A stretch of DNA of 64,000 nt from Actinoallomurus spadix. Its GTDB lineage: Bacteria; Actinomycetota; Actinomycetes; Streptosporangiales; Streptosporangiaceae. The stretch is taken from the NCBI RefSeq assembly GCF_024055725.1, contig NZ_JAMXMX010000001.1, positions 1 to 64,000 on the forward strand, read 5' to 3'. Positions 1-64,000 of the stretch are shown piece by piece; positions within the stretch are counted from its first letter, which is position 1; the number at the start of each line of letters is the position of its first letter. Position numbers and translations under genes: made by a program. Under the pieces are notes generated by a model, which ran no database searches, was not told where the DNA came from, and was given only the letters and a program-made list of their open reading frames with translations.

Positions 1-66
1 CAGCAGTTGGATCAGTGGCCGTGTAAGAACGCGGCCGGCACCAACCAGGACTTCACCCCCCGCTGA
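1..66 (+). CDS. C-terminal end of a possible ricin-type lectin-domain protein (partial)
   Basis: Frame 1 is open from the left edge and ends at TGA 64-66. It encodes only 21 residues, including QLDQWPC and NQDF. A QxW-type tryptophan followed by Cys and an NQ-x-F ending resembles the last repeat of ricin-type beta-trefoil domains, which often end secreted carbohydrate-active enzymes. That would suit the sugar-uptake operon next door. The call rests on a very short tail and is tentative. The following stretch (67-182) holds no gene that I can see. Confidence 0.4.
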   Translation, partial: QQLDQWPCKNAAGTNQDFTPR

Positions 67-182
67 CCCCTCCTCCTGAAACCGCACCCCTCCGTACGCC
101 GGCGGGCGGGCGCCCGACCCCAGGTCGCGCCCGCCCGCCGGGCCAGACGATGACCGGCGGGCCGCCGCCGGACGGCGAGGGG

Positions 183-965
183 TCAGCCGAAGACGCGGCG
201 CTGGATCTCGCGCCGGTAGTCCTCGAGGGTCTTGTCAAGGTGGACGGCGGCGGCCTCGGCCGCGGCGTCGGGGTCGCCGTCGCGGATGGCCTGGTAGATC
301 GCGGCGTGCTCCTCGATCGCCTCCTCCGCGTGGCCGCCGACCGTGCCGTGCAGGCCGATCGTGCTGGACTGGCGCTGGAGGCGGCGGGCCTCGCGGACCG
401 CCGCGACGAGGAACGGGTTGTGCGAGGCGGCGGCGATGCCCATGTGGAAGTCGTCGTCTCCCCGGTCGAAAAGCGCCGACTGCCCGGTCACGTGCCCCTC
501 GCGGCACGTCTCGGCGGCGGCCTCGATGGCGCGGAGCTCGGCGGGGGTGCCGCGGCCCGCGCCGCCCCGGCTCGCCGCGGTCTCCTGGACCCGGCGGAAC
601 TCGAAGAGCATGTAGACGTGGTCGAGGTCCGTCGGAAGGAAAAAGCCCTCCCAGCGCGATGAGCCCAGCATCCCCTCGTCGTCGGCGACGTAGAGCCCGC
701 GGCCCTTCTGGGCGCGCACCCGGCCGATCGCGGACAGGATCTTCACGGCCTCCCGCACGACGGTCCGGCTGGTGCCCAGGCGCGCGGCGAGATCGTTCTC
801 CGTGGGCATCCGGTCGCCGGGCTGAAGCCGCAGCTCGGCGATGAGCTGAAGGATCTGCTCGGCCACCAGCTCATAGCGCGGCCGGTACGCACCGGTCCGC
901 TGCGCGTCGCCGCCCTGCCCCGGTGTCGGCGCATCGGTCGCAGCCGGCTTGGGCGTGCCGTCCAC
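183..965 (-). CDS. GntR-family (FadR/FCD subfamily) transcriptional regulator
   Basis: This 260-residue protein has an N-terminal winged helix-turn-helix (YELVAEQILQLIAELRLQPGDRMPTE, then LGTSRTVVREAVKIL) and an all-helical C-terminal FCD ligand domain with FRRVQETAA, DFHMGIAAASHN and HAAIYQAIRDGD motifs. I chose GTG 965 because GGAGG sits six bases upstream; a TTG at 1001 is the longer alternative. It is divergent from the sugar-transport operon starting at 1356. FCD regulators usually repress neighbouring catabolic genes and release DNA when a sugar acid or similar ligand binds. It is probably the local repressor of the operon; the inducer is unknown. Confidence 0.88.
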   Translation of the reverse strand: MDGTPKPAATDAPTPGQGGDAQRTGAYRPRYELVAEQILQLIAELRLQPGDRMPTENDLAARLGTSRTVVREAVKILSAIGRVRAQKGRGLYVADDEGMLGSSRWEGFFLPTDLDHVYMLFEFRRVQETAASRGGAGRGTPAELRAIEAAAETCREGHVTGQSALFDRGDDDFHMGIAAASHNPFLVAAVREARRLQRQSSTIGLHGTVGGHAEEAIEEHAAIYQAIRDGDPDAAAEAAAVHLDKTLEDYRREIQRRVFG

Positions 966-1050
966 CGGCCTGCCTCCTTCGTCGCGGTCCCCCGAGGGCA
1001 AGCCACCCTCGCCTGCCGGAGAGCATACATCTTCGTTCTGTGCCCAGTGA

Positions 1051-1065
1051 ATGAGTATGACTCAT
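1051..1065. promoter_or_regulatory. Perfect 6-3-6 inverted repeat, candidate GntR operator
   Basis: ATGAGT-ATG-ACTCAT is a perfect palindrome with a 3-bp centre. It lies in the 390-bp divergent region between the GntR gene and the sugar-binding lipoprotein gene. Short palindromes of this size are typical operators for FCD-type GntR proteins. Assignment to this regulator is by position only. I see no second copy in the interval 966-1355, which otherwise holds no gene. Confidence 0.5.
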
Positions 1066-1355
1066 CTGCTACCTGGTGGGCGAACATGCCAGATGAACTG
1101 CCCGAATAGTCACCGTCTGTCCCGTCGTGTAGTAACACATCCGTAAAAATAAGCCCAGCCATCCCCTTGACGTAGCGGCGCTCCGGCGCTCTGATGAGGG
1201 ACCACGGAAGTCGCCTGGTCCGAGGTGGTCCCTGGGGTGTTGTCCGCAGTGTCCCGGACCGTCTCGACCGTTCGAAGGTCCACGGATAAGTCAGACACAT
1301 TCTCCTCTGCCCGCCACAACCGGTCGGCGGGCCCCACGACGTCAGTGGAGTAGCC

Positions 1356-2729
1356 ATGACAGACAAGGTCCGCGCCGACGGCGCGAGGAGAGCAGGCAAG
1401 AGCCGCCGCGCAGCGCTGGCTGCCCTCGGCGCCGCGGTAACGCTGGCGGCCGCCACGGCCTGCGGCGGCGGGGGCGGGGGAACCGCCGGCGCACAGGGCG
1501 GCGGTTTCCGGCAGGAGCCGCAGAAGAACGACGGGCCATTGACGGTATGGGTGGACTCGACGCGCCTGGCGGCCGCCCAGCTGTACCAGAAGCAGCATCC
1601 CGCGGTGAAGATGGACATCGTCACCTACGACGGTGACGCCAACGGCTCGAACTACCTCCAGACCAAGGTGAGCCTGTTCAACCGGACCCGTAAGGGATGG
1701 CCGGACGTCGTCTTCAGCTCACAGAACAACGAGGCCTCTTGGGCAGTGCCGGCCGGCTTCACCGCCCCGCTGAACAAGGGCCTGATCCCGCAGTCCACCC
1801 TCGACGGCTGGGCCCACGGCGCCAATGACCCGTGCACGGTGAACGGCACGGTCTACTGCCTGCGCAACGACCTGTCCCAGACCGTGCTCTGGTACAACGC
1901 GGGCCTCATGAAGAAGTGGGGCTACAAGGTCCCGGCGACCTGGGAGGACTACCGGGCGCTGGGGGAGAAGGTCGCCACCGAGCACCCCGGCTACATCGTC
2001 GGCTCCGCGGGCGACGCCTTCACCCCGGAGATCTACATGTGGGCGAGCAAGTGCGGCGCCAACCAGATCACCGGTCCCAAAGCGGTCACGGTCGACACGA
2101 TGAGCGCGAACTGCACCCGGATGGCCGCGCTGCTGGACACCCTGATCAAAAACCACACGATGTCGATGAGCAGCGTGTTCAGCTCCGACTTCGACAAGAA
2201 CCAGGCCGGCAGAATCCTGATGCTGCCCGGCCCGTCCTGGTTCGGCGGCGCGCTGTTCCAGGGCACCTTCAAGACCCCCGCGGGCCAGATCGCGGTCGCT
2301 CCCATGCCGCAGTGGTCCGGTGACCCGACCCCGACCGTCGGCAACGTCGGCGGCGGCACCTGGCTACTGTCGGCGCACAGCGCCCACCTGAAGGCCGGCG
2401 TCGACTTCCTCACCTGGGTGACCACCGCGAACGACTACCAGGGCAAGCTCGCCCCCGGATATCCGGCGAACGCCGCCGCGGCCAAGACCTGGCTGGAGAA
2501 CCAGGCCTCCTCCCACTACTACGCCGGGGACATCACCGGACCGCTCCAGACGGCGGCCGGGCAGGTGTGGTCCGGCTGGGGCTACGGCCAGTTCAGCCAG
2601 GAGGCGATCTGGGCGGCAACCGTCACGACGGGCGTGACCGCCGGCAAGACGATCGTCTCGCTGCTCCCGGCCTGGCAGAACGCCATCACCAACTACGCCC
2701 GGTCCGACGGATACAAGGTCGGCCGGTGA
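1356..2729 (+). CDS. Sugar ABC transporter substrate-binding lipoprotein
   Basis: This 457-residue extracellular solute-binding protein is of the maltose/oligosaccharide class (family 1). The N-terminus is a lipoprotein signal: an Arg/Lys-rich start, a hydrophobic stretch and a lipobox ending TAC at about residue 36, followed by a glycine-rich linker. Later segments such as VLWYNAGLMKKWGYKVPATWEDY are characteristic of the family. GGAG precedes ATG 1356. Its stop overlaps the first permease start by 4 bp, so it leads a binding-protein/permease/permease operon. No ATPase is encoded here; such importers often share a distant MsiK-type ATPase. The substrate is not evident, but downstream enzymes point to an L-fucose/L-galactose-like sugar or a glycoside of one. 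Confidence 0.9.
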   Translation: MTDKVRADGARRAGKSRRAALAALGAAVTLAAATACGGGGGGTAGAQGGGFRQEPQKNDGPLTVWVDSTRLAAAQLYQKQHPAVKMDIVTYDGDANGSNYLQTKVSLFNRTRKGWPDVVFSSQNNEASWAVPAGFTAPLNKGLIPQSTLDGWAHGANDPCTVNGTVYCLRNDLSQTVLWYNAGLMKKWGYKVPATWEDYRALGEKVATEHPGYIVGSAGDAFTPEIYMWASKCGANQITGPKAVTVDTMSANCTRMAALLDTLIKNHTMSMSSVFSSDFDKNQAGRILMLPGPSWFGGALFQGTFKTPAGQIAVAPMPQWSGDPTPTVGNVGGGTWLLSAHSAHLKAGVDFLTWVTTANDYQGKLAPGYPANAAAAKTWLENQASSHYYAGDITGPLQTAAGQVWSGWGYGQFSQEAIWAATVTTGVTAGKTIVSLLPAWQNAITNYARSDGYKVGR

Positions 2730-3631
2730 GCGCATCGTCGAGCGCCGGTGGCGGCCGGGTGCGACGCCTGTCGTGGCCCGGCCGTGCCGGACACGGATTC
2801 GTCGCCCCGTACGTCGTGCTGCTGATCGCGTTCGGCCTCGTGCCGACGATCTACGCGATCTACTTCGCCTTCACCGACGCGAGCGAGCGGTTCGCCGGGC
2901 TGTCGAACTTCGCCACCGCGGCGACCGACTTCCGCTTCCTGCCGGCCGTGGGCCACGTGGCGCTCTACCTGCTGATCTGGCTGGTCTCGCTGGTGGTCCT
3001 GGTCGTCGGGCTCGCGCTCCTGCTGCACGGCCTGGCCGCCCGCGCGGCCGACAGGGCCCTGCGCTTCCTCTACTACATCCCCGGGGCGCTGGCCGGCGCG
3101 GCGAGCGCGATGGTCTGGCTGTTCATGCTCGACCCGACGGTGAGCCCGGTGGGCTTCCTGCTGCGCGCGTCCGGTCTCGGCACATTCGGTCAGGTCATCG
3201 CGCCCGGGCACCTGCCGATCCTGCTGGCCGTCATCGCGTTCTGGACGGGCGCGGGCGGCTGGATCGTGGTGATGTACGGCGCGCTGAACAACATCTCCGC
3301 GGACGTACTGGAGGCGGCCCGGATCGACGGGGCCGGCCCCTGGCAGATCGCGCGGCACATCCAGCTGCCCCTCCTGCGCAAGTGGATCGTCTACATGGTG
3401 ATCCTGTCCTTCGCCGCGGGCACCCAGCTGTTCGTCGAACCGCAGCTGCTGTCGCAGGCGAGCAACGGCGTGGCCGGCCGGGACTACTCCCTCAACCAGC
3501 TCTCCTACGACTTCGCCTTCCAGAACGACAACGTCGGCTCCGCAGCGGCCATCTCGGTCGAACTGCTGGTCGTCGGGCTCGTCGTCGCGGGCCTGTTCGT
3601 CGCCAGATCGGGGTTCTTCGATGCCGACTGA
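2726..3631 (+). CDS. Sugar ABC transporter permease (MalF/UgpA type)
   Basis: This 301-residue integral membrane protein has about six hydrophobic segments. The cytoplasmic EAA loop, EAARIDGAGPWQIARHIQLP, is the family signature that contacts the ATPase. GTG 2726 overlaps the binding-protein stop (GTGA). The open frame extends further upstream, but that part only shadows the lipoprotein gene. It pairs with the next permease to form the translocation channel. Confidence 0.9.
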   Translation: MSASSSAGGGRVRRLSWPGRAGHGFVAPYVVLLIAFGLVPTIYAIYFAFTDASERFAGLSNFATAATDFRFLPAVGHVALYLLIWLVSLVVLVVGLALLLHGLAARAADRALRFLYYIPGALAGAASAMVWLFMLDPTVSPVGFLLRASGLGTFGQVIAPGHLPILLAVIAFWTGAGGWIVVMYGALNNISADVLEAARIDGAGPWQIARHIQLPLLRKWIVYMVILSFAAGTQLFVEPQLLSQASNGVAGRDYSLNQLSYDFAFQNDNVGSAAAISVELLVVGLVVAGLFVARSGFFDAD

Positions 3632-4577
3632 CATCCGGCGGCCCGCGGCGGCCGCCCACGCCGGCCCGGCCGCCGGATCGACGGCCCGCCGGGCCGGGCG
3701 GGCGGGCCGCCCCGCTCGCCGCAGGCCGCCGAACCCGCTGCGCGCCCTGGCGCTCACGGCGTTCCTGCTGTTCTTCGTGGTCCCCGTCCTGTGGCTCCTG
3801 CTGGCGGCCACCAAGACCGACGACCAGCTCGTCCACGGCGACCCGCTGTCCTTCGGGTCCTGGTCCGGGCTACGGCACAACTGGCAGGCGCTGACGTCCT
3901 ACCAGGGCGACGCGATCTTCCTGTGGCTGCGCAACTCCGCGGTCTACTCGTTCCTCGCGCTCGCGATCACGCTGTGCGTGACGATCCCCGCCGGGTACGC
4001 GCTCGCGATGACCGAGTTCCGCGGTCGCCGCACGCTCCTGGTGGCGACCCTCGTCGTCATGCTCATGCCGAACGCGACGCTCGTGGTGCCGCTGTTCCTG
4101 GAGATCAACGCCGTCCACCTGGCCGGCTCGATGTGGTCGGTCATCCTGCCGTACTCGTTCTATCCGTTCGGCGTGTACCTGACCTACATCTACTTCAGCA
4201 CCGCGATGCCGAAGGAGCTGCTGGCCGCCGCGAAGCTCGACGGCTGCTCGGAGTTCGGCGTCTTCCGCCGTATCGCCCTGCCGCTGGCCACCCCGGTCGT
4301 CGCCCTGGTCGGGTTCTTCAGCTTCGTGGCCAACTGGACCAACTACTTCCTCCCGTACGTCCTGCTGCCGGACAGTGATCAATTCCCGGTGCAGGTGGGC
4401 CTGGGCACGCTGCTGAACAACGTCCCGCAGTTCAACCCGACCGTCGGCTCGCTGGAGGTGCAGCGCCCCGAACTGGCGCTGGCCACGCTGCTGGCGATCA
4501 CTCCCGTGCTCGTCGTCTTCCTGTTCTCACAGCGTTTCCTGGTCGCCGGGATGCTCGCCGGCGCGACCAAGGACTGA
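3621..4577 (+). CDS. Sugar ABC transporter permease (MalG/UgpE type)
   Basis: The protein has 318 residues. A basic, Ala/Pro/Arg-rich N-terminal tail of about 40 residues precedes six hydrophobic segments and the EAA-like loop LLAAAKLDGCSEFGVFRRIALP. It overlaps the previous permease by 11 bp. Segments such as FFVVPVLWLLLAATK and NSAVYSFLALAITL match the second permease of family-1 sugar importers. It forms the heterodimeric channel with the product of 2726-3631. Confidence 0.9.
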   Translation: MPTDIRRPAAAAHAGPAAGSTARRAGRAGRPARRRPPNPLRALALTAFLLFFVVPVLWLLLAATKTDDQLVHGDPLSFGSWSGLRHNWQALTSYQGDAIFLWLRNSAVYSFLALAITLCVTIPAGYALAMTEFRGRRTLLVATLVVMLMPNATLVVPLFLEINAVHLAGSMWSVILPYSFYPFGVYLTYIYFSTAMPKELLAAAKLDGCSEFGVFRRIALPLATPVVALVGFFSFVANWTNYFLPYVLLPDSDQFPVQVGLGTLLNNVPQFNPTVGSLEVQRPELALATLLAITPVLVVFLFSQRFLVAGMLAGATKD

Positions 4578-4668
4578 CCGGCCCGGACCCGCCGCGGGCC
4601 CGACCGGCGCGCGGGCACGGGTCCGCTCACCGCGGGCGCGACCGCGCCCTGGAATGGAGAACTCCCGG

Positions 4669-6594
4669 ATGCTCCCCGTCATCACGGCCTCGGTACCGCT
4701 GCTCGAACCACCGGGCTGGGCGATAGCGCAGCGCCAGCTGTTCGACCTGCTCGACCATGCCTGGCGCCGGTTCGCGCGCGACTTCACCGGCCCGGACGGG
4801 CGCCTGCTCTACAACGACCGGCTCACCTCGCGCGACGGCGTGGACGACTTCTACGAGACCTTCTTCAACTGGCCCCAGCTCTACCTCCTCGGCGGAGCCG
4901 ACGACCTGCTCGCCGCGTCCGAGCGGCACTGGGAGGGGGTCACCCGGCAGCTGACCGAGCTGGGCATGCTGCACGAGGAGTACGAGCGGGGCTACGACTG
5001 GTTCCACCAGGGCGAGAGCCTGCTGCTGTTCTACTTCCTGTGCATGGCCGCCCCCGAGCGCTGGACCGAGCGGGCGCTGCGGTTCGCGGACCTGTACGTC
5101 GACCCCGCGCACGGCAACTACGACCCCGAGCACCGCATCATCCGCCGGCCGCACAACGGCAGCGACCCGCGGCGGGACGGGCTGTTCGACGGTGACGCCT
5201 ATCCCTGGCTGCCCAAAGAGGCGCGGATGTACGGCTTCCCGCTGGACTGGGTGCTGCCGCCCGGCGCCGAGCCGGAGGATCCGGACCGCGATCCGCGGCT
5301 CGGCGCGGAGATGCGCCGCAGGATGGGCGTCGGGGACACCGCGGTCAATCTGGCCGCCTCCGGGCTGGTCCTCAACGCCCTGATCCTGTCCGGCGAGCCG
5401 CGCTACCGCGACTGGATCGCCGAGTACGTCGGCGCGTGGCGCGAGCGGGCCGCCGCCAACGGCGGCATCGTGCCCGACAACGTCGCCCCGGACGGCACGG
5501 TCGGCGGGCTGCTGGAGGGACGCTGGTACGGCGGCCACTACGGCTGGTCGTGGCCGCACGGCTGGTACAGCGTCGGGCACGCCGCGATGGTCGGCGCCCT
5601 CGCGGCGGCCGCCGCGACCGGCGACGACTCCTACCTCGACCTCGTACGCCCGGCGCTGGACGAGGTCATCGCCCACGGCAAGGTGATGACCTTCACGGAG
5701 GCCGATTCCAGCCTGGAGTCGAAGTGGAGCGTCCAGCTCGAGGAGGACGTCCGCACGCCGACCCTGCACGTGCCGTTCCGGTACGGCGATCGCGGCTGGT
5801 TCGACTACAACCCCATGCTGATGGCGGTGCCCACCGCGCTGTGGCACCACTCCGCCGCGGTCGCCGACCGGGACCGCCTCGAGCGCCTGCGCGCGGCCGC
5901 CGGCTACGACTGGCGTATGGTCCGGTCGTTCCGCAGCAAAGAGGAGGCCGGGCACGAGGAACCCTGGTTCGCCTTCCTCACCGGTGACGACCCCGGATAT
6001 CCGGAGCGGATCCTCGCCGCCGCGCAGGCCCAGGTACGGCACCGGCTGACCCGCATGGAGCGCTACCGCGGCATGGACGTGCCCGAGGCCGACATCCATG
6101 TCTGGCAGCAGTCGAACCCGGTGGTCACCGAGGCCTTGGTCCAGTTGACCTGGGGCGGCCCGCAGGTCGTCTACAACGGCGGCCTGCAGCAGGCGCGGGT
6201 GCGCTACTACGACGCCGACGCGCGGCGCCCGGGCCTGCCGTCCTCGGTGGCGGCCCTCGTGTCCCGCATCGATCCGGAGGCCACCGTCGTCGACCTGGTC
6301 AACCTCGACCCGGAGTCGGTGCACCGCGTCATCGTGCAGGCCGGGGCGTGCGCCGAGCACACCATCCGCACGGTGCGCCACACGGTCTGCGACGACCCCT
6401 CCTGGATCGGCGACATGTACGACTACGGGCACGGCCGGCCGGCGGTGACCTCGGGCGAGGCCCGCGTCGACGGGCCCTGGCTGCTCGTGGAGCTGCCCCG
6501 TTCGACTCGGATCCGCCTGACGCTGGAACTCGACCTGCGCACGAGCCCGCCGTCCTACCGCACGCCGTTCGACGCGGACGAGGACCCGTCATGA
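4669..6594 (+). CDS. Uncharacterised 641-residue protein, possibly an (alpha/alpha)-barrel carbohydrate-active enzyme
   Basis: I do not recognise a named family with confidence. The first ~400 residues are rich in Trp/Tyr/His/Asp patches (VDDFYETFFNWPQLYLLGG, GYDWFHQGESLLLFYF, WYGGHYGWSWPHGWYSVGH) alternating with helices, as in (alpha/alpha)6-barrel glycosidases and lyases. The last ~120 residues look like a beta-rich module. I see no signal peptide, so it is probably cytoplasmic. ATG 4669 has GGAG nine bases upstream; ATG 4654 is the longer option. It lies between the permeases and the dehydrogenase (4-bp overlap), so it probably processes the imported sugar or glycoside. Confidence 0.6.
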   Translation: MLPVITASVPLLEPPGWAIAQRQLFDLLDHAWRRFARDFTGPDGRLLYNDRLTSRDGVDDFYETFFNWPQLYLLGGADDLLAASERHWEGVTRQLTELGMLHEEYERGYDWFHQGESLLLFYFLCMAAPERWTERALRFADLYVDPAHGNYDPEHRIIRRPHNGSDPRRDGLFDGDAYPWLPKEARMYGFPLDWVLPPGAEPEDPDRDPRLGAEMRRRMGVGDTAVNLAASGLVLNALILSGEPRYRDWIAEYVGAWRERAAANGGIVPDNVAPDGTVGGLLEGRWYGGHYGWSWPHGWYSVGHAAMVGALAAAAATGDDSYLDLVRPALDEVIAHGKVMTFTEADSSLESKWSVQLEEDVRTPTLHVPFRYGDRGWFDYNPMLMAVPTALWHHSAAVADRDRLERLRAAAGYDWRMVRSFRSKEEAGHEEPWFAFLTGDDPGYPERILAAAQAQVRHRLTRMERYRGMDVPEADIHVWQQSNPVVTEALVQLTWGGPQVVYNGGLQQARVRYYDADARRPGLPSSVAALVSRIDPEATVVDLVNLDPESVHRVIVQAGACAEHTIRTVRHTVCDDPSWIGDMYDYGHGRPAVTSGEARVDGPWLLVELPRSTRIRLTLELDLRTSPPSYRTPFDADEDPS

Positions 6595-7538
6595 GGAGTC
6601 GGCCACTCGGCCGTACCGGCCTGGAGGTCTCCGAACTCGGATTCGGCGCGTCGCCGCTGGGCGCGGTGTACGGCGCCTTCGCCGAGCAGGACGGCATCGA
6701 CGCCGTGCACGCCGCGCTCGACTCCGGCGTCACCTTCTTCGACGTGTCCCCCTACTACGGGGCGACGGCGGCCGAGGCGGTGCTCGGGAAGGCGCTGCGC
6801 GGCGTCGACCGGGCGGGCTACGTCCTGGCCACCAAGGTCGGCCGGTACGGCGACGCCGCGTTCGACTTCGGCGCCGACCGGGTCAAGCGCAGCGTGCACG
6901 AGAGCCTCGAACGGCTCGGCACCGACCACGTCGACCTGATCCAGTGCCACGACATCGAGTTCGGCGACCTCGACCGGATCGCCGGGGAGACCATCCCCGC
7001 GCTGCGTGAGCTGCGGGAGGCCGGCCTGGTCCGCTTCATCGGCGTGACCGGCCTCCCCCTGCCCGCGCTCGCGTACGTCGCCGAGCGCGCCGAGGTCGAC
7101 ACCGTCATGTCCTACTGCCAGTACACCCTCCAGAACCGCCGGCTCGCCGCCTGGCGCGAGCACTTCACCGGGCGGGGCGTCGCCGTGCTGAACGCCGCGC
7201 CGCTGGCGATGGGGGCCTTGACGTCGCGGGGCGCGCCGCCGTGGCATCCCGCGCCCGCGCCGGTCCTCGAACGCTGCGCGGCGGCGGCCGCGCTGTGCCG
7301 CTCGCGTGGGGCGGACCTCACCCGGCTCGCCCTCCGCTTCGCCGTCAGCACGGGCGGCTTCGCCACCACGGTCGTCGGCGGCGCCCACCCGGACGAGGTC
7401 CGCCGCAACGTCCGGTGGCTCCGCGAACCCCTCGACGAGGCACTGCTACGCGACGTCGAGGAGTGCCTCGCCCCCGTACGGGACGTCGGCTGGCCCAGCG
7501 GCCGCCCGGAGAACCAAAGTCTGGGAGGCCGGCCGTGA
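6591..7538 (+). CDS. Aldo-keto reductase, L-galactose/L-fucose dehydrogenase-like
   Basis: This 315-residue NAD(P)-dependent enzyme of the aldo/keto reductase superfamily closely resembles plant-type L-galactose dehydrogenase (LGRTGLEVSELGFGASPLG, FFDVSPYYG, LIQCHDIEFGDLD, RFIGVTGLPL). The catalytic tetrad is visible: Asp and Tyr in the FFDVSPYYG segment, Lys in LATKVG and His in QCHD. It likely oxidises C1 of an L-sugar to the lactone. It overlaps the gene before by ATGA and the lactonase-like gene after by GTGA, so the order dehydrogenase then lactonase matches the oxidative L-fucose route. Confidence 0.85.
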   Translation: MRSRPLGRTGLEVSELGFGASPLGAVYGAFAEQDGIDAVHAALDSGVTFFDVSPYYGATAAEAVLGKALRGVDRAGYVLATKVGRYGDAAFDFGADRVKRSVHESLERLGTDHVDLIQCHDIEFGDLDRIAGETIPALRELREAGLVRFIGVTGLPLPALAYVAERAEVDTVMSYCQYTLQNRRLAAWREHFTGRGVAVLNAAPLAMGALTSRGAPPWHPAPAPVLERCAAAAALCRSRGADLTRLALRFAVSTGGFATTVVGGAHPDEVRRNVRWLREPLDEALLRDVEECLAPVRDVGWPSGRPENQSLGGRP

Positions 7539-8437
7539 ACGTCACGCCCGACGGTGCGAGGGCCGGGCTCGGCGGCCGGGCGATCCTCGACTCCCACGTC
7601 CACTTCTGGGATCCGCGGAACCTCACGTACCCGTGGCTGGAGGACGTGGCGCCGCTCAACCGTCCCTTCACCGCCGGCGACTTCCCGCAGGGCCGTCCCG
7701 AGCCCGTTGAAGTGATCTTCGTGGAGGCGGGGCGGGCCGCGCGGGAGGCGGCAGCCGAGATCGAGTGGGTCCGCCGCGCGGCCCGGGCCCGGCCGTGGAT
7801 CCGCGGGGTCGTCGCGCACGCCGACCTGGAGGACCCCGGCCGTGCCCGTGAAGTGATCCGCGCCTACACCGGCGATCCGTTCGTCGTCGGCGTGCGCCGC
7901 AACGTCCAGGACGAGGCCGCCGGCTTCACCGCGACCGCGGACTTCCGCGCCGGCGTGCGCCTCCTCGGCGCGGCCGGACTGCCCTTCGACGCCTGCGTGC
8001 GCGCGCACCAGCTGCCGGAGCTGACCGAGCTGGCCGCCGCCTGCCCGCAGACCACCATCGTCCTCGACCACCTCGGCAAGCCGGTGCCACCGGGCGACAC
8101 GGCGTGGCGGCAGGCGTTCCGCCGGCTGGCGGAGTGCGCGAACGTCGTCTGCAAGCTCTCCGGTCTGGCCACCGAGGCCGGTCCGGGCACCGAGCGCCCG
8201 CACCTGCTCGCCACGCTCCGCGAGGCGCTGGAGATCTTCGGCCCCGAGCGATGCCTGTACGGCAGCGACCGGCCGGTGATGACCCTCGCCACGGACTACG
8301 AGTCCTGGCTCGATCTCGTCCGCGCCGCACTCGCCGGACACCCGCCCGCCGCCGTCGAGGCGGTCCTGTACGACACCGCGGCCCGGATCTACCGGGTCCG
8401 CCGCCGCCCCGCCACGACACGAAAGGACCCGCAGTGA
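7535..8437 (+). CDS. Amidohydrolase-family sugar lactonase (L-fuconolactonase-like)
   Basis: This 300-residue TIM-barrel metal-dependent hydrolase belongs to the COG3618 type. The N-terminal DSHVHFWDP motif, a central LDHLGKP motif (metal/catalytic His) and a C-terminal YGSDRP Asp are the expected active-site elements. GTG 7535 has GGGAGG upstream. Members hydrolyse L-fucono- or L-rhamnono-lactones and related compounds, which fits the preceding sugar dehydrogenase. No enolase-type sugar-acid dehydratase follows, so the route is incomplete within this operon. Confidence 0.82.
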   Translation: MNVTPDGARAGLGGRAILDSHVHFWDPRNLTYPWLEDVAPLNRPFTAGDFPQGRPEPVEVIFVEAGRAAREAAAEIEWVRRAARARPWIRGVVAHADLEDPGRAREVIRAYTGDPFVVGVRRNVQDEAAGFTATADFRAGVRLLGAAGLPFDACVRAHQLPELTELAAACPQTTIVLDHLGKPVPPGDTAWRQAFRRLAECANVVCKLSGLATEAGPGTERPHLLATLREALEIFGPERCLYGSDRPVMTLATDYESWLDLVRAALAGHPPAAVEAVLYDTAARIYRVRRRPATTRKDPQ

Positions 8438-8528
8438 CACGCCCAGCCCGGTCCACCCGGCCGAAGCCCGTCCGCCGCGCGGACCAGACCTCCCGGCACG
8501 CGACCCCACCCCGCGCAGGGGAGACCGC

Positions 8529-9575
8529 ATGACCGCCCGGCACGTCGCCTACGCCGGAGCGCGGCGGCTGACGATCGACACCGCCGAGCCCACGGCACCG
8601 CCGCCGGGGCACGTCCGCGTCGACGTCGCCTACACCGGAATCTGTGGGACGGACCTGCACATCTTCCACGGTGACATGGACGGCAGGGTCGACCCGCCCC
8701 GTGTCATCGGCCACGAGATGTCCGGCCGGATCGCGCAGGTCGGCCCTGGCCTGTCCGAATGGCGGCCGGGCGACCACGTCACCGTCATGCCGCTGGTTCC
8801 CTGTGGGACCTGCCCGGCCTGCCGGGCGGGCCACGCGCACATCTGCCATCGCCTGGTCTTCCTCGGCATCGACGCGGCCGGATCCATGCAGAACAGCTGG
8901 ACGGTCCCGGCGGCGGCGCTGGTCCGGCTCCCGCAGGACCTCGCCCTGGACCACGCCGCCCTCGTCGAGCCCACCGCCGTGGCCGTCCACGACGTACGCC
9001 GCGCGGAGCTGCGGCCAGGGGAGAAGGCGCTCGTGGTCGGCGGCGGGCCGATCGGGCTGCTCATCGCGATCGTCGCCCGCCGGTCCGGGGGCGACGTGCT
9101 GCTGGTGGAACCCGACCCGTACCGGCGCTCCGTCGCCGAAGGGCTCGGCCTGACCTCCGCGGACCCGGGCGGCGACGGCCTCGCCGGGCTCGTCGATCAG
9201 TGGACCGGCGGGGCGGGCGCCGCGGTGGCGTTCGAGGTCTCCGGCGCGGCGGCCGGCGTCGCCACCGCCGTCGACTCGCTGGCCACACGCGGCCGCATGG
9301 TCCAGGTCGCCATCCACCCCGTCGCGCGCGAAGTCAGCCTGCACCGCTTCTTCTGGCGCGAGCTGACCCTGCTCGGTGCCCGCCTGTACGACCGGGCCGA
9401 CTTCGAGACGGCCGTGGGGCTCCTCGCCGAGGGCGAGATCCCCGCCCGGACGCTGATCTCCCGGATCGAGCCCCTCGACCGCGCCGCGGAGGCCTTCGCG
9501 GCGCTCGAGTCGGGCGCGGGTGTCATGAAGGTCCTGGTCGACTGCCGGGCGAACGGAAAGGCGGACGCACGATGA
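8529..9575 (+). CDS. Zinc-dependent medium-chain alcohol/polyol dehydrogenase
   Basis: The protein has 348 residues. The N-terminal GroES-like domain carries catalytic zinc ligands (GICGTDLH, GHE) and a four-Cys structural zinc site (CGTCPACRAGHAHIC). A Rossmann domain with VVGGGPIGLLIA follows. It resembles L-threonine/sorbitol dehydrogenase-type enzymes. In this operon it likely oxidises a hydroxyl of the sugar-derived acid. A 91-bp gap precedes it, with a strong AGGGGAG ribosome site, and its stop overlaps the next start. Confidence 0.85.
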   Translation: MTARHVAYAGARRLTIDTAEPTAPPPGHVRVDVAYTGICGTDLHIFHGDMDGRVDPPRVIGHEMSGRIAQVGPGLSEWRPGDHVTVMPLVPCGTCPACRAGHAHICHRLVFLGIDAAGSMQNSWTVPAAALVRLPQDLALDHAALVEPTAVAVHDVRRAELRPGEKALVVGGGPIGLLIAIVARRSGGDVLLVEPDPYRRSVAEGLGLTSADPGGDGLAGLVDQWTGGAGAAVAFEVSGAAAGVATAVDSLATRGRMVQVAIHPVAREVSLHRFFWRELTLLGARLYDRADFETAVGLLAEGEIPARTLISRIEPLDRAAEAFAALESGAGVMKVLVDCRANGKADAR

Positions 9576-10348
9576 TCCGATTCGGCCCACAGGCCTTCGA
9601 CCTGAGCGGACGGCTCGCGGTGGTCACCGGCGCGCGGCGGGGGATCGGCCTCGCCATCGCCGAGGCGCTGGCCGCCGCCGGGGCCGACATCGTCGCGGTC
9701 AGCGCGCACCTGGAGCCCACCGGAAGCGAGGTCGAGTCCCGCGTCACCGCGCTCGGCCGCGAATGCCTGACGCTGAGCGCCGACTTCGCCGACCGCGCTG
9801 CCGTCGCCGACCTGGCCGCCCGGCTGGCCGGGCTCGACCGGCCGGTGGACATCCTGGTCAACAACGCGGGCACCATCGCCCGCGCCCCGGCCGAGCGGCA
9901 CTCCGACGCGGACTGGGACCACGTCATCGCCGTCGACCTCAGCAGCCAGTTCACGCTCACCCGCGAGGTCGGCCGCCGGATGCTCGAACGCGGCCAGGGC
10001 AAGATCGTGTTCACCGCGTCGCTGCTCAGCTTCCAGGGCGGGATCAACGTGCCCGGCTACGCCGCGGCGAAGTCGGGGATCGCGGGCCTGACCCGTGCGC
10101 TGGCCAACGAGTGGGCCGGACGGGGCGTGAACGTCAACGCGATCGTCCCCGGCTACGTCGAGACCGACAACACCCGTGCGCTGCGAGAGGACCCGGCCCG
10201 CCACGCGGCGATCCTCGACCGGATCCCCGCCGGGCGCTGGGGGCGGCCGGAGGACTTCGGCGGCGTCGCGGTGTTCCTCGCCTCGGCCGCCTCCGACTAT
10301 GTGCACGGCGCGCTCATCCCGGTCGACGGCGGCTGGCTGGGCCGCTGA
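9572..10348 (+). CDS. Short-chain dehydrogenase, KduD/2-keto-3-deoxy-sugar-acid dehydrogenase-like
   Basis: This 258-residue classical SDR has the cofactor motif TGARRGIG (with VVTG before it), NNAG, an active-site Ser in TASLL and the YAAAKSG Tyr/Lys pair. The closest-looking relatives are 2-deoxy-D-gluconate 3-dehydrogenase and gluconate 5-dehydrogenase, which act on sugar acids. It overlaps the alcohol dehydrogenase by 4 bp and closes the sugar-oxidation operon. An 89-bp gap with no obvious terminator separates it from the deoxysugar genes. Confidence 0.84.
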   Translation: MIRFGPQAFDLSGRLAVVTGARRGIGLAIAEALAAAGADIVAVSAHLEPTGSEVESRVTALGRECLTLSADFADRAAVADLAARLAGLDRPVDILVNNAGTIARAPAERHSDADWDHVIAVDLSSQFTLTREVGRRMLERGQGKIVFTASLLSFQGGINVPGYAAAKSGIAGLTRALANEWAGRGVNVNAIVPGYVETDNTRALREDPARHAAILDRIPAGRWGRPEDFGGVAVFLASAASDYVHGALIPVDGGWLGR

Positions 10349-10437
10349 GCCGGATTGTCGGCAATGTGAAAGAAGACCCCTGAGGGACGCGCGGCGAAGA
10401 TGAGCGGGAGGGAAGGCCGGGGCGCAGGGGAGACCGC

Positions 10438-11436
10438 ATGTCCAGCGACGATCGGCTTCATCGGCGGCTTGGGCGCACCGGGCTGATCGTCAGCCGGCTG
10501 TGGCTCGGGACCGTGAACTTCGGCGGGCGCGTCGACGAGCCCGCGGCGCAGCGGCTCCTGGACCACGCCCTGGAACGCGGCGTCAACGTCATCGACACCG
10601 CGAACATCTACGGCTGGCGGGTCCGCAAGGGGTGGACCGAAGAGGTCATCGGCCGATGGCTCGGCCGCCGGTCCCGGCGGGACCAGGTCGTGCTGGCCAC
10701 CAAGGTCGGTCATCCGATGAGCGACGCGCCGAACGACGGCGGCCTGTCCGCACGGAACATCGTGGCCTCCTGCGAGGCGTCGCTGCGCCGGCTGCGGACC
10801 GACTGGATCGACCTCTACCAGCTTCATCACGTCGACCGCGCGGTCTCCTGGGACGAGGTCTGGGAGGCCATGGAGATCCTGGTGCGCCAGGGGAAGATCC
10901 GCTACGTCGGCTCGTCGAACGCGGCAGGATGGGACCTCGCCGCCGCGCAGGAGACCGCAACCGGCCGTGGCCTCCTCGGCCTGGCCTCGGAGCAGTGCCT
11001 GTACAACCTGGTGACGCGCCACCCCGAACTGGAGGTGCTGCCCGCGGCGGGCGCCTACGGCATCGGGGTGTCGGTCTGGTCACCGCTGCACGGCGGGCTG
11101 CTCGGCGGAGTGCTGCGCAAGCAGGCGGAAGGCACCGCGGTCAAGTCCGCTCAAGGGCGCGCGGCGGCCGCTCTGGCGGATCACCGCGACGCGATCGCGG
11201 AGTACGAGCGTCTGTGCGCCGAGTTCGGCCGCTCCCCGGCGGAGGTGGGACTCGCCTGGGTCCTCTCGCGGCCCGGGGTGACCGCGGCCGTCATCGGCCC
11301 GCGCACGATCGCCCACGTCGACGACGCGCTGCGCGCGCTCGAGACGCCCCTGCCGGAGGCGCAGGCGGCCCGGCTCGAAACGCTGTTCCCACCCGTCGGC
11401 AACGGCCTGCCCGCCCCCGACGCCTGGATCGGCTGA
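10438..11436 (+). CDS. Aldo-keto reductase of deoxysugar pathways (TylCII/EryBII/AveBVIII-like)
   Basis: The protein has 332 residues. DTANIYGWR (Asp, Tyr), LATKVG (Lys) and YQLHHVD (His) give the AKR tetrad. LGRTGLIVSRLWLGTVNFGG and EAMEILVRQGKIRYVGSSN match aldo-keto reductases found in L-mycarose, L-oleandrose and similar clusters, where they act as 2,3-enoyl- or keto-reductases on NDP-sugars. Its leader GCGCAGGGGAGACCGCATG is identical to that of the alcohol dehydrogenase gene at 8529. It is followed 16 bp later by the epimerase gene, so I place it in the deoxysugar set. Its exact step is uncertain. Confidence 0.75.
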   Translation: MSSDDRLHRRLGRTGLIVSRLWLGTVNFGGRVDEPAAQRLLDHALERGVNVIDTANIYGWRVRKGWTEEVIGRWLGRRSRRDQVVLATKVGHPMSDAPNDGGLSARNIVASCEASLRRLRTDWIDLYQLHHVDRAVSWDEVWEAMEILVRQGKIRYVGSSNAAGWDLAAAQETATGRGLLGLASEQCLYNLVTRHPELEVLPAAGAYGIGVSVWSPLHGGLLGGVLRKQAEGTAVKSAQGRAAAALADHRDAIAEYERLCAEFGRSPAEVGLAWVLSRPGVTAAVIGPRTIAHVDDALRALETPLPEAQAARLETLFPPVGNGLPAPDAWIG

Positions 11437-11452
11437 CCGAAAGGAACCCACG

Positions 11453-12082
11453 GTGCTGATCACGGAGATGACGGTCCCGGGCGCGTACCGGGTCGAACCC
11501 GAACCCCTGACCGACGCGCGGGGATGTTTCTACGAGTCCGTACGCGCCGGCGCCCTCCTGGCCGCCACCGGCTGGGACCTGGAGATCCGCCAGGTCAACT
11601 ACTCGGTGTCGCGGCGCGGCGTCCTGCGGGGGATCCACGGCACCACCGTCCCGCCCGGCCAGGCCAAGTTCATCACCTGCGTACGCGGGCGCGCCCTCGA
11701 CATCGTCGTCGACATCCGCGCCGGCTCCCCCACCTTCGGCCACTACGACCTGACGTACCAGAGCCCCGAGACCGGGACCGCGGTCTACCTCCCCGACGGT
11801 TTCGGCCACGCCTTCCTCGCCCTCACCGACGACACCTGCATGTGCTACCTGTGCTCCACCGAGTACGTCCCGGGCACCATGATCGAGATCGACGCCCTCG
11901 ACCCGGACCTGGCGCTGCCCTGGAACCTGACCGGGCCACCCGTTCGCTCGGCCAAGGACGCCGCCGCCCCCACCCTCGCCCAGGCGGCGGCCGCCGGCCT
12001 GCTGCCCACCTACGAACAGTGCCCCTCCCGCCCCCTGCCGCCGCGGCGCGCGATCACGATTCCCGAAGGGTCCCCCGAATGA
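11453..12082 (+). CDS. dTDP-4-keto-6-deoxyhexose 3,5-(or 5-)epimerase, RmlC family
   Basis: This 209-residue cupin has the RmlC signature: [25 protein letters not shown] (catalytic His), [14 protein letters not shown] (Asp) and [17 protein letters not shown]. It converts the D-series 4-keto sugar to the L-series, so at least one attached sugar is likely an L-sugar. The start is GTG 11453 in the context GGAACCCACG-GTG. The stop overlaps the 2,3-dehydratase start (ATGA). Confidence 0.9.
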
Positions 12083-13485
12083 CGTCCAGGACGGCGGCGC
12101 CCCGGAGCGCCGGCCACATGTTCACCGAATCGGCGTCGGCGACCCGGCCGGCCGGGCGGTTCCGGGAGTGGTGGTCGGAACGGGCACGCGCCAACCGGTT
12201 CAACGTGACTCCGATCCCGTTCGATGAGCTCGTCGACTGGCGTTTCGACCCGGAGACCGGGAACCTGGCCCATTCCAGCGGCGGGTTCTTCACGATCGAG
12301 GGGCTGCACGTCCGGAGCGACTATGGGCCCGTACGGGAATGGTCGCAGCCGATCATCAACCAGGCGGAGATCGGGATCCTGGGCATCCTCGTCAAGAGCT
12401 TCGGTGGGGTGCCGCACTGCCTGATGCAGGCCAAGATGGAGCCCGGCAACGTCAACACGCTCCAGCTGTCCCCGACGGTCCAGGCGACCCGCAGCAACTA
12501 CACCCGCGTGCACCGGGGCGGCCGGACCCGCTACCTCGAGTACTTCGCCGGCCCCTCCCGGGGACGGGTGCTCGTCGACGTCCTGCAGTCCGAGCAGGGC
12601 TCGTGGTTCTACCGCAAGCGCAACCGGAACATGGTCGTCGAGGTGACCGGGGACGTTCCGCCGCACGAGGACTTCTGCTGGCTGCCGCTGCGCGAGGTGC
12701 TGGACCTGCTGCACACGGACAACCTCGTGAACATGGACGCGCGTACGGTGCTGTCGTGCATGCCGTTCGCCCCTCCGGAGGCCGACAGCGGGTCACGCCA
12801 CGCTCCCGTGGCGTTCCGCCGCGCCCTCGCGCGGTCCCTGCACCGCTCCGCCGGTGCCCTGCACGACCTCGGCGACGTCCTCAGCTGGTTCACGGAGGAG
12901 AAGACCCGGCACGAGATGACGGTGCGGCTGATCCCGGCCGGCCGGGTCGCCGGCTGGCGACGTACGGCCCACGAGATCGCCCGTGACGACGGCAGGCACT
13001 TCAGGGTGATCGCGGTCAATGTCGAGGCGAGCAGCCGGGAGGTGCCGTCCTGGCGGCAGCCGCTGCTCGCGCCGGCCGGGCGGGGCGTCATCGCGTTCCT
13101 CGCCAAGTCCATCGAGGGGGTCGCGCACGTCCTCGTGCACGCGCGCGTCGAGCCCGGCTTCGTCGACACCGTCGAGCTCGGGCCGACCGTCCAGGCCATC
13201 CGGGAGAACTACGCCGGGCTGCCGGAGCCGCGCTACCTCGACTACGTGCTCGGCGCGGACCCCGCCCGGATCCGGTTCGACGCGTACCTCTCGGAGGAGG
13301 GCGGCCGCTTCTTTGACGCCCAGAACCGGTACGTGGTGATCGAGGTCGAGGACGACTTCCCGGTGCACTGCCCCCCGGACTACCGCTGGGTGACCCTCGG
13401 GCAGCTCGGCGCGCTGCTCCGCCACGGGCACTACCTGAACGTCCAGGCCCGCAGTCTCGTCGCCTGTCTCCACAGCCTCTGGTGA
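12079..13485 (+). CDS. NDP-hexose 2,3-dehydratase (2-deoxygenation)
   Basis: This 468-residue protein is built from two homologous halves of about 220 residues. Each carries the family pattern QP-x(2)-[10 protein letters not shown]-type and [20 protein letters not shown], then [16 protein letters not shown]. This duplicated Nudix-like architecture is specific to NDP-hexose 2,3-dehydratases (EvaA, OleV, TylCVI type), which start removal of the C2 hydroxyl. ATG 12079 overlaps the epimerase stop. With the next gene it would make 2,6-dideoxysugars such as olivose/oleandrose or the precursor of a 2-deoxy amino sugar. Confidence 0.92.
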
Positions 13486-13498
13486 AAGGACCCGCCGC

Positions 13499-14479
13499 AT
13501 GCCATCCGTAGTCCGCGTGGGAGTTCTGGGATGCGCGAGCATCGCGCTGCGCCGGGTCCTGCCGGCGATGACCGAGGCCGAGGGCGTCGAGCTGACGGCC
13601 GTCGCGAGCCGCGATCCGGACAAGGCGCGCGAGGTCGCCCGGCGATTCGGCTGCGAGACGGCCGGCGGGTACGACGACCTGCTGGACCGGGCCGACATCG
13701 ACGCCGTCTACATCCCGCTGCCGACCGGCCTGCACGCCGAGTGGACGGGCCGCGCGCTCACCGCCGGCAAGCACGTGCTGTCGGAGAAGCCCCTCACCTG
13801 CGACCACGCCACCGCCCTCGACCTGGTGGACCAGGCGCGGAAGGCCGGGCTGTGGCTGATGGAGAACTACATGTTCCTCCACCACGGTCAGCACCGGAAG
13901 GTCCGTGACCTCGTCGCCGGCGGCCGGATCGGCGAGCCCCGCGTGTTCTCGGCGAGCTTCGGCATCCCGCCCCTGGACCCGGCCGACGTGCGGTACCGCC
14001 CCGATCTGGGCGGTGGCGCCCTGCTCGACGTGGGCGTCTACCCCATCCGCGCCGCCTCCTACTTCCTCGGCGACGACCTGGACGTCGTCGGCTCGGTGCT
14101 GCGCCTGCACCCGGACCGGGGCGTCGACGTGGCCGGCCACGCCCTGCTGTGCACTCCCTCGGGCGTCACGGCCGAGCTGTCCTTCGGCTTCGAGCACGCC
14201 TACCGCTCCCGCTACGCGCTGTGGGGCGACCAGGGCCGGCTGACCCTGGACCGGGCGTTCACCCCGCCCCCGGCCTGGCAGCCGGTGATCCGCGTCGAGT
14301 CCCAGGACCGCGCCGAGGAACTGACCCTGCCCGCGGACCACCAGTTCAGGAACATCCTCGAGTCCTTCGCCCGGTCGATCCTCCAGGGCGCGGACTACAC
14401 CGCCCAGGCCGAAGCGATCACCCGGCAGGCCCGGCTGGTCGACCGGGTCCGTTCGGCCGCGGTGCGCGTCACCGCCTGA
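13499..14479 (+). CDS. NDP-hexose 3-ketoreductase, Gfo/Idh/MocA family
   Basis: The protein has 326 residues. An N-terminal Rossmann fold (VGVLGCASIALRRVLPA) is followed by SEKPLTCD, whose Lys is the catalytic/cofactor Lys of the family, and a C-terminal beta-sheet domain with GGALLDVGVYPI. These enzymes reduce the 3-keto product of the 2,3-dehydratase, and the gene directly follows that gene (13-bp gap). It ends the plus-strand sugar operon, facing the minus-strand glycosyltransferase gene. Confidence 0.9.
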   Translation: MPSVVRVGVLGCASIALRRVLPAMTEAEGVELTAVASRDPDKAREVARRFGCETAGGYDDLLDRADIDAVYIPLPTGLHAEWTGRALTAGKHVLSEKPLTCDHATALDLVDQARKAGLWLMENYMFLHHGQHRKVRDLVAGGRIGEPRVFSASFGIPPLDPADVRYRPDLGGGALLDVGVYPIRAASYFLGDDLDVVGSVLRLHPDRGVDVAGHALLCTPSGVTAELSFGFEHAYRSRYALWGDQGRLTLDRAFTPPPAWQPVIRVESQDRAEELTLPADHQFRNILESFARSILQGADYTAQAEAITRQARLVDRVRSAAVRVTA

Positions 14480-14503
14480 ACCCGCTCGGGCCGGGCGGCC
14501 GGC

Positions 14504-15556
14504 TCAGGGCGCGGCCAGCGTCTCCAGCGTGCGCACGATCTCGGCGGGGGTCGGAAGCGTGGCGATCTCCTCGGCGATGGCCCGCGCCCGCTCGGCGTAC
14601 CGCGGAGTGGAGAGGATCTCCCGGCAGCCGGCTGCGACCACCTCGACCAGGTCCTCGTCGGAGTCCTCCCGCTCCGGCGGCACCGTGAGCGCGGCACCGG
14701 AGCCGGACACCGCCCGTGCGATGGCCTTCGCGTAGCCGTTCTCGGGAATGATCAGCTGCGGCACCCCGGCGTTCAGGACGGTCATGGCGGTCGCTCCGCC
14801 GCCGTGATGCACCGTCAGGTCGCAGGTGGGGGCCACCATGTCGAGAGGAATCCAGCCGACACGGACGTCGCCGAGGTCCTCGCCGAGCTCCTCAGCGGTC
14901 TTGTCGGTGGCCGCGACCAGCACCTCGGCGCCGGTCCCGGCCAGCTCGTCCACCAGGCGCCGCATGGAGCCCCCGGAGAACAACCGGGTGCGGGTCCCGG
15001 AGGTGATCAGCACGCGGGGGCGTCCCTTGGGCCGGACGTACATCCACGGCTCGAGGCGGCGCTGGCGGTTCCGGGGGATCCAGCGCATCGGCTGCGCGTC
15101 GGGGGCGCCGGCGGGCCGCAGCGAGGGCGGGCAGACGTCGATGGACAGGGCGGGGCCCGGCAGTTCCGCCAGCCCCAGGCGGTCGAGCTCGGGCCGGATC
15201 CGCTCGTCGATCCTCCGGGCGAACTCCGGCGGCATCGGGCCGATGTCCCAGGCCTGACGCACGTACGGGATCTTGAGGCGGGCGGCGAGCACGCCGACCA
15301 GATGGCTCATCGTGCCGCCGATGACCAGATCCGGGGGCCAGTCCTCCGCCAGGCTCAGCAGCGCGTCCAGCCGGGCGGAGATCATCCTCGGCTCGGGCGC
15401 GGGAACCGCGGGGATCGCGATGGCCGCCGCGGCGTCCAGGAGCGGCTCTTCGGCGGCCAGGAGGATCTCATGCCCCGCGTTCCGCGCGGCCATGGCGAGC
15501 GGCGCGACGGAGAAGACGGTCGCCTGGCTGCCGCCGGCGGTGAACAGGATTCTCAT
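14504..15556 (-). CDS. Glycosyltransferase 1 (GT1 family, EryCIII/DesVII-like)
   Basis: This 350-residue GT-B enzyme transfers a deoxysugar from dTDP. The N-terminal acceptor half starts MRILFTAGGSQATVFSVAPLA; the C-terminal nucleotide-binding half has VHHGGGATAMTVLNAGVPQLIIP, the HxGxG(T/S)-type signature. It is a paralogue of the protein at 18972-20123, but lacks a ~33-residue segment just before DALLSLAEDWPPDL. That segment lies in the acceptor-binding part, so the two enzymes may use different acceptors. The start is ATG 15556. No P450-like activator protein is encoded nearby. Confidence 0.9.
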   Translation of the reverse strand: MRILFTAGGSQATVFSVAPLAMAARNAGHEILLAAEEPLLDAAAAIAIPAVPAPEPRMISARLDALLSLAEDWPPDLVIGGTMSHLVGVLAARLKIPYVRQAWDIGPMPPEFARRIDERIRPELDRLGLAELPGPALSIDVCPPSLRPAGAPDAQPMRWIPRNRQRRLEPWMYVRPKGRPRVLITSGTRTRLFSGGSMRRLVDELAGTGAEVLVAATDKTAEELGEDLGDVRVGWIPLDMVAPTCDLTVHHGGGATAMTVLNAGVPQLIIPENGYAKAIARAVSGSGAALTVPPEREDSDEDLVEVVAAGCREILSTPRYAERARAIAEEIATLPTPAEIVRTLETLAAP

Positions 15557-15582
15557 GACAGGAACGCCTTCCGTGAGGGGCG

Positions 15583-16797
15583 TCAACGTGACGCGGTCGC
15601 CTGATCCGTCCCGCGACGGAACCGTTCGGTCACCCGCCGGCCCCTGAGGACCGCGCACCGTACGATGTCGCAGACCCGCCGGATGTCCTCTCCGGTCACC
15701 GCGGGGCCGGTCGGCAGGACGAGCACCTGGTCCGCCAGGCGTTCGGTGTGCGGGAGCTCGACGGGGCGCTCCGAGCGGTACGGCTCGACCTGGTGACAGG
15801 CGGGGGAGAAGTAGCGCTGTGGAACGACGTTCTCCGCTCTGAGCACCCGCATCAGCAGGTCCCGGTGGATGCCGGTGACGGCCTCGTCGATCGTGACCAC
15901 GACGTACTGGCAGTTGGGGCTCTCGTCCTCGTCGAAGGAGAAGACGGAGACGCCGTCCACCCCGAGCAGCTCCGACCGGTAGAGCGCGTGGTTGGCGCGG
16001 TTGTGCCGTACGGTCTGGTCGAACGCGTCGAGCGAGGTCAGCCCCATCGCCGCGGCGGCCTCGCTCATCTTGGCGTTCGTTCCGACGCGCTCGATGCGGC
16101 CGTCGGCTCCGGCCCCGAAGGCGTTCAGGGAGCGCAGGTGCTGTGCGAGGGCGTCGTCGTCGGTGACGACGGCGCCGCCCTCGAAGGTGTTGACCACCTT
16201 CGTCGCGTGGAAGCTGAACACCTCGGCCGCCCCGAAGCCGCCGATGCGCCGGCCCTGGTAGCCGCAGCCGAGCGCGTGCGCCGCGTCGAAGGCCAGCCGC
16301 AGGCCGTGCTCGGCCGCGACCTTCGCCAGCTCGTCGATGGGACTGGGCCGCCCGAACAGGTGGACGCCGACGATCGCGGACGTGCGGGAGGTCACCGCGG
16401 CCTCCGCCTCCCGAGGGTCGATGCAGCCGGTGACCGGGTCGATGTCGCAGAACACCGGCTCGAGCCCCGCCATCCGGGCGGCGTGCGCGGTGGCGATGAA
16501 GGTCATCGAGGGCATGACGACCTCACCGGACAGCTCCATCGCCCGGTACATCAGCTGCAGCGCCGTGGTCGCGTTGCAGGTCGCCACGCAGTTGCGCACA
16601 CCGGCCAGGTCCGCCACGCGTTCCTCGAACTCGCGGAGCAGCGGGCCACCGTTGGTGAGCCACTTGTTGTCCAGCGCCCAGTTCAGCCGTTCGAGGAGAC
16701 GCGCCCGGTCACCGATGCTCGGCCGTCCTACGAAGAGGGGGTGCAGGAACGCCGCGGGTCCGCCGAAAAGAGCGAGGTCATCGACTTTCTGCTTCAT
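15583..16797 (-). CDS. Sugar aminotransferase, DegT/DnrJ/EryC1/StrS family (likely 4-amino)
   Basis: This 404-residue PLP enzyme has the Lys in the segment SFHATKVVNTFEGGA. DAAHALGC and the FHATKxxNTFEGGA context resemble dTDP-4-keto-6-deoxyhexose 4-aminotransferases (DesI/VioA-like) more than 3-aminotransferases, but I cannot separate these securely by eye. ATG 16797 (MKQKVDDLALFGGPAAF) is preferred over upstream in-frame starts. It implies that one glycoside is an amino sugar, such as a pyrrolosamine-type 4-amino-2,4,6-trideoxyhexose. No clear N,N-dimethyltransferase is visible in the window. Confidence 0.87.
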   Translation of the reverse strand: MKQKVDDLALFGGPAAFLHPLFVGRPSIGDRARLLERLNWALDNKWLTNGGPLLREFEERVADLAGVRNCVATCNATTALQLMYRAMELSGEVVMPSMTFIATAHAARMAGLEPVFCDIDPVTGCIDPREAEAAVTSRTSAIVGVHLFGRPSPIDELAKVAAEHGLRLAFDAAHALGCGYQGRRIGGFGAAEVFSFHATKVVNTFEGGAVVTDDDALAQHLRSLNAFGAGADGRIERVGTNAKMSEAAAAMGLTSLDAFDQTVRHNRANHALYRSELLGVDGVSVFSFDEDESPNCQYVVVTIDEAVTGIHRDLLMRVLRAENVVPQRYFSPACHQVEPYRSERPVELPHTERLADQVLVLPTGPAVTGEDIRRVCDIVRCAVLRGRRVTERFRRGTDQATASR

Positions 16798-16896
16798 GCC
16801 CGGATCTCCATCGGTCGCGCACGGGTTCCCTGGGAACCGGAGTCTTCCGCGGGTTCCTCGCACCCCGGTTGAGGACGGCTGGTGCGGAGTTACGGG

Positions 16897-17883
16897 TCAG
16901 GCCGGGCGGCTCTCGACGATGAAACGGCCGGACGGTCCCTGGCCGGACGCCGTGACCGTGAGACCCGCCTTCGCCGCCAGCGCGCGGAACTGGTCGAGGT
17001 TCCGCGTCCGGCCGCCGGTCATCACCATCAGCACGAGGGCGCCCTTGCTGGCCGCGCTCCCAGGGGTGACGCCACCGATGACGACGACGCGGCCGTTCGG
17101 AGCGGCGGCCTCGGCGCAGCGGGTGAGCAGCGTGATCGCCTGGTCGTCGGGCCAGTCCAGGAGCACGGAGGCCAGCAGGTAGACGTCCGCTCCGCCGGGC
17201 AGCGGGTCGAGGAAGCTCTGCCCGCTGACCGTCACCCGATCGGCCACCCCCGCGGCCTCGAACACTTCGGCGGACCGGGCCACCGTGCGGGGGAGATCCA
17301 CGAGGGTGCCGCGCACCCGCGGGTGGGCCCGCAGGATCTCGGCCAGCATCGCGCCGGTCCCACCGCCGACGTCGACGACGTGACGGACGTCCGCCCAGTC
17401 GTCGTCGACCAGGATCGCGGGGTCCGGGACGCCGCGGCCCTGAAGGCCCATGAGCCTGTCATAGCTGGCGGCGATATCGGGATTGGCCTCCAGGTCCTGC
17501 CAGAACGGGAGCCCGAAGACCCGCTCGTAGGTGGGGCGGCCTGTACGGACGGCGGCGAGCAGGCCGCTCCACGCTCCGGCGAGCCGGCCGGCCGAGCCGT
17601 CGAGGTCGAGGCCGCCGCGTACGCGGGGGTCCAGGAGGACACGAGCCGGCTCGTTGAGGGTGAACTCGGCCTCGGCCGGCTCCTGGAAGAGGCCCTTGTC
17701 CACCAGGTGGCGCAGGACCCGGGCCAGCGAATCGCCGTCGCAGTCCGCCTTCCGGGCCAGCTCGTCGACGTGGGTGACGCCCGCCGCCATGTGCTCGGCG
17801 ACGCCCAGGGTCGCCACCACTCGTACGCACCAGGGGGTCGCCAGGTCGCTCAGCGCCCGGAAATCCACTTCTTCGTCCGACAC
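16897..17883 (-). CDS. SAM-dependent O-methyltransferase, DnrK/RdmB type
   Basis: The protein has 328 residues. An N-terminal dimerisation/winged-helix part is followed by a Rossmann MTase domain with an intact SAM motif (VVDVGGGTGAMLAEIL) and an acidic loop (LVDLP). The usual HDW catalytic His position reads LLDW, as in DnrK-type enzymes that lack that His, so this need not mean inactivity. GTG 17883 has GGAGG seven bases upstream. DnrK relatives methylate aromatic polyketide hydroxyls and RdmB hydroxylates instead. It sits within the glycosylation operon, so it probably acts late on the aglycone. Confidence 0.85.
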   Translation of the reverse strand: MSDEEVDFRALSDLATPWCVRVVATLGVAEHMAAGVTHVDELARKADCDGDSLARVLRHLVDKGLFQEPAEAEFTLNEPARVLLDPRVRGGLDLDGSAGRLAGAWSGLLAAVRTGRPTYERVFGLPFWQDLEANPDIAASYDRLMGLQGRGVPDPAILVDDDWADVRHVVDVGGGTGAMLAEILRAHPRVRGTLVDLPRTVARSAEVFEAAGVADRVTVSGQSFLDPLPGGADVYLLASVLLDWPDDQAITLLTRCAEAAAPNGRVVVIGGVTPGSAASKGALVLMVMTGGRTRNLDQFRALAAKAGLTVTASGQGPSGRFIVESRPA

Positions 17884-17972
17884 TCGTTACCTCCAGGGTC
17901 GTCGGGCCGGGGGAGGGCCCGTGCGCGGGGAGCCGCGTGCCCGGCCGGCGGGCGGCGCCTCCGGCCGTCCGG

Positions 17973-18893
17973 TCAGGAACCGCTCGTGGCGGGAAGGCGC
18001 TTGTAGACGGCCTGCCAGAAGAACGTCCAGGGAACGGCCCAGCCGTCGGCGACGCAGGTCCACCGGTCACCCGGCCGGTAGGCGGCGAGGAAGGCCGGCA
18101 CGGCGGCCTCCACGGCCCGGCTGTCGTCGATGTCGACCACCTGCCGCAGCGGCCCGGTCTCCATCGCCATGCGCACGGCCTCGTCACCCTGCGCGTGCCC
18201 GTCCAGGCTCTTGTCCATGTACTTGCCGACCGGGTTCTTGACGTAGAACGCGGCACAACGGCCATCGATCAGCGCCAGGTAGTTGCGCACCGTGTCCAAC
18301 GGCATCTCGGTGAGGGAGTTGATGTTGATGGCCAGGTCGAAACGATGCGGGCCGAGCGCGTCGTCGAGCTCGTCCACCGTGATGAAGGTGACCTTGGCGA
18401 ACTGCTCGTCGTCCAGGGCGGCGCGCAGGTAGGTCCGGGAGAGGCCGAGCGTGTTCGGCAGGTCGATGATGTGGTACGACACGAGGTCGTGGTTGCCGAG
18501 CATGGCGTGGCACGTCCGGCCGTAACCGGCCCCGATCTCCAGGACGCGCGCGCCCGCGAGGTCGATCTCCTCCTCGATGAATTCGAGTTCGAGCACCGCC
18601 TGCAGGTAATCCAGGCAGACGCTCTCGCCGTCGATCGTCACGCTGAACGGATCGCCGATCTCGCGGTTGCGGATGCGCCGGAGCCGGGACCAGCCGTCGG
18701 GCCCGAGACCGGACGCGAGATTGTAGATCAGGGTCTTGAGGTACCTGATCCCGTTCGCCGCGGGATTCCAAAGGGCGATCTTGTGGTTCGGAGAACCCGA
18801 CTTGAAATGCGCCAGATTCTTCGGCACGTCCTCGGTGACCCAGCGCCTGCTGATGTGCTCCCACTGCGCGCTGGCCTGATAGGTGGACTTCAT
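17973..18893 (-). CDS. Putative sugar O-methyltransferase (NanM-like)
   Basis: This 306-residue class I methyltransferase has motif I VLEIGAGYGRTCHAML and SYHIIDLPNTLGLSRTYL. The N-terminal region (WEHISRRWVTEDVPKNLAHFK) and NINSLTEMP are typical of the putative sugar O-methyltransferase family found in glycosylated-antibiotic clusters. It would methylate a deoxysugar hydroxyl, for example turning an olivose-type sugar into an oleandrose-type one. The start is ATG 18893 with a GGGAGAGCGAG leader. It lies between the second glycosyltransferase and the DnrK-like methyltransferase in the same orientation. Confidence 0.8.
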   Translation of the reverse strand: MKSTYQASAQWEHISRRWVTEDVPKNLAHFKSGSPNHKIALWNPAANGIRYLKTLIYNLASGLGPDGWSRLRRIRNREIGDPFSVTIDGESVCLDYLQAVLELEFIEEEIDLAGARVLEIGAGYGRTCHAMLGNHDLVSYHIIDLPNTLGLSRTYLRAALDDEQFAKVTFITVDELDDALGPHRFDLAININSLTEMPLDTVRNYLALIDGRCAAFYVKNPVGKYMDKSLDGHAQGDEAVRMAMETGPLRQVVDIDDSRAVEAAVPAFLAAYRPGDRWTCVADGWAVPWTFFWQAVYKRLPATSGS

Positions 18894-18971
18894 CTCGCTC
18901 TCCCGATTGCACCCCGAGGCGCGGGGAATCGTCTGCGGCGTCCGGCACCGTCGTGGTTCCGGCGGCCGGTC

Positions 18972-20123
18972 TCATGAAGCGGTCAGCGTCTCCAGCGTGC
19001 GTACGACCGACGGCGGGCCGGGAAGCGCGGCGATCTCCTCGGCGAGGGCCTGGGCCCGCTGCCGGTACCGCGGGGTGGAGAGGATCTCCCCGCAGCCGGC
19101 GGCCATCGTCTCGACCGGGTCCCGACCGGGCTCCTGCTCCGGCGGAACCGTCAGCGCGGCACCGAAGCCGGACAGCGCCCGCGCGATGGCCTTCGTGTGG
19201 AAGTTCGGTGGCACGATCAGCTGGGGCACCCCGGCGGTCATGACCGTCATGGCGGTCGCCGCGCCCGCGTGGTGCACCATCAGGTCGCAGGTGGGGGCCA
19301 CCACGTCGAGCGGCATCCAGCCGACGCGGACGTCACCGAGGTCTCCGCCGAGCTCCTCGGCGGTCTCCTCGGGCGCCGCGACCAGAACCTCGGCCCCGAT
19401 CCGCGTCAGCCGGTCCACCAGGCGGCGCATCGAACCGCCCGAGAGCATCCGGAAGTGCGTTCCCGAGGTGATCAATACGCGGGGGCGTCCCTCGGGCCGG
19501 GCGTACATCCACCGCTGGAGGCGGCGCTGCGGGTTCCGGGGGATCCAGCGCATCGGCTGCGCGTCGGGGGCGCCGGCGGGCCGCAGCGAGGGCGGGGAGA
19601 CGTCGATGAACAGGTCCGGGTCCGGCAGGTTCGCCAGGCCCAGGCGCTCCAGGTCGGGCCGGAGCCCCTCCTCGGCGACCGGGTCGATCTCCGCCATCGG
19701 GATCCGGAGGTACTCGGCGTGGCGCACGTAGGGGACCTTGAGATGGGTGGCGAGCAGCCCCGCCGCATAGCTCATCGAGCCGCCGACGACCAGGTCGGGC
19801 GGCCAGTCCTCCACCAGGTCCAGCAGCGCGTCCCATTCGGCGGAGGCCATCCTGGCGAAGGCCCGGCCGAAGTTCAGCGACTCCTCCTCCCGCAGATCCC
19901 TGGGAGGGTTCGGGGTGCTCCCCGCGCCGCCGTTCCCCATGAAATGCCGGATCGGCTCGGGCGTGACGGAGACCGCGGGGATCTCGATGGCCTCCGCGAA
20001 TCTCATCAGCGGGTCATTGCCGGCCAGGATGATCTCGTGTCCGGCATTCTGCACGGCCGCCGCGAGAGGCGCCATGCCATAGACGGTCGCCTGGCTGCCG
20101 GTGGCGATGAACAGAATCTTCAT
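18972..20123 (-). CDS. Glycosyltransferase 2 (GT1 family, EryCIII/DesVII-like)
   Basis: This 383-residue GT-B glycosyltransferase is paralogous to the protein at 14504-15556. The proteins share long identical runs, for example SLRPAGAPDAQPMRWIPRN, and around 15050-15135 versus 19515-19600 the DNA is nearly identical. It keeps the acceptor-side segment (residues about 60-95, SLNFGRAFARMASAEWDALL) that the other copy lacks. The C-terminal donor site includes VHHAGAATAMTVMTAGVPQ. Two transferases fit two different sugars or a disaccharide. ATG 20123 is the only start giving the family N-terminus. Confidence 0.9.
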   Translation of the reverse strand: MKILFIATGSQATVYGMAPLAAAVQNAGHEIILAGNDPLMRFAEAIEIPAVSVTPEPIRHFMGNGGAGSTPNPPRDLREEESLNFGRAFARMASAEWDALLDLVEDWPPDLVVGGSMSYAAGLLATHLKVPYVRHAEYLRIPMAEIDPVAEEGLRPDLERLGLANLPDPDLFIDVSPPSLRPAGAPDAQPMRWIPRNPQRRLQRWMYARPEGRPRVLITSGTHFRMLSGGSMRRLVDRLTRIGAEVLVAAPEETAEELGGDLGDVRVGWMPLDVVAPTCDLMVHHAGAATAMTVMTAGVPQLIVPPNFHTKAIARALSGFGAALTVPPEQEPGRDPVETMAAGCGEILSTPRYRQRAQALAEEIAALPGPPSVVRTLETLTAS

Positions 20124-20169
20124 GGCAATCCGTTTTCCTTCGGTGAGACGGCGACGTCGATGACCGGCC

Positions 20170-21039
20170 TCAACCGGATTCGGCCACTTCCATGATGTAG
20201 CGGCCATAGGACGACTTCGCCAGGCGACGGCCGAGGCGATGGAAGGCCTCCCGATCGATGTATCCCAGTCGCCAGGCGATCTCTTCGAGACAGGCGATCC
20301 GCACGCCCTGCCGGTGCTCCAGGACCTGCACGTACTGCCCCGCCTCCATGAGGGCGTCGTGCGTTCCCGTGTCCAGCCAGACGAAGCCGCGGCCCAGGGG
20401 TATCAGCGTGGCCTCGCCCCGCTCCAGATAGGCTCGGTTGACATCGGTTATCTCCAGCTCCCCGCGTTCGGACGGCTGCAGTTTTCCGGCGATTTCCACC
20501 ACGCGATTGTCATAGAGATAAAGGCCGGTGATCGCCATATTCGTCCGCGGTCTGGCCGGCTTCTCCTCGATCGAGACGAGCCTGCCCCGCTCGTCCAGTT
20601 CACCGACCCCGTAGCGCTGCGGATCCCGTACCGGGTGGCCGAACAGGACACAGCCCTCGACGTTCCGCGCCGCCCGGTGGACCAGGGTCCCGAACCCCGC
20701 TCCGTGGAAGATGTTGTCGCCCAGCACCAGGGCGACCGGGTCATCTCCGATGTGGTCCGCGGAGACGAGGAACGCGTCCGCGATCCCCCGCGGCTTGTCC
20801 TGCTCCGCGTAGCTCAGGGAGATGCCCAGCCAGGAACCGTCGCCCAGCAGTTTCCGGAAGACCTTCAGGTCGTCCGGCGACGAGATGATCTGAATCTCGG
20901 TGATACCCGCGATCATCAGGACCGACAGCGGGTAATAGATCATTGGTTTGTCGTAGACCGGAAGCAACTGCTTCGAGACACCGAGCGTGACCGGGTGCAG
21001 CCGCGTGCCATGGCCGCCGGCCAGGATGATCCCCTTCAC
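20170..21039 (-). CDS. rmlA: Glucose-1-phosphate thymidylyltransferase
   Basis: This 289-residue nucleotidyltransferase makes dTDP-glucose, the entry point of the deoxysugar pathway. The N-terminal MKGIILAGGHGTRLHPVT is the nucleotide-binding loop. VLGDNIF, EEKPARPRTNMAITGLYLYD and FVWLDTGTHDALMEA are standard RmlA motifs. GTG 21039 has GGAGG in the leader GAGGAGGCGGGCC. A hairpin terminator (21180-21198) and a StrR-type operator (21215-21243) lie upstream, so it probably has its own activated promoter driving the run toward the glycosyltransferases. Confidence 0.95.
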   Translation of the reverse strand: MKGIILAGGHGTRLHPVTLGVSKQLLPVYDKPMIYYPLSVLMIAGITEIQIISSPDDLKVFRKLLGDGSWLGISLSYAEQDKPRGIADAFLVSADHIGDDPVALVLGDNIFHGAGFGTLVHRAARNVEGCVLFGHPVRDPQRYGVGELDERGRLVSIEEKPARPRTNMAITGLYLYDNRVVEIAGKLQPSERGELEITDVNRAYLERGEATLIPLGRGFVWLDTGTHDALMEAGQYVQVLEHRQGVRIACLEEIAWRLGYIDREAFHRLGRRLAKSSYGRYIMEVAESG

Positions 21040-21179
21040 GGCCCGCCTCCTCGCCCTGTCCGTACCGGCACAGCGAAGACCCATGGCGAGGCTCGCCACC
21101 GGGTCATCCGCATTCCGTCCACTCCACATGGTGGACAGCCGCATGGCCGGTCGGCATCTTCGACGGTGCCGTGGTGACT

Positions 21180-21198
21180 CGGGCGGACGCTCCGCCCG
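21180..21198 (-). terminator. Short GC hairpin downstream of the glutamyl-hydrolase-like gene
   Basis: CGGGCGGA and TCCGCCCG form a perfect 8-bp stem with a CGC loop. It begins 19 bp beyond the stop of the gene at 21217-22032 and 141 bp before the rmlA start. It probably ends that transcript. No T-tract is visible, as is usual in actinomycetes. Confidence 0.5.
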
Positions 21199-21214
21199 GA
21201 CACGGTCCGGCCGC

Positions 21215-21243
21215 GTTCAACCGCGCGTGGTCGCCGGTCGAAC
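21215..21243. promoter_or_regulatory. StrR-type operator D (upstream of rmlA)
   Basis: The arms GTTCAACCG and CGGTCGAAC are separated by exactly 11 bp. They pair with one mismatch and match the StrR consensus GTTCGACTG-N11-CAGTCGAAC. It lies 175 bp upstream of rmlA and overlaps the last codon and stop of the gene at 21217. It has the same architecture as the sites at 33254, 36307 and 50268. Confidence 0.7.
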
Positions 21244-22032
21244 GGGACCGCTGCCGTCGACGGCGCGCCGGCCGGCCGCCTGCGCGGCGGAACGCCCGGC
21301 CGCCTCGGCGAGCGCCCGGTGCAGCCGCTCGTCCTCGGTCTGGCCGGCCTCCCACTGCACGCCGATCGCGAACGGGTGGCCGGTCACCTCCACCACCTCG
21401 ACGACTCCGTCCGGGGCCCATGCGGTGGCGGTGAGGCCGGTGCCGATCCGGTCGATCGCCTGGTGATGGTGGCAGGCGGCCTCGGACGGGCCGTCGCCGA
21501 GGATCTCGGCGATCCGGCTGCCCGGCCGCAGGTCCAGGCGGTTCCCGCCGAAGGTGAACTTCTCCGTCTCCGGGCAATGACCGTCATGGCCCGTGACCTC
21601 GGGCAGATGCTGGTGCAGCGTGCCCCCGAACCGCACGTTGAGCAGTTGCATGCCGCGGCAGATGGCGAGAACGGGCAGGCCGGCGTCGAGCGCCGCAGCG
21701 ACCAGCGCGAGCTCGGCGGTGTCGACGGCCGGGTTCGCGCCACGGGTCCGGGGGTGCGGGGCGGCTCCGTACAGTGCCGGATCCAGGTCCGGGCCGCCCG
21801 GCACGAGCAGGCCGTCGAGGTGGTCGACGGGGTGCTCGACGCCGGGTAGCAGGGGAAGCAGCAGGGGAGCGCAGCCCGCGGCGGCCAGGAAGTCCACGTG
21901 CGACTGCAGCGCGAGGCTGACGGTCATGGGGGCGCCCTGAAGCGTGACGGGCGCCGTCCGGGCGCATACGCCGATGACCGGCCGCTCCGCGGACCGCCGT
22001 GCGCGCACCGTGCCGTTCGGGGTCGAATTCAT
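21217..22032 (-). CDS. Class I glutamine amidotransferase-like, PuuD/gamma-glutamyl-hydrolase family, altered active site
   Basis: This 271-residue protein resembles gamma-glutamyl-GABA hydrolases: an RPVIGVCART start, LLVPGGPDLDPALYG, and the nucleophile Cys in AICRGMQLLN. In the family the C-terminal GVQWHPE supplies the catalytic His and Glu; here the same place reads GVQWEAGQ, so both appear lost or moved. ATG 22032 has GAGGG five bases upstream; ATG 22044 is the alternative. It sits between rmlA and rmlB, odd for a sugar operon. Because the hydrazine is carried as a gamma-glutamyl derivative in related pathways, a role in handling that carrier is possible but unproven. Confidence 0.78.
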   Translation of the reverse strand: MNSTPNGTVRARRSAERPVIGVCARTAPVTLQGAPMTVSLALQSHVDFLAAAGCAPLLLPLLPGVEHPVDHLDGLLVPGGPDLDPALYGAAPHPRTRGANPAVDTAELALVAAALDAGLPVLAICRGMQLLNVRFGGTLHQHLPEVTGHDGHCPETEKFTFGGNRLDLRPGSRIAEILGDGPSEAACHHHQAIDRIGTGLTATAWAPDGVVEVVEVTGHPFAIGVQWEAGQTEDERLHRALAEAAGRSAAQAAGRRAVDGSGPVRPATTRG

Positions 22033-22086
22033 GATCACCCTCATCGTTTCCAGGGAAATGGGAGGACCACGACCGGCCGGGGCCTC

Positions 22087-23076
22087 TCATGATCCGGGCC
22101 GCGCGGGCGGCGCGGGCCGGTTCAGGGGCGCCCACCAGTCGCGGTGGTCCGCGTACCACTCGACCGTCGCCTTGAGACCCTCGGCGAACGGAACCCGAGG
22201 CGCGTAGCCCATCGACCGCAGCAGCGAGTCGTCCAGGCTGTAGCGACGGTCGTGGCCCTTGCGATCGGTGACCGGCACGACCATGTCCCACGACGCGCCG
22301 CAGGCCGTCAGGATCGCCGCGGTCAGCTCCCGGTTCGACAACTCGGTGCCGCCGTCGATGTGGTACACCCGCCCCCGCTCGCCTCGCTCGAGAACGAGCT
22401 GGACGCCGCGGCAGTGGTCGTCGACGTGGATCCACCCGCGCACGTTGAGACCGTCGCCGTACAGCGGGACCGGCCTGCCGTCCAGCAGGTTGGTGACGAA
22501 CAACGGGACGACCTTCTCCGGGTACTGGTGGGGGCCGTAGTTGTTGCAGCACCGCGTGACCGAGACGTTCAGCCCGTGCGTGCGGGCGTACGCCAGGGCC
22601 AGCAGGTCGCCGCCCGCCTTCGCCGCCGAGTACGGCGAGTTCGGATCCAGCGGCGCGTCCTCGGCCCAGGACCCCGCGGCGATCGACCCGTACACCTCGT
22701 CGGTGGACACGTGGACGACACGCGGGACTCCGGCCGCCAGGCACGCGTCGAGCAGGACCTGCACACCGGTCACGTTGGACGAGACGAACTCGGCCGCTCC
22801 GGCGATGGACCGGTCGACATGCGTCTCGGCGGCGAAGTTCAGCACCGCGTCGTGCCCCGGCAGCAGGTCCGCCAGGAGGCCGGCGTCGCAGATGTCACCG
22901 CGCACGAACCTGAATCGCCCGGCCACCGCGTCGAGGTTCGCCGGGTTCCCCGCGTAGGTGAGCTTGTCCAGCACGGTCACCCGCGCGTCTTCGCAGCCGG
23001 GATAGCCGCCGCCGAGCAGCGTCCGCACGTAGTGCGAGCCGATGAAGCCGGCACCCCCCGTCACCAGGATTCTCAT
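22087..23076 (-). CDS. rmlB: dTDP-glucose 4,6-dehydratase
   Basis: This 329-residue extended SDR has GGAGFIGSH, TYAGN, NFAAETHVDRSI, STDEVYG (catalytic Asp/Glu) and the YSAAK Tyr/Lys pair. It makes dTDP-4-keto-6-deoxyglucose, the branch point for all 6-deoxysugars made here. The start is ATG 23076. A 37-bp element shared with the acyl-CoA carboxylase promoter lies 58 bp upstream. Confidence 0.95.
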   Translation of the reverse strand: MRILVTGGAGFIGSHYVRTLLGGGYPGCEDARVTVLDKLTYAGNPANLDAVAGRFRFVRGDICDAGLLADLLPGHDAVLNFAAETHVDRSIAGAAEFVSSNVTGVQVLLDACLAAGVPRVVHVSTDEVYGSIAAGSWAEDAPLDPNSPYSAAKAGGDLLALAYARTHGLNVSVTRCCNNYGPHQYPEKVVPLFVTNLLDGRPVPLYGDGLNVRGWIHVDDHCRGVQLVLERGERGRVYHIDGGTELSNRELTAAILTACGASWDMVVPVTDRKGHDRRYSLDDSLLRSMGYAPRVPFAEGLKATVEWYADHRDWWAPLNRPAPPARPGS

Positions 23077-23134
23077 GAGCTGATCCGCACCTCGCCGTGG
23101 CCGCCGAGCACGGGCCGGTACGCCTCGTGCATGC

Positions 23135-23171
23135 CTCTTAGCCTGCGCCGATCGCCGGGCGCGGCCATCTC
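23135..23171 (-). promoter_or_regulatory. Shared 37-bp promoter/operator element, copy 1 (rmlB)
   Basis: This stretch matches 61963-61999 at 34 of 37 positions. On the coding strand of both genes it contains CGCGCCCGGCGAT and ends GCTAAGAG. Similarity continues weakly for another ~18 bp upstream (TTGCC...CCGGG on the plus strand). It lies 58 bp before rmlB. Probably a promoter core or operator read by the same factor at both genes; the factor is unknown. Confidence 0.6.
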
Positions 23172-23195
23172 CGAGGTTGCCCTACCGGGCCGACC

Positions 23196-23350
23196 ACCGG
23201 GAACGGCCCCCCGCTCGCCGAGCCTGCGGGCCGGCGGGTCACCGGGGGACGGCCCCGCCGGTTCGCCGAGCGTGCGGGCCGGCGGGTCACCAGGGAAGGT
23301 CCCGCCGGTCTCCCGAGCGTGCGGGCCGGGGGGTCACCGGGAGCGCCGCC
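23196..23350. repeat. Imperfect 45-48 bp tandem repeat, three units plus a partial
   Basis: Units start at 23196, 23241, 23289 and 23336, each opening ACCGGG- or ACCAGG- and closing GCGGGCCGGCGGGTC or nearly so. They fill the gap between rmlB and the PPOX-class gene and run into the last codons of the latter. Units are contiguous with no unique spacers, so this is not a CRISPR array. Confidence 0.65.
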
Positions 23351-23813
23351 ACGGCCGCCCGCGCCACGGCCACCACCCGCGGCCTCCCAAAGGCCGGCCG
23401 CTGTACGCCCAGCCGGTCCACTCGCCGATGTCGACCGCCAGCATCGGGCCGCCGTCCTCGGCGTACGCGGGGCCGGCGAACTGCGGGTACTTCCGGTCCA
23501 GCAGGCCGATCGCATGGGTGCGCTCCGGGCCGTCGCCGACCACCCGGCCGGTGCCGCGCAGCCGCACCCACCACGCCTTCACCCAATCCTCGTCGTAGAA
23601 GTCGGCCAGGATCGTGACCCGCTCGTCGTGGTCCAGGTTCCGTAGCCGCTTGGGCGGCCGGGCCTTCTTGTCCGTCGGCGAGTAGAAGACGTCGCCGTCG
23701 ACCGCGAAGATGACCGGCACCACGTGCGCCCGGCCACGGTCGTCGACCGTGGCGAGCCGCACGACCCGCTCCCGCTCGACCCGGCCTCGCATCTCGCCCT
23801 GCTCGAGGTTCAT
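23334..23813 (-). CDS. PPOX-class (F420/FMN split-barrel) protein
   Basis: This 159-residue protein has the pyridoxamine-oxidase-like split-barrel pattern: RVVRLATVDDRGRAHVVPVIFAVDGDVFYSP near the start and RVTILADFYDEDW in the middle. It resembles the mycobacterial Rv0121-type PPOX-class family thought to bind F420. The last residues are Trp/Arg/Gly-rich and overlap the tandem repeat. It overlaps the sigma-factor gene by 4 bp, so the two are translated together. No link to the polyketide pathway is evident. Confidence 0.8.
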   Translation of the reverse strand: MNLEQGEMRGRVERERVVRLATVDDRGRAHVVPVIFAVDGDVFYSPTDKKARPPKRLRNLDHDERVTILADFYDEDWVKAWWVRLRGTGRVVGDGPERTHAIGLLDRKYPQFAGPAYAEDGGPMLAVDIGEWTGWAYSGRPLGGRGWWPWRGRPWRRSR

Positions 23814-24721
23814 GACCGCTCCTTGCCGCCGGCGCTCAGGAAGACGATGTCGAGGTCGCGGAGCCGGTCGGGGTCCGCGTCCATGGCGATGCGGGTGATC
23901 CTCCCGTCGGTGACCGTGAACGTGAAGACGACCTTCGGCCGGCCGCGGTACGCCCAGACGGCCGCCGGGACGCCGTCGACCAGCGCCGGCCGCGCGGCCT
24001 GAGCCCGTCCGTTGAAGGTGGCCGCCACCGCGTCGGCGCCGCGGACCTCGGCGGCGGCGCCCATCCGCACGGTCGCCGGATCGGCGACGAGCACGGCGCC
24101 GGGATCGAGCAGCGCGAGCAGGCCGGCGAAGTCGCCGTCCCGGGAGGCGGCCAGGAACGCGGCGACGATCTCCCGCTTCCGGGAGTGCGCGCCGTCGGAT
24201 CCGGCGGCCGCCCCGCGCACCCGGCGCCGGGCCCGGCTGGCGAGTTGCCGGGCCGCCGCCGGGGAGCGGTCGATGATGGCGCCGATCTCGCCGAAGGGCA
24301 CGTCGAAGACGTCGTGCAGGACTAACGCGAGCCGTTCGCCGGGCGTCAGCCTGTCCAGCACCACCATCAGTGCGACGCCCACCGAATCGGCGAGCAGCGC
24401 CTCGTCCTCGGGACCCGCCTGGCCGGCCGGATCACGGCTCGGGTGCGGCGTGGCAGGGTCGGGCGGCAGCGCCCCGGCGGGCTCCTCACGCCGGGACTGG
24501 CGGGACTCCAGCATGTTCAGGCAGACGCGGGCCACGACCGTGGTGAGCCATCCCGCGGGGTTCTCCACCCGGTCGGGGTCGGCGCGGTTGACCCGCAGCC
24601 ACGCCTCCTGCACCGCGTCCTCGGCGTCACCGCGCGAGCCGAGCATCCGGTACGCCAGCCCCGTCAGCCGGCTCCGGTGCTCGGCGAAGCGCTGCGTCAG
24701 CCAGTCGTGCTGCTCGCTCAT
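23810..24721 (-). CDS. ECF sigma factor, ECF41 type with SnoaL-like C-terminal domain
   Basis: The protein has 303 residues. Region 2 (LTGLAYRMLGSRGDAEDAVQEAWLR) and region 4 (LVLHDVFDVPFGEIGAIIDRSPAAARQLASRARRRV) are followed by a ~110-residue SnoaL-like domain (FLAASRDGDFAGLLALLDPGAVLVAD) ending in an NPDKL-like motif (DPDRL). This is the ECF41 layout, where the C-terminal domain modulates activity without a separate anti-sigma factor. ATG 24721 follows GGAGG. It is divergent from the VOC-protein gene at 24867, a likely target. Confidence 0.88.
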   Translation of the reverse strand: MSEQHDWLTQRFAEHRSRLTGLAYRMLGSRGDAEDAVQEAWLRVNRADPDRVENPAGWLTTVVARVCLNMLESRQSRREEPAGALPPDPATPHPSRDPAGQAGPEDEALLADSVGVALMVVLDRLTPGERLALVLHDVFDVPFGEIGAIIDRSPAAARQLASRARRRVRGAAAGSDGAHSRKREIVAAFLAASRDGDFAGLLALLDPGAVLVADPATVRMGAAAEVRGADAVAATFNGRAQAARPALVDGVPAAVWAYRGRPKVVFTFTVTDGRITRIAMDADPDRLRDLDIVFLSAGGKERS

Positions 24722-24866
24722 GTCACATTCCTCCGTCCGCACCTGTCATACCAGTCGACGGGTGAGACAGGCGAGCCACCGGAGGCCCGCCCGGTTGAAC
24801 GTTCCCACCGCGGATCGCCGGGGCTCGGGGGCGACTTACGCAGGCACGGATACGGAGGAGGTAGCG

Positions 24867-25256
24867 ATGGCACCGAAGGTGAACGTCATCATGCTCGGCG
24901 TCCGGGACATGGCCCGGGCGAAGAGGTTCTACGCCGAGGGCCTGGGCGCGGAGATCGAGCAGGACTATCCGAACTTCGTCTCGCTCACCCTCGGCGAGGG
25001 CTCCTCGTCGCTGGCCCTCTACGAGTGGGACGCCGCCGCGCAGGACGCCGGGGTCTCGTCGGAGGGCTCCGGATTCCGCGGTGTCTCGTTCCACTACGGC
25101 GCCGGGTCCCGTGAAGAGGTCGACGAGGTGATCTCCAAGGCCGAGGCCGCCGGTGGCAGCGTGGTCCGCAAGCCGGAGAGCGCGCAGTGGGGCGGGTACT
25201 TCGGCTACTTCGCCGACCCCGACGGCTACCTGTGGAAGGTCGCGACCGCGAGCTGA
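24867..25256 (+). CDS. VOC-family (glyoxalase/bleomycin-resistance-like) protein
   Basis: This 129-residue protein contains one vicinal-oxygen-chelate module pair: NVIMLGVRDMARAKRFYAEGLG at the start and GGYFGYFADPDGYLWKVA at the end. GGAGGAGG precedes ATG 24867. The gene stands alone between the divergent ECF41 sigma gene and a strong hairpin terminator. The function cannot be deduced from the fold. Confidence 0.85.
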   Translation: MAPKVNVIMLGVRDMARAKRFYAEGLGAEIEQDYPNFVSLTLGEGSSSLALYEWDAAAQDAGVSSEGSGFRGVSFHYGAGSREEVDEVISKAEAAGGSVVRKPESAQWGGYFGYFADPDGYLWKVATAS

Positions 25257-25276
25257 CCCGGGCCGTCCGCTGATCG

Positions 25277-25314
25277 CTGAGGGCCGGCCGCCCTCCTCTC
25301 CGGCCGGCCCTCAG
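25277..25314 (+). terminator. Strong intrinsic terminator after the VOC gene
   Basis: A perfect 14-bp inverted repeat (CTGAGGGCCGGCCG / CGGCCGGCCCTCAG) with a 10-base loop starts 21 bp after the VOC stop. Confidence 0.8.
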
Positions 25315-25434
25315 CTCTGTTCGGGACACGTCGTGCCTGGCAGAGTCCACCCGTCCTTGACCGGGATTGCAGGAACCTTCGTCAGGCTGCGCCCAACGCT
25401 CGCCTCCTTGTTGTCACCTTCTGGAAGGACGGAC

Positions 25435-27222
25435 ATGGGCGCAATCGAGGTTCCGGTTCTGATCGTGGGCGGTGGCGGGTGCGGCCTGTCCGCCTCCGTA
25501 TTCCTGTCCGACCACGGCATCGGCCACCTGCTGGTGGAACGGCACGCGGACACGTCGAGGATTCCGAAGGCGCACTATCTCAACCAGCGCACGATGGAGA
25601 TCTACCGCCAGCACGGGCTCGACGAAGAGGTGGTGGAGGAGGGGGCGCCACTGGAGAAGTTCGGCAAGGTGCGCTGGCAGACCTCCCTGGCCGGTGACGG
25701 ACCGCTGGACGCGCGGCTGATCCATGAGATGGACGCCTTCGGCGGTGGCGCGCTGCGCGAGGCGTACGAGGCGGCCGGGCCCATCCTGCCTTCCAAACTG
25801 CCGCAGTTCCGGCTGGAGCCGATCCTGCGCCGCCACGCCGAGCAGCGCAATCCCGGGCGCGTGCTGTTCAGCCACGAACTGACCGGTTTCTCCGATGAGG
25901 GCGACCACGTGACCGCCACGGTCCGCGACCTTCAGACCGGGGAGATCACCACGGTCGTCGCGCAGTACGTCATCGCCGCCGACGGCGGCCGTACCTTCGG
26001 CTCCGCCCTCGGCGTGGAGATGCAGGGCCTGCACGGGCTGGTGCACACCACGACCGTGTACTTCTCCGCCGACCTGTCGGCGTGGTGGCACGAGGGCACG
26101 CTCCTCACGCACCTCCTCCACCCGGAGGACCCGAGGCTCTCCAGCACGCTCATCGAGATGGGGCCGACCTGGGGGAAGGGCTGTGAGGAGTGGGGCCTGC
26201 ACTTTTCCCCGAACGATCCGACCCGCTACGACGAGCGGACGGCGATCACCCGGATCCGCGAGGTCCTCGGGCTGCCCGGCCTGGACGTGACCCTGCACCG
26301 GGTGACGTACTGGACCGTGGAGGCGCTGCTCGCCGACCGGTACCGGGTCGGGCGGGTGATGCTCGCCGGCGACGCCGCGCACCGCCAGCCGCCCGCCGTC
26401 GGGCTCGGCCTCAACAGTGGGATCCAGGACGCGCACAACCTCGCGTGGAAGCTGGCCGCGGTCCTCACCGGCCGCGCGGACGACGGCCTGCTCGACACCT
26501 ACGAGGCGGAGCGGCGGCCGGTCGGCCGGCACAACATCGACTGGGCGATGTCCGCGGCAACCCACCATCAGGCGCTCCTCGACGCCATCGGCTTCGGCGA
26601 GCGCGTCCCGCCGGAGCGCCGGGTGCCGAGGATCTCCGCCTTCTTCGACCCGTCTCCGCTCGGCGCGACCGTACGGGCGCGGGCGGAGGAGATGTTCCGC
26701 ACGCACCGGGGCGGCTGCCAGGCGCTCGACGTGGAGATCGGTTTCGCCTACGAGGAGGGCGCGGTCGTCCCGGACGGCGGCCGGCCGCCGGCGCGCACGC
26801 CCATGCGGGACGTGTACCACCCCACGACCCGCCCCGGGCACCGGCTGCCCCACGCCTGGCTCGAGCGCGGCGGCCGGCGCCTGTCCACGCACGACCTGAC
26901 CGGCAGCGGGACCGGGTTCGCGCTGCTCACCGGCCCGGAGGGAACGCCGTGGTGCGAGGCCGCCGCGAAGGTCGCGGAGAAGTTCTCGATCCCCGTCTTC
27001 GCGGCCCGGATCGGGAACGGCGCCGAGTTCGCCGACGTCGACGGCGGGTGGGAGACCGTACGGGAGGTGACCGGAGAGGGCGCCGTACTGGTGCGGCCCG
27101 ACAATCACGTGGCATGGCGCAGCAGGGGCGCCGGTGAGGATCCCGTGGGCGCCCTGGCGAACGCGGTGTCCCGCGTCCTGAACCCCGGTGCCGGCGCCCA
27201 CCGCGTTCCCCAGGGCGTCTGA
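25435..27222 (+). CDS. FAD-dependent aromatic monooxygenase, phenol hydroxylase/TfdB type
   Basis: This 595-residue class A flavoprotein has the FAD motif VLIVGGGGCGLSASVFLSDHGI, AADGGRTFGSALGVEM, and GDAAHRQPPAVGLGLNSGIQDAHNLAWKLA. A ~180-residue C-terminal thioredoxin-like region makes it longer than the ~505-residue enzymes elsewhere in this locus. It resembles 2,4-dichlorophenol 6-monooxygenase-type hydroxylases. ATG 25435 has GGAAGGAC upstream. It is flanked by terminators on both sides, so it is probably monocistronic. It may tailor the polyketide or may belong to an unrelated block. Confidence 0.85.
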   Translation: MGAIEVPVLIVGGGGCGLSASVFLSDHGIGHLLVERHADTSRIPKAHYLNQRTMEIYRQHGLDEEVVEEGAPLEKFGKVRWQTSLAGDGPLDARLIHEMDAFGGGALREAYEAAGPILPSKLPQFRLEPILRRHAEQRNPGRVLFSHELTGFSDEGDHVTATVRDLQTGEITTVVAQYVIAADGGRTFGSALGVEMQGLHGLVHTTTVYFSADLSAWWHEGTLLTHLLHPEDPRLSSTLIEMGPTWGKGCEEWGLHFSPNDPTRYDERTAITRIREVLGLPGLDVTLHRVTYWTVEALLADRYRVGRVMLAGDAAHRQPPAVGLGLNSGIQDAHNLAWKLAAVLTGRADDGLLDTYEAERRPVGRHNIDWAMSAATHHQALLDAIGFGERVPPERRVPRISAFFDPSPLGATVRARAEEMFRTHRGGCQALDVEIGFAYEEGAVVPDGGRPPARTPMRDVYHPTTRPGHRLPHAWLERGGRRLSTHDLTGSGTGFALLTGPEGTPWCEAAAKVAEKFSIPVFAARIGNGAEFADVDGGWETVREVTGEGAVLVRPDNHVAWRSRGAGEDPVGALANAVSRVLNPGAGAHRVPQGV

Positions 27223-27286
27223 TCAGGCGGTCCCCGGCCCCGGCCGCGCCCTCACGCGGTCGCCGGCCGGGGCACGACGCCGTTGT

Positions 27287-27339
27287 GGCCTGTCTCAAGT
27301 CCGCGCCGCGCCGTAGGGCGGCGGGCTTCGAGACAGGCC
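27287..27339 (+). terminator. Terminator hairpin after the 595-residue monooxygenase gene
   Basis: GGCCTGTCTC (27287-27296) pairs with GAGACAGGCC (27330-27339). AAG/CTT and a GCGCCGCG-rich interior extend the stem. It lies in the convergent gap of about 200 bp between a plus-strand and a minus-strand gene. Confidence 0.6.
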
Positions 27340-27389
27340 CCGAGGCCACGGGCCGGTGCGCACCTCGCGCCCCGCCCCGCGTTCGCACC

Positions 27390-27417
27390 GGCCGCCGGCT
27401 CCGCGGAGCCGGCGGCC
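27390..27417 (-). terminator. Hairpin at the 3' end of the protoporphyrinogen oxidase-like gene
   Basis: GGCCGCCGGCTCC and GGAGCCGGCGGCC form a perfect 13-bp stem with a 2-base loop, a few bases beyond the stop at 27425. It is a likely terminator for the minus strand. Confidence 0.6.
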
Positions 27418-27424
27418 CGCGATC

Positions 27425-28894
27425 TCACCGCACGGAACGAGCGGTGGCCTTCTCCCGCAGCCAGGTGAGCACCTGGTCGGCGGCCTTACGCGCCGTCGCG
27501 ATGGACGTGCCGACCCCCACCCCGTCATACGCGGCACCGCAGACCGCGAGCCCGGGCTGGGTCGCCACCGAGGCACGGATCCGCGCGACCCGGTCGAGAT
27601 GACCGACGGTGTACTGCGGCAGCGAGCCGTCCCACCGCGTCACCCGTGTCGCCACCGGGGCGCCGGTCACCCCGGTGGCCTCGGCGAACTCGGAGGCCGC
27701 CAGCGCGGCGAGTTCGGCGTCGTCGCGCTGCAGCAGTTTCTCGTCGCCGATCCGGCCCGCCTGGCACCGCACGATCTCCACCTCGCCCGCCAGGTGCGGC
27801 CACTTCACGGTCGTGAACGTGACCGCGCTGACCGTCCGTCCCTCCACCGGCGGCACCCGGTAGCCGCTGAGCCGCCGCCCGGCGGGTCCACCGGAGAACG
27901 CCTCGCGGGGGTAGGCGAGCGTGATGACCGCCGTGTCGGCGTACGGGATCTCGGCGAGCCCGGCGGCGGCCTGCGCCACCCCGGGCACCCCGGCCAGCAG
28001 CGTGCCGGCGGGGCCGGCGGGAACGGCGACCACCACGGCGTCCGCGGTGATGTACTCCGGGTTCGCGCCGGTTCCCACGGTCAGCCGCCAGCCGTGCTCG
28101 GCGCGGGCGAGCTCCCTGACCGTGGCCCCGGTCCGTACGGCCGCCCCGGGGGAGGCGGCGAGCACGGCCTCCGCGAGGACGCCGGGCAGCGTGCCGAGCC
28201 CGCCGGCGAGGGTGGCGATGCCCGGGGGCACCTTCTCCTCGGCCGGGTCCGGCGGCGGCGTCACCGAGGCGGCCGCGGCGGCGAGCGACGGGTATTTGCG
28301 CGACGCGACGGCCAGCGGGGTCAGCGTGGCCTCGAACGACAGCTCCTCGGCGCGTCCGGCGTAGACGTCGCACAGGAACGGGTCGACGAGGCGGTCCACG
28401 ACCTCCTGGCCGAGGCGTCCCGCGACGTACGCCGCGACGGAGACGTCGCCGTCCCGCTCGGACGGCGGCATCGTGGCGTCCTCGCGCGCCCGGGCCACCC
28501 CGTCACCCGACAGGATGCCGGTCGCTGCGAGGTCGTCCATGTCGGCGGGCACGCCCATGAGCTGACGGCCGGGCAGCGGCCGTATCCCGTTCCCGGTCCA
28601 GACGGCGGCCGCCTTGGTGCCCGCCATCGCGATCCGGTCACCGAGCCCGGCCGCCTTGATCAGCCCGGTCGTCTTCGGGCGCCGGGCGTACAGCGCCTCC
28701 GCGCCCTCGTCGACGGCGACGCCCGCCACCTCCGACACGGCCAGCTTCCCGCCGAGCCTCGACGCCCCTTCGAGGACCGTCACCCGCACCGGCTCGTCCT
28801 TGAGGAAGAACGCCGCCGCCAGCCCCGCGATGCCGCCCCCGACGACGACCACGTGCGGCGCCGCGTCTGTTCGATCCCGTCCGTTGTCCGCCAT
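27425..28894 (-). CDS. hemY: Protoporphyrinogen/coproporphyrinogen oxidase (HemG/HemY family)
   Basis: This 489-residue FAD-dependent amine-oxidase-fold protein has an N-terminal VVVVGGGIAGLAAAFFLKDE and LEGASRLGGKL, the central motif DPFLCDVYAGRAEELSFEAT, and a C-terminal VCGAAYDGVGVGTSIATARKAAD, all typical of the actinobacterial enzyme that oxidises coproporphyrinogen or protoporphyrinogen in haem synthesis. ATG 28894 has GGAGCAGGTGGA before it. It usually sits with other haem genes; here it is alone next to the StrR-like regulator. It could serve the pathway as a flavin oxidase, but the sequence looks like a standard haem enzyme. Confidence 0.85.
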   Translation of the reverse strand: MADNGRDRTDAAPHVVVVGGGIAGLAAAFFLKDEPVRVTVLEGASRLGGKLAVSEVAGVAVDEGAEALYARRPKTTGLIKAAGLGDRIAMAGTKAAAVWTGNGIRPLPGRQLMGVPADMDDLAATGILSGDGVARAREDATMPPSERDGDVSVAAYVAGRLGQEVVDRLVDPFLCDVYAGRAEELSFEATLTPLAVASRKYPSLAAAAASVTPPPDPAEEKVPPGIATLAGGLGTLPGVLAEAVLAASPGAAVRTGATVRELARAEHGWRLTVGTGANPEYITADAVVVAVPAGPAGTLLAGVPGVAQAAAGLAEIPYADTAVITLAYPREAFSGGPAGRRLSGYRVPPVEGRTVSAVTFTTVKWPHLAGEVEIVRCQAGRIGDEKLLQRDDAELAALAASEFAEATGVTGAPVATRVTRWDGSLPQYTVGHLDRVARIRASVATQPGLAVCGAAYDGVGVGTSIATARKAADQVLTWLREKATARSVR

Positions 28895-28928
28895 TCCACC
28901 TGCTCCTTTTGTAGGTGTTGGTGAGCGC

Positions 28929-30029
28929 CTAACGCACCGTTTCCTGCTTGCTCTTGAGCCGCTCGGCGAACAGGCTCCACTCCTTGCCGATGCTCTCGGC
29001 TATCGGAGCGATGACGCTGAGCCAGTGGGCCGGGATTGTGTTGAGGAATTGCCGCCACCGGTCCGGGTCGGCCGCGTGCAGCCCCATCCACCGGAGGAAC
29101 TCCTTGCCGCCCTCGGTGTAGCGGATGGCCGGGTCGTTGGCCACCTTGGCGGCCACCTCGGCCCAGGTGGGCGGGGTGTCGGTGTGGTTCCTGCGCCGGA
29201 GCGGCGTGGCGTTCGCCGCGGGCGCCTTGGTGATCGTTTCGGAGACCTCGCCGGTCGGACGCGCGGCCGGCTTCACCGTCCGGTGCCCGGTCCGCTCCGG
29301 GCTGACGCCACGGCGGAGGCGGGCGCTCACGTCGTGCACGGTGCCGAGCGACACGTCGGTCTCCCGGGCGACCTGCCGGAGCGGCGCGTTCGGATGCGCG
29401 CTGATGTACTCGGCGGCGCGGCGCCGGCCCTCACCCGCGGTCACCGGGCGCCGCTTCCCGTCGCGGCCGAGGCGTTTGCCACCGCCGCGCGCCCCGTCCG
29501 CCGACCGGCTGCGCAACGACGCGATCGTCTTCGCGCTGAGCCCGGTGATGTCGGCGAGGGCGCGGTCGGACCAGTCGGGATGCGCGGTCAGGACCCGTTT
29601 GGCTCCGGCGACGCGATCGGCCCTCGACAGCGGCAGCCCATGGGAACTGTTCGCCTTCATGGCCAGCACGAGCGCCTCGGAGTCCGTGCAGTCGAGGAAT
29701 CGTGCCTTTATCGTCTGGTCGCCGCGGAGCCTGGCGGCCTCCAGTCTGTGCAGTCCGTCGATGACGCGCCAGCCGTCCTCCTGCACGAGGATGGGGGGAA
29801 GTTCCGCCGAGCCCGCCGCGTCGATGAGCGACTGAACGTGGGCCGCGTTCATCCCGCCTTGGCGCAAGTACAGTCCAGAGGACAATGCGCTCACCGCCAC
29901 ATCCTGGGCCGGCAGCTTCTCGAAATTCCTCAGATCGAATCCGTCGTCGGTCACCGATTCGTCGTGCTCCGGCCTGACAGAACCGAAGCCGCCTGCGATC
30001 AGAACGGCCTGTCCATTGTTCCGAACCAT
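28929..30029 (-). CDS. StrR-family pathway-specific activator (ParB/KorB-like fold)
   Basis: The protein has 366 residues. The N-terminal ParB-like domain (LPPILVQEDGWRVIDGLHRLEAARLRGDQTIKARFLDCTDSEALVLAMKANSSHGLPLS) is followed by HTH segments (WSDRALADITGLSAKTIASLRSR and APLRQVARETDVSLGTVHDVSARLRR). This matches StrR/Dbv4/Tei15*-type antibiotic activators, not chromosome-partition ParB. StrR proteins bind GTTCGACTG-N11-CAGTCGAAC, and four such sites occur in this window (21215, 33254, 36307, 50268). It is therefore the likely activator of sugar, ketoreductase, monooxygenase and hydrazine genes. ATG 30029 has GAGGGAG upstream. Confidence 0.88.
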   Translation of the reverse strand: MVRNNGQAVLIAGGFGSVRPEHDESVTDDGFDLRNFEKLPAQDVAVSALSSGLYLRQGGMNAAHVQSLIDAAGSAELPPILVQEDGWRVIDGLHRLEAARLRGDQTIKARFLDCTDSEALVLAMKANSSHGLPLSRADRVAGAKRVLTAHPDWSDRALADITGLSAKTIASLRSRSADGARGGGKRLGRDGKRRPVTAGEGRRRAAEYISAHPNAPLRQVARETDVSLGTVHDVSARLRRGVSPERTGHRTVKPAARPTGEVSETITKAPAANATPLRRRNHTDTPPTWAEVAAKVANDPAIRYTEGGKEFLRWMGLHAADPDRWRQFLNTIPAHWLSVIAPIAESIGKEWSLFAERLKSKQETVR

Positions 30030-30081
30030 TGCGTTCGCTCCCCTCTCTGCGCCGCACCCGAGGAGCCTGGCAAGGGGATCT

Positions 30082-31605
30082 TTAGCCGCAGTCGAGCGCG
30101 GGTGGACGTACCCGGGCCGGTCCGGCGGTGCCCGTGGTGCCGGTGGTCCTCCGGGTGCCGAACCAGCGGTCGAGGGCGTTGGTGAGGTCGCCGTCGGTGC
30201 CGGGGGAGGTCCAGGCGATGTAGCCGTCGGGCCGGATGAGGACGGTGTCGAGTGCGGGGTCGTGGCCGGGGGCCCAGGTGGCGGTGATGGTCTGGACCCG
30301 GTCGGCCCGGTCGTGGGCGAGTCGTGCGGCCTGGTCGTTGTCAGGGGTGGTGATGAGGAGGCCGCGTGCGGTGTGCAGGAGGTCGGCGACGCGGGTGCGG
30401 GTGCCGTCGGGCAGGGTGAGCTCGTGGTCGGGTGGCATGCGTTTGCCGAGGAGGGGGTGGTCGCCCGGGCCCATGTCGTAGCGGATGCCCAGCCCGCTCA
30501 GCATCCCGGCGAGGTGCCCGGCGGCGTCCTTGTACGCCACCAGTTCCGACAGCACACTGCGGACCGGGTCCATCTCCTCGCCGGTGAGCCGCAGTTCGAT
30601 CGCCGCGCGGGCGTTGCGCGCCAGTTGCCGCCCGATCGGGTGGCGTTCGGCGTGGTACGTGTCGAGCAGGCCGTCCGGCGCCCAGCCGCCGACCGCCGCC
30701 GCGAGCTTCCAGCCGAGGTTCACCGCGTCCTGCACGCCCACGCTCAGCCCCTGCGCCATGGCCGGAGGCTGCACGTGCGTGGCGTCACCGGCGAGGAACA
30801 CCCGGCCGCGCCGGTACTCGGCGGCCACCCGGGAGGCGTCGGTGAAGCAGCTGATCCAGCGGCACCGCCCGTGGTGGATCGACTCGCCGGTGAGCCGCTG
30901 CCAGGCGTCCGCGAGTTCGGTGTAGCTGAGCGAGTCCCGGTCCCGCGGCGGCATCCCGCTCTCGTGCACGACGACCCTGGTGACGCCGTTCTCCAGGTCC
31001 ATCGCCATGACCATGCTGCCGCCCGGCAGGTTCTCGCCGATGCGCCGGCGACGGGTGTCGATCCCGGTCACGTCGGCCGTGTAGAACCCGCGCGTGGGCT
31101 CCGGGCCGGGGAAGTCGATGCCGGCCAGCCTGCGGATGGTGCTGCGCCCGCCGTCGCAGCCGACCAGGTACGCGGCGGTGTCCTCGCCACGGCCGTCCGG
31201 GCCGTCGTAGGTGACCACGACGCCGTCCGGGGTCTCGCGGAAGCCGGTCACCTCGTGGCCACGCCGGATCGGCACCCCGAGCTCGGCCGCCCAGCCTTCC
31301 AGCATCCGCTCGGTGCGGAACTGGGAGATCCCCCGGGCTCCGAAGTGATCCTCCTCGAACATGCCGAGGTCGATCGGCACGCCGCCGAAGTGACTGTCGG
31401 CGCGCTCGGTCGCACCGAGCCGGCCGAGCAGCCCCCGCTGGTCGAAGCACTCGGCCGTGCGCCGGGTGAAGCTGGCGCCCCGCGACTCCCGTGGCGGGGC
31501 GGGCAGCCGCTCGTAGACGACGACGTCCACGCCGCCGAGGCGCAGCTCGCCGGCGAGCATCAGCCCGACCGGACCCGCGCCGACGACTATCACGTCCGTT
31601 GTCAT
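30082..31605 (-). CDS. FAD-dependent aromatic hydroxylase (PgaE/JadH class)
   Basis: This 507-residue class A flavin monooxygenase has MTTDVIVVGAGPVGLMLAGELRLGG (FAD), LVGCDGGRSTIRRLAGIDFPG (DG motif) and FLAGDATHVQPPAMAQGLSVGVQDAVNLGWKL (GD motif). It hydroxylates aromatic rings of polyketide intermediates using NAD(P)H. The last ~115 residues are encoded by DNA identical over 347 bp to the 3' end of the next gene (31694-32040). ATG 31605 is preferred over an upstream in-frame ATG because it starts the FAD motif. It lies 31 bp downstream of its paralogue in the same operon. Confidence 0.88.
   Translation of the reverse strand: MTTDVIVVGAGPVGLMLAGELRLGGVDVVVYERLPAPPRESRGASFTRRTAECFDQRGLLGRLGATERADSHFGGVPIDLGMFEEDHFGARGISQFRTERMLEGWAAELGVPIRRGHEVTGFRETPDGVVVTYDGPDGRGEDTAAYLVGCDGGRSTIRRLAGIDFPGPEPTRGFYTADVTGIDTRRRRIGENLPGGSMVMAMDLENGVTRVVVHESGMPPRDRDSLSYTELADAWQRLTGESIHHGRCRWISCFTDASRVAAEYRRGRVFLAGDATHVQPPAMAQGLSVGVQDAVNLGWKLAAAVGGWAPDGLLDTYHAERHPIGRQLARNARAAIELRLTGEEMDPVRSVLSELVAYKDAAGHLAGMLSGLGIRYDMGPGDHPLLGKRMPPDHELTLPDGTRTRVADLLHTARGLLITTPDNDQAARLAHDRADRVQTITATWAPGHDPALDTVLIRPDGYIAWTSPGTDGDLTNALDRWFGTRRTTGTTGTAGPARVRPPALDCG
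30154..30500. repeat. 347-bp perfect direct repeat, copy 1
   Basis: Identical to 31694-32040 at an offset of 1540 bp, covering the 3' ends of two tandem monooxygenase genes. Similarity continues with scattered mismatches to about 30570. The upstream parts of the genes are clearly diverged. Confidence 0.9.
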
Positions 31606-31636
31606 TCTCACGCTCCCGTTCGGTCGGTGCCGCCGG

Positions 31637-33151
31637 TCAACGGCCGGCCGGCTGGGCGGCGACGGCGGCGCCGCCGATGTCACTGCCCCGGCCGGTGCCG
31701 AACCAGCGGTCGAGGGCGTTGGTGAGGTCGCCGTCGGTGCCGGGGGAGGTCCAGGCGATGTAGCCGTCGGGCCGGATGAGGACGGTGTCGAGTGCGGGGT
31801 CGTGGCCGGGGGCCCAGGTGGCGGTGATGGTCTGGACCCGGTCGGCCCGGTCGTGGGCGAGTCGTGCGGCCTGGTCGTTGTCAGGGGTGGTGATGAGGAG
31901 GCCGCGTGCGGTGTGCAGGAGGTCGGCGACGCGGGTGCGGGTGCCGTCGGGCAGGGTGAGCTCGTGGTCGGGTGGCATGCGTTTGCCGAGGAGGGGGTGG
32001 TCGCCCGGGCCCATGTCGTAGCGGATGCCCAGCCCGCTCACGATCCCGGCGAGGTGCCCGGCGGCGTCCTTGTACGCCACCAGCTCCGACAGCACACTGC
32101 GCAACGGGTCCATGTCGGCGTCGCCGAGGTACAGCATCGACGCCGCCTGCGCGTCCCGGATGAGCCGCCGCCCGATCGGGTGGCGTTCAGTGTGGTAGGT
32201 GTCGAGCAGGCCGTCCGGCGCCCGGCCGCCGACCGCCGCCGCGAGCTTCCAGCCGAGATTGACCGCGTCCTGCAGGCCCGCGCTCAGCCCCCACGCCGCC
32301 AGCGGCGGTATCTCGTGCGCGGCGTCACCGGCGAGGAACACCCGGCCGCGCCGGTACTCGGCGGCCAGCCTCGTGGCGTTGCCGCAGGCCCACACCCACT
32401 GGGCCCGCGCGTCGTGGATCGACTCGCCCGTGAGCCGTTGCCACGCGTCGGCGACCTGCGCGAACGTCAGAGTGTCAGGGTCCGGGCGGGGCGGCAGGCT
32501 CCTGTCGTGGATCACGATGCGGCAGCGGCCGTCCCCCATAGGGGTGCACACGACCATGTTGCCGCCGGGCAGCCGCTCGCCGATCGGCCGCGGGCGCGGG
32601 GCGACCCCGGTGATCTCCGCGGTGTACATGCCGCGCGTGGCCTCCCGGCCGGGAGCGTCGATGCCGGCCAGGGCGCGGACGGTGCTCCCCGCGCCGTCGC
32701 AGCCGACCAGGTACGCGGCGGTGTCCTCGCCACGGCCGTCCGGGCCGTCGAAGGCGACCACGACACCATCCGGGGTCTCGCGGAAGCCGGTCACCTCGTA
32801 TCCGCGCCGCACCGGCACCCCGAGTTCGGCCAGCCGGCCGGCCAGCGCCTCCTCCGTCCGGGCCTGGGACAGGCCCAGCACACCGCTGTGATCCTCATCG
32901 AGCATGCCGAGGTCGAACCGGACACCGCCGAAGTGCCCCATCGGGCCCCACCTGAAGTCGCCCAGCCGGGGCAGCAGCCCGCGCTGGTCCAGCGACTCGG
33001 CGGCCCGCCGGTTGAAGCCGAGGGCGCGGGATTCCCCGGTCGGGGCGGCCGACCTGTCGTAGACGGTGACGTCGACCCCGCCCAGGCGGAGTTCCAGGGC
33101 CAGCATCAGACCGACCGGCCCGGCGCCGACGACGATTACGCCAGTTCTCAT
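31637..33151 (-). CDS. FAD-dependent aromatic hydroxylase (PgaE/JadH class)
   Basis: This 504-residue paralogue of the preceding hydroxylase has VIVVGAGPVGLMLALELRLGG, GESRALGFNRRAAESLDQRG, LVGCDGAGSTVRALAGIDAPG and FLAGDAAHEIPPLAAWGLSAGLQDAVNLGWKL. The GD-motif region differs from its relatives (EIPPLAAWG in place of HLPAGGQG), hinting at a different substrate pocket. It is first gene of the two-gene operon. A StrR-type operator lies 102 bp upstream of ATG 33151. Confidence 0.88.
   Translation of the reverse strand: MRTGVIVVGAGPVGLMLALELRLGGVDVTVYDRSAAPTGESRALGFNRRAAESLDQRGLLPRLGDFRWGPMGHFGGVRFDLGMLDEDHSGVLGLSQARTEEALAGRLAELGVPVRRGYEVTGFRETPDGVVVAFDGPDGRGEDTAAYLVGCDGAGSTVRALAGIDAPGREATRGMYTAEITGVAPRPRPIGERLPGGNMVVCTPMGDGRCRIVIHDRSLPPRPDPDTLTFAQVADAWQRLTGESIHDARAQWVWACGNATRLAAEYRRGRVFLAGDAAHEIPPLAAWGLSAGLQDAVNLGWKLAAAVGGRAPDGLLDTYHTERHPIGRRLIRDAQAASMLYLGDADMDPLRSVLSELVAYKDAAGHLAGIVSGLGIRYDMGPGDHPLLGKRMPPDHELTLPDGTRTRVADLLHTARGLLITTPDNDQAARLAHDRADRVQTITATWAPGHDPALDTVLIRPDGYIAWTSPGTDGDLTNALDRWFGTGRGSDIGGAAVAAQPAGR
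31694..32040. repeat. 347-bp perfect direct repeat, copy 2
   Basis: Second copy of the block at 30154-30500, in the 3' part of the paralogous monooxygenase gene. Confidence 0.9.
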
Positions 33152-33656
33152 GTTCCGGCCTTCCGCGCGCGGTATTCAGAGAATGGGAAGCGTCAAGCTA
33201 CACATTTCCGCGTTCGGGTTCAATGAGAATGCAAGCCCGGTTCCGTGAGGTCCGTTCGACTGCGGAATAGGTTCGGTTGAACGCCCGGGAGATTCCACGG
33301 CAATGTGGAAGATGCCGGCCTGTGGAGTGATCCTTCACCGTGAACGCGGAAGCCTTGCGATCATGCCCAGTGAAAGGATCGGTATGCGGCCTGTCATCGT
33401 CCGCATCGGCAATCTGGTCATCGAAGGCGGAGCGCTCGGCGAACCGCACGGCGCTTTTCCCGGCACGCCGGCGCGGCGTTCGTGGGGGAGCGGAGGCTGG
33501 GCGCGTCCCGGCGCGGCGGGCCGGCTGCCGGATCCGTGGCAGCGCGCGGCGGAACGCCCGCGGCACCGCACGGATCCCGGAGAGGCGAGGCGTGGCTGAC
33601 GCGAACCTCCTGCGGAGCGGGCTGACGAGCCTCCTGCGACGGAAGGGAGTCCCGAC
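33152..33656. other. 505-bp divergent intergenic region
   Basis: It separates the minus-strand monooxygenase operon from the plus-strand SDR gene. It contains the StrR-type site near its left end. I see no convincing coding sequence: short open frames here lack good ribosome sites and family motifs. The promoter for the SDR gene is probably in the right half, but no clear -35/-10 pair stands out. Confidence 0.6.
33254..33282. promoter_or_regulatory. StrR-type operator A (upstream of the FAD hydroxylase operon)
   Basis: GTTCGACTG-N11-CGGTTGAAC. The left arm equals the StrR consensus exactly; the right arm differs at two positions. It lies 102 bp upstream of the gene starting at 33151 and 374 bp from the SDR gene at 33657. 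Confidence 0.75.
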
Positions 33657-34385
33657 GTGCCGGATGAGAGGATCGCGCTGATCACGGGCGCCAACAAGGG
33701 CATCGGCTTCGAGGTGGCGCGGCAGCTGGGCGAACGGGGACACGTCGTCCTCGTCGGCGCCCGGGACGAGGTGCGAGGCAAGCACGCCGCCGACACGCTG
33801 GCGGGCCGCGGCATCGCGGCGGTGCCGTTGCGGATCGACGTGCGGGACGCGGCCTCCGTGGCCGGCGCCGCGGCCGAGATCGAGCGGCGCCACGGCCGCC
33901 TGGACATCCTGGTGAACAACGCCGGCATCGCCGGCGCCTTCACCGGGGCGCCCAGCGCGGCGACCGCCGGTGACCTGCGGGAGGTCTACGAGACCAACGT
34001 GTTCGGCGTGGTGTCGGTGACCAACGCGATGCTGCCGCTCCTACGGCGTTCGGAGGCCGGGCGCATCGTCAACATGTCGAGCCACGTTGGGTCGCTGACG
34101 CTCAACTCGGATCCGGACTCCCCGTTCGCGGGCCTCAACCTGATGGCCTACCAGTCCTCGAAGACCGCGCTGAACGCCCTCACGGTCGCGTACGCGAAAG
34201 AGCTGCGGGGGACGCCGATCAAGGTCAACGCGGCCAATCCCGGCGTGGTCGCCACGGACATCAACCACCACCAGGGGCGGCGGACCCCCGCGGAGGGCGC
34301 CGTGATCGCGGTCCGGCTGGCGCTGCTGGACGACGCGGGGCCGTCGGGGGCGTGCCTGTCGGAGGACGGGGTCGTCCCGTGGTGA
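33657..34385 (+). CDS. Short-chain dehydrogenase/reductase (carbonyl-reductase-like)
   Basis: This 242-residue SDR has [29 protein letters not shown], the Ser in [10 protein letters not shown] and YQSSK (Tyr/Lys). It resembles carbonyl reductase-type SDRs that act on free ketones and quinones. GTG 33657 has AAGGGAG upstream. It is followed after 88 bp by the NmrA-like gene. In this context it could reduce a polyketide ketone or supply a sugar 4-ketoreduction step, which otherwise lacks an obvious candidate. Confidence 0.82.
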
Positions 34386-34473
34386 CTCCGGCGGCTCCCC
34401 TGGCTCCCGGAGAGATTCCGGCTTCTCCGGCTCCCGGCGAGTTTCCGATATCGAGTGGACATGGAGGAACGCG

Positions 34474-35352
34474 GTGGCGGTAAACGGGACGATCCTGGTA
34501 CTCGGCGGTACCGGCCGGCAGGGCGGCGCGGTGGCCCGCGAGCTGCTGCGCCGTGGCCGGACCGTGCACGCCCTGGTGCGCGACCCGCGGGCGCCCGCGG
34601 CACGGGCGCTCGCGGACGCGGGCGCGGTGCTCGTGCGCGGTGACATGGACGACGAGGCGTCGTTGCGGGCGGCGATGAAGGGGGTCCACGGCGTCTTCAG
34701 CGTCCAGACCTTCAGGACGCCCGGCGGGGTGGAGACCGAGGAGCGACAGGGCAGGGCGGTGGCCGACGCCGCGGCCCACGCCGGCGTGGCGCACCTGGTC
34801 TACAGCTCGGTCGGCGGCGCGGAACGCTCGAGCGGCGTCCCGCACTTCGAGAGCAAGTGGAACATCGAGCAGCACATCCAGAAGCTCGGCCTGCCGGCGA
34901 CCGTGCTGCGGCCGACCATGTTCTACGACGTCTTCCACGACATCGGCCCGCGTCTCGTGGACGGCGAACTCGTCCTGGGACTGTGGCTCCGCCCGGAGAC
35001 CGTCGTCCAGGTCATCGCGACGAGGGACATCGGCGCGTTCGCCGCGGACGCCTTCGAGGACCCGGCGGCCTGGCTCGGCCGCCAGGTCGAGATCGCGAGC
35101 GACGAACTGACCGGGCCGCGGATGGCGGAGGCGTTCGAGCGCGTGTCCGGCATCCCGACCCGGTATCGCGAGCAGCCCATCGAGCGGCTCCGCGCGGTGC
35201 GCGAGGACCTGGCCACGATGTTCGACTGGTTCGAGCGCGAAGGCTACCGCGCGGACCTGCCCCGGCTCCGCCGGATCAGACCGGACCTCATGACCCTCGA
35301 GGACTGGCTGCGGGCTCACTGGACCCCGCCGGAGGCAGCGCCGCGGCGCTGA
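34474..35352 (+). CDS. NmrA-like NAD(P)-binding protein
   Basis: This 292-residue atypical SDR has [33 protein letters not shown] at the N-terminus, then [10 protein letters not shown] and [29 protein letters not shown], matching the NmrA/HSCARG group. Members act as redox sensors or quinone/isoflavone-type reductases. GTG 34474 has GGAGG in the leader. Ring-opening oxygenases of the JadG/GilOII type need reduced flavin and no standard flavin reductase is visible in the window, but nothing shows this protein fills that role. Confidence 0.82.
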
Positions 35353-35367
35353 CCGCGGACCCGGCAC

Positions 35368-35406
35368 ACGAGACCCGCCTGGACGTCGCGTCCAGGCGGG
35401 TCTCGT
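35368..35406. terminator. Bidirectional terminator between NmrA-like and ketoreductase genes
   Basis: A perfect 18-bp inverted repeat (ACGAGACCCGCCTGGACG and its complement) with a TCG loop lies between convergent genes ending at 35352 and 35434. Confidence 0.85.
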
Positions 35407-35433
35407 CAGGAGCGGGACCGTTCGCGCCCGGCC

Positions 35434-36219
35434 TCAGTAGTTGCCCAGACCACCGCAGACGTTGATGGCCTGTGCCGTCACGGGCGCGGCGGCGTCGGTG
35501 ACCAGGTAACCGACGAGGCCGGCGACCTCCTCGGGAGTGGAGTAGCGGCCGAGCGGGATCTTCGCCTGGAAGCGCTCGAGGATCGCCTCCTCGGTGGTGC
35601 CGTGGTGCGCGGCGTAGCCCTGGCGCACCCGCTGCGCCATCGGGGTCTCGACGTAACCGGGACAGACGGCGTTGACGGTGACCCCCGTCTTCGCGAGCTC
35701 CAGGCCCAGCGCCTTGGTGAATCCGACGACGCCGTGCTTGGAGGCGGAGTAGGGGGCACCGAGCACCACGCCCTGCTTGCCGCCGGTCGAGGCGATGTTG
35801 ATGATCCGTCCCCAGCCGCGCTCGAGCATCCCGCCGGATCGGAGCACCGCGCGGGTCATCAGGAAGACGCTGTTCAGGTTGGTGTCGATGACGTCGTACC
35901 AGAGCTCGTCGTCGATCTCCGCCGTGACACCGCCGCCGCTGCGGCCGGCGTTGTTCACCAGGACGTCGACGTGCCCGTACCGCTCGACGGCGGTGCGCAC
36001 GAGGCGTTCCACCTCCTGCGGGCGCCGGACGTCGGCGGCCGTGCCGTCGGCCTGGTGGCCGTTCGACCGGAGCTTGCCGGCCGTCTCCTCGACGGCGCCG
36101 GCGTTCCGCGCGCAGATGAAGACCTTGAGGCCGCGAGCCGCGAGGGTCTCGGCGACCGCCAGGCCGATTCCGCTCGTCCCGCCGGTGACCAGCGCGACCT
36201 GCTGTCCGTTCTCCGCCAT
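35434..36219 (-). CDS. Polyketide C9 ketoreductase, ActIII family
   Basis: This 261-residue SDR is nearly colinear with actinorhodin ActIII: ALVTGGTSGIGLAVAETLAARGLKVFICAR, NNAGRSGGG, NIASTGGKQGVVLGAPYSASKHG (Ser, Tyr and Lys of the active site), the type II PKS P-G-G-like RSGGG segment, and the ending TAQAINVCGGLGNY. It reduces the C9 carbonyl of the nascent chain and sets first-ring folding. It is away from the minimal PKS at 55.3 kb and divergent from the methyltransferase-like gene, with a StrR operator between. ATG 36219. Confidence 0.95.
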   Translation of the reverse strand: MAENGQQVALVTGGTSGIGLAVAETLAARGLKVFICARNAGAVEETAGKLRSNGHQADGTAADVRRPQEVERLVRTAVERYGHVDVLVNNAGRSGGGVTAEIDDELWYDVIDTNLNSVFLMTRAVLRSGGMLERGWGRIINIASTGGKQGVVLGAPYSASKHGVVGFTKALGLELAKTGVTVNAVCPGYVETPMAQRVRQGYAAHHGTTEEAILERFQAKIPLGRYSTPEEVAGLVGYLVTDAAAPVTAQAINVCGGLGNY

Positions 36220-36306
36220 TCGGCCTGCCCCTTTCGTGAATACGGTGCCGTGGCAGTCTGGCGGGGATTCTTCTAATCCCGGTCGAGTGCGGGTTGATCC
36301 GATCCG

Positions 36307-36335
36307 GTTCGACTGCGGCGTCTTTCCGGTTGAAC
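36307..36335. promoter_or_regulatory. StrR-type operator B (between ketoreductase and methyltransferase-like genes)
   Basis: GTTCGACTG-N11-CGGTTGAAC, with arms identical to site A. It lies 87 bp upstream of the ketoreductase and 94 bp upstream of the divergent methyltransferase-like gene, so it could activate both. Confidence 0.78.
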
Positions 36336-36429
36336 GTCCGCGACGGTCACCGCAAAACGGAAGTAGCGGGTAAAAATCGCGCCGATCTATCGTCGGCCTC
36401 CAGCGGTCGGGAAATGCGGGAGGGAAACC

Positions 36430-37458
36430 ATGTCCACATCGCCTGCGGTGCGGGATCAGTCCGCCGCGTACTCATTGCTCGATCTGATCCAGGGCGCGGT
36501 GATAACCCAGGCGATCTCCGCCGCGGCCAAGCTCGGCGTGGCGGACGTCCTCCGCGACGGGCCGCTGCCCGCGGAGGAGATAGCCAAGCGCGTCGGATCC
36601 GACCCCGAGGCGACGCACCGGCTGCTGCGTACGCTGTCCGGCTACTCGGTGTTCGCGGTCCGGCCGGACGGCCGGTTCGAGCTCACGCCGATGGCCGAGG
36701 CGCTCCGCGACGACGCGCCGGACTCGATGCGCGGCATCGCCATGCTGATGGGCCACCCCCTCCTCTGGGAGGACTGGGGGCACCTGCTCGACTCCGTGCG
36801 CAGCGGCGAGGCCAACATGCCGAAACTGCGCGGCATGGGCGCGTACGAGTTCCTCATGGCCAACCCCGACTACGCGGCCGTGTTCTTCCAGGGGATGCGG
36901 AGCATGTCGGATCCGGAGACCGATCCGGTGCTGGCGGCGTACGACTTCTCGCGGTTCCGCACGGTCGTGGACGTCATCGGCGGGCGCGGCGCCCTCCTGG
37001 CGGGGATCCTCGCGCGGGCGCCCCGCACCCACGGTGTGCTGTACGACTCCGAGTCCGCGACCGCGGACGCGCCGCAGGTGTTCGACGCGGCCGGCGTCGG
37101 GGACCGGGTCACGGTCAAGAACGGGACGTTCTTCGACAAGCTGCCGGCGGGCGCGGACGCCTACGTGCTCAAGCACATCCTGCACGACTTCCCCGAGTCC
37201 GAGTGCCTCGCGGTCCTGAAGAACGTGCGCGAGGCGATCGCTCCCGACGGCCGGGTCCTCGTCATCGAGTACGTGCTGGGCGGGAACAACGAGCGGCACA
37301 TCGGCAACATCATCGACCTCTGGCTCCTCCTGCTCCTCGGCGCCCGGGAGCGCACGCTGCCGGAGTACACCGAGCTGTTCGCCAAGGCGGGCCTGAAGGT
37401 CGTCGGGGCGGTCCCCACCACCGCGCCGGTCTCGATCATCGAGGCGGTGCCCGCCTGA
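36430..37458 (+). CDS. O-methyltransferase-like protein with altered SAM motif (possible AlpH-type coupling enzyme)
   Basis: The protein has 342 residues. The N-terminal dimerisation/winged-helix domain (TQAISAAAKLGVADVLRDGPLPAEEIAKRVG) and Rossmann domain match plant/COMT-like O-methyltransferases. Motif I reads VVDVIGGRGALL (residues 179-190) where the family has DVGGGxG, so the first Gly of the SAM loop is Ile183. The HD pair is kept (LKHILHDF, His252-Asp253). In kinamycin synthesis an O-methyltransferase-like protein (AlpH) couples glutamylhydrazine to the polyketide without SAM; this is a candidate counterpart by family, motif and location, not proven. It begins the 36.4-43.8 kb operon and shares operator B with the ketoreductase gene. 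Confidence 0.8.
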   Translation: MSTSPAVRDQSAAYSLLDLIQGAVITQAISAAAKLGVADVLRDGPLPAEEIAKRVGSDPEATHRLLRTLSGYSVFAVRPDGRFELTPMAEALRDDAPDSMRGIAMLMGHPLLWEDWGHLLDSVRSGEANMPKLRGMGAYEFLMANPDYAAVFFQGMRSMSDPETDPVLAAYDFSRFRTVVDVIGGRGALLAGILARAPRTHGVLYDSESATADAPQVFDAAGVGDRVTVKNGTFFDKLPAGADAYVLKHILHDFPESECLAVLKNVREAIAPDGRVLVIEYVLGGNNERHIGNIIDLWLLLLLGARERTLPEYTELFAKAGLKVVGAVPTTAPVSIIEAVPA

Positions 37459-37512
37459 GGCCCGCGGAGCGGTACCGGTCCCAGACGCCCCACGGGAAGC
37501 CGAGGAGGGAAA

Positions 37513-39027
37513 ATGGACACTGATGTGATCATCGTCGGCGCCGGGCCGACGGGTCTGATGCTCGCGGGCGAGCTGCGCCTCGGCGGCGCGGACGTCACCG
37601 TATTCGAGCGGCGGACCGAGCGCAGCTGGGAGTCGCGCGGCATCGGCTTCACCGCACGGGCGGCCGAGGTGCTGGACCAGCGCGGGCTGCTCGGGCGGCT
37701 GGAGAACGCCGAGATCACCCGGCAGGGGCACTTCGGCGGCATCCCGATCGACTTCGGGATGCTGGAGGGTTCGCACTTCGGCGTGCGCGGCGTGCCCCAG
37801 TACAAGCTCGAGGAGATGCTCGAGGGCTGGGCGCTGGAGCTCGGCGTGTCGCTGCGCCGCGGGTACGAGCTCACCGGCCTGGAGGACACCGGGGACGGCG
37901 TCACCGCCGTCGTCCAGGGGCCCGACGGCCGTCACGAGCACTCGGCCCCCTACCTCGTGGGCTGCGACGGCGGGCGGAGCACCGTCAGGGACCTCGCGGG
38001 CTTCGACTTCCCCGGCTCCGACGCCACCCGCGAGATGTACCTCGCGGACGTCACCGGCTGCGACATCCGGCCCCGGATGATCGGTGAGCTGGTGCCGAAC
38101 GGCATGGTGATGTCGGCACCGCTCGAGCAGGGCTACCACCGCATCATCGTCTGCGAGAACGGGACGCCGCCGCCCGACCGGAACCGCCAGGTGACCTTCA
38201 CCGACGTCGCGGACGCCTGGCAGCGGCTGACCGGCGAGTCGATCCACGGCGGGCGGGCGCGCTGGGTGAGCAGCTTCACCGACGCGACGCGCCAGGTCAC
38301 GGAGTACCGGCGCGGCCGCGTGCTGCTGGCGGGGGACGCCGCGCACATCCACCTCCCGGCCGGCGGCCAGGGCCTCAGCGTCGGCGTGCAGGACGCGGTC
38401 AACCTCGGCTGGAAGCTGGCCGCGACGGTCAGGGGGCAGGCCCCGGACGGCCTGCTCGACACCTACCACGGTGAGCGGCACCCCGTCGGCGCGCGGGTGC
38501 TGCGGAACACGCGCGCCCAGGGGACGCTCAACCTCAGCGGCAAACCGGTCGAGCCGCTGCGGGCCGTCATGACGGAGCTCGTCGCGATCCCGGCGGTGGC
38601 GCGTCACCTGTCCGGCATGGTGAGCGGCCTCGACGTCCGGTACGACGTCGGGCAGGAAGGGCACCCGCTGCCGGGCGCGCGGATGGCCGACCGCGAACTG
38701 GAGCTCGCCGGCGGCGGCCGTACGCGGATCGCGCGGCTGCTCCACCCGGCGCGGGGCGTCCTGATCACCGCCGACGACTCCGGGGAACCCGCCCGGTGCG
38801 CCGCCGGGTGGTCCGACCGCGTCGACGTGATCCGGGTGCGGAGCATCCCGGCCGGCCCGGGAGAGGACGGCGCCGCGACGGAGTCGGTGCTGGTCCGCCC
38901 CGACGGATACGTCGCCTGGGCGGCGCCGGGCGCGGGCCCGCTCGCCGAGGCGCTGCGGCGCTGGTTCGGCGAGGCGCGGGGGTTCCCGGAACCGCGGGAC
39001 TCCCAGCCGATGGCCTCCGCCCGTTAG
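37513..39027 (+). CDS. Angucycline-type FAD hydroxylase (PgaE/UrdE/JadH-like)
   Basis: This 504-residue class A flavoprotein reads very close to PgaE/UrdE-type C12 hydroxylases throughout: ESRGIGFTARAAEVLDQRGLLGRL, HFGGIPIDFGMLEG, FDFPGSDATREMYLADVTGCDIRPRMIGE and GDAAHIHLPAGGQGLSVGVQDAVNLGWKLA. Such enzymes oxidise the tetracyclic angucyclinone core. It is second gene of the plus-strand operon, just before the aromatase/cyclase. It is the best candidate for the early core oxygenation that precedes ring cleavage. Confidence 0.9.
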   Translation: MDTDVIIVGAGPTGLMLAGELRLGGADVTVFERRTERSWESRGIGFTARAAEVLDQRGLLGRLENAEITRQGHFGGIPIDFGMLEGSHFGVRGVPQYKLEEMLEGWALELGVSLRRGYELTGLEDTGDGVTAVVQGPDGRHEHSAPYLVGCDGGRSTVRDLAGFDFPGSDATREMYLADVTGCDIRPRMIGELVPNGMVMSAPLEQGYHRIIVCENGTPPPDRNRQVTFTDVADAWQRLTGESIHGGRARWVSSFTDATRQVTEYRRGRVLLAGDAAHIHLPAGGQGLSVGVQDAVNLGWKLAATVRGQAPDGLLDTYHGERHPVGARVLRNTRAQGTLNLSGKPVEPLRAVMTELVAIPAVARHLSGMVSGLDVRYDVGQEGHPLPGARMADRELELAGGGRTRIARLLHPARGVLITADDSGEPARCAAGWSDRVDVIRVRSIPAGPGEDGAATESVLVRPDGYVAWAAPGAGPLAEALRRWFGEARGFPEPRDSQPMASAR

Positions 39028-39055
39028 ACGTTCGGTTACGCAGAGGAGAGGAATC

Positions 39056-40015
39056 GTGGCTGCGAGCGCGGTGCGTGAGACGGAGCACGAGATCAACGTC
39101 GGGGCTCCCGCCGACCGGGTGTACGAGCTGATCGAGGACGTCGGCAGGTGGCCGGAGGTCTTCCCCCCGACCGTGCACGCCGAGTGCGTCGAGAGGGAGG
39201 GGAACTCCGAGCTGATCCGGCTCTGGGCGACCGCGAACGGTACCGCCAAGACCTGGACGTCCAGGCGTGAGCACGACCCGGAGCGCAGGCGCGTCTCCTT
39301 CCGCCAGGAGCGGTCCCAGCATCCGGTCGGCGGCATGGGCGGCATCTGGATCGTGGAACCCCTCTCCGCGTCCGAGTGCCGGGTGCGCCTGCTGCACGAC
39401 TACTTCGCGGCGACCGACGATCCCGCCGATCTCGACTGGATCGACCGGGCGGTCGACCGGAACAGCAGGTCGGAGCTGCAGGCGCTCAAGACGAGCGCGG
39501 AACTGACCGGGCCCGACCGGCTCATCACGTTCGAGGACACGGTGACGGTCGACGGCAGCGCCAAGGACGTCTACGACTTCATCAACGAGGCCCAGCACTG
39601 GTCGCGGCGGCTCCCGCACGTCGCCCGGGTGTCGCTGGAGGAGGAGACGCCCGGCCTGCAGATCCTCGAGATGGACACCCTGACGAAGGACGGGTCCGTG
39701 CACACCACGCGGTCCGTGCGCGTCTGCCGGCCGTACACCAGCATCGTGTACAAGCAGATCGTCGTGCCCGCGCTGATGACGCTGCACACCGGGCGCTGGC
39801 TCATCGAGGAGCGCGACGGGGCGGGGGTGTCCGTGACGTCGCGGCACACGGTGCGGATCAACACCGAGCGCATCACCGAGGTCCTCGGCGCCGGAGCCGA
39901 CGTTCAGGCCGCGCGGCAGTTCGTGCGCACGGCCCTCAGCGGCAACAGCATGACCACCCTGCGCGCCGCGAAGGCCTACGCCGAGGGCTCCGGCGGCGAG
40001 CGCGCGGCGTCGTGA
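39056..40015 (+). CDS. Two-domain polyketide aromatase/cyclase (ARO/CYC)
   Basis: This 319-residue protein has two START-like domains. The first (residues ~8-150) begins TEHEINVGAPADRVYELIEDVGRWPEVFPPTVHAE; the second (~160-310) begins FEDTVTVDGSAKDVYDFINEAQHWSRRLPHVARV. The di-domain layout is that of first-ring aromatase/cyclases for C9-reduced chains (ActVII, JadD/PgaL type), agreeing with the ActIII-type ketoreductase nearby. GTG 39056 has GGAGAGG upstream. It overlaps the next gene by 4 bp. Confidence 0.93.
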   Translation: MAASAVRETEHEINVGAPADRVYELIEDVGRWPEVFPPTVHAECVEREGNSELIRLWATANGTAKTWTSRREHDPERRRVSFRQERSQHPVGGMGGIWIVEPLSASECRVRLLHDYFAATDDPADLDWIDRAVDRNSRSELQALKTSAELTGPDRLITFEDTVTVDGSAKDVYDFINEAQHWSRRLPHVARVSLEEETPGLQILEMDTLTKDGSVHTTRSVRVCRPYTSIVYKQIVVPALMTLHTGRWLIEERDGAGVSVTSRHTVRINTERITEVLGAGADVQAARQFVRTALSGNSMTTLRAAKAYAEGSGGERAAS

Positions 40016-41523
40016 CCCGGCCCGCGGCGACCGCGCCCGTCGTCATCGTCGGCGCGGGACCGGTCGGGCTGCTGCTCGCCTGCGAGCTCGGCCGGGCCCG
40101 GGTGCCGGTCGTCATCGTCGAGCGGCTGGCCGCCCCGATGACCGAGTCACGGGCGAGCCAGCTCAGCACCCTGACCGCCGAGCTCCTGCACGAACGCGGA
40201 TTCGGCGAGCTGCTCGCCGAGGCCGCCCACGAGCCGCGGGCGCACTTCGGCGGCCTGGGGTTCGACCTGTCCGGCCTGGACGGTGACCACGCGGGCAACT
40301 GGAAGGTGCCGCAGCACCGGACCGAGGCCGTCCTCGGCCGGCGCGCCGAGGCGCTGGGCGTGACCCTGCTGCGGGCGCACGAGCTGACCGGGCTCACCGA
40401 GCTGCCGGACCATGTCGTCTGCGACGTGCGGGGCCCCGGAGGCGGCGTACGGATCGAGGCGCGGTACGTGGTCGGCTGTGACGGAGCCCGCAGCACCGTA
40501 CGCCGGCTGTGCGGCTTCCCGGTGACGGCCACGGCGGCGACGAAGGAGCTGCTGCGGGCGGACGTGACGGGCGTCGAGATCCGCGACCGGCGATTCGAAC
40601 GGCTCGAGACCGGGTTCGCGGTGGCGGCGACCCGCGACGGCGTCACGAGAGTGATGACGCACGCGTTCGGCCAGGGAGTGGCCGAGCGCACCGGGCCGCC
40701 GGAGTTCGCGGAGGTCGTACGGCTCTGGGAGAAGGTGACCGGCGAGGACATCTCCGGCGGGACCCCCGTCTGGCTGGACGCCTTCGACAACGCACAGGGC
40801 CAGGCGGACTCCTACCGGCGGGGGCGCGTGCTGCTGGCCGGCGACGCCGCCCACTGGCACCTGCCGATCGGCGGCCAGGCGCTCAACGTGGGACTCCAGG
40901 ACGCCGTCAACCTGGGCTGGAAGCTCGCCGGGACGATCAACGGCTGGGCGTCACCGGACCTGCTGGACACCTACCACGCCGAGCGGCATCCCGTCGCGGC
41001 CCGGGTGCTCGACCACGTCGCCGCCCAGGAGTTCCTGCTGCTGGGCGGTCCCGAGATCGAGCCGCTGCGCGCGGTGCTCGCCGAGCTGACCGGCCTGGGC
41101 CAGGTCCGCGACCACCTGGCCAGGGTCGCCGCCAACCTCGACGACCGGTACGGCCCGCCCGGATCCGCACTGGCCGGGCGGCGCGTCACGGACCTCCGGC
41201 TGCGGACGGAGTCGGGTCCGCTGCGGGCGACGGGCACCGAGCCCGTCCTCGTACGGCTCACGGACACCCCTGACGACCCGGTACGGCTCAGCGACACCCC
41301 TGACGACCGCGTACGGCTCAGGGACACCCCTGACGGCCCCGGCCGGTTCGCCGTCCCGACGATCCGCGCGACCGCGCACGAGGGTCGTCTCCCGGGGATC
41401 ACCGCCCTCCTCCTGCGGCCCGACGGCTACGTCGCCTGGGCCGGCGACGGCGAGGAGGACCTGGACCGAGCGCTCGCGAAGCTGCTGCGCGTGGAAGGAG
41501 GCAAGGACGATGCGAGACTTTGA
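40012..41523 (+). CDS. FAD-dependent aromatic hydroxylase with tandem peptide repeat
   Basis: This 503-residue class A flavin monooxygenase has VVIVGAGPVGLLLACELGRARVP, VVGCDGARSTVRRLCGFP and LLAGDAAHWHLPIGGQALNVGLQDAVNLGWKLA. It is more diverged from PgaE than its neighbours, so it may do a different oxygenation or ring-cleavage preparation. Near residues 414-443 the sequence repeats VRLxDTPDD three times, encoded by an exact 30-bp tandem array; this is a recent in-frame expansion in a surface loop of the C-terminal domain. GTG 40012 overlaps the cyclase stop (GTGA). Confidence 0.87.
   Translation: MTRPAATAPVVIVGAGPVGLLLACELGRARVPVVIVERLAAPMTESRASQLSTLTAELLHERGFGELLAEAAHEPRAHFGGLGFDLSGLDGDHAGNWKVPQHRTEAVLGRRAEALGVTLLRAHELTGLTELPDHVVCDVRGPGGGVRIEARYVVGCDGARSTVRRLCGFPVTATAATKELLRADVTGVEIRDRRFERLETGFAVAATRDGVTRVMTHAFGQGVAERTGPPEFAEVVRLWEKVTGEDISGGTPVWLDAFDNAQGQADSYRRGRVLLAGDAAHWHLPIGGQALNVGLQDAVNLGWKLAGTINGWASPDLLDTYHAERHPVAARVLDHVAAQEFLLLGGPEIEPLRAVLAELTGLGQVRDHLARVAANLDDRYGPPGSALAGRRVTDLRLRTESGPLRATGTEPVLVRLTDTPDDPVRLSDTPDDRVRLRDTPDGPGRFAVPTIRATAHEGRLPGITALLLRPDGYVAWAGDGEEDLDRALAKLLRVEGGKDDARL
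41251..41340 (+). repeat. Three-copy 30-bp in-frame tandem repeat
   Basis: The units 41251-41280, 41281-41310 and 41311-41340 each read GTACGGCTCA-nn-GACACCCCTGACG plus a short variable end. The period is a multiple of three, so each copy adds ten residues (VRLxDTPDDx) to the monooxygenase. Confidence 0.9.
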
Positions 41524-43066
41524 CGCGGACGTCGTCATCGTGGGGGCCGGCCCCACCGGGCTCATGCTCGCGGGTGAGCTGGGCCTGGCCGGGGTCCGGG
41601 CCGTGGTCCTCGAGCGGCTGGCCGAGCCGATGAGGCAGTCGCGCGCCCTGGGGTTCTCCGCACGCGCCATCGAGGAGTTCGACCAGCGCGGACTGCTGCC
41701 GCGGTTCGGTGACCTGCAGACCATCCCGTTCGGCCACTTCGGCGGACTGCCCATCGACTACCGGGTCATCGAGGGCGGATCGTACGGCGCGCGGGGTAAG
41801 CCGCAGTCCCTCACCGAGGGGGTGCTGGCCGGGTGGGCCGCCGAGCAGGGCGCCGAAGTGCGCCGGGAGTGCGAGGTCACCGGGCTCACCTGCGACGACG
41901 ACGGCGTCGAGGTGGACGTCGTCACGCCGGCGGGCGGCGAACGCCTGCGCGCCCGGTACGTCGCGGGCTGCGACGGCGCGCGCAGCGCCGTCCGCCGATC
42001 GATCGGCGTCGGCTTCCCCGGCACCGACCCGGCCATCGAGCTGTGGTTCGCCGACGTGGCCGGCTGCGACCTGCGGCCGCGCTTCTCCGGCGAGCGCGTT
42101 CCGGGCGGGATGGTCATGGTGCTGCCGCTGGGCCCGGGGATCAACCGCGTGATCCTGCACGAGCGGGCCGGGACGCGGCGCGGCGACGGCGCCCCCGACT
42201 TCGCGGAGATCGCCGCAGCCTGGAACCGGCTGACCGGCGAGGACATCGGCGGCGCCACGCCGCTGTGGACGAGCTGGACCACCGACGCGAGCCGGCAGGC
42301 GGCGGAGTACCGCCGCGGGCGGGTCTTCCTGCTCGGCGACGCCGCGCACATCCACCTGCCGATCGGCGCCCAGGGGATGAGCGCGGGCGTGGGCGACGCC
42401 GTGAACCTCGGGTGGAAACTCGGCGCCGCGATCAACGGGCACGCCCCCGCGGACCTGCTGGACACCTACCACACCGAGCGGCACCCCGTCGGCGCACGCA
42501 TCCTGGCCAACACCCTCGCCCAGCGCATCCTGTACCTCGGCGGCGACGAGATGGACCCGATGCGGGCGGTCATGACCGAACTGCTGGCCTACGAGGACGT
42601 CCAGCGGCTGCTGGTCGGCATGGTCACCGGCCTGGACATCCGGTACGACGTCGGGCCGGGCGACCACCCGCTGCTCGGCCGGCGGCTGCCGGACACCGAG
42701 CTCACGGGCGACTTCGCGCCGTCCGGCACGGTACGCGCCCTCCGGCTCCTGAACGCCGGGCGCGGCGTCGTCCTCGACCTGGCCGGTGACGACGAGGTGC
42801 GCGCCGCCGCCGCGCCGTGGGCGGACCGGATCGAGGTCGTCACCACGGAGTCCCGACCGCACGGCGCGCTGGCGGACGTCGAGGCCGCGCTGGTGCGCCC
42901 GGACGGCTACATCGCGTGGATCGGCTCGGGCGCGACCAGCCCGGGCGCGACCGGCTCCGGCGGAACCGGCGCGGCGGGCCTGCCGGAGGCCCTGACCCGA
43001 TGGTTCGGCCGGCCCCACGAAGGTCACCACGGCGTGACGCCCGCCGCGGCGGGCGCCCGGCCGTAG
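41510..43066 (+). CDS. FAD-dependent aromatic hydroxylase (PgaE/GilOI-like)
   Basis: This 518-residue protein has ADVVIVGAGPTGLMLAGELGLAGV, SRALGFSARAIEEFDQRGLLPRF, HFGGLPIDYRVIEGG, GCDGARSAVRRSIGVGFPG and GDAAHIHLPIGAQGMSAGVGDAVNLGWKL. It is strongly similar in layout to PgaE/GilOI-type angucycline hydroxylase-dehydratases. A Gly/Ala/Thr/Ser-rich stretch (about 486-498) and a Pro/Ala tail end the protein. It overlaps the preceding hydroxylase by 14 bp and precedes the ring-opening oxygenase, the usual partner order for oxidative B-ring cleavage. Confidence 0.88.
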   Translation: MRDFDADVVIVGAGPTGLMLAGELGLAGVRAVVLERLAEPMRQSRALGFSARAIEEFDQRGLLPRFGDLQTIPFGHFGGLPIDYRVIEGGSYGARGKPQSLTEGVLAGWAAEQGAEVRRECEVTGLTCDDDGVEVDVVTPAGGERLRARYVAGCDGARSAVRRSIGVGFPGTDPAIELWFADVAGCDLRPRFSGERVPGGMVMVLPLGPGINRVILHERAGTRRGDGAPDFAEIAAAWNRLTGEDIGGATPLWTSWTTDASRQAAEYRRGRVFLLGDAAHIHLPIGAQGMSAGVGDAVNLGWKLGAAINGHAPADLLDTYHTERHPVGARILANTLAQRILYLGGDEMDPMRAVMTELLAYEDVQRLLVGMVTGLDIRYDVGPGDHPLLGRRLPDTELTGDFAPSGTVRALRLLNAGRGVVLDLAGDDEVRAAAAPWADRIEVVTTESRPHGALADVEAALVRPDGYIAWIGSGATSPGATGSGGTGAAGLPEALTRWFGRPHEGHHGVTPAAAGARP

Positions 43067-43095
43067 GCACGGTAATCGGAGGATGCGAGGAGAGC

Positions 43096-43845
43096 ATGCC
43101 ATTCATCGACCCCGAGGACGGGTACCTGACGGTCCTCAACCTGTTCAAGACGGACGCGCCGGAACGCGTGGACCGGCTGGTCAACGAGATGCGGGCCATC
43201 GTCGACACCGCGGCCTTCCCCGGCTGGATCTCCAGCACCGTGCACCGGGGGGAGGAGAGGGCGGGAACCGCGAACTTCATCCAGTGGCGCGGCCGGCAGG
43301 ACCTGGAGTCGCGGTACGACGGCGCCGAGTTCAAGCACCACACGGTGCCGGTGTTCCAGCAGATCACGACGTACATGCGGTTGATGCAGACGGAGGTGGA
43401 GTCCAGCCGGCCGCACCCCGCGCAGGGCGACGTCACCGAGATCTCACCGGACCGCGACGACTACACGGTCATCGAGATCCTCGGAGTGCAGCCCGCCGAC
43501 CAGAGTGACCTGGTCAGCGTGCTCGGAGCGGCCCACGACTGGCTGGTGGACGTGCCGGGCTACCGGTCACAGACCGTGCTGCGCGGCATCCGGTCCCGCG
43601 GCCCCGACGGCACCGGCCCCGGCGGCGGCCTGGCGGCCATCGGCACGGACAACGACTTCGTGGTCGTCTACTCGCAGTGGGACGGCAAGTCGTCCTACGA
43701 CGCGTTCCGCGCGCTCGCCGAGGACGAGCAGCCCGCCGCGCGGCGCAGGACGCAGGACCGGCGGAACGCGCTGATCACCGCCGCCGACTGGAACACCTAC
43801 CGCGTCGTCCACACCCGGTCGGCGCCGCAGCCCGCCGCGACCTGA
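43096..43845 (+). CDS. Angucycline B-ring-opening oxygenase (JadG/GilOII/AlpJ family)
   Basis: The protein has 249 residues. Two tandem ABM-like (ferredoxin-like fold) halves carry GYLTVLNLFKTDAPERVDRLVNEMRAIVDTAAFPGWISSTVHRGEE, NFIQWRGRQDLESRYDGAEFKHHTVPVFQQITTYMRLMQTEVE and, in the second half, DDYTVIEILGVQP, VVVYSQWDGKSSYDAFRAL. This matches the reduced-flavin-dependent enzymes that cleave the angucycline C5-C6 bond; in kinamycin/fluostatin pathways the product recloses as a benzo[b]fluorene. It is the key marker that the core is rearranged rather than a plain angucycline. AGGAGAGC precedes ATG 43096. A terminator follows. Confidence 0.9.
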   Translation: MPFIDPEDGYLTVLNLFKTDAPERVDRLVNEMRAIVDTAAFPGWISSTVHRGEERAGTANFIQWRGRQDLESRYDGAEFKHHTVPVFQQITTYMRLMQTEVESSRPHPAQGDVTEISPDRDDYTVIEILGVQPADQSDLVSVLGAAHDWLVDVPGYRSQTVLRGIRSRGPDGTGPGGGLAAIGTDNDFVVVYSQWDGKSSYDAFRALAEDEQPAARRRTQDRRNALITAADWNTYRVVHTRSAPQPAAT

Positions 43846-43868
43846 CCGGTCCGGCGACGCCGCTCGAC

Positions 43869-43912
43869 GTCCGGTCGTGGGCCGCCCGCGCGGAGCGGTC
43901 CCACGACCGGAC
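43869..43912. terminator. Bidirectional terminator between polyketide and nitrogen operons
   Basis: GTCCGGTCGTGGG (43869-43881) and CCCACGACCGGAC (43900-43912) form a perfect 13-bp stem between convergent genes ending at 43845 and 43997. Confidence 0.8.
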
Positions 43913-43996
43913 CTCGGTCCGTCCGGGGAGGGCATCGCCACCGGCGGGCGGGCAGGCGGCCGGACCCCGCCGACGGCAGAGTCCGGCCGCACCCTC

Positions 43997-45988
43997 TCAG
44001 GACGGATCCTCCGATCCGCGGAGGCGCCCGGTGATCTTCTCCCAGTGCCAGCGCGAGTCGAACGCCGTGATGTCGAGGTCCGCGCCGTCGGCGGCCAGCC
44101 CGGCCGCGAGGCTCGTCGCCCGCGCGATGAAGCCCGAGGCTCGATGGGCCGCGAGCAGGTCCTGCTCGTCGAACGGCAGCCCCTCGCAGCGCAGCAGCCG
44201 CAGGTCGACGAAGCCGTTGAACGTCCGGCCCATCACCTCGACCGCCTGCGGGCTGCGGATGCTGAAGCGCACCTTGGCGGCGACGTGGCCGTGGTGGTGC
44301 TGGTCGGAGTAGTACGCGACGTCCGGGATCGTGGGCGGGACGAAGTAGTCACGGGCGGCTATCTCGGGGACCTTCGGCAGGTTGCCGACCAGGAAGTGCC
44401 ACGAGTTGTACTGCATTCGAGCGGACATCGACCAGGCGGTGTCGGCCAGCCGCGCGGGCGAGTCCGCGAAGTACCGGCGGGCCTCCGGCACGGGGACGAC
44501 GCAGCAGAAGAAGTGAGGGAGGTCCCAGGCGGCGATCTCCGGCCACCGCCGCTCGCGCAGCGCCGTGGTCAGGGCCGTCAGCGACCGCATCCCGCGGCTC
44601 ATCGCGAAGTCGGCGTCGAACGCCGCGGCCGCCGCGCGGACGGTCTCGTAGACGAGGGACTCCAGGCCCGTCGCGAACCCGCCGTGCGGCTCGGCCAGCC
44701 ACCCCGGTGCCTCCTCGAGGCCGGCGCCCAGTTCGTCGAGCGTGCCGCCGGTGACCGGGAGCCTGTCGCGCACGCGCGCGCACAGGTCAGCCTCCAGCCG
44801 TCGCGCCTCGTCGGCGGGCGCGCCGGCGATCCGCTCGATCTTGTGCATCAGGGGACCGTGGATCTCACGGTAGAGCCGGACCTTCGCGGTGATCTCCCGG
44901 CGTCGCCGGGCGACCGCCTCCGCGAGGTCGTTCAGCGCCGCCACCCGGTTCGAGGGCGCGGGCGGCACCCGCTGCCCGCCGGGGACGCCGTTGTAGGCCA
45001 GGCGTGTCCGCTCGAGGAGGTGGGCCACGTGGTCGATCGTGAGCTGTGTCCCGTTGGCCTCCTCGATCCGGGCGAATCCGGCCGACCGCACGAGCAGGGT
45101 GAGGCAGGCGACCATCAGCGCGTCGCTGTCCGACCACAGCTCGAGGGGGACCGTCGCCAGGCTGCTCAGCGCGCAGTCGGGATGGCCGGGCCACAGCGTC
45201 TTCCCGGTCAGCGTGTTCCGGTCGCGGAAGTTGGTGTACTGCCGGTCCCCGGAGTACAGCACGAAGGGTGCCGTCCGGCGGGCCGCCTCCTTCAAGGTCT
45301 CCAGCATGTCCCGGCGGCCGTCGCGGCCGGCCGCCGCCAGCCATGCGCGGCAGTCGGCGACCGAGTCGCGCGCCCCCGCGGTGGCACGGGCGAGTTCGGC
45401 CTGGTACTCCGCCAGGGCATGGGCGGACCACGGCACGCGCAGCACGCCGCCGACCAGATCCTCCTCTCCGGACAGCGGGCCCCTCGACGGGACGCGCAGG
45501 ACGACCCGGCCGCTCGCGTTCAGCCCGATCTCGCCGAGGAACGCCGCCTCGACGTCGCCGGCCCCCCGGAGGTCGTGAGCCGCCGCGGCATCGCCGGCCG
45601 CCCTGACGTCGCGGGCCGCTCGGCCGGCGCCGCGGCCGTCGCCGGCCGGTCCGGCGGTCCGCCCGTCCTGCCGCCACGATCTGCCGAACAGGACTCTCAG
45701 CGCGCACTCGTCCGCGACGGGCAGAGCCCGTAGCTGGATGTCCGCCGGGACGTGCCCGGCGAGCGTGAGCAGTGTGTCCACGGCCGCGGGCAGGTCCGGG
45801 GCGGCGACCGCCTCCTGCCAGACCAGCGTGAGCAGTCCGGGGAACCCGGCGTCCTCGGCCACCGGGTAGTCCGGCTCGGCCGCCGTTCCGGCCCGCCGGC
45901 CGAGCCGGCTGGGCCGGCGGCTCTGCCGCGCCTTCGCCAGCGCGGCCTTACGGGACAGGCCGGTGTCCCGCTCGATGGGCAGGGTCAT
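43997..45988 (-). CDS. Uncharacterised 663-residue protein of the hydrazine cassette
   Basis: I do not recognise the family. Visible features are a basic N-terminus, an Ala/Gly/Arg-rich low-complexity stretch near residues 105-140, a central block (FVLYSGDRQYTNFRDRNTL, then LELWSDSDALMVACLTLLVR) and a C-terminal block rich in aromatics and His (MQYNSWHFLVGNLP, YYSDQHHHGHVAAKVRF). No signal peptide, membrane segment or standard nucleotide/FAD loop is seen. Its start overlaps the ferredoxin stop by 4 bp, and the run continues through the DUF3050, glutamine-synthetase and amidase genes, so it should act in the same nitrogen pathway. It may be the ferredoxin's redox partner; that is a guess from context. 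Confidence 0.7.
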   Translation of the reverse strand: MTLPIERDTGLSRKAALAKARQSRRPSRLGRRAGTAAEPDYPVAEDAGFPGLLTLVWQEAVAAPDLPAAVDTLLTLAGHVPADIQLRALPVADECALRVLFGRSWRQDGRTAGPAGDGRGAGRAARDVRAAGDAAAAHDLRGAGDVEAAFLGEIGLNASGRVVLRVPSRGPLSGEEDLVGGVLRVPWSAHALAEYQAELARATAGARDSVADCRAWLAAAGRDGRRDMLETLKEAARRTAPFVLYSGDRQYTNFRDRNTLTGKTLWPGHPDCALSSLATVPLELWSDSDALMVACLTLLVRSAGFARIEEANGTQLTIDHVAHLLERTRLAYNGVPGGQRVPPAPSNRVAALNDLAEAVARRRREITAKVRLYREIHGPLMHKIERIAGAPADEARRLEADLCARVRDRLPVTGGTLDELGAGLEEAPGWLAEPHGGFATGLESLVYETVRAAAAAFDADFAMSRGMRSLTALTTALRERRWPEIAAWDLPHFFCCVVPVPEARRYFADSPARLADTAWSMSARMQYNSWHFLVGNLPKVPEIAARDYFVPPTIPDVAYYSDQHHHGHVAAKVRFSIRSPQAVEVMGRTFNGFVDLRLLRCEGLPFDEQDLLAAHRASGFIARATSLAAGLAADGADLDITAFDSRWHWEKITGRLRGSEDPS

Positions 45989-46323
45989 CGCGGCTCTCCT
46001 TCGGCGGTCAGCTCGATGTGGTCCCACATTTGGGCCTCGGTGGGGGTCCAGTCCTCATCCACGTAGATGCAGTCGACGGGACAGACCATCACGCACACCG
46101 GGCAGCCGGAGCACAGTTCGGGGATGATGACGACGTCGAGTCCGCGATCGAATATCGCCCCGAATTCAGGGGGGCAGTTACGCAGGCACGTGTCGCACGT
46201 GATGCATTCCGACGCCTCGATGCGACGGGGCGGCTTCTTCCAGTTGCCGTCACGGGCTCGCTGCGCGATTCGCTGGGCGCGCCCGGTGCTCGCTGCGGGG
46301 GTGATCTCCTTCGCCCACGGCAT
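45985..46323 (-). CDS. Two-[4Fe-4S] ferredoxin
   Basis: This 112-residue protein carries two classical cluster motifs: Cys40, 43, 46 and 50 (CITCDTCLRNCP) and Cys71, 74, 77 and 81 (CSGCPVCVMVCP). A ~35-residue basic N-terminal extension (RAQRIAQRARDGNWKKPPRR) precedes them. It transfers electrons, probably to an oxidase or reductase of this operon: the DUF3050 protein upstream or the 663-residue protein downstream, with which it is translationally coupled. ATG 46323 follows GAGGTGAG. Confidence 0.93.
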   Translation of the reverse strand: MPWAKEITPAASTGRAQRIAQRARDGNWKKPPRRIEASECITCDTCLRNCPPEFGAIFDRGLDVVIIPELCSGCPVCVMVCPVDCIYVDEDWTPTEAQMWDHIELTAEGEPR

Positions 46324-46404
46324 GTCGTGCTCTCACCTCGGTTCTCTGGCGACGTCCCGGGCCCGTTTCCGGCGCGGACCCGGAGGAATTGAAATCAGGC
46401 CTGA

Positions 46405-47199
46405 TCAGCGGGAGCGCTCGAGGATTCTCCCCAGAATGCCGTCCCACAGCCGTGTCCTGGCCGCGAGCGCGAGGTTGATGGTCTCCTCGCACTGCGCCCA
46501 TTTGCCGTGGTCGTCGCCGCACAGGTCGGCGAGCATCTGCATCGCCATGGGCGTGTGCTCTTCGCTGTCCACCTGGATGTGCCGTCTGAGGTAGTCGACG
46601 AACGTCGACAGCGCGCCGTACTCCGCGTTCAGTGCGGCGACCTGGTCGAACATGTCCGGGATGAGGTCCTCACGGCCGAACGCGAACGCCGCGGCCTGGC
46701 AGTGGACCGGGGCGTTCTCGATGAACTCCCAGGTCGTCGCCACGAACTCGGCCGCCGGCTCCGGCGCGCCGGCCTCCTTGAGCGACGACAGGACCGGCCG
46801 GCCGGTGCGCAGCAGATCGAGGAAGGCGTCGACGCGCGTCGTGTCCGCGCCTGCCTGCCGCATGCCCTGCAGGTACAACTCGAAGTGGCTGATGAAGCCG
46901 GTTCCGAGTTCGTCGCTCTCCTCGACGAGGACGATGTCGTTGATGAGCCTGCGGCTGCCGGTCGGCCCGGACGGCACCCAGGGCACCTGGACACAGGTCA
47001 GCGTGCGCTGCAGCGACTTGAGCAGCGACATGAAGTCCCACACCGCGAACGCGTGGTGTTCCATGAAGGCGACCACCGCGTCCATGCTGTTCAGCTGGTG
47101 ATACAGCGGGTGGCGGACCACTTTCTGACGGGCGGGCTCGATGGAGTCCTTGAGCCTCTCGATGGCGGGATTGGTCTCTCCCCATTCGTACCGAGACAT
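46405..47199 (-). CDS. DUF3050 protein, heme-oxygenase-like diiron oxidase candidate
   Basis: This 264-residue all-helical protein matches the DUF3050 pattern: [28 protein letters not shown] (residues 43-69), [15 protein letters not shown] (83-97), [10 protein letters not shown] (104-113) and [14 protein letters not shown] near 225. Repeated Glu/His positions (Glu47, His48, His49, Glu94, His105, the later EEH) fit a heme-oxygenase-like dimetal site. The wider superfamily includes SznF, which forms an N-N bond, and other N-oxygenases. With the ferredoxin it is the main candidate for N-oxidation, N-N bond formation or hydrazone-to-diazo oxidation. ATG 47199 has AAGGAAG upstream. Confidence 0.8.
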
Positions 47200-47241
47200 G
47201 ACGCTTCTTCCTTTCATTACGGGGGCGGTGGGCCGCGGTGC

Positions 47242-48738
47242 TCAGAAGACGCCGAAGTACTCGCGGTGCTCCCATTCGGTCACCTGGTCCGCGGCGGGGC
47301 GCTCCGCGGCGCACCACGCGTCGAACCGCGACGCCTCGCTCTCCTTCAGCTTCGTCAGGCAGGTCTTGAGCGGCGTTCCGAGCAGGTCCTCGGCGGCGCC
47401 GCTCGCGCGGAACGCGTCGAGCGCCTCGCGGAGTGATCCCGGCAGCGCCGGAGGTTCGGCGCCGGTCGCGGGCGGGCCGGCGACCAGGCCCTCCAGCCCG
47501 GCGTGGAGCTGGGCGGCGATGGCCAGGTAGGGGTTCGCGCACGGTTCCCCGATCCGGTTCTCGACGTGCGTCGAACTGTCGCCGCTGAGCACCCGGACCA
47601 TGGCGCTGCGGTCCTCGAAGCGCCAGTCCACCGAGGTGGGGGACAGGGTGAACCGCGGATCCATCCGCCGGTAGCCGTTCACGGTCGGGACGGACAGCAG
47701 GCAGAACTCCCGCGCGTGGGACAGCAGGCCCTCGACGTAGGCCTCTCCCTCGGGAGAGATCGTGTCCTGTGCGCCGCCGTCCGGCGCGAACACGTTGACG
47801 TTCGTCTTCGTGCTCGTGACGGACTGGTGCAGGTGCCAGCCGCTGGGGTCGAAAGAGTCCAGGCGCGGCAGCGTCATGAAGGACGCGTGGAAGCCGCGGC
47901 GCCCGCAGAACCGCTTCACCTGGGTCCGGAACAGCAGCATCGCGTCCGCCGCGTCCAGGGCCAGCATCGGGCCGAAGGTCGTCTCGAGCTGCCCGGGGCC
48001 GGACTCGTGCTCGATCGTGCGCAGCGGCAGGCCGAGCGCCATGAGCATCGCGGCCATCGGGTCCGCGACCTCGGCCACCGAGTCGTAGTACGCGTCGAGG
48101 TTGAACTGGTAGCCGGGGTTCACGGCCTCCACGGCCGGGGCGGGCCCCTGGAGGCCGAAGCCGTTCCCCGCGTTGCCGGGCGGCCCGCCCATGAGGCGCG
48201 TGAGGTACCACTCGACCTCGAGCCCGATGACCGGGGCCAGGTCGTGCCGGGCGTACTCGGCGCAGACACGGCGCAGGACGTCACGGGAGGCGAGCGGGTG
48301 CGGCGAGCCGTCGCGCAGGTACTCGTTCCCGAGCACCCAGGCGGTCCTCGTCCCGGTCCCGGGGAGCACCTGGAAGGTGCGCGGGTCCGGGACGAGCACG
48401 AAGTCGCCCGCGCCGAGCAGTTCGCCGACCCCCACGCCGGAGTCGGCGAGGAAGTCGACGGCCACGGCGTGCCCGGTGTCGAAGAGGAACGGTCCCGCGC
48501 TGAAGTCCATGCCGTTGCGCAGCACCGTGCGGAAGACGTGCGCGGGCACGGTCTTGGACCGGGCCAGCCCGTGCGGGTCGCAGAACACGACCCGTACGAG
48601 GTCGACCTCGTCGAGCGCCACCTCCACCTGCTCGGCCGCGGCGACCTGCCGGTCGTCCCAGAGCCCGAACTCGGCCACGAACGAGGGGCGTCCGACGCCG
48701 CTCTCGTCGCCGTGCCGGGACCATGGCCTGGAGATCAT
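47242..48738 (-). CDS. Glutamine-synthetase homologue, likely glutamyl-hydrazine ligase
   Basis: The protein has 498 residues. An N-terminal beta-grasp part (EVALDEVDLVRVVFCDPHGLARSKTV) and a C-terminal catalytic domain carry LEVEWYLTR, IEHESGPGQLETTFGP (metal-binding Glu pair), PSGWHLHQSV (variant of the GSGMHxHxS loop) and DWRFEDRSAMVRV. Housekeeping GS differs at several of these, which fits a specialised gamma-glutamyl ligase. In fosfazinomycin and kinamycin synthesis a GS homologue loads the hydrazine onto glutamate. It overlaps the amidase stop by 4 bp. ATG 48738 begins MISRPWSRHG; the longer upstream frame is a shadow of the amidase. Confidence 0.9.
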   Translation of the reverse strand: MISRPWSRHGDESGVGRPSFVAEFGLWDDRQVAAAEQVEVALDEVDLVRVVFCDPHGLARSKTVPAHVFRTVLRNGMDFSAGPFLFDTGHAVAVDFLADSGVGVGELLGAGDFVLVPDPRTFQVLPGTGTRTAWVLGNEYLRDGSPHPLASRDVLRRVCAEYARHDLAPVIGLEVEWYLTRLMGGPPGNAGNGFGLQGPAPAVEAVNPGYQFNLDAYYDSVAEVADPMAAMLMALGLPLRTIEHESGPGQLETTFGPMLALDAADAMLLFRTQVKRFCGRRGFHASFMTLPRLDSFDPSGWHLHQSVTSTKTNVNVFAPDGGAQDTISPEGEAYVEGLLSHAREFCLLSVPTVNGYRRMDPRFTLSPTSVDWRFEDRSAMVRVLSGDSSTHVENRIGEPCANPYLAIAAQLHAGLEGLVAGPPATGAEPPALPGSLREALDAFRASGAAEDLLGTPLKTCLTKLKESEASRFDAWCAAERPAADQVTEWEHREYFGVF

Positions 48739-50156
48739 GATCTTTCCCCTTTCGGGTGCCCGGCGGGAGGCACCATCGTGAGAGCGAGTTCCGCCTCGAC
48801 GCGGCCGGCGACCGAGAGGACCAGGTCGTCGTCGCCGACCCGGCCGACGAGCTGCAGCCCGACCGGGAGCCCGTGGGACGTGACGCCGGCGGGAAGGGAC
48901 AGGGCGGGCTGACCGGTGATGTTGAACGGGTAGGTGGCGGGCGACCACGCGAGCCAGAGCAGGTCGTCCGGGGCGGCGGCCCACGGCGGGGCGATCGCGT
49001 CGGCGGCGAAGGGCTCGGCCGGGACCGTCGCCATCGCCAGGAGGTCGTAGTCCTCCATCACGGCGGCCAGCCTGGCCCGCAGCGCGAGCCGCGTCTCCTC
49101 GGCGCGCATGACCGCCGCGCCGCTCAGGGAGCGCCCGTACCGTACGACCGCGAGCCGGCCCTCGTCGCACCACTGTTCGTCCTCGGGCGCCGTGCCGCTC
49201 GCCTCGGCGGCGGCGAGGACGTCCACCAGGGCGGCGTACGGGTCGGGGAAGGGGACGTCGACACGGTCGACGCGGTGTCCCAGCCCGGTCAGCGCCGGCA
49301 GGACGTCCTCGGTCACCCGGCGCACCTCACCGGAGGTCCGCGGGAACTCGAGCCAGCCGATCCGCAGCGGGGCGGGCCGTGCCCCGGGCAGGGGCGGGCG
49401 GGTGAGCGAGTCCGGGTCGCGGCGGTCCGGCCCGGTCAGCACGGACGTGAGCGCGGCGACGTCGGCCACGCTCCGGGCGAGCGGCCCGACGTGCGAGAGC
49501 CGCTCGGCGCAGGGCGGCACGTACGGGATCCGGCCGAAGGACGGCTTGAACCCGACGACGCCGCAGAACGCCGCGGGAATGCGGACCGAGCCCGCTCCGT
49601 CCGTCCCGACCGACGCGGTGCACAGCCCGGCCGAGACCGCGGCGGCGGAGCCGCCGCTCGAGCCCCCCGCGGACCTGTCACGCGCCCAGGGATTACGCGT
49701 GGGACCGGCGACCCTGCTGACCGTGCTCGCGCTCCAGCCGTACTCCGACGTCGCCGTCTTCCCCACGACGATCGCGCCCGCCGCCCGGAGGCGGGCGACG
49801 GCGGGGGCGTCCGCGGCGGCGCGGCGGTTCGGCAGCAGCGAACCCCGCCTGGTGGGGAGGTCCCGCGTCTGGATGAGATCCTTCACCGAGATCGTCACGC
49901 CGAGGAGCGGCCGGTCGCGGAAGGCGGCCGCGCCGAGGTCGGCGATGAGCCGGTCGGCCGCCTCCGCCTCCCGGAGTACGCGATCGTCGGCGACCGCGAC
50001 GAAGGCGCCGAGGCCCGCGTTCGTCTCGCGGATGGCGGTGAGCACGGACCGCACGTGCTCGGCGACCGTGCAATGACCCTGGAGAAACAACTGTCGTGTT
50101 TCATGAATGCTGCGGCAGATCGGCTGCCTGTTTACGGTGGCGGTGGAGACTGACAC
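48735..50156 (-). CDS. Amidase-signature hydrolase of the hydrazine cassette
   Basis: This protein of about 473 residues has the Ser-cisSer-Lys triad of the family: Lys92 (TISVKDLI), Ser166/167 (AGGSSGGSAAAVSAG) and Ser190 (GTDGAGSVRIPAAF). Amidase homologues in the fosfazinomycin/kinamycin set hydrolyse an acyl-hydrazide intermediate (release from the glutamyl or acetyl group). The start is uncertain: GTG 50156 gives a normal N-terminus (IHETRQLFLQGHCTVAEHV), while the frame stays open to TTG 50273, beyond the StrR site. It is the first gene of the minus-strand nitrogen operon. Confidence 0.88.
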   Translation of the reverse strand: MSVSTATVNRQPICRSIHETRQLFLQGHCTVAEHVRSVLTAIRETNAGLGAFVAVADDRVLREAEAADRLIADLGAAAFRDRPLLGVTISVKDLIQTRDLPTRRGSLLPNRRAAADAPAVARLRAAGAIVVGKTATSEYGWSASTVSRVAGPTRNPWARDRSAGGSSGGSAAAVSAGLCTASVGTDGAGSVRIPAAFCGVVGFKPSFGRIPYVPPCAERLSHVGPLARSVADVAALTSVLTGPDRRDPDSLTRPPLPGARPAPLRIGWLEFPRTSGEVRRVTEDVLPALTGLGHRVDRVDVPFPDPYAALVDVLAAAEASGTAPEDEQWCDEGRLAVVRYGRSLSGAAVMRAEETRLALRARLAAVMEDYDLLAMATVPAEPFAADAIAPPWAAAPDDLLWLAWSPATYPFNITGQPALSLPAGVTSHGLPVGLQLVGRVGDDDLVLSVAGRVEAELALTMVPPAGHPKGERS

Positions 50157-50407
50157 GGACCCAACTACATGACGCCGGTGGAACGCCGTGCAAGTCGCGG
50201 ACGCCGGAGAACAGGTCGGGTGCGGCAACCTCGGATAAGTATTTCCGGGAGTCGGCGGGTCCGCCCGGTTCAACTGCGCGGAATCAGCAGTCGAACGACG
50301 GCACGCACGGAGAAAAAGCGCGTACCGGCGAAAGCGTGCTATGCACCGTGCCGAGCGAATCGGTATTCTTTCGATCAGGCGGTTATGATTTCGGAGGCAC
50401 TGCGATC
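50157..50407. promoter_or_regulatory. Divergent promoter region of the nitrogen cassette
   Basis: About 250 bp between the amidase and lyase genes. A StrR-type site sits almost exactly in the middle, 111 bp from each chosen start. The lyase side is relatively AT-rich (TATTCTTTCGATCAGGCGG, then GTTATGATTTCGG) and carries GGAGG before ATG 50408. I see no coding sequence here. Confidence 0.65.
50268..50296. promoter_or_regulatory. StrR-type operator C (amidase/lyase divergent promoter)
   Basis: GTTCAACTG-N11-CAGTCGAAC. The right arm matches the StrR consensus exactly and the left differs at one position. It is the best match of the four sites and is central between divergent nitrogen-cassette operons. 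Confidence 0.8.
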
Positions 50408-51694
50408 ATGATTTCCCGTTATTCGCTGCCCGAAATGGCGGAGCTGTGGTCTGATCAGGCTCGCTATGCCACCTGGACCAGGGTGGAGGTCCTGGCGTCT
50501 CAGGCGCAGGCGCTGCTCGGCCGGGTCCCCGAGGCCGCTCTGGCCGACATCCGGCGTGCCCGGGTGCCGGCCGCGGCGCGGGTGGCAGAGCTCGAGCGGG
50601 AGCGCGACCACGAGATCCTCTCCTTCCTCGCCGCCTTCTGCGAGGACATCCCCGACGACTCCGCTCGGTGGGTGCACCTCGGCATGACGAGCTATGACCT
50701 CGTGGACACCGCCCTCGGGCACACCCTCGCCCGCGCCTGCGACCTCCTGCTCCAGGCGGCGGCACGGCTGCGCGGCGTGCTGGCGGACAGGGCGGTGGAG
50801 CACTGGGACACGGTCTGCATCGGGCGCACCCACGGGATGCACGCGGAGCCGACGACGTTCGGCCACAAGCTCGCGGGGTTCGCCTTCGCCATCGACCGTT
50901 CCGTACGCCGGCTGGAGGCCGCGCGTAAGGAGGTCGCGGTGGGCACGATCTCCGGCTCCGTCGGAACGTACGCGCTGATCGACCCCTTCGTGGAGAAGTA
51001 CGTGTGCGCGGAGCTCGGCCTCGGGGTCGAGCCCGCGCCGAGCCAGGTCGTGGCTCGCGACCGGCACGCCCAGCTCCTGCAGACGGTGGCGACGCTCGGT
51101 GCCTGCGTCGAGCAGATCGCCATCGAGGTCCGGCTGCTGTCGCGCAGCGAGGTCCGCGAGGTGGAGGAGCCCCGGACGGCCGCCTACCAGGGGTCGAGCG
51201 CCATGCCGCACAAGCGCAACCCGACGACCGGCGAGCGCCTGACCGGGCTGGCCCGGCTGCTGCGCGGGTACGCGGGCACCATGCTGGAGGACGTGGCGCT
51301 CTGGCATGAGCGGGACCTGTCCCACTCGTCCGTCGAGCGGGTCGCCATGCCGGACGCGCTGATCGTCGCGCACTACCAGGCGACCGCCGCCGCGGACCTG
51401 GTGGCGGGCCTGGAGGTGTTCCCGGACCGGATGCGCGCCGCGATCGACCGGACCAACGGCCTGGCGTACAGCTCCGCGGTGCTGGCCGACCTCCTGGAGG
51501 GCGGCACCGAGCGCGAACGTGCCTACCGGGCGATCCAGGCCGCCGCGAACGGCGCGATCTCCGGCGGCGATGACCTCGGTACTCTTCTCGGTGCCGAGGG
51601 GATCGACATCGGTCCGCTGCGGCCGGAGCGTTTCCTCGTGCACCATGACGTCATCTTCGAGCGATTGGAAGCCCTGCGTGACCTGGGACATTAA
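50408..51694 (+). CDS. Adenylosuccinate-lyase homologue of the hydrazine cassette
   Basis: This 428-residue fumarase/aspartase-superfamily lyase has LGMTSYDLVDTALG, GRTHGMHAEPTTFGHKLAGF (His142) and the signature GSSAMPHKRNP (262-272) with the flexible catalytic-Ser loop. It looks like purB, but the location beside glutamine-synthetase-, amidase- and GNAT-family genes matches the lyase homologue shared by fosfazinomycin and kinamycin clusters, thought to act on a hydrazino-succinate-type intermediate and release fumarate. ATG 50408 follows GGAGG. It overlaps the acetyltransferase gene by 17 bp. Confidence 0.9.
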   Translation: MISRYSLPEMAELWSDQARYATWTRVEVLASQAQALLGRVPEAALADIRRARVPAAARVAELERERDHEILSFLAAFCEDIPDDSARWVHLGMTSYDLVDTALGHTLARACDLLLQAAARLRGVLADRAVEHWDTVCIGRTHGMHAEPTTFGHKLAGFAFAIDRSVRRLEAARKEVAVGTISGSVGTYALIDPFVEKYVCAELGLGVEPAPSQVVARDRHAQLLQTVATLGACVEQIAIEVRLLSRSEVREVEEPRTAAYQGSSAMPHKRNPTTGERLTGLARLLRGYAGTMLEDVALWHERDLSHSSVERVAMPDALIVAHYQATAAADLVAGLEVFPDRMRAAIDRTNGLAYSSAVLADLLEGGTERERAYRAIQAAANGAISGGDDLGTLLGAEGIDIGPLRPERFLVHHDVIFERLEALRDLGH

Positions 51695-52079
51695 GCGCGA
51701 GAACGGCGCCGAGCTGGACCTGGACGACGTCTTGGAGGTCTACCGGTCCTCGGGACTCGGTGAACGCCGGCCGATCGCGGACATCGAACGCATGGCGGCG
51801 ATGGTGCGCAACGCCAACCTCGTCGTGACCTGCCGGATCGACGGCGCGCTCGTGGGCATCGCGCGCAGCGTCTCGGACTTCTCCTACGTGACGTACCTCT
51901 CCGACATCGCGGTCGCCCGCGCGCACCAGCGGGCCGGGATCGGGAGGGCGCTCATCGACGCGACCCGCAAAGAGGCGCCGCAGGCCAAGATCGTGCTGCT
52001 GTCGGCGCCCGCGGCGACGGAATACTATCCGCACATCGGCTTCAGCCGGCACGACTCCGCCTGGGTGCTGAACCCGTAG
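51678..52079 (+). CDS. GNAT N-acetyltransferase, candidate hydrazine acetyltransferase
   Basis: This small GNAT protein of 133 residues has the acetyl-CoA loop ARAHQRAGIGRALI (Q-x-x-G-x-G type), the beta-strand before it (YLSDIAV), and a C-terminal EYYPHIGFSRHDSAWVL. Kinamycin and fosfazinomycin pathways proceed through acetylhydrazine, made by a GNAT homologue. GTG 51678 lies inside the end of the lyase gene, giving translational coupling; the longer upstream frame is only a shadow of that gene. It ends the plus-strand part of the cassette. Confidence 0.88.
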   Translation: MTWDIKRENGAELDLDDVLEVYRSSGLGERRPIADIERMAAMVRNANLVVTCRIDGALVGIARSVSDFSYVTYLSDIAVARAHQRAGIGRALIDATRKEAPQAKIVLLSAPAATEYYPHIGFSRHDSAWVLNP

Positions 52080-52174
52080 CGCCGTACGCTCCCGTTCCCG
52101 GTCCGCCGGTTCGAGCCGCCCTGGGCGCCATCCGCATCCCGGGGCGACGCGCGTACCGGCCCGCCGACGGCCGA

Positions 52175-52241
52175 AGGCCCACGGAGCCCCGCCGTTCATC
52201 GACCTCGGTCGACGTCGTTACGGCGGTGACCCCGTGGGCCT
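52175..52241. terminator. Long imperfect hairpin between GNAT and SARP genes
   Basis: AGGCCCACGG (52175) pairs with CCGTGGGCCT (ending 52241), and an inner CCGCCGT/ACGGCGG pair continues the stem around a ~25-base loop. It lies in the 198-bp convergent gap and probably serves as a two-way terminator. Confidence 0.6.
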
Positions 52242-52277
52242 GTCCTCTTCGGGCTCGGCTCCCGGACCCGGTCGTAC

Positions 52278-53075
52278 TCAGCCCTGGAGCACCAGGGCGG
52301 GATCCCCCGACAGGATGGCCGCCTGCAGGCGCTGCAGTCTCGGACAGGGCTCGACCCCGAGTTCGCGGTTCAGCACGGACCGGAGCCGGTGGAAGGCCTG
52401 CAGCGAGCGCCCGACGTGCCCCGCGCGGTACAGAGCGGTCATCAAGAACGCGCAGAGGTTCTCGTTCATCGGGTTCCTGGCCGCCACGAGCGTCAGCTCG
52501 CCCAGCAGGTCGGCGTGCCGTCCCAGGGCCAGGTCGGCTTCGATACGCCGCTCGAGCGCGCCGAGCCGGCTCTCCTCCAGCGAGGCCGCCTCGATCTCCA
52601 GGACACGCCCCATCCGCACGTCCACCAGCGCCGGGCCGCGCCACAGCTGGAGCGCGCGATTGAACTCCTCTGACGCGAGCCGGTGATCACCCGCCTCGGC
52701 GGCCCCGCGGCCGGCACGGACGTGGCGGTCGAACACCTCGACGTCCGTCCGGCAGGCGTCCTCCTCGAGCAGATAACCGTTGTGGTGGGTGCTCAGCATC
52801 TGCCGCGCGTCCGGGTCGCCGGAGTTCGCGGCGGCGAGTGCGTTCCGCAGCTGCAGAATGTAGGTCTGCAACGTCGTGGCGTAGCTGCGCGGTGGGGAGT
52901 CCGCCCAGAGTTCCTCGATGAGCGTCGGTACCGTGACGACCCGGCCCACATTCAGCGCGAGCACCGCCAGGACCTGACGTTGCTTGGGCGCGCTCGTCCT
53001 CACCGGCGTCTGGTTGAGGCGCAGGGACAGGGGGCCGAGCAGCCCGATGCTCAGCGGCCTGGGATCCCGGTTCAT
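52278..53075 (-). CDS. SARP-family transcriptional activator
   Basis: This 265-residue protein has an OmpR-like winged helix (LSIGLLGPLSLRLNQTPVRTSAPKQRQVLAVLALNVGRVVTVPTLIEELWADSPPRSYATTLQTYILQLRNAL) followed by the bacterial transcriptional activation domain (DVEVFDRHVRAGRGA, LWRGPALVDV, ALYRAGHVGRSLQAFHRLRSVLNRELGVEP). This is the ActII-ORF4/RedD layout without extra domains. It probably activates the minimal PKS operon. ATG 53075. Its own upstream region is long (573 bp) and comparatively AT-rich. Confidence 0.93.
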   Translation of the reverse strand: MNRDPRPLSIGLLGPLSLRLNQTPVRTSAPKQRQVLAVLALNVGRVVTVPTLIEELWADSPPRSYATTLQTYILQLRNALAAANSGDPDARQMLSTHHNGYLLEEDACRTDVEVFDRHVRAGRGAAEAGDHRLASEEFNRALQLWRGPALVDVRMGRVLEIEAASLEESRLGALERRIEADLALGRHADLLGELTLVAARNPMNENLCAFLMTALYRAGHVGRSLQAFHRLRSVLNRELGVEPCPRLQRLQAAILSGDPALVLQG

Positions 53076-53648
53076 GCCGTCTCCTCATACCCCTCGTGTA
53101 ACAGGCGGATCTCTGTCCCGCTGAGCATGCCTCTAGGACGGCTCAAATTTCCAGTGAGAATGTCACATATGGAAAAAGGTGCCGGGAACGGTGCATCTAG
53201 GGTTTGAACCGGGGCATAAGAGACTAATCTGGTGGACTCTGCCTGGCATAGCCATAGTTTTGTTACCTGGATTGTGTGGCGATTCGCGTGTTCGGGTTGC
53301 GTACGGGGCGTGTCCCGATCCGGCCGTGATCGAGCGCGCTTACCGGATCGATTGGCCGGCCGGCGCCGCGCCGTCTCTGGGTCCTGACCTGCTGAATCGT
53401 CTCCGGTGTGCGGGTTCCGGCCGTAAATGATCAAGGACGGCGCGGGTGCGGCTTTGTGTCTTGCTGTCGAGTCGGCTCGGCTGATAATGTCTCGGTTTGT
53501 CGACTTTTCGGCCCTCTGACTACTCGCTGCACAGAAGTCATTACGCTTGCCAAGTACGCGATGGGTGTGACCGATTCTCGACCGGCCGTCAACCGGCATG
53601 TGCGAAATTGACGACGCGAACGCATCCATTCGGCGTGAGGAGAGCGTC
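53076..53648. other. 573-bp divergent regulatory region, comparatively AT-rich
   Basis: Between the SARP gene and the alpha/beta-hydrolase gene I see no gene. AT-rich patches (GAATGTCACATATGGAAAAA, CATAGTTTTGTTACC) and a 10-bp palindrome GGTTTGAACC near 53201 make it look regulatory. Short frames lack ribosome sites or family motifs. Operator sites for the SARP or AraC proteins could lie here, but I could not define direct heptamer repeats by eye. Confidence 0.6.
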
Positions 53649-54425
53649 ATGCGCAAGGTCGTTTCGCGGGACGGCACGACGATCGCTTATGAGAAGGCGG
53701 GTGACGGCCCGCCGATCGTGCTTCTCAACGGCGCTTTCCGCGATCACACGATCTTCGATTTCCTCGTTCCCGAGCTGGCGCCGCACTGCACCACCTACGT
53801 CTACGACCGCCGGGGGCGCGGGGAGAGCGGGGATTCCCCCGCCTACGCCGTCGAGCGGGAGATAGAGGACCTCGAAGCGGTGATCGACGAGGCCGGCGGC
53901 CAGGCGGTGGTGTTCGCCGGGTCCATCGGTGCGAACCTGGCGCTCGAAGCGGCGATGGCCGGCGCGCCGATCACCAAGCTGGCACTGCACGAGCCGTACT
54001 ACCGGGTCGAGGGCTATCAGAAGCCCCCGGCCGACTTCATGGACCACCTTCGGGACCTGCTGGCGGACGGGCGGCGCGGTGCGGCCGCCGAGTACTTCCT
54101 CGCCGAACTGCTGGGCCTTCCGCCCGAGATGATCGCCGACTGGCGCCAGGGCCCGCTGTGGGCGACGAACGAGGCGAACGCCCACACCCTCCCGTACGAC
54201 ACCCGGATCTGCGGCGACTTCCAGGTCCCGGTCGAGCGGCTGGCCTCCCTCCGGACGCCGACGCTGGTCGTCAACAGCGACGGCACCGGCGATTGGCTGC
54301 GCGCCGCGGCGCGGGCGACCGCGACCGCGCTGCCGAACGGCTGGGGAATGGAACTGCCCGGGTCATGGCACCGGATCGAGACGGAGATCCTCGCCCGCGT
54401 CCTGGTCGGATTCGCCACCACCTGA
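53649..54425 (+). CDS. Alpha/beta-hydrolase
   Basis: This 258-residue hydrolase begins VVSRDGTTIAYEKAGDGPPIVLLNGAF. The nucleophile elbow reads FAGSIGANLAL (A-x-S-x-G), the acid region is VVNSDGTGDW and the catalytic His is in GSWHRIETEILARV. GAGGAGAG precedes ATG 53649. Relatives are generic esterases; in this cluster it may hydrolyse an ester, epoxide or thioester in polyketide tailoring or resistance. It stands alone between the SARP promoter region and the AraC gene. Confidence 0.83.
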   Translation: MRKVVSRDGTTIAYEKAGDGPPIVLLNGAFRDHTIFDFLVPELAPHCTTYVYDRRGRGESGDSPAYAVEREIEDLEAVIDEAGGQAVVFAGSIGANLALEAAMAGAPITKLALHEPYYRVEGYQKPPADFMDHLRDLLADGRRGAAAEYFLAELLGLPPEMIADWRQGPLWATNEANAHTLPYDTRICGDFQVPVERLASLRTPTLVVNSDGTGDWLRAAARATATALPNGWGMELPGSWHRIETEILARVLVGFATT

Positions 54426-54527
54426 GCCGAAGCCGGGCCTGCGCGATGGAGCCGGGCCTGCGCGATGACGTCACGAACGAGGCGTCCCGCGTGAGCGGCA
54501 CCGGTGAAACGGCGCGCTCCGCGCCGG

Positions 54528-55007
<480 letters not shown>

Positions 55008-55297
55008 CGACAGGTTTCCAGCACCACCGGCGTCACCCCCTTTCCCGTGTCGGCGCGGGGACCGGCCCGCCCGCCCTCACCCGGCCCGCGACTCCAGCGA
55101 CCTTCGACGCTTTCTCGGCTCCTTCTTGAGAGCCGCGTCGCAAGGTTGGCGATGGCTGATTTCCCGCCCTAGGACAGGTGACGGCGGAGTGCGCCGGGGA
55201 CGAGCGATCTGAGGGCCTGGGTCCTTGACATCAGAGGTGGACGCTCCCCGCCGGCGGACTCGCGCGTTGCGCCATGAATAAACGAGGTGGCGGTGCA
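55008..55297. promoter_or_regulatory. Promoter region of the minimal PKS operon
   Basis: This 290-bp divergent region precedes the cyclase-KS-CLF-ACP-transporter operon. It holds no gene that I can support. The patch GTTGGCGATGGCTGATTT near 55145 faintly resembles part of the rmlB/carboxylase element (TTGGCG...GCT-A), too weak to call. GAGGTGG before ATG 55298 is the ribosome site. Confidence 0.55.
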
Positions 55298-55624
55298 ATG
55301 CACAGTAATCTGATCGTGGCCAGGATGGACCCTCGTTCGAGTGCCGAGGTGGCCGCGCTCTTCAGCGCTTTCGACGAGACCGACATGCCCCATCGCATGG
55401 GGACGCGGCGACGTCAGCTCTTTTCGTTCCGCGGCCTGTACTTCCACCTCCAGGACTTCGACGCCGACAACGGCGGAGAGCTCATCGAAGAGGCGAAGAC
55501 CGACCCGCGCTTCATCCGGATCAGCGAGGACCTCAAGCCGTTCATCGAGGCCTACGACCCGGCGACCTGGCGATCGCCGGCGGACGCCATGGCGAAGAGG
55601 TTCTACAGCTGGGAGTCCGCGTGA
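55298..55624 (+). CDS. Polyketide cyclase, TcmI family
   Basis: This 108-residue single-domain protein has [53 protein letters not shown], matching TcmI-type second/third-ring cyclases that precede KS genes in aromatic clusters. GAGGTGG lies before ATG 55298; an in-frame ATG at 55274 is less well placed. Its stop overlaps the KS-alpha GTG by 4 bp, so it leads the PKS operon. Confidence 0.92.
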
Positions 55625-56892
55625 CCGGCAGACGAGTGGTCATCACCGGGGTCGGGGTGCTCGCGCCGGGAGGCATCGGGGTCAAGAACTTCTGGAGCCT
55701 GCTCAGCGAGGGCCGGACGTCGACGAGAGAGATCACCTTCTTCGACCCGTCCGCGTTCCGCTCCAGGGTCGCGGCGGAGGCGGACTTCGATCCCTGGGAA
55801 CACGGCCTCGGGCCGCAGGAGATACGCCGCATGGACCGGGCGGCGCAGTTCGCCGTCGTCGCGGCGCGGGAGGCGATGGCCGACAGCGGCGTGGAGCTGA
55901 GCGAGATCGAGCCTCATCGCGCGGGGGTGACCGTCGGCAGCGCCGTGGGCGCCACCATGGGCCTGGACCGGGAGTACCGCGTGGTCAGCGACGGAGGCCG
56001 GCTCGACCTCGTCGACCATCGGTACGCCGTTCCCCACCTCTACGACTACTTCGTGCCGAGCTCCTTCGCGGCCGAGGTCGCCTGGGCGGCCGGTACCGAG
56101 GGCCCGGCCACCGTGATCTCCACCGGCTGCACCTCGGGGCTGGACTCGGTCGGCTACGCGGCCGAACTCATCCGTGACGGCTCGGCCGACGTGGTCATCG
56201 CCGGCGCCACGGACGCGCCGATCTCGCCGATCACCGTGGCGTGCTTCGACGCGATCAAGGCGACCACGCCGCGCAACGACGATCCCGCGCACGCCTCCCG
56301 GCCGTTCGACCGTACGCGCAACGGCTTCGTGCTCGGCGAGGGCGCCGCGATGTTCGTCCTGGAGGAGCTCGGCGCCGCGCGCCGCCGCGGCGCCCACCTG
56401 TACGCCGAGATCGCCGGGTACGCCTCGCGGTGCAACGCCTTCCACATGACCGGGTTGCGCCCTGACGGCAGGGAGATGGCCGAGGCGATCCGTGCGGCGC
56501 TGGACGAGGCGAGGACGGACCCGGAGGACGTCGACTACATCAACGCGCACGGCTCCGGCACCAAGCAGAACGACCGGCACGAGACCGCCGCCTTCAAGCG
56601 CAGCCTCGGCGAACACGCCCGCCGTACACCGGTGAGCTCGATCAAGTCGATGGTCGGCCATTCGCTCGGTGCGATCGGCTCGATCGAGATCGCGGCCTCG
56701 GTCCTGGCGATGGAGAACAACGTGGTGCCCCCGACGGCGAATCTGCACGAGCCCGACCCCGAGTGCGACCTCGACTACGTGCCGCTGACCGCCCGCGACT
56801 GGCGGACCGACACGGTCCTGACGGTGGGCAGCGGTTTCGGCGGTTTCCAGAGCGCGATGGTCCTGGCCCGTCCCGAGAGGAACCCGGCATGA
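55621..56892 (+). CDS. Type II PKS ketosynthase alpha (KS-alpha)
   Basis: This 423-residue condensing enzyme carries active-site Cys170 ([16 protein letters not shown]), His310 ([15 protein letters not shown]), Lys342 and His347 ([18 protein letters not shown]). It catalyses each malonyl condensation in complex with KS-beta and the ACP. GTG 55621 overlaps the cyclase stop, and the stop overlaps the KS-beta ATG. Confidence 0.97.
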
Positions 56893-58145
56893 CCTCCCGG
56901 GCCGTCGTCACCGGAATCGGCGTGGTCTCTCCCAACGGATTCGGCGCGGAGGACTACTGGGCCGCCACCTGCGGCGGTAAGAGCGGCATCGACCGCGTCA
57001 CCCGCTTCGATCCCTCGCGATACCCGGCGAGACTCGCCGGCGAGGTGTCCGGGTTCAGCGCACAGGACCACCTTCCGAGCAGGCTCATACCGCAGACGGA
57101 CCGGATGACCCAGCTCGCCCTCGTCGGCGCGGATCACGCGCTCGCCGACGCCGGGGTGAGCACCGGGGACCTGCCCGAGTTCGGCATGGGCGTCGTGACC
57201 GCCAGTTCCTGCGGCGGCTTCGAGTTCGGCCAGGGAGAGCTGCGGAACCTCTGGAGCAAGGGCGGCCAGTACGTCAGCGCGTACCAGTCCTTCGCCTGGT
57301 TCTACGCGGTCAACACCGGCCAGATCTCGATCCGGCACGGCATGCGCGGCCCCAGCGGCGTGCTGGTCAGCGACCAGGCGGGCGGGCTGGACGCGATCGC
57401 GCAGGCGCGCCGCCTGATCCGCAAGGGCAGCGACCTGATCCTGTCCGGCGGCGTCGACGCGTCGATCTGCCCGTGGGGGTGGGTGGCGCAGCTCGCCGGC
57501 GGGAGGCTGAGCACCAGCGAGCAGCCGGACCGCGCCTACCTCCCCTTCGACACCGACGCGGCCGGGCACGTGCCGGGCGAGGGCGGGGCGCTTCTGATCA
57601 TCGAGGGCGCCGAGGCCGCGCGGCGGCGCGGCGTGACCCGCGTGTACGGCGAGATCGGCGGATACGGGGCCACGTTCGATCCGCGACCGGGCAGCGGGCG
57701 GGAGCCGGCGCTGCGGAAGGCGATCGAGATCGCGCTCGACGACGCGGAGCTGTCACCGGAGGAGATCGACGTGGTCTTCGCCGACGCGGCCGCCATCCCG
57801 GAGCTCGACCGCGTCGAGGCCATGGCGATCACCGAGGTCTTCGGGTGCCGCGGCGTCCCGGTCACCGCGCCGAAGACCATGACGGGCAGACTCGGCTCGG
57901 GCGCCGCTCCGCTCGACGTCGCCACCGCGCTCCTGGCCATGCGGTCGGGACTGATCCCGCCGACGACGAACGTCACCCTCGCTCCCGAGTACGACATCGA
58001 CCTGGTGACCACGCTGCCGCGGCGTACACCCGTGCACGCGGCCGTCGTCCTCGCCCGCGGGCAGGGCGGTTTCAACTCCGCCGTCGTCCTGCGCTCCATC
58101 GACTGGAACGGACCGAAGGAAGGGAACGAGCATGGCATCCGGTGA
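56889..58145 (+). CDS. Type II PKS chain-length factor (KS-beta)
   Basis: This 418-residue KS homologue has the active-site Cys replaced by Gln163 ([16 protein letters not shown]), the mark of chain-length factors. It sets chain length and makes acetyl starter by decarboxylation. ATG 56889 overlaps the KS-alpha stop; the frame is open further upstream but only shadows KS-alpha. Decaketide length is expected from the angucycline context but cannot be read from the sequence by eye. It overlaps the ACP gene by 14 bp. Confidence 0.97.
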
Positions 58146-58401
58146 GTTCACCATCGAGGACCTCCGGCGCATCCTCCACGAGGCCGCCGGCGAGAGTGAC
58201 GGCGCCGACGTCGACGTCGGCACCATGGACACCGAGTTCATCGACCTCGGCTATGAGTCCCTGGCACTGCTCGAGACCGGCGGCCGGATCGAGCGGGAGT
58301 TCGGCATCACGCTGGACGACTCGACACTGTTCGAGTCGCCCACCCCGCGTGCCCTGATCGAGGCCGTCAACGCACGGCTCACCGTACGGGAACCCTCGTA
58401 G
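58132..58401 (+). CDS. Type II PKS acyl carrier protein
   Basis: This 89-residue ACP has Ser43 in DLGYESLALLE as the phosphopantetheine site. ATG 58132 lies within the end of KS-beta. It holds the growing chain for KS, ketoreductase and cyclases. No phosphopantetheinyl transferase is visible in the window. Confidence 0.96.
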   Translation: MASGEFTIEDLRRILHEAAGESDGADVDVGTMDTEFIDLGYESLALLETGGRIEREFGITLDDSTLFESPTPRALIEAVNARLTVREPS

Positions 58402-58420
58402 GGTCCTGGGAGAGGCTCCG

Positions 58421-60214
<1,794 letters not shown>

Positions 60215-60278
60215 GGCCGGCGGACGGTTCAGAACCGGGGGCGGGCCAGGAGCGGGGGACGGTTCGAGGCCGGCGAAC

Positions 60279-60325
60279 GGCCTGAAGCCCGGCGGGGCAC
60301 GAACCGGTCCGGCCGGCTTCAGGCC
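60279..60325. terminator. Bidirectional terminator between ABC exporter and carboxylase genes
   Basis: GGCCTGAAGCC (60279-60289) and GGCTTCAGGCC (60315-60325) pair perfectly over 11 bp with a GC-rich 25-base loop, between convergent genes ending at 60214 and 60338. The rest of this 123-bp gap is a degenerate GGTTC/CCGG-rich repeat without a gene. Confidence 0.75.
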
Positions 60326-60337
60326 CGGGGCCGCGCG

Positions 60338-61930
60338 TCACGCAGGCGGGTTCCCGTGCTTGCGCGGCATCAGGTCCGGCCGCTTCTCGCTCAGCAGGTC
60401 GAGCGCCCGGATGACCACGACGCGCGTGTCCGCGGGATCGATCACGTCGTCCACCAGGCCTCTCTCCGGCGCGTAGTACGGGTGCATGAGCTCCTCGGTG
60501 TAGTCGGCGATGAGCTGCGACCGGAGCCGGTCGGGGTCGTCGGCGGCGGCCAGCTCCTTGCGGTAGATCACTCCGACGGCGGCCTCGGCACCCATCACGG
60601 CGATCTCGTTGATCGGCCAGGCGAAGGACAGGTCCGCTCCGATGGACCGGGAGTCCATCACGATGTACGCGCCGCCGTACGCCTTGCGGAGGATCACCTG
60701 CACCCGGGGGACGGTGGCGTCGCAGTACGCGTACAGCAGCCTGGCCCCGTGCCTGATGATCCCCTGATGTTCCTGGTCCACGCCGGGCAGGAACCCCGGG
60801 ACGTCGACGAGCGTGACCAGCGGGATGCTGAACGCGTCGCACATCTGCACGAACCTGGCGCCCTTCTGGGAGGCGTCGATGTCGAGGACGCCCGCGCGGA
60901 CGACCGGCTGGTTGGCCAGGATGCCGACCGTCCGGCCGCCGAGCCGCGCCAGCGCGCACACGAGGTTGCGGGCCCAGTGCTCGTGGACCTCCAGGAACTC
61001 GCCGTGGTCGGCGATCTCCGTGATCACCTCGCGGATGTCGTAGGGGATCTTCGGGTTCGCCGGCACGAGGTCGGCGAGCCGGGGGCATCGCCGGTCCGGA
61101 GGATCGCCCGTCTCGCAGACGGGGGAGAGGTCATGGTTGTTGGACGGCAGCAGCGAGATCAGGTAGCGGACGTCGTCCAGGCAGGCCGCCTCGTCGTCGT
61201 AGACGAAGGTCGCCACCCCGGAGGTGGCGGCGTGTACCTGGGCGCCGCCCAGTTCCTCGTGCGTGACCGACTCGCCCGTCACGGTCTTGATGACGTCGGG
61301 CCCGGTGATGAACATGTGCGAGGTCTCCCGGACCATGAACGTGAAGTCGGTGAGCGCCGGTGAGTACGCCGCGCCGCCGGCACAGGGTCCCAGGATGATG
61401 CTGATCTGAGGGATCACGCCGGAGGCGCGGACGTTGCGGCGGAAGATCCCGCCATAGCCGGCGAGCGCGGTGACGCCCTCCTGGATGCGCGCGCCGCCGC
61501 TGTCGTTCAGCGCGATGAGCGGGGCTCCGGCGGCGATGGCCAGATCCATGACCTTGTGGATCTTGGCGGCGTGCTCCTCGCCGAGTGAGCCGCCGAAGAC
61601 GCGGAAGTCCTGGGCGTAGGCGAAGACCCGGCGGCCGTGCACGGTGCCCGCCCCGGTGACGACCCCGTCGGTGAAGGGGCCCGCGGCGTCCGGGCCGGTC
61701 GCCCGCCGCCGGAACAGGTCGATCTCGGTGAATGAACCGTCGTCGAGCAGGTGCTCGAGCCGTTCCCGGGCGGTCAGCTTCCCCTTCGCGTGCTGGCGCT
61801 CGGTGGCCAGCTCGTCCCCTTGGATCGCCCGCTCGCGGATTCCCCGCAGCCGGCGGACATGGTCCCTGGTCGTCGCCGCGTGCCGCGCGGAGTCCGGCAC
61901 CGGATCGGAGGGCTGTTCGCTCATGGTCAT
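60338..61930 (-). CDS. Acyl-CoA (acetyl/propionyl-CoA) carboxylase beta subunit
   Basis: This 530-residue carboxyltransferase has two crotonase-like halves: GGSLGEEHAAKIHKVMDLA, LNDSGGARIQEGV, GPCAGGAAYSPALTDF in the first and DVPGFLPGVDQEHQGIIRHGA, AYGGAYIVMDSRSIGADLSFAWP in the second. It makes malonyl- or methylmalonyl-CoA with a biotin/BC subunit encoded elsewhere, boosting extender supply. ATG 61930 (MTMSEQ) has GGAGAAAG upstream. The promoter carries the 37-bp element also found before rmlB, and the gene is divergent from an AraC regulator. Confidence 0.95.
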   Translation of the reverse strand: MTMSEQPSDPVPDSARHAATTRDHVRRLRGIRERAIQGDELATERQHAKGKLTARERLEHLLDDGSFTEIDLFRRRATGPDAAGPFTDGVVTGAGTVHGRRVFAYAQDFRVFGGSLGEEHAAKIHKVMDLAIAAGAPLIALNDSGGARIQEGVTALAGYGGIFRRNVRASGVIPQISIILGPCAGGAAYSPALTDFTFMVRETSHMFITGPDVIKTVTGESVTHEELGGAQVHAATSGVATFVYDDEAACLDDVRYLISLLPSNNHDLSPVCETGDPPDRRCPRLADLVPANPKIPYDIREVITEIADHGEFLEVHEHWARNLVCALARLGGRTVGILANQPVVRAGVLDIDASQKGARFVQMCDAFSIPLVTLVDVPGFLPGVDQEHQGIIRHGARLLYAYCDATVPRVQVILRKAYGGAYIVMDSRSIGADLSFAWPINEIAVMGAEAAVGVIYRKELAAADDPDRLRSQLIADYTEELMHPYYAPERGLVDDVIDPADTRVVVIRALDLLSEKRPDLMPRKHGNPPA

Positions 61931-61962
61931 GCGTCTTTCTCCTACGGCGGTGATGCGGCGAT

Positions 61963-61999
61963 CTCTTAGCGTGCGCCAATCGCCGGGCGCGTCCATCTC
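61963..61999 (-). promoter_or_regulatory. Shared 37-bp promoter/operator element, copy 2 (acyl-CoA carboxylase)
   Basis: Matches 23135-23171 at 34 of 37 positions in the same orientation relative to its gene. It lies 32 bp upstream of ATG 61930 and 97 bp from the start of the divergent AraC gene at 62097, which is therefore one candidate reader of the element. Confidence 0.6.
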
Positions 62000-62096
62000 G
62001 TGCCTTGCCATCCGGGTGCGGCACGAGCGCTGCTCGACCTGACCGCGACGCCCGCGGGCCACTCTGATGGCCCATCCGGGTCGTAGTGAGGTGGAT

Positions 62097-62951
62097 ATGG
62101 ACAGTGCAATTGAGCGGGCGATCGAGTGTATCTGGGAGCGCTACAGCGAACCGTTGTCCCTTACGGAGATCGCGGAGAGCGCCCTGCTCAGTCGGTTCTA
62201 CTTCGCCCGTCTCTTCCGGGACACGACCGGAATCACACCCTGCCGATTTCTCGCGGCGATCCGCATTCATCAGGCCAAGCGTCTGCTACTGACCAGCTCG
62301 ATGAGCATAACCGATATTTCTTCTGCGGTCGGATATAACAGCCTGGGGTCGTTCACCAACTATTTCACGGCCAGCGTGGGCGTCTCTCCCGGCCGGTTCC
62401 GCCGCCTGTCGCGGACCGGGGGATTCGACCTGCCCGGCCCGCAGCCGGATCCGCGCGCCGGGGCCGGCGCGGTGGCGGGGACGATCAGCCTGCCGGAGGG
62501 CCACGGGAACGCGCGGGTGTACGTGGGCGCCTTCCGTACGCCCATCGTCCAGTACCCGTCGGCCGCCGCCGTCATCGTCGACGTGCCCGGCGGCCGCCCG
62601 TCCTGCTATCACCTGCCGGACGTCCCCGAAGGGACCTGGTTCGTGCGCGCCGTGGGAGTGGCCGACGGCGTCGGCCCCGATCCGTGGGCCGACCGGACCA
62701 CGCTCGTCGGCGGGCGCGACGCGGTCACGGTGACCGCCGACAGCGTCACGAGCGCCGCGGTGCGCCTGCGCCATGGCCGGCCGGCCGACCCGCCCGTCCT
62801 GCTGGCGCTGCCCGACCTCGAACCCCGGCCCGCCCTCGCGGCGGTCGCCGGGTGCCCCGCCATCACTCCCCGCCCGGTCTCGGCCGGCCACCGCCGCGCC
62901 GGTGGGAATCGCCGGATGGCGTCCCCGGTGCCGGCCCGGTCGCCGTCGTGA
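62097..62951 (+). CDS. AraC-family regulator with N-terminal HTH
   Basis: The protein has 284 residues. The double HTH is at the N-terminus (IERAIECIWERYSEPLSLTEIAESALLSRFYFARLFRDTTGITPCRFLAAIRIHQAKRLLLTSSMSITDISSAVGYNSLGSFTNYFTASVGVSPGRFRR). A ~165-residue C-terminal domain follows, beginning GTISLPEGHGNARVYVGAFRTP and rich in beta-strands, as in carboxypeptidase-like domains. This order (DNA-binding first) is the reverse of classical AraC. ATG 62097 follows GAGGTGG. It is divergent from the carboxylase gene. Confidence 0.88.
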   Translation: MDSAIERAIECIWERYSEPLSLTEIAESALLSRFYFARLFRDTTGITPCRFLAAIRIHQAKRLLLTSSMSITDISSAVGYNSLGSFTNYFTASVGVSPGRFRRLSRTGGFDLPGPQPDPRAGAGAVAGTISLPEGHGNARVYVGAFRTPIVQYPSAAAVIVDVPGGRPSCYHLPDVPEGTWFVRAVGVADGVGPDPWADRTTLVGGRDAVTVTADSVTSAAVRLRHGRPADPPVLLALPDLEPRPALAAVAGCPAITPRPVSAGHRRAGGNRRMASPVPARSPS

Positions 62952-62983
62952 CCCGCAGAAGAGCGTCCGCGCGGCGCACGGAC

Positions 62984-63090
62984 GGTCACCCGGCCGCGGA
63001 AGACCGGACTTCACGTGCCGGTCACCCGGCCTCGGGCGGGCGCATCCACGCCCTGGTCGCCCGGCCGCGGGAGGGCGGATTTCATCCGCT
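62984..63090. repeat. Three imperfect ~35-bp direct repeats upstream of the CMD-like gene
   Basis: GGTCACCCGGCC-like blocks begin at 62984, 63020 and 63055, each followed by CGG and a variable end. They fill most of the 177-bp gap. They are degenerate and may be sequence drift rather than a regulatory array. Confidence 0.4.
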
Positions 63091-63128
63091 CCCATTCCCC
63101 AGTTGAACACCCTCAGGGAGGAACACCC

Positions 63129-63560
63129 ATGCCGCCACGGATGACCAACCCGTCGCTGGTCGTTCCCGACGCCTTGCCGCCTCTCCTCGAACTGACCAAG
63201 GTCATCGGCAAGGTCGGTCTTCCGCAGAAGACTCTCGATCTCGTCCGCCTGCGCGTGAGCCAGATCAACCGCCGTCCCATCAACCTCCCGGAGGGCGAGG
63301 CCGACGAACGGCTGCTCAAGGCGGCCGAGTGGCGGGACGCGTCCTGCTTCGACGCCGCCGAGCGGGCCGCGCTGGCGCTGGCCGAGGTGCTCACCCGCAT
63401 CGACGACCGGGACGATCCGGTCCCGGACGAGCTCTGGGCGGAGGCCGCCCGGCAGTACGACGAGCAGGAACTCGGCGCCCTGGTCATACAGATCGGCCTC
63501 GTCAACCTCTGGAACCGCGTCAACGTCGCCACCCGAGAGGTACCCGGCGACCTGAGCTGA
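63129..63560 (+). CDS. Carboxymuconolactone decarboxylase/AhpD-fold protein lacking the redox cysteines
   Basis: This 143-residue protein shows the CMD layout: LLELTKVIGKVGLPQKTLDLVRLRVSQIN, then ERLLKAAEWRDASCFDAAERAALALAEVLTRI and ELGALVIQIGLVNLWNRVNVATR. In AhpD-like members, QINGCxxCxxxH follows the first block; here it reads QINRRPINLPEGE, so the CxxC and the His are missing and the segment is shortened. Peroxidase activity is therefore unlikely. AGGGAGG precedes ATG 63129. It may be a repurposed fold acting in the polyketide pathway. Confidence 0.85.
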   Translation: MPPRMTNPSLVVPDALPPLLELTKVIGKVGLPQKTLDLVRLRVSQINRRPINLPEGEADERLLKAAEWRDASCFDAAERAALALAEVLTRIDDRDDPVPDELWAEAARQYDEQELGALVIQIGLVNLWNRVNVATREVPGDLS

Positions 63561-63575
63561 GGACGGGAGTCCGCC

Positions 63576-64000
63576 TTGTTGAAGCTCATCAACGCGGGGC
63601 TGGGCAGGACCGGTACCACCTCGCTGAAGGTGGCGCTGGAACGGCTCGGGTTCGGGCCCTGCTACCACATGTTCGACATCGTGGGCAGCGAAGAGCGCCT
63701 CAAGCAGTGGGAGGAGATCGTCTGCGAGGGGAGGCGCCCGGACTGGGGAGCGGTGTTCGACGGTTACACCTCCGCCGTGGACGGGCCCTGCGCCATCTAC
63801 TACCGGGAGGTCATGGCGGCGTTCCCCGACGCCAAGATGATCCTCACGGTCCGCGACGCCGAGCGCTGGTACCAGAGCACGTACGACACGCTCTACCAGT
63901 TCGCCGTGAAGAGCGAGGAGAACCCCCCACCGGCCGACTCCCGGCAGTCACGGATGTACCGCGTGACGAACACCATGACCTGGAGTGGCCTCTTCAACGG
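63576..64000 (+). CDS. Sulfotransferase-family protein (5' part, runs off the window)
   Basis: The frame is open from TTG 63576 (an adjacent in-frame TTG at 63579 is also possible) to the edge, about 141 residues. INAGLGRTGTTSLKVALERLGFGPCYHMFD is the PAPS 5'-phosphosulfate-binding loop of the Sulfotransfer_4-like group, and DAKMILTVRDAERWYQSTYDTLYQF is the 3'-phosphate-binding segment. GGGAG lies upstream, 15 bp after the CMD-like stop. It could sulfonate the product or a relative; the catalytic base region cannot be fully judged because the gene is cut. Confidence 0.85.
   Translation, partial: MLKLINAGLGRTGTTSLKVALERLGFGPCYHMFDIVGSEERLKQWEEIVCEGRRPDWGAVFDGYTSAVDGPCAIYYREVMAAFPDAKMILTVRDAERWYQSTYDTLYQFAVKSEENPPPADSRQSRMYRVTNTMTWSGLFN

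What the first reader, a model, noticed from the sequence alone, without database searches (positions are those of the whole stretch)
36430..58401. Hydrazine cassette plus ring-opening oxygenase plus type II PKS: a glycosylated diazobenzofluorene-like pathway
Three marker sets share one locus: a complete minimal PKS with ActIII-type ketoreductase and two-domain cyclase; a JadG/GilOII/AlpJ-type B-ring-opening oxygenase; and glutamine-synthetase-, amidase-, adenylosuccinate-lyase- and GNAT-family genes in two divergent operons. From published work, the kinamycin and fosfazinomycin clusters share this nitrogen gene set, and acetylhydrazine is carried on glutamate. Together with two glycosyltransferases and amino- and O-methyl-sugar genes, a lomaiviticin-like glycosylated diazo compound is the best inference. 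The gene order and the extra redox genes suggest a distinct family member.
Basis: partly seen in the sequence, partly recalled or inferred. Interest (0 to 1): 0.9.

Follow-up and report, generated by a model that had tools for sequence, protein, structure and literature searches.

The report
Glycosylated diazobenzofluorene antibiotic gene cluster
An actinobacterium, probably an Actinoallomurus, carries a lomaiviticin-like gene cluster that should build a sugar-bearing antibiotic by way of a nitrogen-nitrogen (diazo) group; it belongs to a known family, but has a different polyketide starter system and an iron-enzyme-like protein of unassigned role in its hydrazine operon.

Summary
The 'O-methyltransferase' at 36430 is AlpH-like, the enzyme that loads glutamylhydrazine onto the polyketide. 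AlpJ and AlpK/FlsO1 homologues, GS, amidase, lyase and GNAT are present. GS and amidase branch with cassette enzymes, not the genome's own paralogues; the lyase does so with weak support. Window genes at 25.4-52.1 kb are collinear with the Salinispora pacifica lom locus (66-85% identity), so 'gene order suggests a distinct member' is not supported. What differs is the minimal PKS: another lineage (KS-alpha 68% to lom, about 90% to Kibdelosporangium and Actinomadura), without lom's LnmK-type starter gene. A DesI-type aminotransferase, two glycosyltransferases and deoxysugar genes (11-23 kb) support an aminosugar glycoside. I predict an acetate-primed, glycosylated diazobenzofluorene. The puzzle left is a HamA-type (DUF3050) protein inside the hydrazine operon, with no role assigned in the papers searched. 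New variant of a known kind; the product is not shown.

The parts
43997..45988 (-). KinJ/FzmP/Lom29-type heme hydrazine synthase (663 aa)
   Evidence: 9 of 9 checked KinJ residues (PMC12154649: K356, C468, R497, M498, N501, H504, H541, R551, R570) at offset +27; next best offset 3 of 9; 11 of 297 same-family genomes have a match, 7 of them (window included) over 70% identical
45985..46323 (-). KinI/Lom30-type 2[4Fe-4S] ferredoxin; stop overlaps the KinJ start (ATGA)
   Evidence: Fer4 dicluster hits; sequence read directly; missed by my gene caller
46405..47199 (-). DUF3050 / HamA-type heme-oxygenase-like (diiron-type fold) protein; at the place that Lom31 should hold in lom (inference)
   Evidence: PF11251 316 bits; Foldseek top hit 9vwb HamA E 3e-14, then TenA-like 3oql, UndA, CADD
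47242..48738 (-). KinL/FzmN-type glutamine-synthetase-like ligase
   Evidence: branches with cassette GS
48735..50054 (-). KinK/FzmO-type amidase
   Evidence: branches with cassette amidases
50483..51694 (+). KinM/FzmR-type adenylosuccinate-lyase-like lyase
   Evidence: nearest to cassette lyases, separating branch weak; start codon may lie a little upstream
51678..52079 (+). KinN/FzmQ-type GNAT acetyltransferase
   Evidence: 69-91% to GNATs in loci with over 50% KinJ identity, where found
36430..37458 (+). AlpH-type OMT-like glutamylhydrazine-loading enzyme
   Evidence: PDB 8h3t AlpH 377 bits, next 227; 10 of 14 AlpH positions checked identical, K266, H267, H270, D271 and M174 included
37513..39027 (+). 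angucycline FAD oxygenase (CabE/PgaE-like)
   Evidence: 2qa2 608 bits
39056..40015 (+). two-domain aromatase/cyclase
40012..41523 (+). FAD oxygenase
   Evidence: 69% to lom
41510..43066 (+). AlpK/FlsO1-type hydroxylase
   Evidence: 7vwp FlsO1 664 bits, 6j0z 648 bits; that 6j0z is AlpK is recalled
43096..43845 (+). AlpJ/JadG/GilOII-type B-ring-opening oxygenase
   Evidence: which of these proteins the two PDB entries are is recalled, not shown
35434..36219 (-). ketoreductase
   Evidence: FabG-type; 85% to lom #33
55298..55624 (+). polyketide cyclase
   Evidence: PF04673
55636..56892 (+). KS-alpha
56889..58145 (+). chain-length factor
58132..58401 (+). acyl carrier protein
58463..60214 (+). ABC exporter
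   Evidence: 74% to lom
60338..61930 (-). acyl-CoA carboxylase carboxyltransferase
53649..54425 (+). alpha/beta hydrolase; Lom6/FlsH/Nes5-type is only a guess from its occurrence in the lom region
   Evidence: 74% over a partial lom ORF; closest PDB chain 3r0v is unassigned
52278..53075 (-). SARP regulator
54528..55007 (-). AraC-family regulator
25435..27222 (+). FAD monooxygenase
   Evidence: 67% to lom
27425..28894 (-). amine-oxidase-like flavoprotein
   Evidence: 66% to lom
30082..33106 (-). two tandem FAD monooxygenases (one in lom)
33657..35352 (+). SDR and NmrA-like reductases
   Evidence: 77% and 74% to lom
21217..22044 (-). Peptidase_C26 amidotransferase, Alp1W/KinW candidate (no Alp1W sequence was compared)
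   Evidence: 66% to lom #26
11453..14479 (+). deoxysugar genes: 3,5-epimerase, NDP-hexose 2,3-dehydratase, GFO/IDH ketoreductase
14504..15556 (-). glycosyltransferase 1
15583..16797 (-). DesI-type 4-aminotransferase
   Evidence: TIGR04427 677 bits over cut-off 650; 2po3 '4-dehydrase' 520 bits (recalled as CalS13)
16897..18893 (-). two methyltransferase-like genes (sugar O-/N-methylation candidates)
   Evidence: (first) and weak hits below cut-off (second); 67% and 66% to lom
18972..20123 (-). glycosyltransferase 2
20170..21039 (-). RmlA glucose-1-phosphate thymidylyltransferase
   Evidence: TIGR01207 over cut-off
22087..23076 (-). dTDP-glucose 4,6-dehydratase
   Evidence: TIGR01181 over cut-off

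Best explanation
A lomaiviticin-type (glycosylated) diazobenzofluorene biosynthetic cluster, about 10.4 to just past 64 kb, with a non-lom minimal PKS. Proposed route, each step inferred here by homology to enzymes characterised elsewhere: (1) KinJ with its ferredoxin joins nitrite to L-Asp, giving L-hydrazinosuccinate. (2) GNAT acetylates it; the lyase releases acetylhydrazine. (3) GS loads acetylhydrazine on glutamate; the amidase deacetylates it to glutamylhydrazine. (4) The type II PKS, KR and cyclases with FAD oxygenases make dehydrorabelomycin. (5) AlpJ/AlpK homologues open the B ring and the AlpH homologue condenses glutamylhydrazine by a SAM-independent Mannich reaction; loss of glutamate and oxidation give the diazofluorene. 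(6) A-ring redox steps and transfer of an O-methylated deoxysugar and a 4-aminodeoxysugar follow. Because lom's LnmK-type starter enzyme is absent and the KS/CLF belong to another lineage, the starter should be acetate (methyl, as recalled for kinamycin), not propionate (ethyl, as recalled for lomaiviticin). Dimerisation, and whether the diazo group stays in the final product, are open.
For: Presence and subfamily of each enzyme. KinJ residues 9 of 9. AlpH residues and score gap. Cassette versus housekeeping. Collinearity with lom and the Amd-GS-DUF3050-Fd-KinJ operon shared with 13 other loci of 43 mapped. PKS lineage: KS-alpha 68% to lom against 88-95% to five others. LnmK family in 7 of 24 genomes searched, absent from the own genome. 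DesI-type 4-aminotransferase over its cut-off.
Against: No product data. No CreD/CreE nitrite pair in the own genome: the CreD-family hit (446 bits, cut-off 650) is a PcaB in a protocatechuate operon, and there is no CreE-like match at E <= 1e-30, so nitrite must come from elsewhere; the genome has narG. AlpH F157, V314, C201 and L252 are Y, I, I and F here, the last as in the SAM-binding relative MmcR (PMC10477347). PMC12154649 also gives R496 and R550 in one passage; those two numbers do not match at +27, the R497 and R551 of its other passage do. An acetate starter rests on absence of a gene. No dimerisation gene is known, so monomer or dimer cannot be told.
Confidence: 0.82

Rival explanations
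1. The cluster makes lomaiviticin itself or a trivial congener (propionate-primed dimer).
For: g25-g44 collinear with S. pacifica lom at 66-85% and the same sugar gene types.
Against: KS-alpha 68%, CLF 61%, ACP 39% to lom; LnmK-type gene absent from the own genome while found in 7 of 24 searched, all four Salinispora included; lom AT gene absent from the 80 kb examined.
Confidence: 0.1
2. A fluostatin/nenestatin-like outcome: the diazo is only a transient intermediate and the accumulated product is a benzofluorene without an N-N bond.
For: In fluostatins and nenestatins the cassette is present but main products lack diazo (PMC6470958, PMC11705231, passages). The Micromonospora rosaria (fls) fragment L053 shares the Amd-GS-Fd-KinJ order with the window.
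Against: Nothing in the sequence excludes it; only the closer likeness of the whole block to lom speaks for a lasting diazo.
Confidence: 0.3
3. The GS, amidase, lyase and GNAT genes are housekeeping paralogues beside an ordinary angucycline cluster.
For: Family names alone.
Against: Tree and identity tests for GS and amidase, weaker for lyase; adjacent KinJ and ferredoxin.
Confidence: 0.01

Closest known systems
Lomaiviticin (lom) cluster, read here from Salinispora pacifica CNR114 (identified by content; the published lom sequence itself was not available)
   Same: Collinear block g25-g44; hydrazine cassette with DUF3050; AlpH/AlpJ/AlpK; sugar genes with a DesI-like aminotransferase 68% identical
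   Different: Minimal PKS of another lineage; no LnmK-type AT/decarboxylase, no second ACP, no extra AT in 80 kb; one more FAD monooxygenase (g28) and a HTH-regulator-like gene (g27)
Kinamycin (alp/kin) type, represented here by class II Streptomyces loci (L061, L062, L071, L084); S. ambofaciens alp and S. murayamaensis kin themselves were not available
   Same: All hydrazine, AlpH, AlpJ and AlpK functions
   Different: Different cassette order (Fd-KinJ-Amd-GS-Lyase-GNAT); CreDE in 3 of these 4 genomes; no DUF3050; AlpH 52-55%, AlpJ 53-56%, AlpK 63-66% identical
Fluostatin (fls)/nenestatin (nes)
   Same: Hydrazine cassette, with Amd-GS-Fd-KinJ order in the M. rosaria fragment L053; FlsO1 is the closest solved relative of g37; nenestatin B carries an aminosugar (PMC11857394 passages)
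   Different: Nenestatins carry ethyl groups (PMC13028485 passages); no DUF3050 in the fls fragment or genome; nes sequence not in the collections searched
Fosfazinomycin (fzm)
   Same: Hydrazine cassette logic (PMC6133997 passages)
   Different: Phosphonate product; no sequence compared here
Fragin/valdiazen (ham) cluster
   Same: HamA is the closest solved relative of the DUF3050 protein (195 bits; Foldseek)
   Different: Diazeniumdiolate NRPS pathway (PMC11659414 passages)

Membership tests
Diazobenzofluorene (kin/lom/fls/nes) clusters | KinJ-type heme hydrazine synthase with conserved active-site residues | tested here: met
   9 of 9 residues at offset +27
Diazobenzofluorene (kin/lom/fls/nes) clusters | Adjacent partner ferredoxin | tested here: met
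   45985-46323 minus
Diazobenzofluorene (kin/lom/fls/nes) clusters | GS, amidase, lyase, GNAT of the cassette subfamilies | tested here: met
   Trees for GS and amidase strong, lyase weak; GNAT by identity only
Diazobenzofluorene (kin/lom/fls/nes) clusters | AlpH-type coupling enzyme | tested here: met
   4 of 14 checked positions differ (F157Y, V314I, C201I, L252F), none of the five residues that PMC10477347 mutated in the pocket (M174, K266, H267, H270, D271)
Diazobenzofluorene (kin/lom/fls/nes) clusters | AlpJ and AlpK/FlsO1 homologues with type II PKS | tested here: met
Diazobenzofluorene (kin/lom/fls/nes) clusters | Product contains, or passes through, a diazo group | not testable with these tools
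   needs chemistry
Lomaiviticin cluster proper | LnmK-type propionyl starter gene and lom-lineage KS/CLF | tested here: not met
Lomaiviticin cluster proper | Collinear tailoring and hydrazine block | tested here: met
Lomaiviticin cluster proper | 4-aminosugar and O-methylated deoxysugar genes, two glycosyltransferases | tested here: met
   sugar identity itself inferred
Lomaiviticin cluster proper | Dimeric product | not testable with these tools
   coupling enzyme unknown (PMC4506494 passages)
Kinamycin-type clusters with CreDE | CreD/CreE nitrite-forming pair | tested here: not met
HamA-type heme-oxygenase-like diiron oxygenases | Fold and conserved ligand-type residues | tested here: inconclusive
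   Fold met. E94, H105, H166, H207, D211, H215 are among the invariant residues of 20 sequences, resembling but not equal to the SznF ligand pattern. E94 lies in a low-confidence stretch of the model; geometry and metal binding not tested

The most novel reading that the evidence does not exclude
The DUF3050/HamA-type diiron-oxygenase-like protein is an unrecognised, exchangeable part of the diazo hydrazine cassette that supplies the oxidised nitrogen (nitrite or an equivalent) to KinJ, taking the place of CreDE. It would help explain why most lom-type clusters mapped here lack CreDE, and why the gene sits between GS and the KinI-KinJ pair. A sister reading is that it oxidises the released hydrazone or hydrazide to the diazo group, as the ferritin-like diiron enzyme Dob3 does elsewhere.
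Probability: 0.25. Interest if true: 0.75.

Novelty: new variant of a known kind. Interest (0 to 1): 0.52.

Why it matters
Lomaiviticins and kinamycins are potent DNA-damaging antitumour leads, and few clusters are linked to products: 20 of 469 predicted diazo clusters in PMC13061610 (passages). This cluster offers a testable prediction of a glycosylated, acetate-primed diazobenzofluorene. It also gives evidence that PKS/starter modules are exchanged between otherwise close hydrazine cassettes. And it points to an iron-oxygenase-like gene passed over in a well-studied hydrazine cassette; its function is directly testable because the neighbouring KinJ reaction has been reconstituted.

Tried and rejected
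CreD in the own genome: the best hit (C10:89320, 446 bits, below the 650-bit cut-off) proved to be PcaB inside a protocatechuate operon, so it was rejected. In one search all 14 control genomes also rang, so a bare hit there means little.

DUF3050 as a strict replacement for CreDE: counts over 44 rows (window + 43 loci) give both 1, DUF3050 only 16, CreDE only 18, neither 9. Fisher over all rows p = 1e-4. In one search I had put L053 in the wrong architecture class; corrected, class I (23 rows) gives 0.39, class II (21 rows) 0.04, and the stratified one-sided value is 0.017. The rows are related, so these are not true probabilities; the tree-based independent-pair test has only 3 pairs on well-supported branches and cannot reach significance. 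Scoring choices: CreDE was called present in 19 genomes, namely the 18 over the CreD cut-off (one of them, L045, with CreD and CreE on different contigs) plus L063 (612 bits with CreE beside it). Salinispora L040 and L092 have CreD-like (584-586 bits) and CreE-like (56-57%) genes about 5 kb apart on another contig than KinJ and were called absent; calling them present makes 'both' 3 and the stratified value 0.18. In the one row with both (L059) the CreDE pair lies on another contig than KinJ. For most CreDE genomes I did not check that the pair lies on KinJ's contig. So the link is kept only as a hypothesis.

DUF3050 copies away from KinJ sit beside PhyH, transketolase, E1-dehydrogenase, hydrolase or peptidase genes (10 neighbouring ORFs of six loci scanned, one of which, L152, carries a lyase-family gene and looks like the KinJ-linked copy), so the family is not confined to N-N chemistry. 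Rows dropped before the counts: 37 of the 80 loci (18 distant ones, L094-L111, and 19 others left out to limit the genome searches); none of these 37 shows a DUF3050 match in its flank. Eighty is also the cap of that tool, so the scan may be incomplete.

LnmK: the first search of the own genome rang nowhere, controls included; it was repeated with genomes that hold it.

Structure comparison with VIA-align was not available. KinJ itself has no match in the PDB at E <= 1 and was not folded.

Literature: no held paper pairs lomaiviticin with 'heme oxygenase' and 'lom31' finds only an unrelated paper. 'DUF', 'heme oxygenase' and 'diiron' do not occur in the main text of the KinJ paper. Actinoallomurus with diazofluorene terms and Actinomadura with kinamycin and lomaiviticin gave listings without such a producer in title or abstract start; the one Actinoallomurus source looked into names allocyclinones. 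Figures, supplements and subscription papers were not seen, so Lom31 may be discussed there.

Full report
WHERE IT IS. The window is the first 64 kb of a 467,626-bp contig of an 8.02-Mb genome, 98% complete. The genome handle called 'same genus' (G166) holds its KinJ homologue on a contig of the same length and at the same coordinates as the named Actinoallomurus soli locus L032, so the host is probably an Actinoallomurus.

WHAT IS THERE. Three further genes decide the case. First, 43997-45988 (minus, 663 aa) has no Pfam or NCBIfam match; KinJ was likewise described as having no identifiable domains (PMC12154649, parts 1-3 of 7 read, and passages). Nine residues named there for KinJ (K356, C468, R497, M498, N501, H504, the proposed heme ligand H541, R551, R570) all fall on identical residues at a single offset of +27; the next best offset gives 3 of 9. 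Another passage of that preprint writes R496 and R550, which do not match at +27. All nine lie on invariant columns of an 8-sequence alignment reaching down to 28% identity. Second, a two-cluster ferredoxin (45985-46323, minus) overlaps its start by four bases, as expected for KinI/Lom30. Third, the O-methyltransferase-like protein at 36430-37458 matches solved AlpH (8h3t) with 377 bits against 227 for the next. AlpH catalyses SAM-independent coupling of glutamylhydrazine (PMC10477347, parts 1-4 of 8 read). Of 14 AlpH positions checked, 10 are identical, including K266, H267, H270, D271 and M174, all mutated in that paper; F157, V314, C201 and L252 differ. The AlpJ-type oxygenase, the AlpK/FlsO1-type hydroxylase (664 bits to FlsO1) and a PgaE/CabE-type oxygenase complete the ring chemistry.

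The window's GS is 27-31% identical to the genome's three other GS proteins, its amidase 32-37% to six other amidases, and its lyase 45% to its nearest own paralogue, presumably PurB. In trees with 18-20 cassette homologues each, chosen from the 80 loci, GS and amidase fall with the cassette rows (SH-aLRT 99). The lyase is nearest to cassette lyases, but the separating branch has support 41 only. The own paralogues have long branches in all three trees (for the paralogues). GNAT was compared by identity only.

COMPARISON WITH RELATIVES. Order maps of 43 of them plus the window (classes assigned by me from those maps) show two cassette architectures. Class I (23 rows) reads Amd-GS-(DUF3050)-Fd-KinJ; lyase and GNAT are divergent from it where found, and in most rows it converges on AlpJ...AlpH. 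It includes the four Salinispora lom-type loci and, at a contig edge, the fluostatin producer's species M. rosaria (L053). In three Streptomyces rows of class I (L043, L047, L086) lyase and GNAT were not found within 10 kb, and in L041 the polyketide genes are placed differently. Class II (21 rows) mostly reads Fd-KinJ-Amd-GS-Lyase-GNAT in one direction. The window is class I. Against S. pacifica CNR114, window genes g25-g44 are collinear at 66-85% identity, with g27 and g28 lacking a counterpart of their own.

WHAT IS DIFFERENT. The minimal PKS is not lom's: KS-alpha 68%, CLF 61%, ACP 39%. Its KS-alpha is 88-95% identical to those of A. soli, Kibdelosporangium, Actinomadura sp. WMMA1423, Thermomonospora and Phytoactinopolyspora and groups with them (11-row tree). 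The lom, Rhodococcus rhodnii and Kineosporia loci carry an acyltransferase and an LnmK-type acyltransferase/decarboxylase (PDB 4hzo, 259 bits). The LnmK family occurs in 7 of 24 genomes searched and not in the window's genome (an earlier search without a positive control). That LnmK-type enzymes make propionyl starters for lomaiviticin is recalled; that nenestatins bear ethyl groups is from passages of PMC13028485. Hence the prediction of an acetate-primed, kinamycin-like methyl group on a glycosylated scaffold, a combination that I recall from none of the four characterised families. Kibdelosporangium (L083) and R. rhodnii (L085) are sisters in the KinJ tree (support 100) but have different PKS lineages, so the PKS/starter module seems to be exchanged.

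SUGARS. RmlA, RmlB, a 3,5-epimerase, a 2,3-dehydratase, a GFO/IDH reductase, two glycosyltransferases of the activator-dependent type (below that family's cut-off) and two methyltransferase-like genes, the second recognised only weakly, lie at 11.4-23.1 kb. The aminotransferase passes the DesI cut-off (677 bits, cut-off 650) and matches 2po3 (520 bits; recalled as CalS13). This points to a 4-amino-4,6-dideoxy-type sugar such as the pyrrolosamine of lomaiviticins; the sugar is inferred.

THE UNASSIGNED IRON-ENZYME-LIKE PROTEIN. 46405-47199 is a DUF3050 protein. Its AlphaFold model (mean pLDDT 84, 20 sequences) matches HamA 9vwb (E 3e-14), then a TenA-like protein, UndA and CADD. E94, H105, H166, H207, D211 and H215 are among the invariant residues of 20 sequences; E94 lies in a stretch of low model confidence and no geometry was measured. 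It adjoins the hydrazine cassette in 17 of 44 rows: in 14 class I rows between GS and ferredoxin, in two class II rows divergent beside the ferredoxin, in one at the cassette's end (the window). That placement argues for work in the nitrogen operon. The published Lom names of the cassette skip Lom31 (PMC6470958, passages), and the order puts this gene there; that is inference. It rarely occurs with CreDE (1 of 17 rows, against 18 of 27 without it). But relatedness confounds this: the tree-based test cannot decide, and the stratified value moves from 0.017 to 0.18 with the scoring of two Salinispora genomes. Nine rows have neither, and the own genome has narG as another nitrite source. I therefore offer nitrite supply, or late diazo oxidation, as hypotheses at about 0.25 together.

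VERDICT. The enzymatic logic of a diazobenzofluorene pathway is as well supported as sequence allows. The product, its starter, its sugars, its dimer state and whether the diazo group survives in it are predictions or open. It is a new variant of a known kind, not a new kind.

Noticed in passing
window 46405-47199 and 16 relatives: DUF3050/HamA-type protein tied to the hydrazine cassette in three arrangements; role unassigned in the papers searched.
   Followed up: partly
L083 (Kibdelosporangium aridum) and L085 (Rhodococcus rhodnii): Sister KinJ cassettes with different minimal PKS lineages and starter genes, suggesting exchange of the PKS module.
   Followed up: partly
L086 against L043 and L047 (class I Streptomyces): L086 lacks DUF3050 but its genome has CreDE, while its two sisters have DUF3050 and no CreDE pair: a possible natural swap. 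In all three, lyase and GNAT were not found within 10 kb.
   Followed up: no
window 63576-64000 and beyond: Sulfotransferase-like gene (g56) with a counterpart in 7 of 8 related regions compared, lom included (64%); role unknown.
   Followed up: no
S. pacifica CNR114, G309:C2:165324-172278: Leucine-biosynthesis-like genes with an aminotransferase and a methyltransferase sit inside the lom region and have no match in the other seven regions or the window's 80 kb.
   Followed up: no
L071, S. jeddahensis, G328:C117: A class II cassette with CreDE about 64 kb from KinJ on the same contig, deoxysugar genes 48-82% like the window's and a second, lom-like block with its own AlpH-like gene (68%): perhaps a hybrid or glycosylated kinamycin-type cluster.
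   Followed up: no
L093, Dactylosporangium aurantiacum: KinJ cassette without a ferredoxin match, with DUF3050 at the end of the operon.
   Followed up: no
window 23334-24721: PNPOx-like and sigma-factor genes between sugar and oxygenase genes; no counterpart (g22) or weak ones (g23) in the eight regions compared.
   Followed up: no
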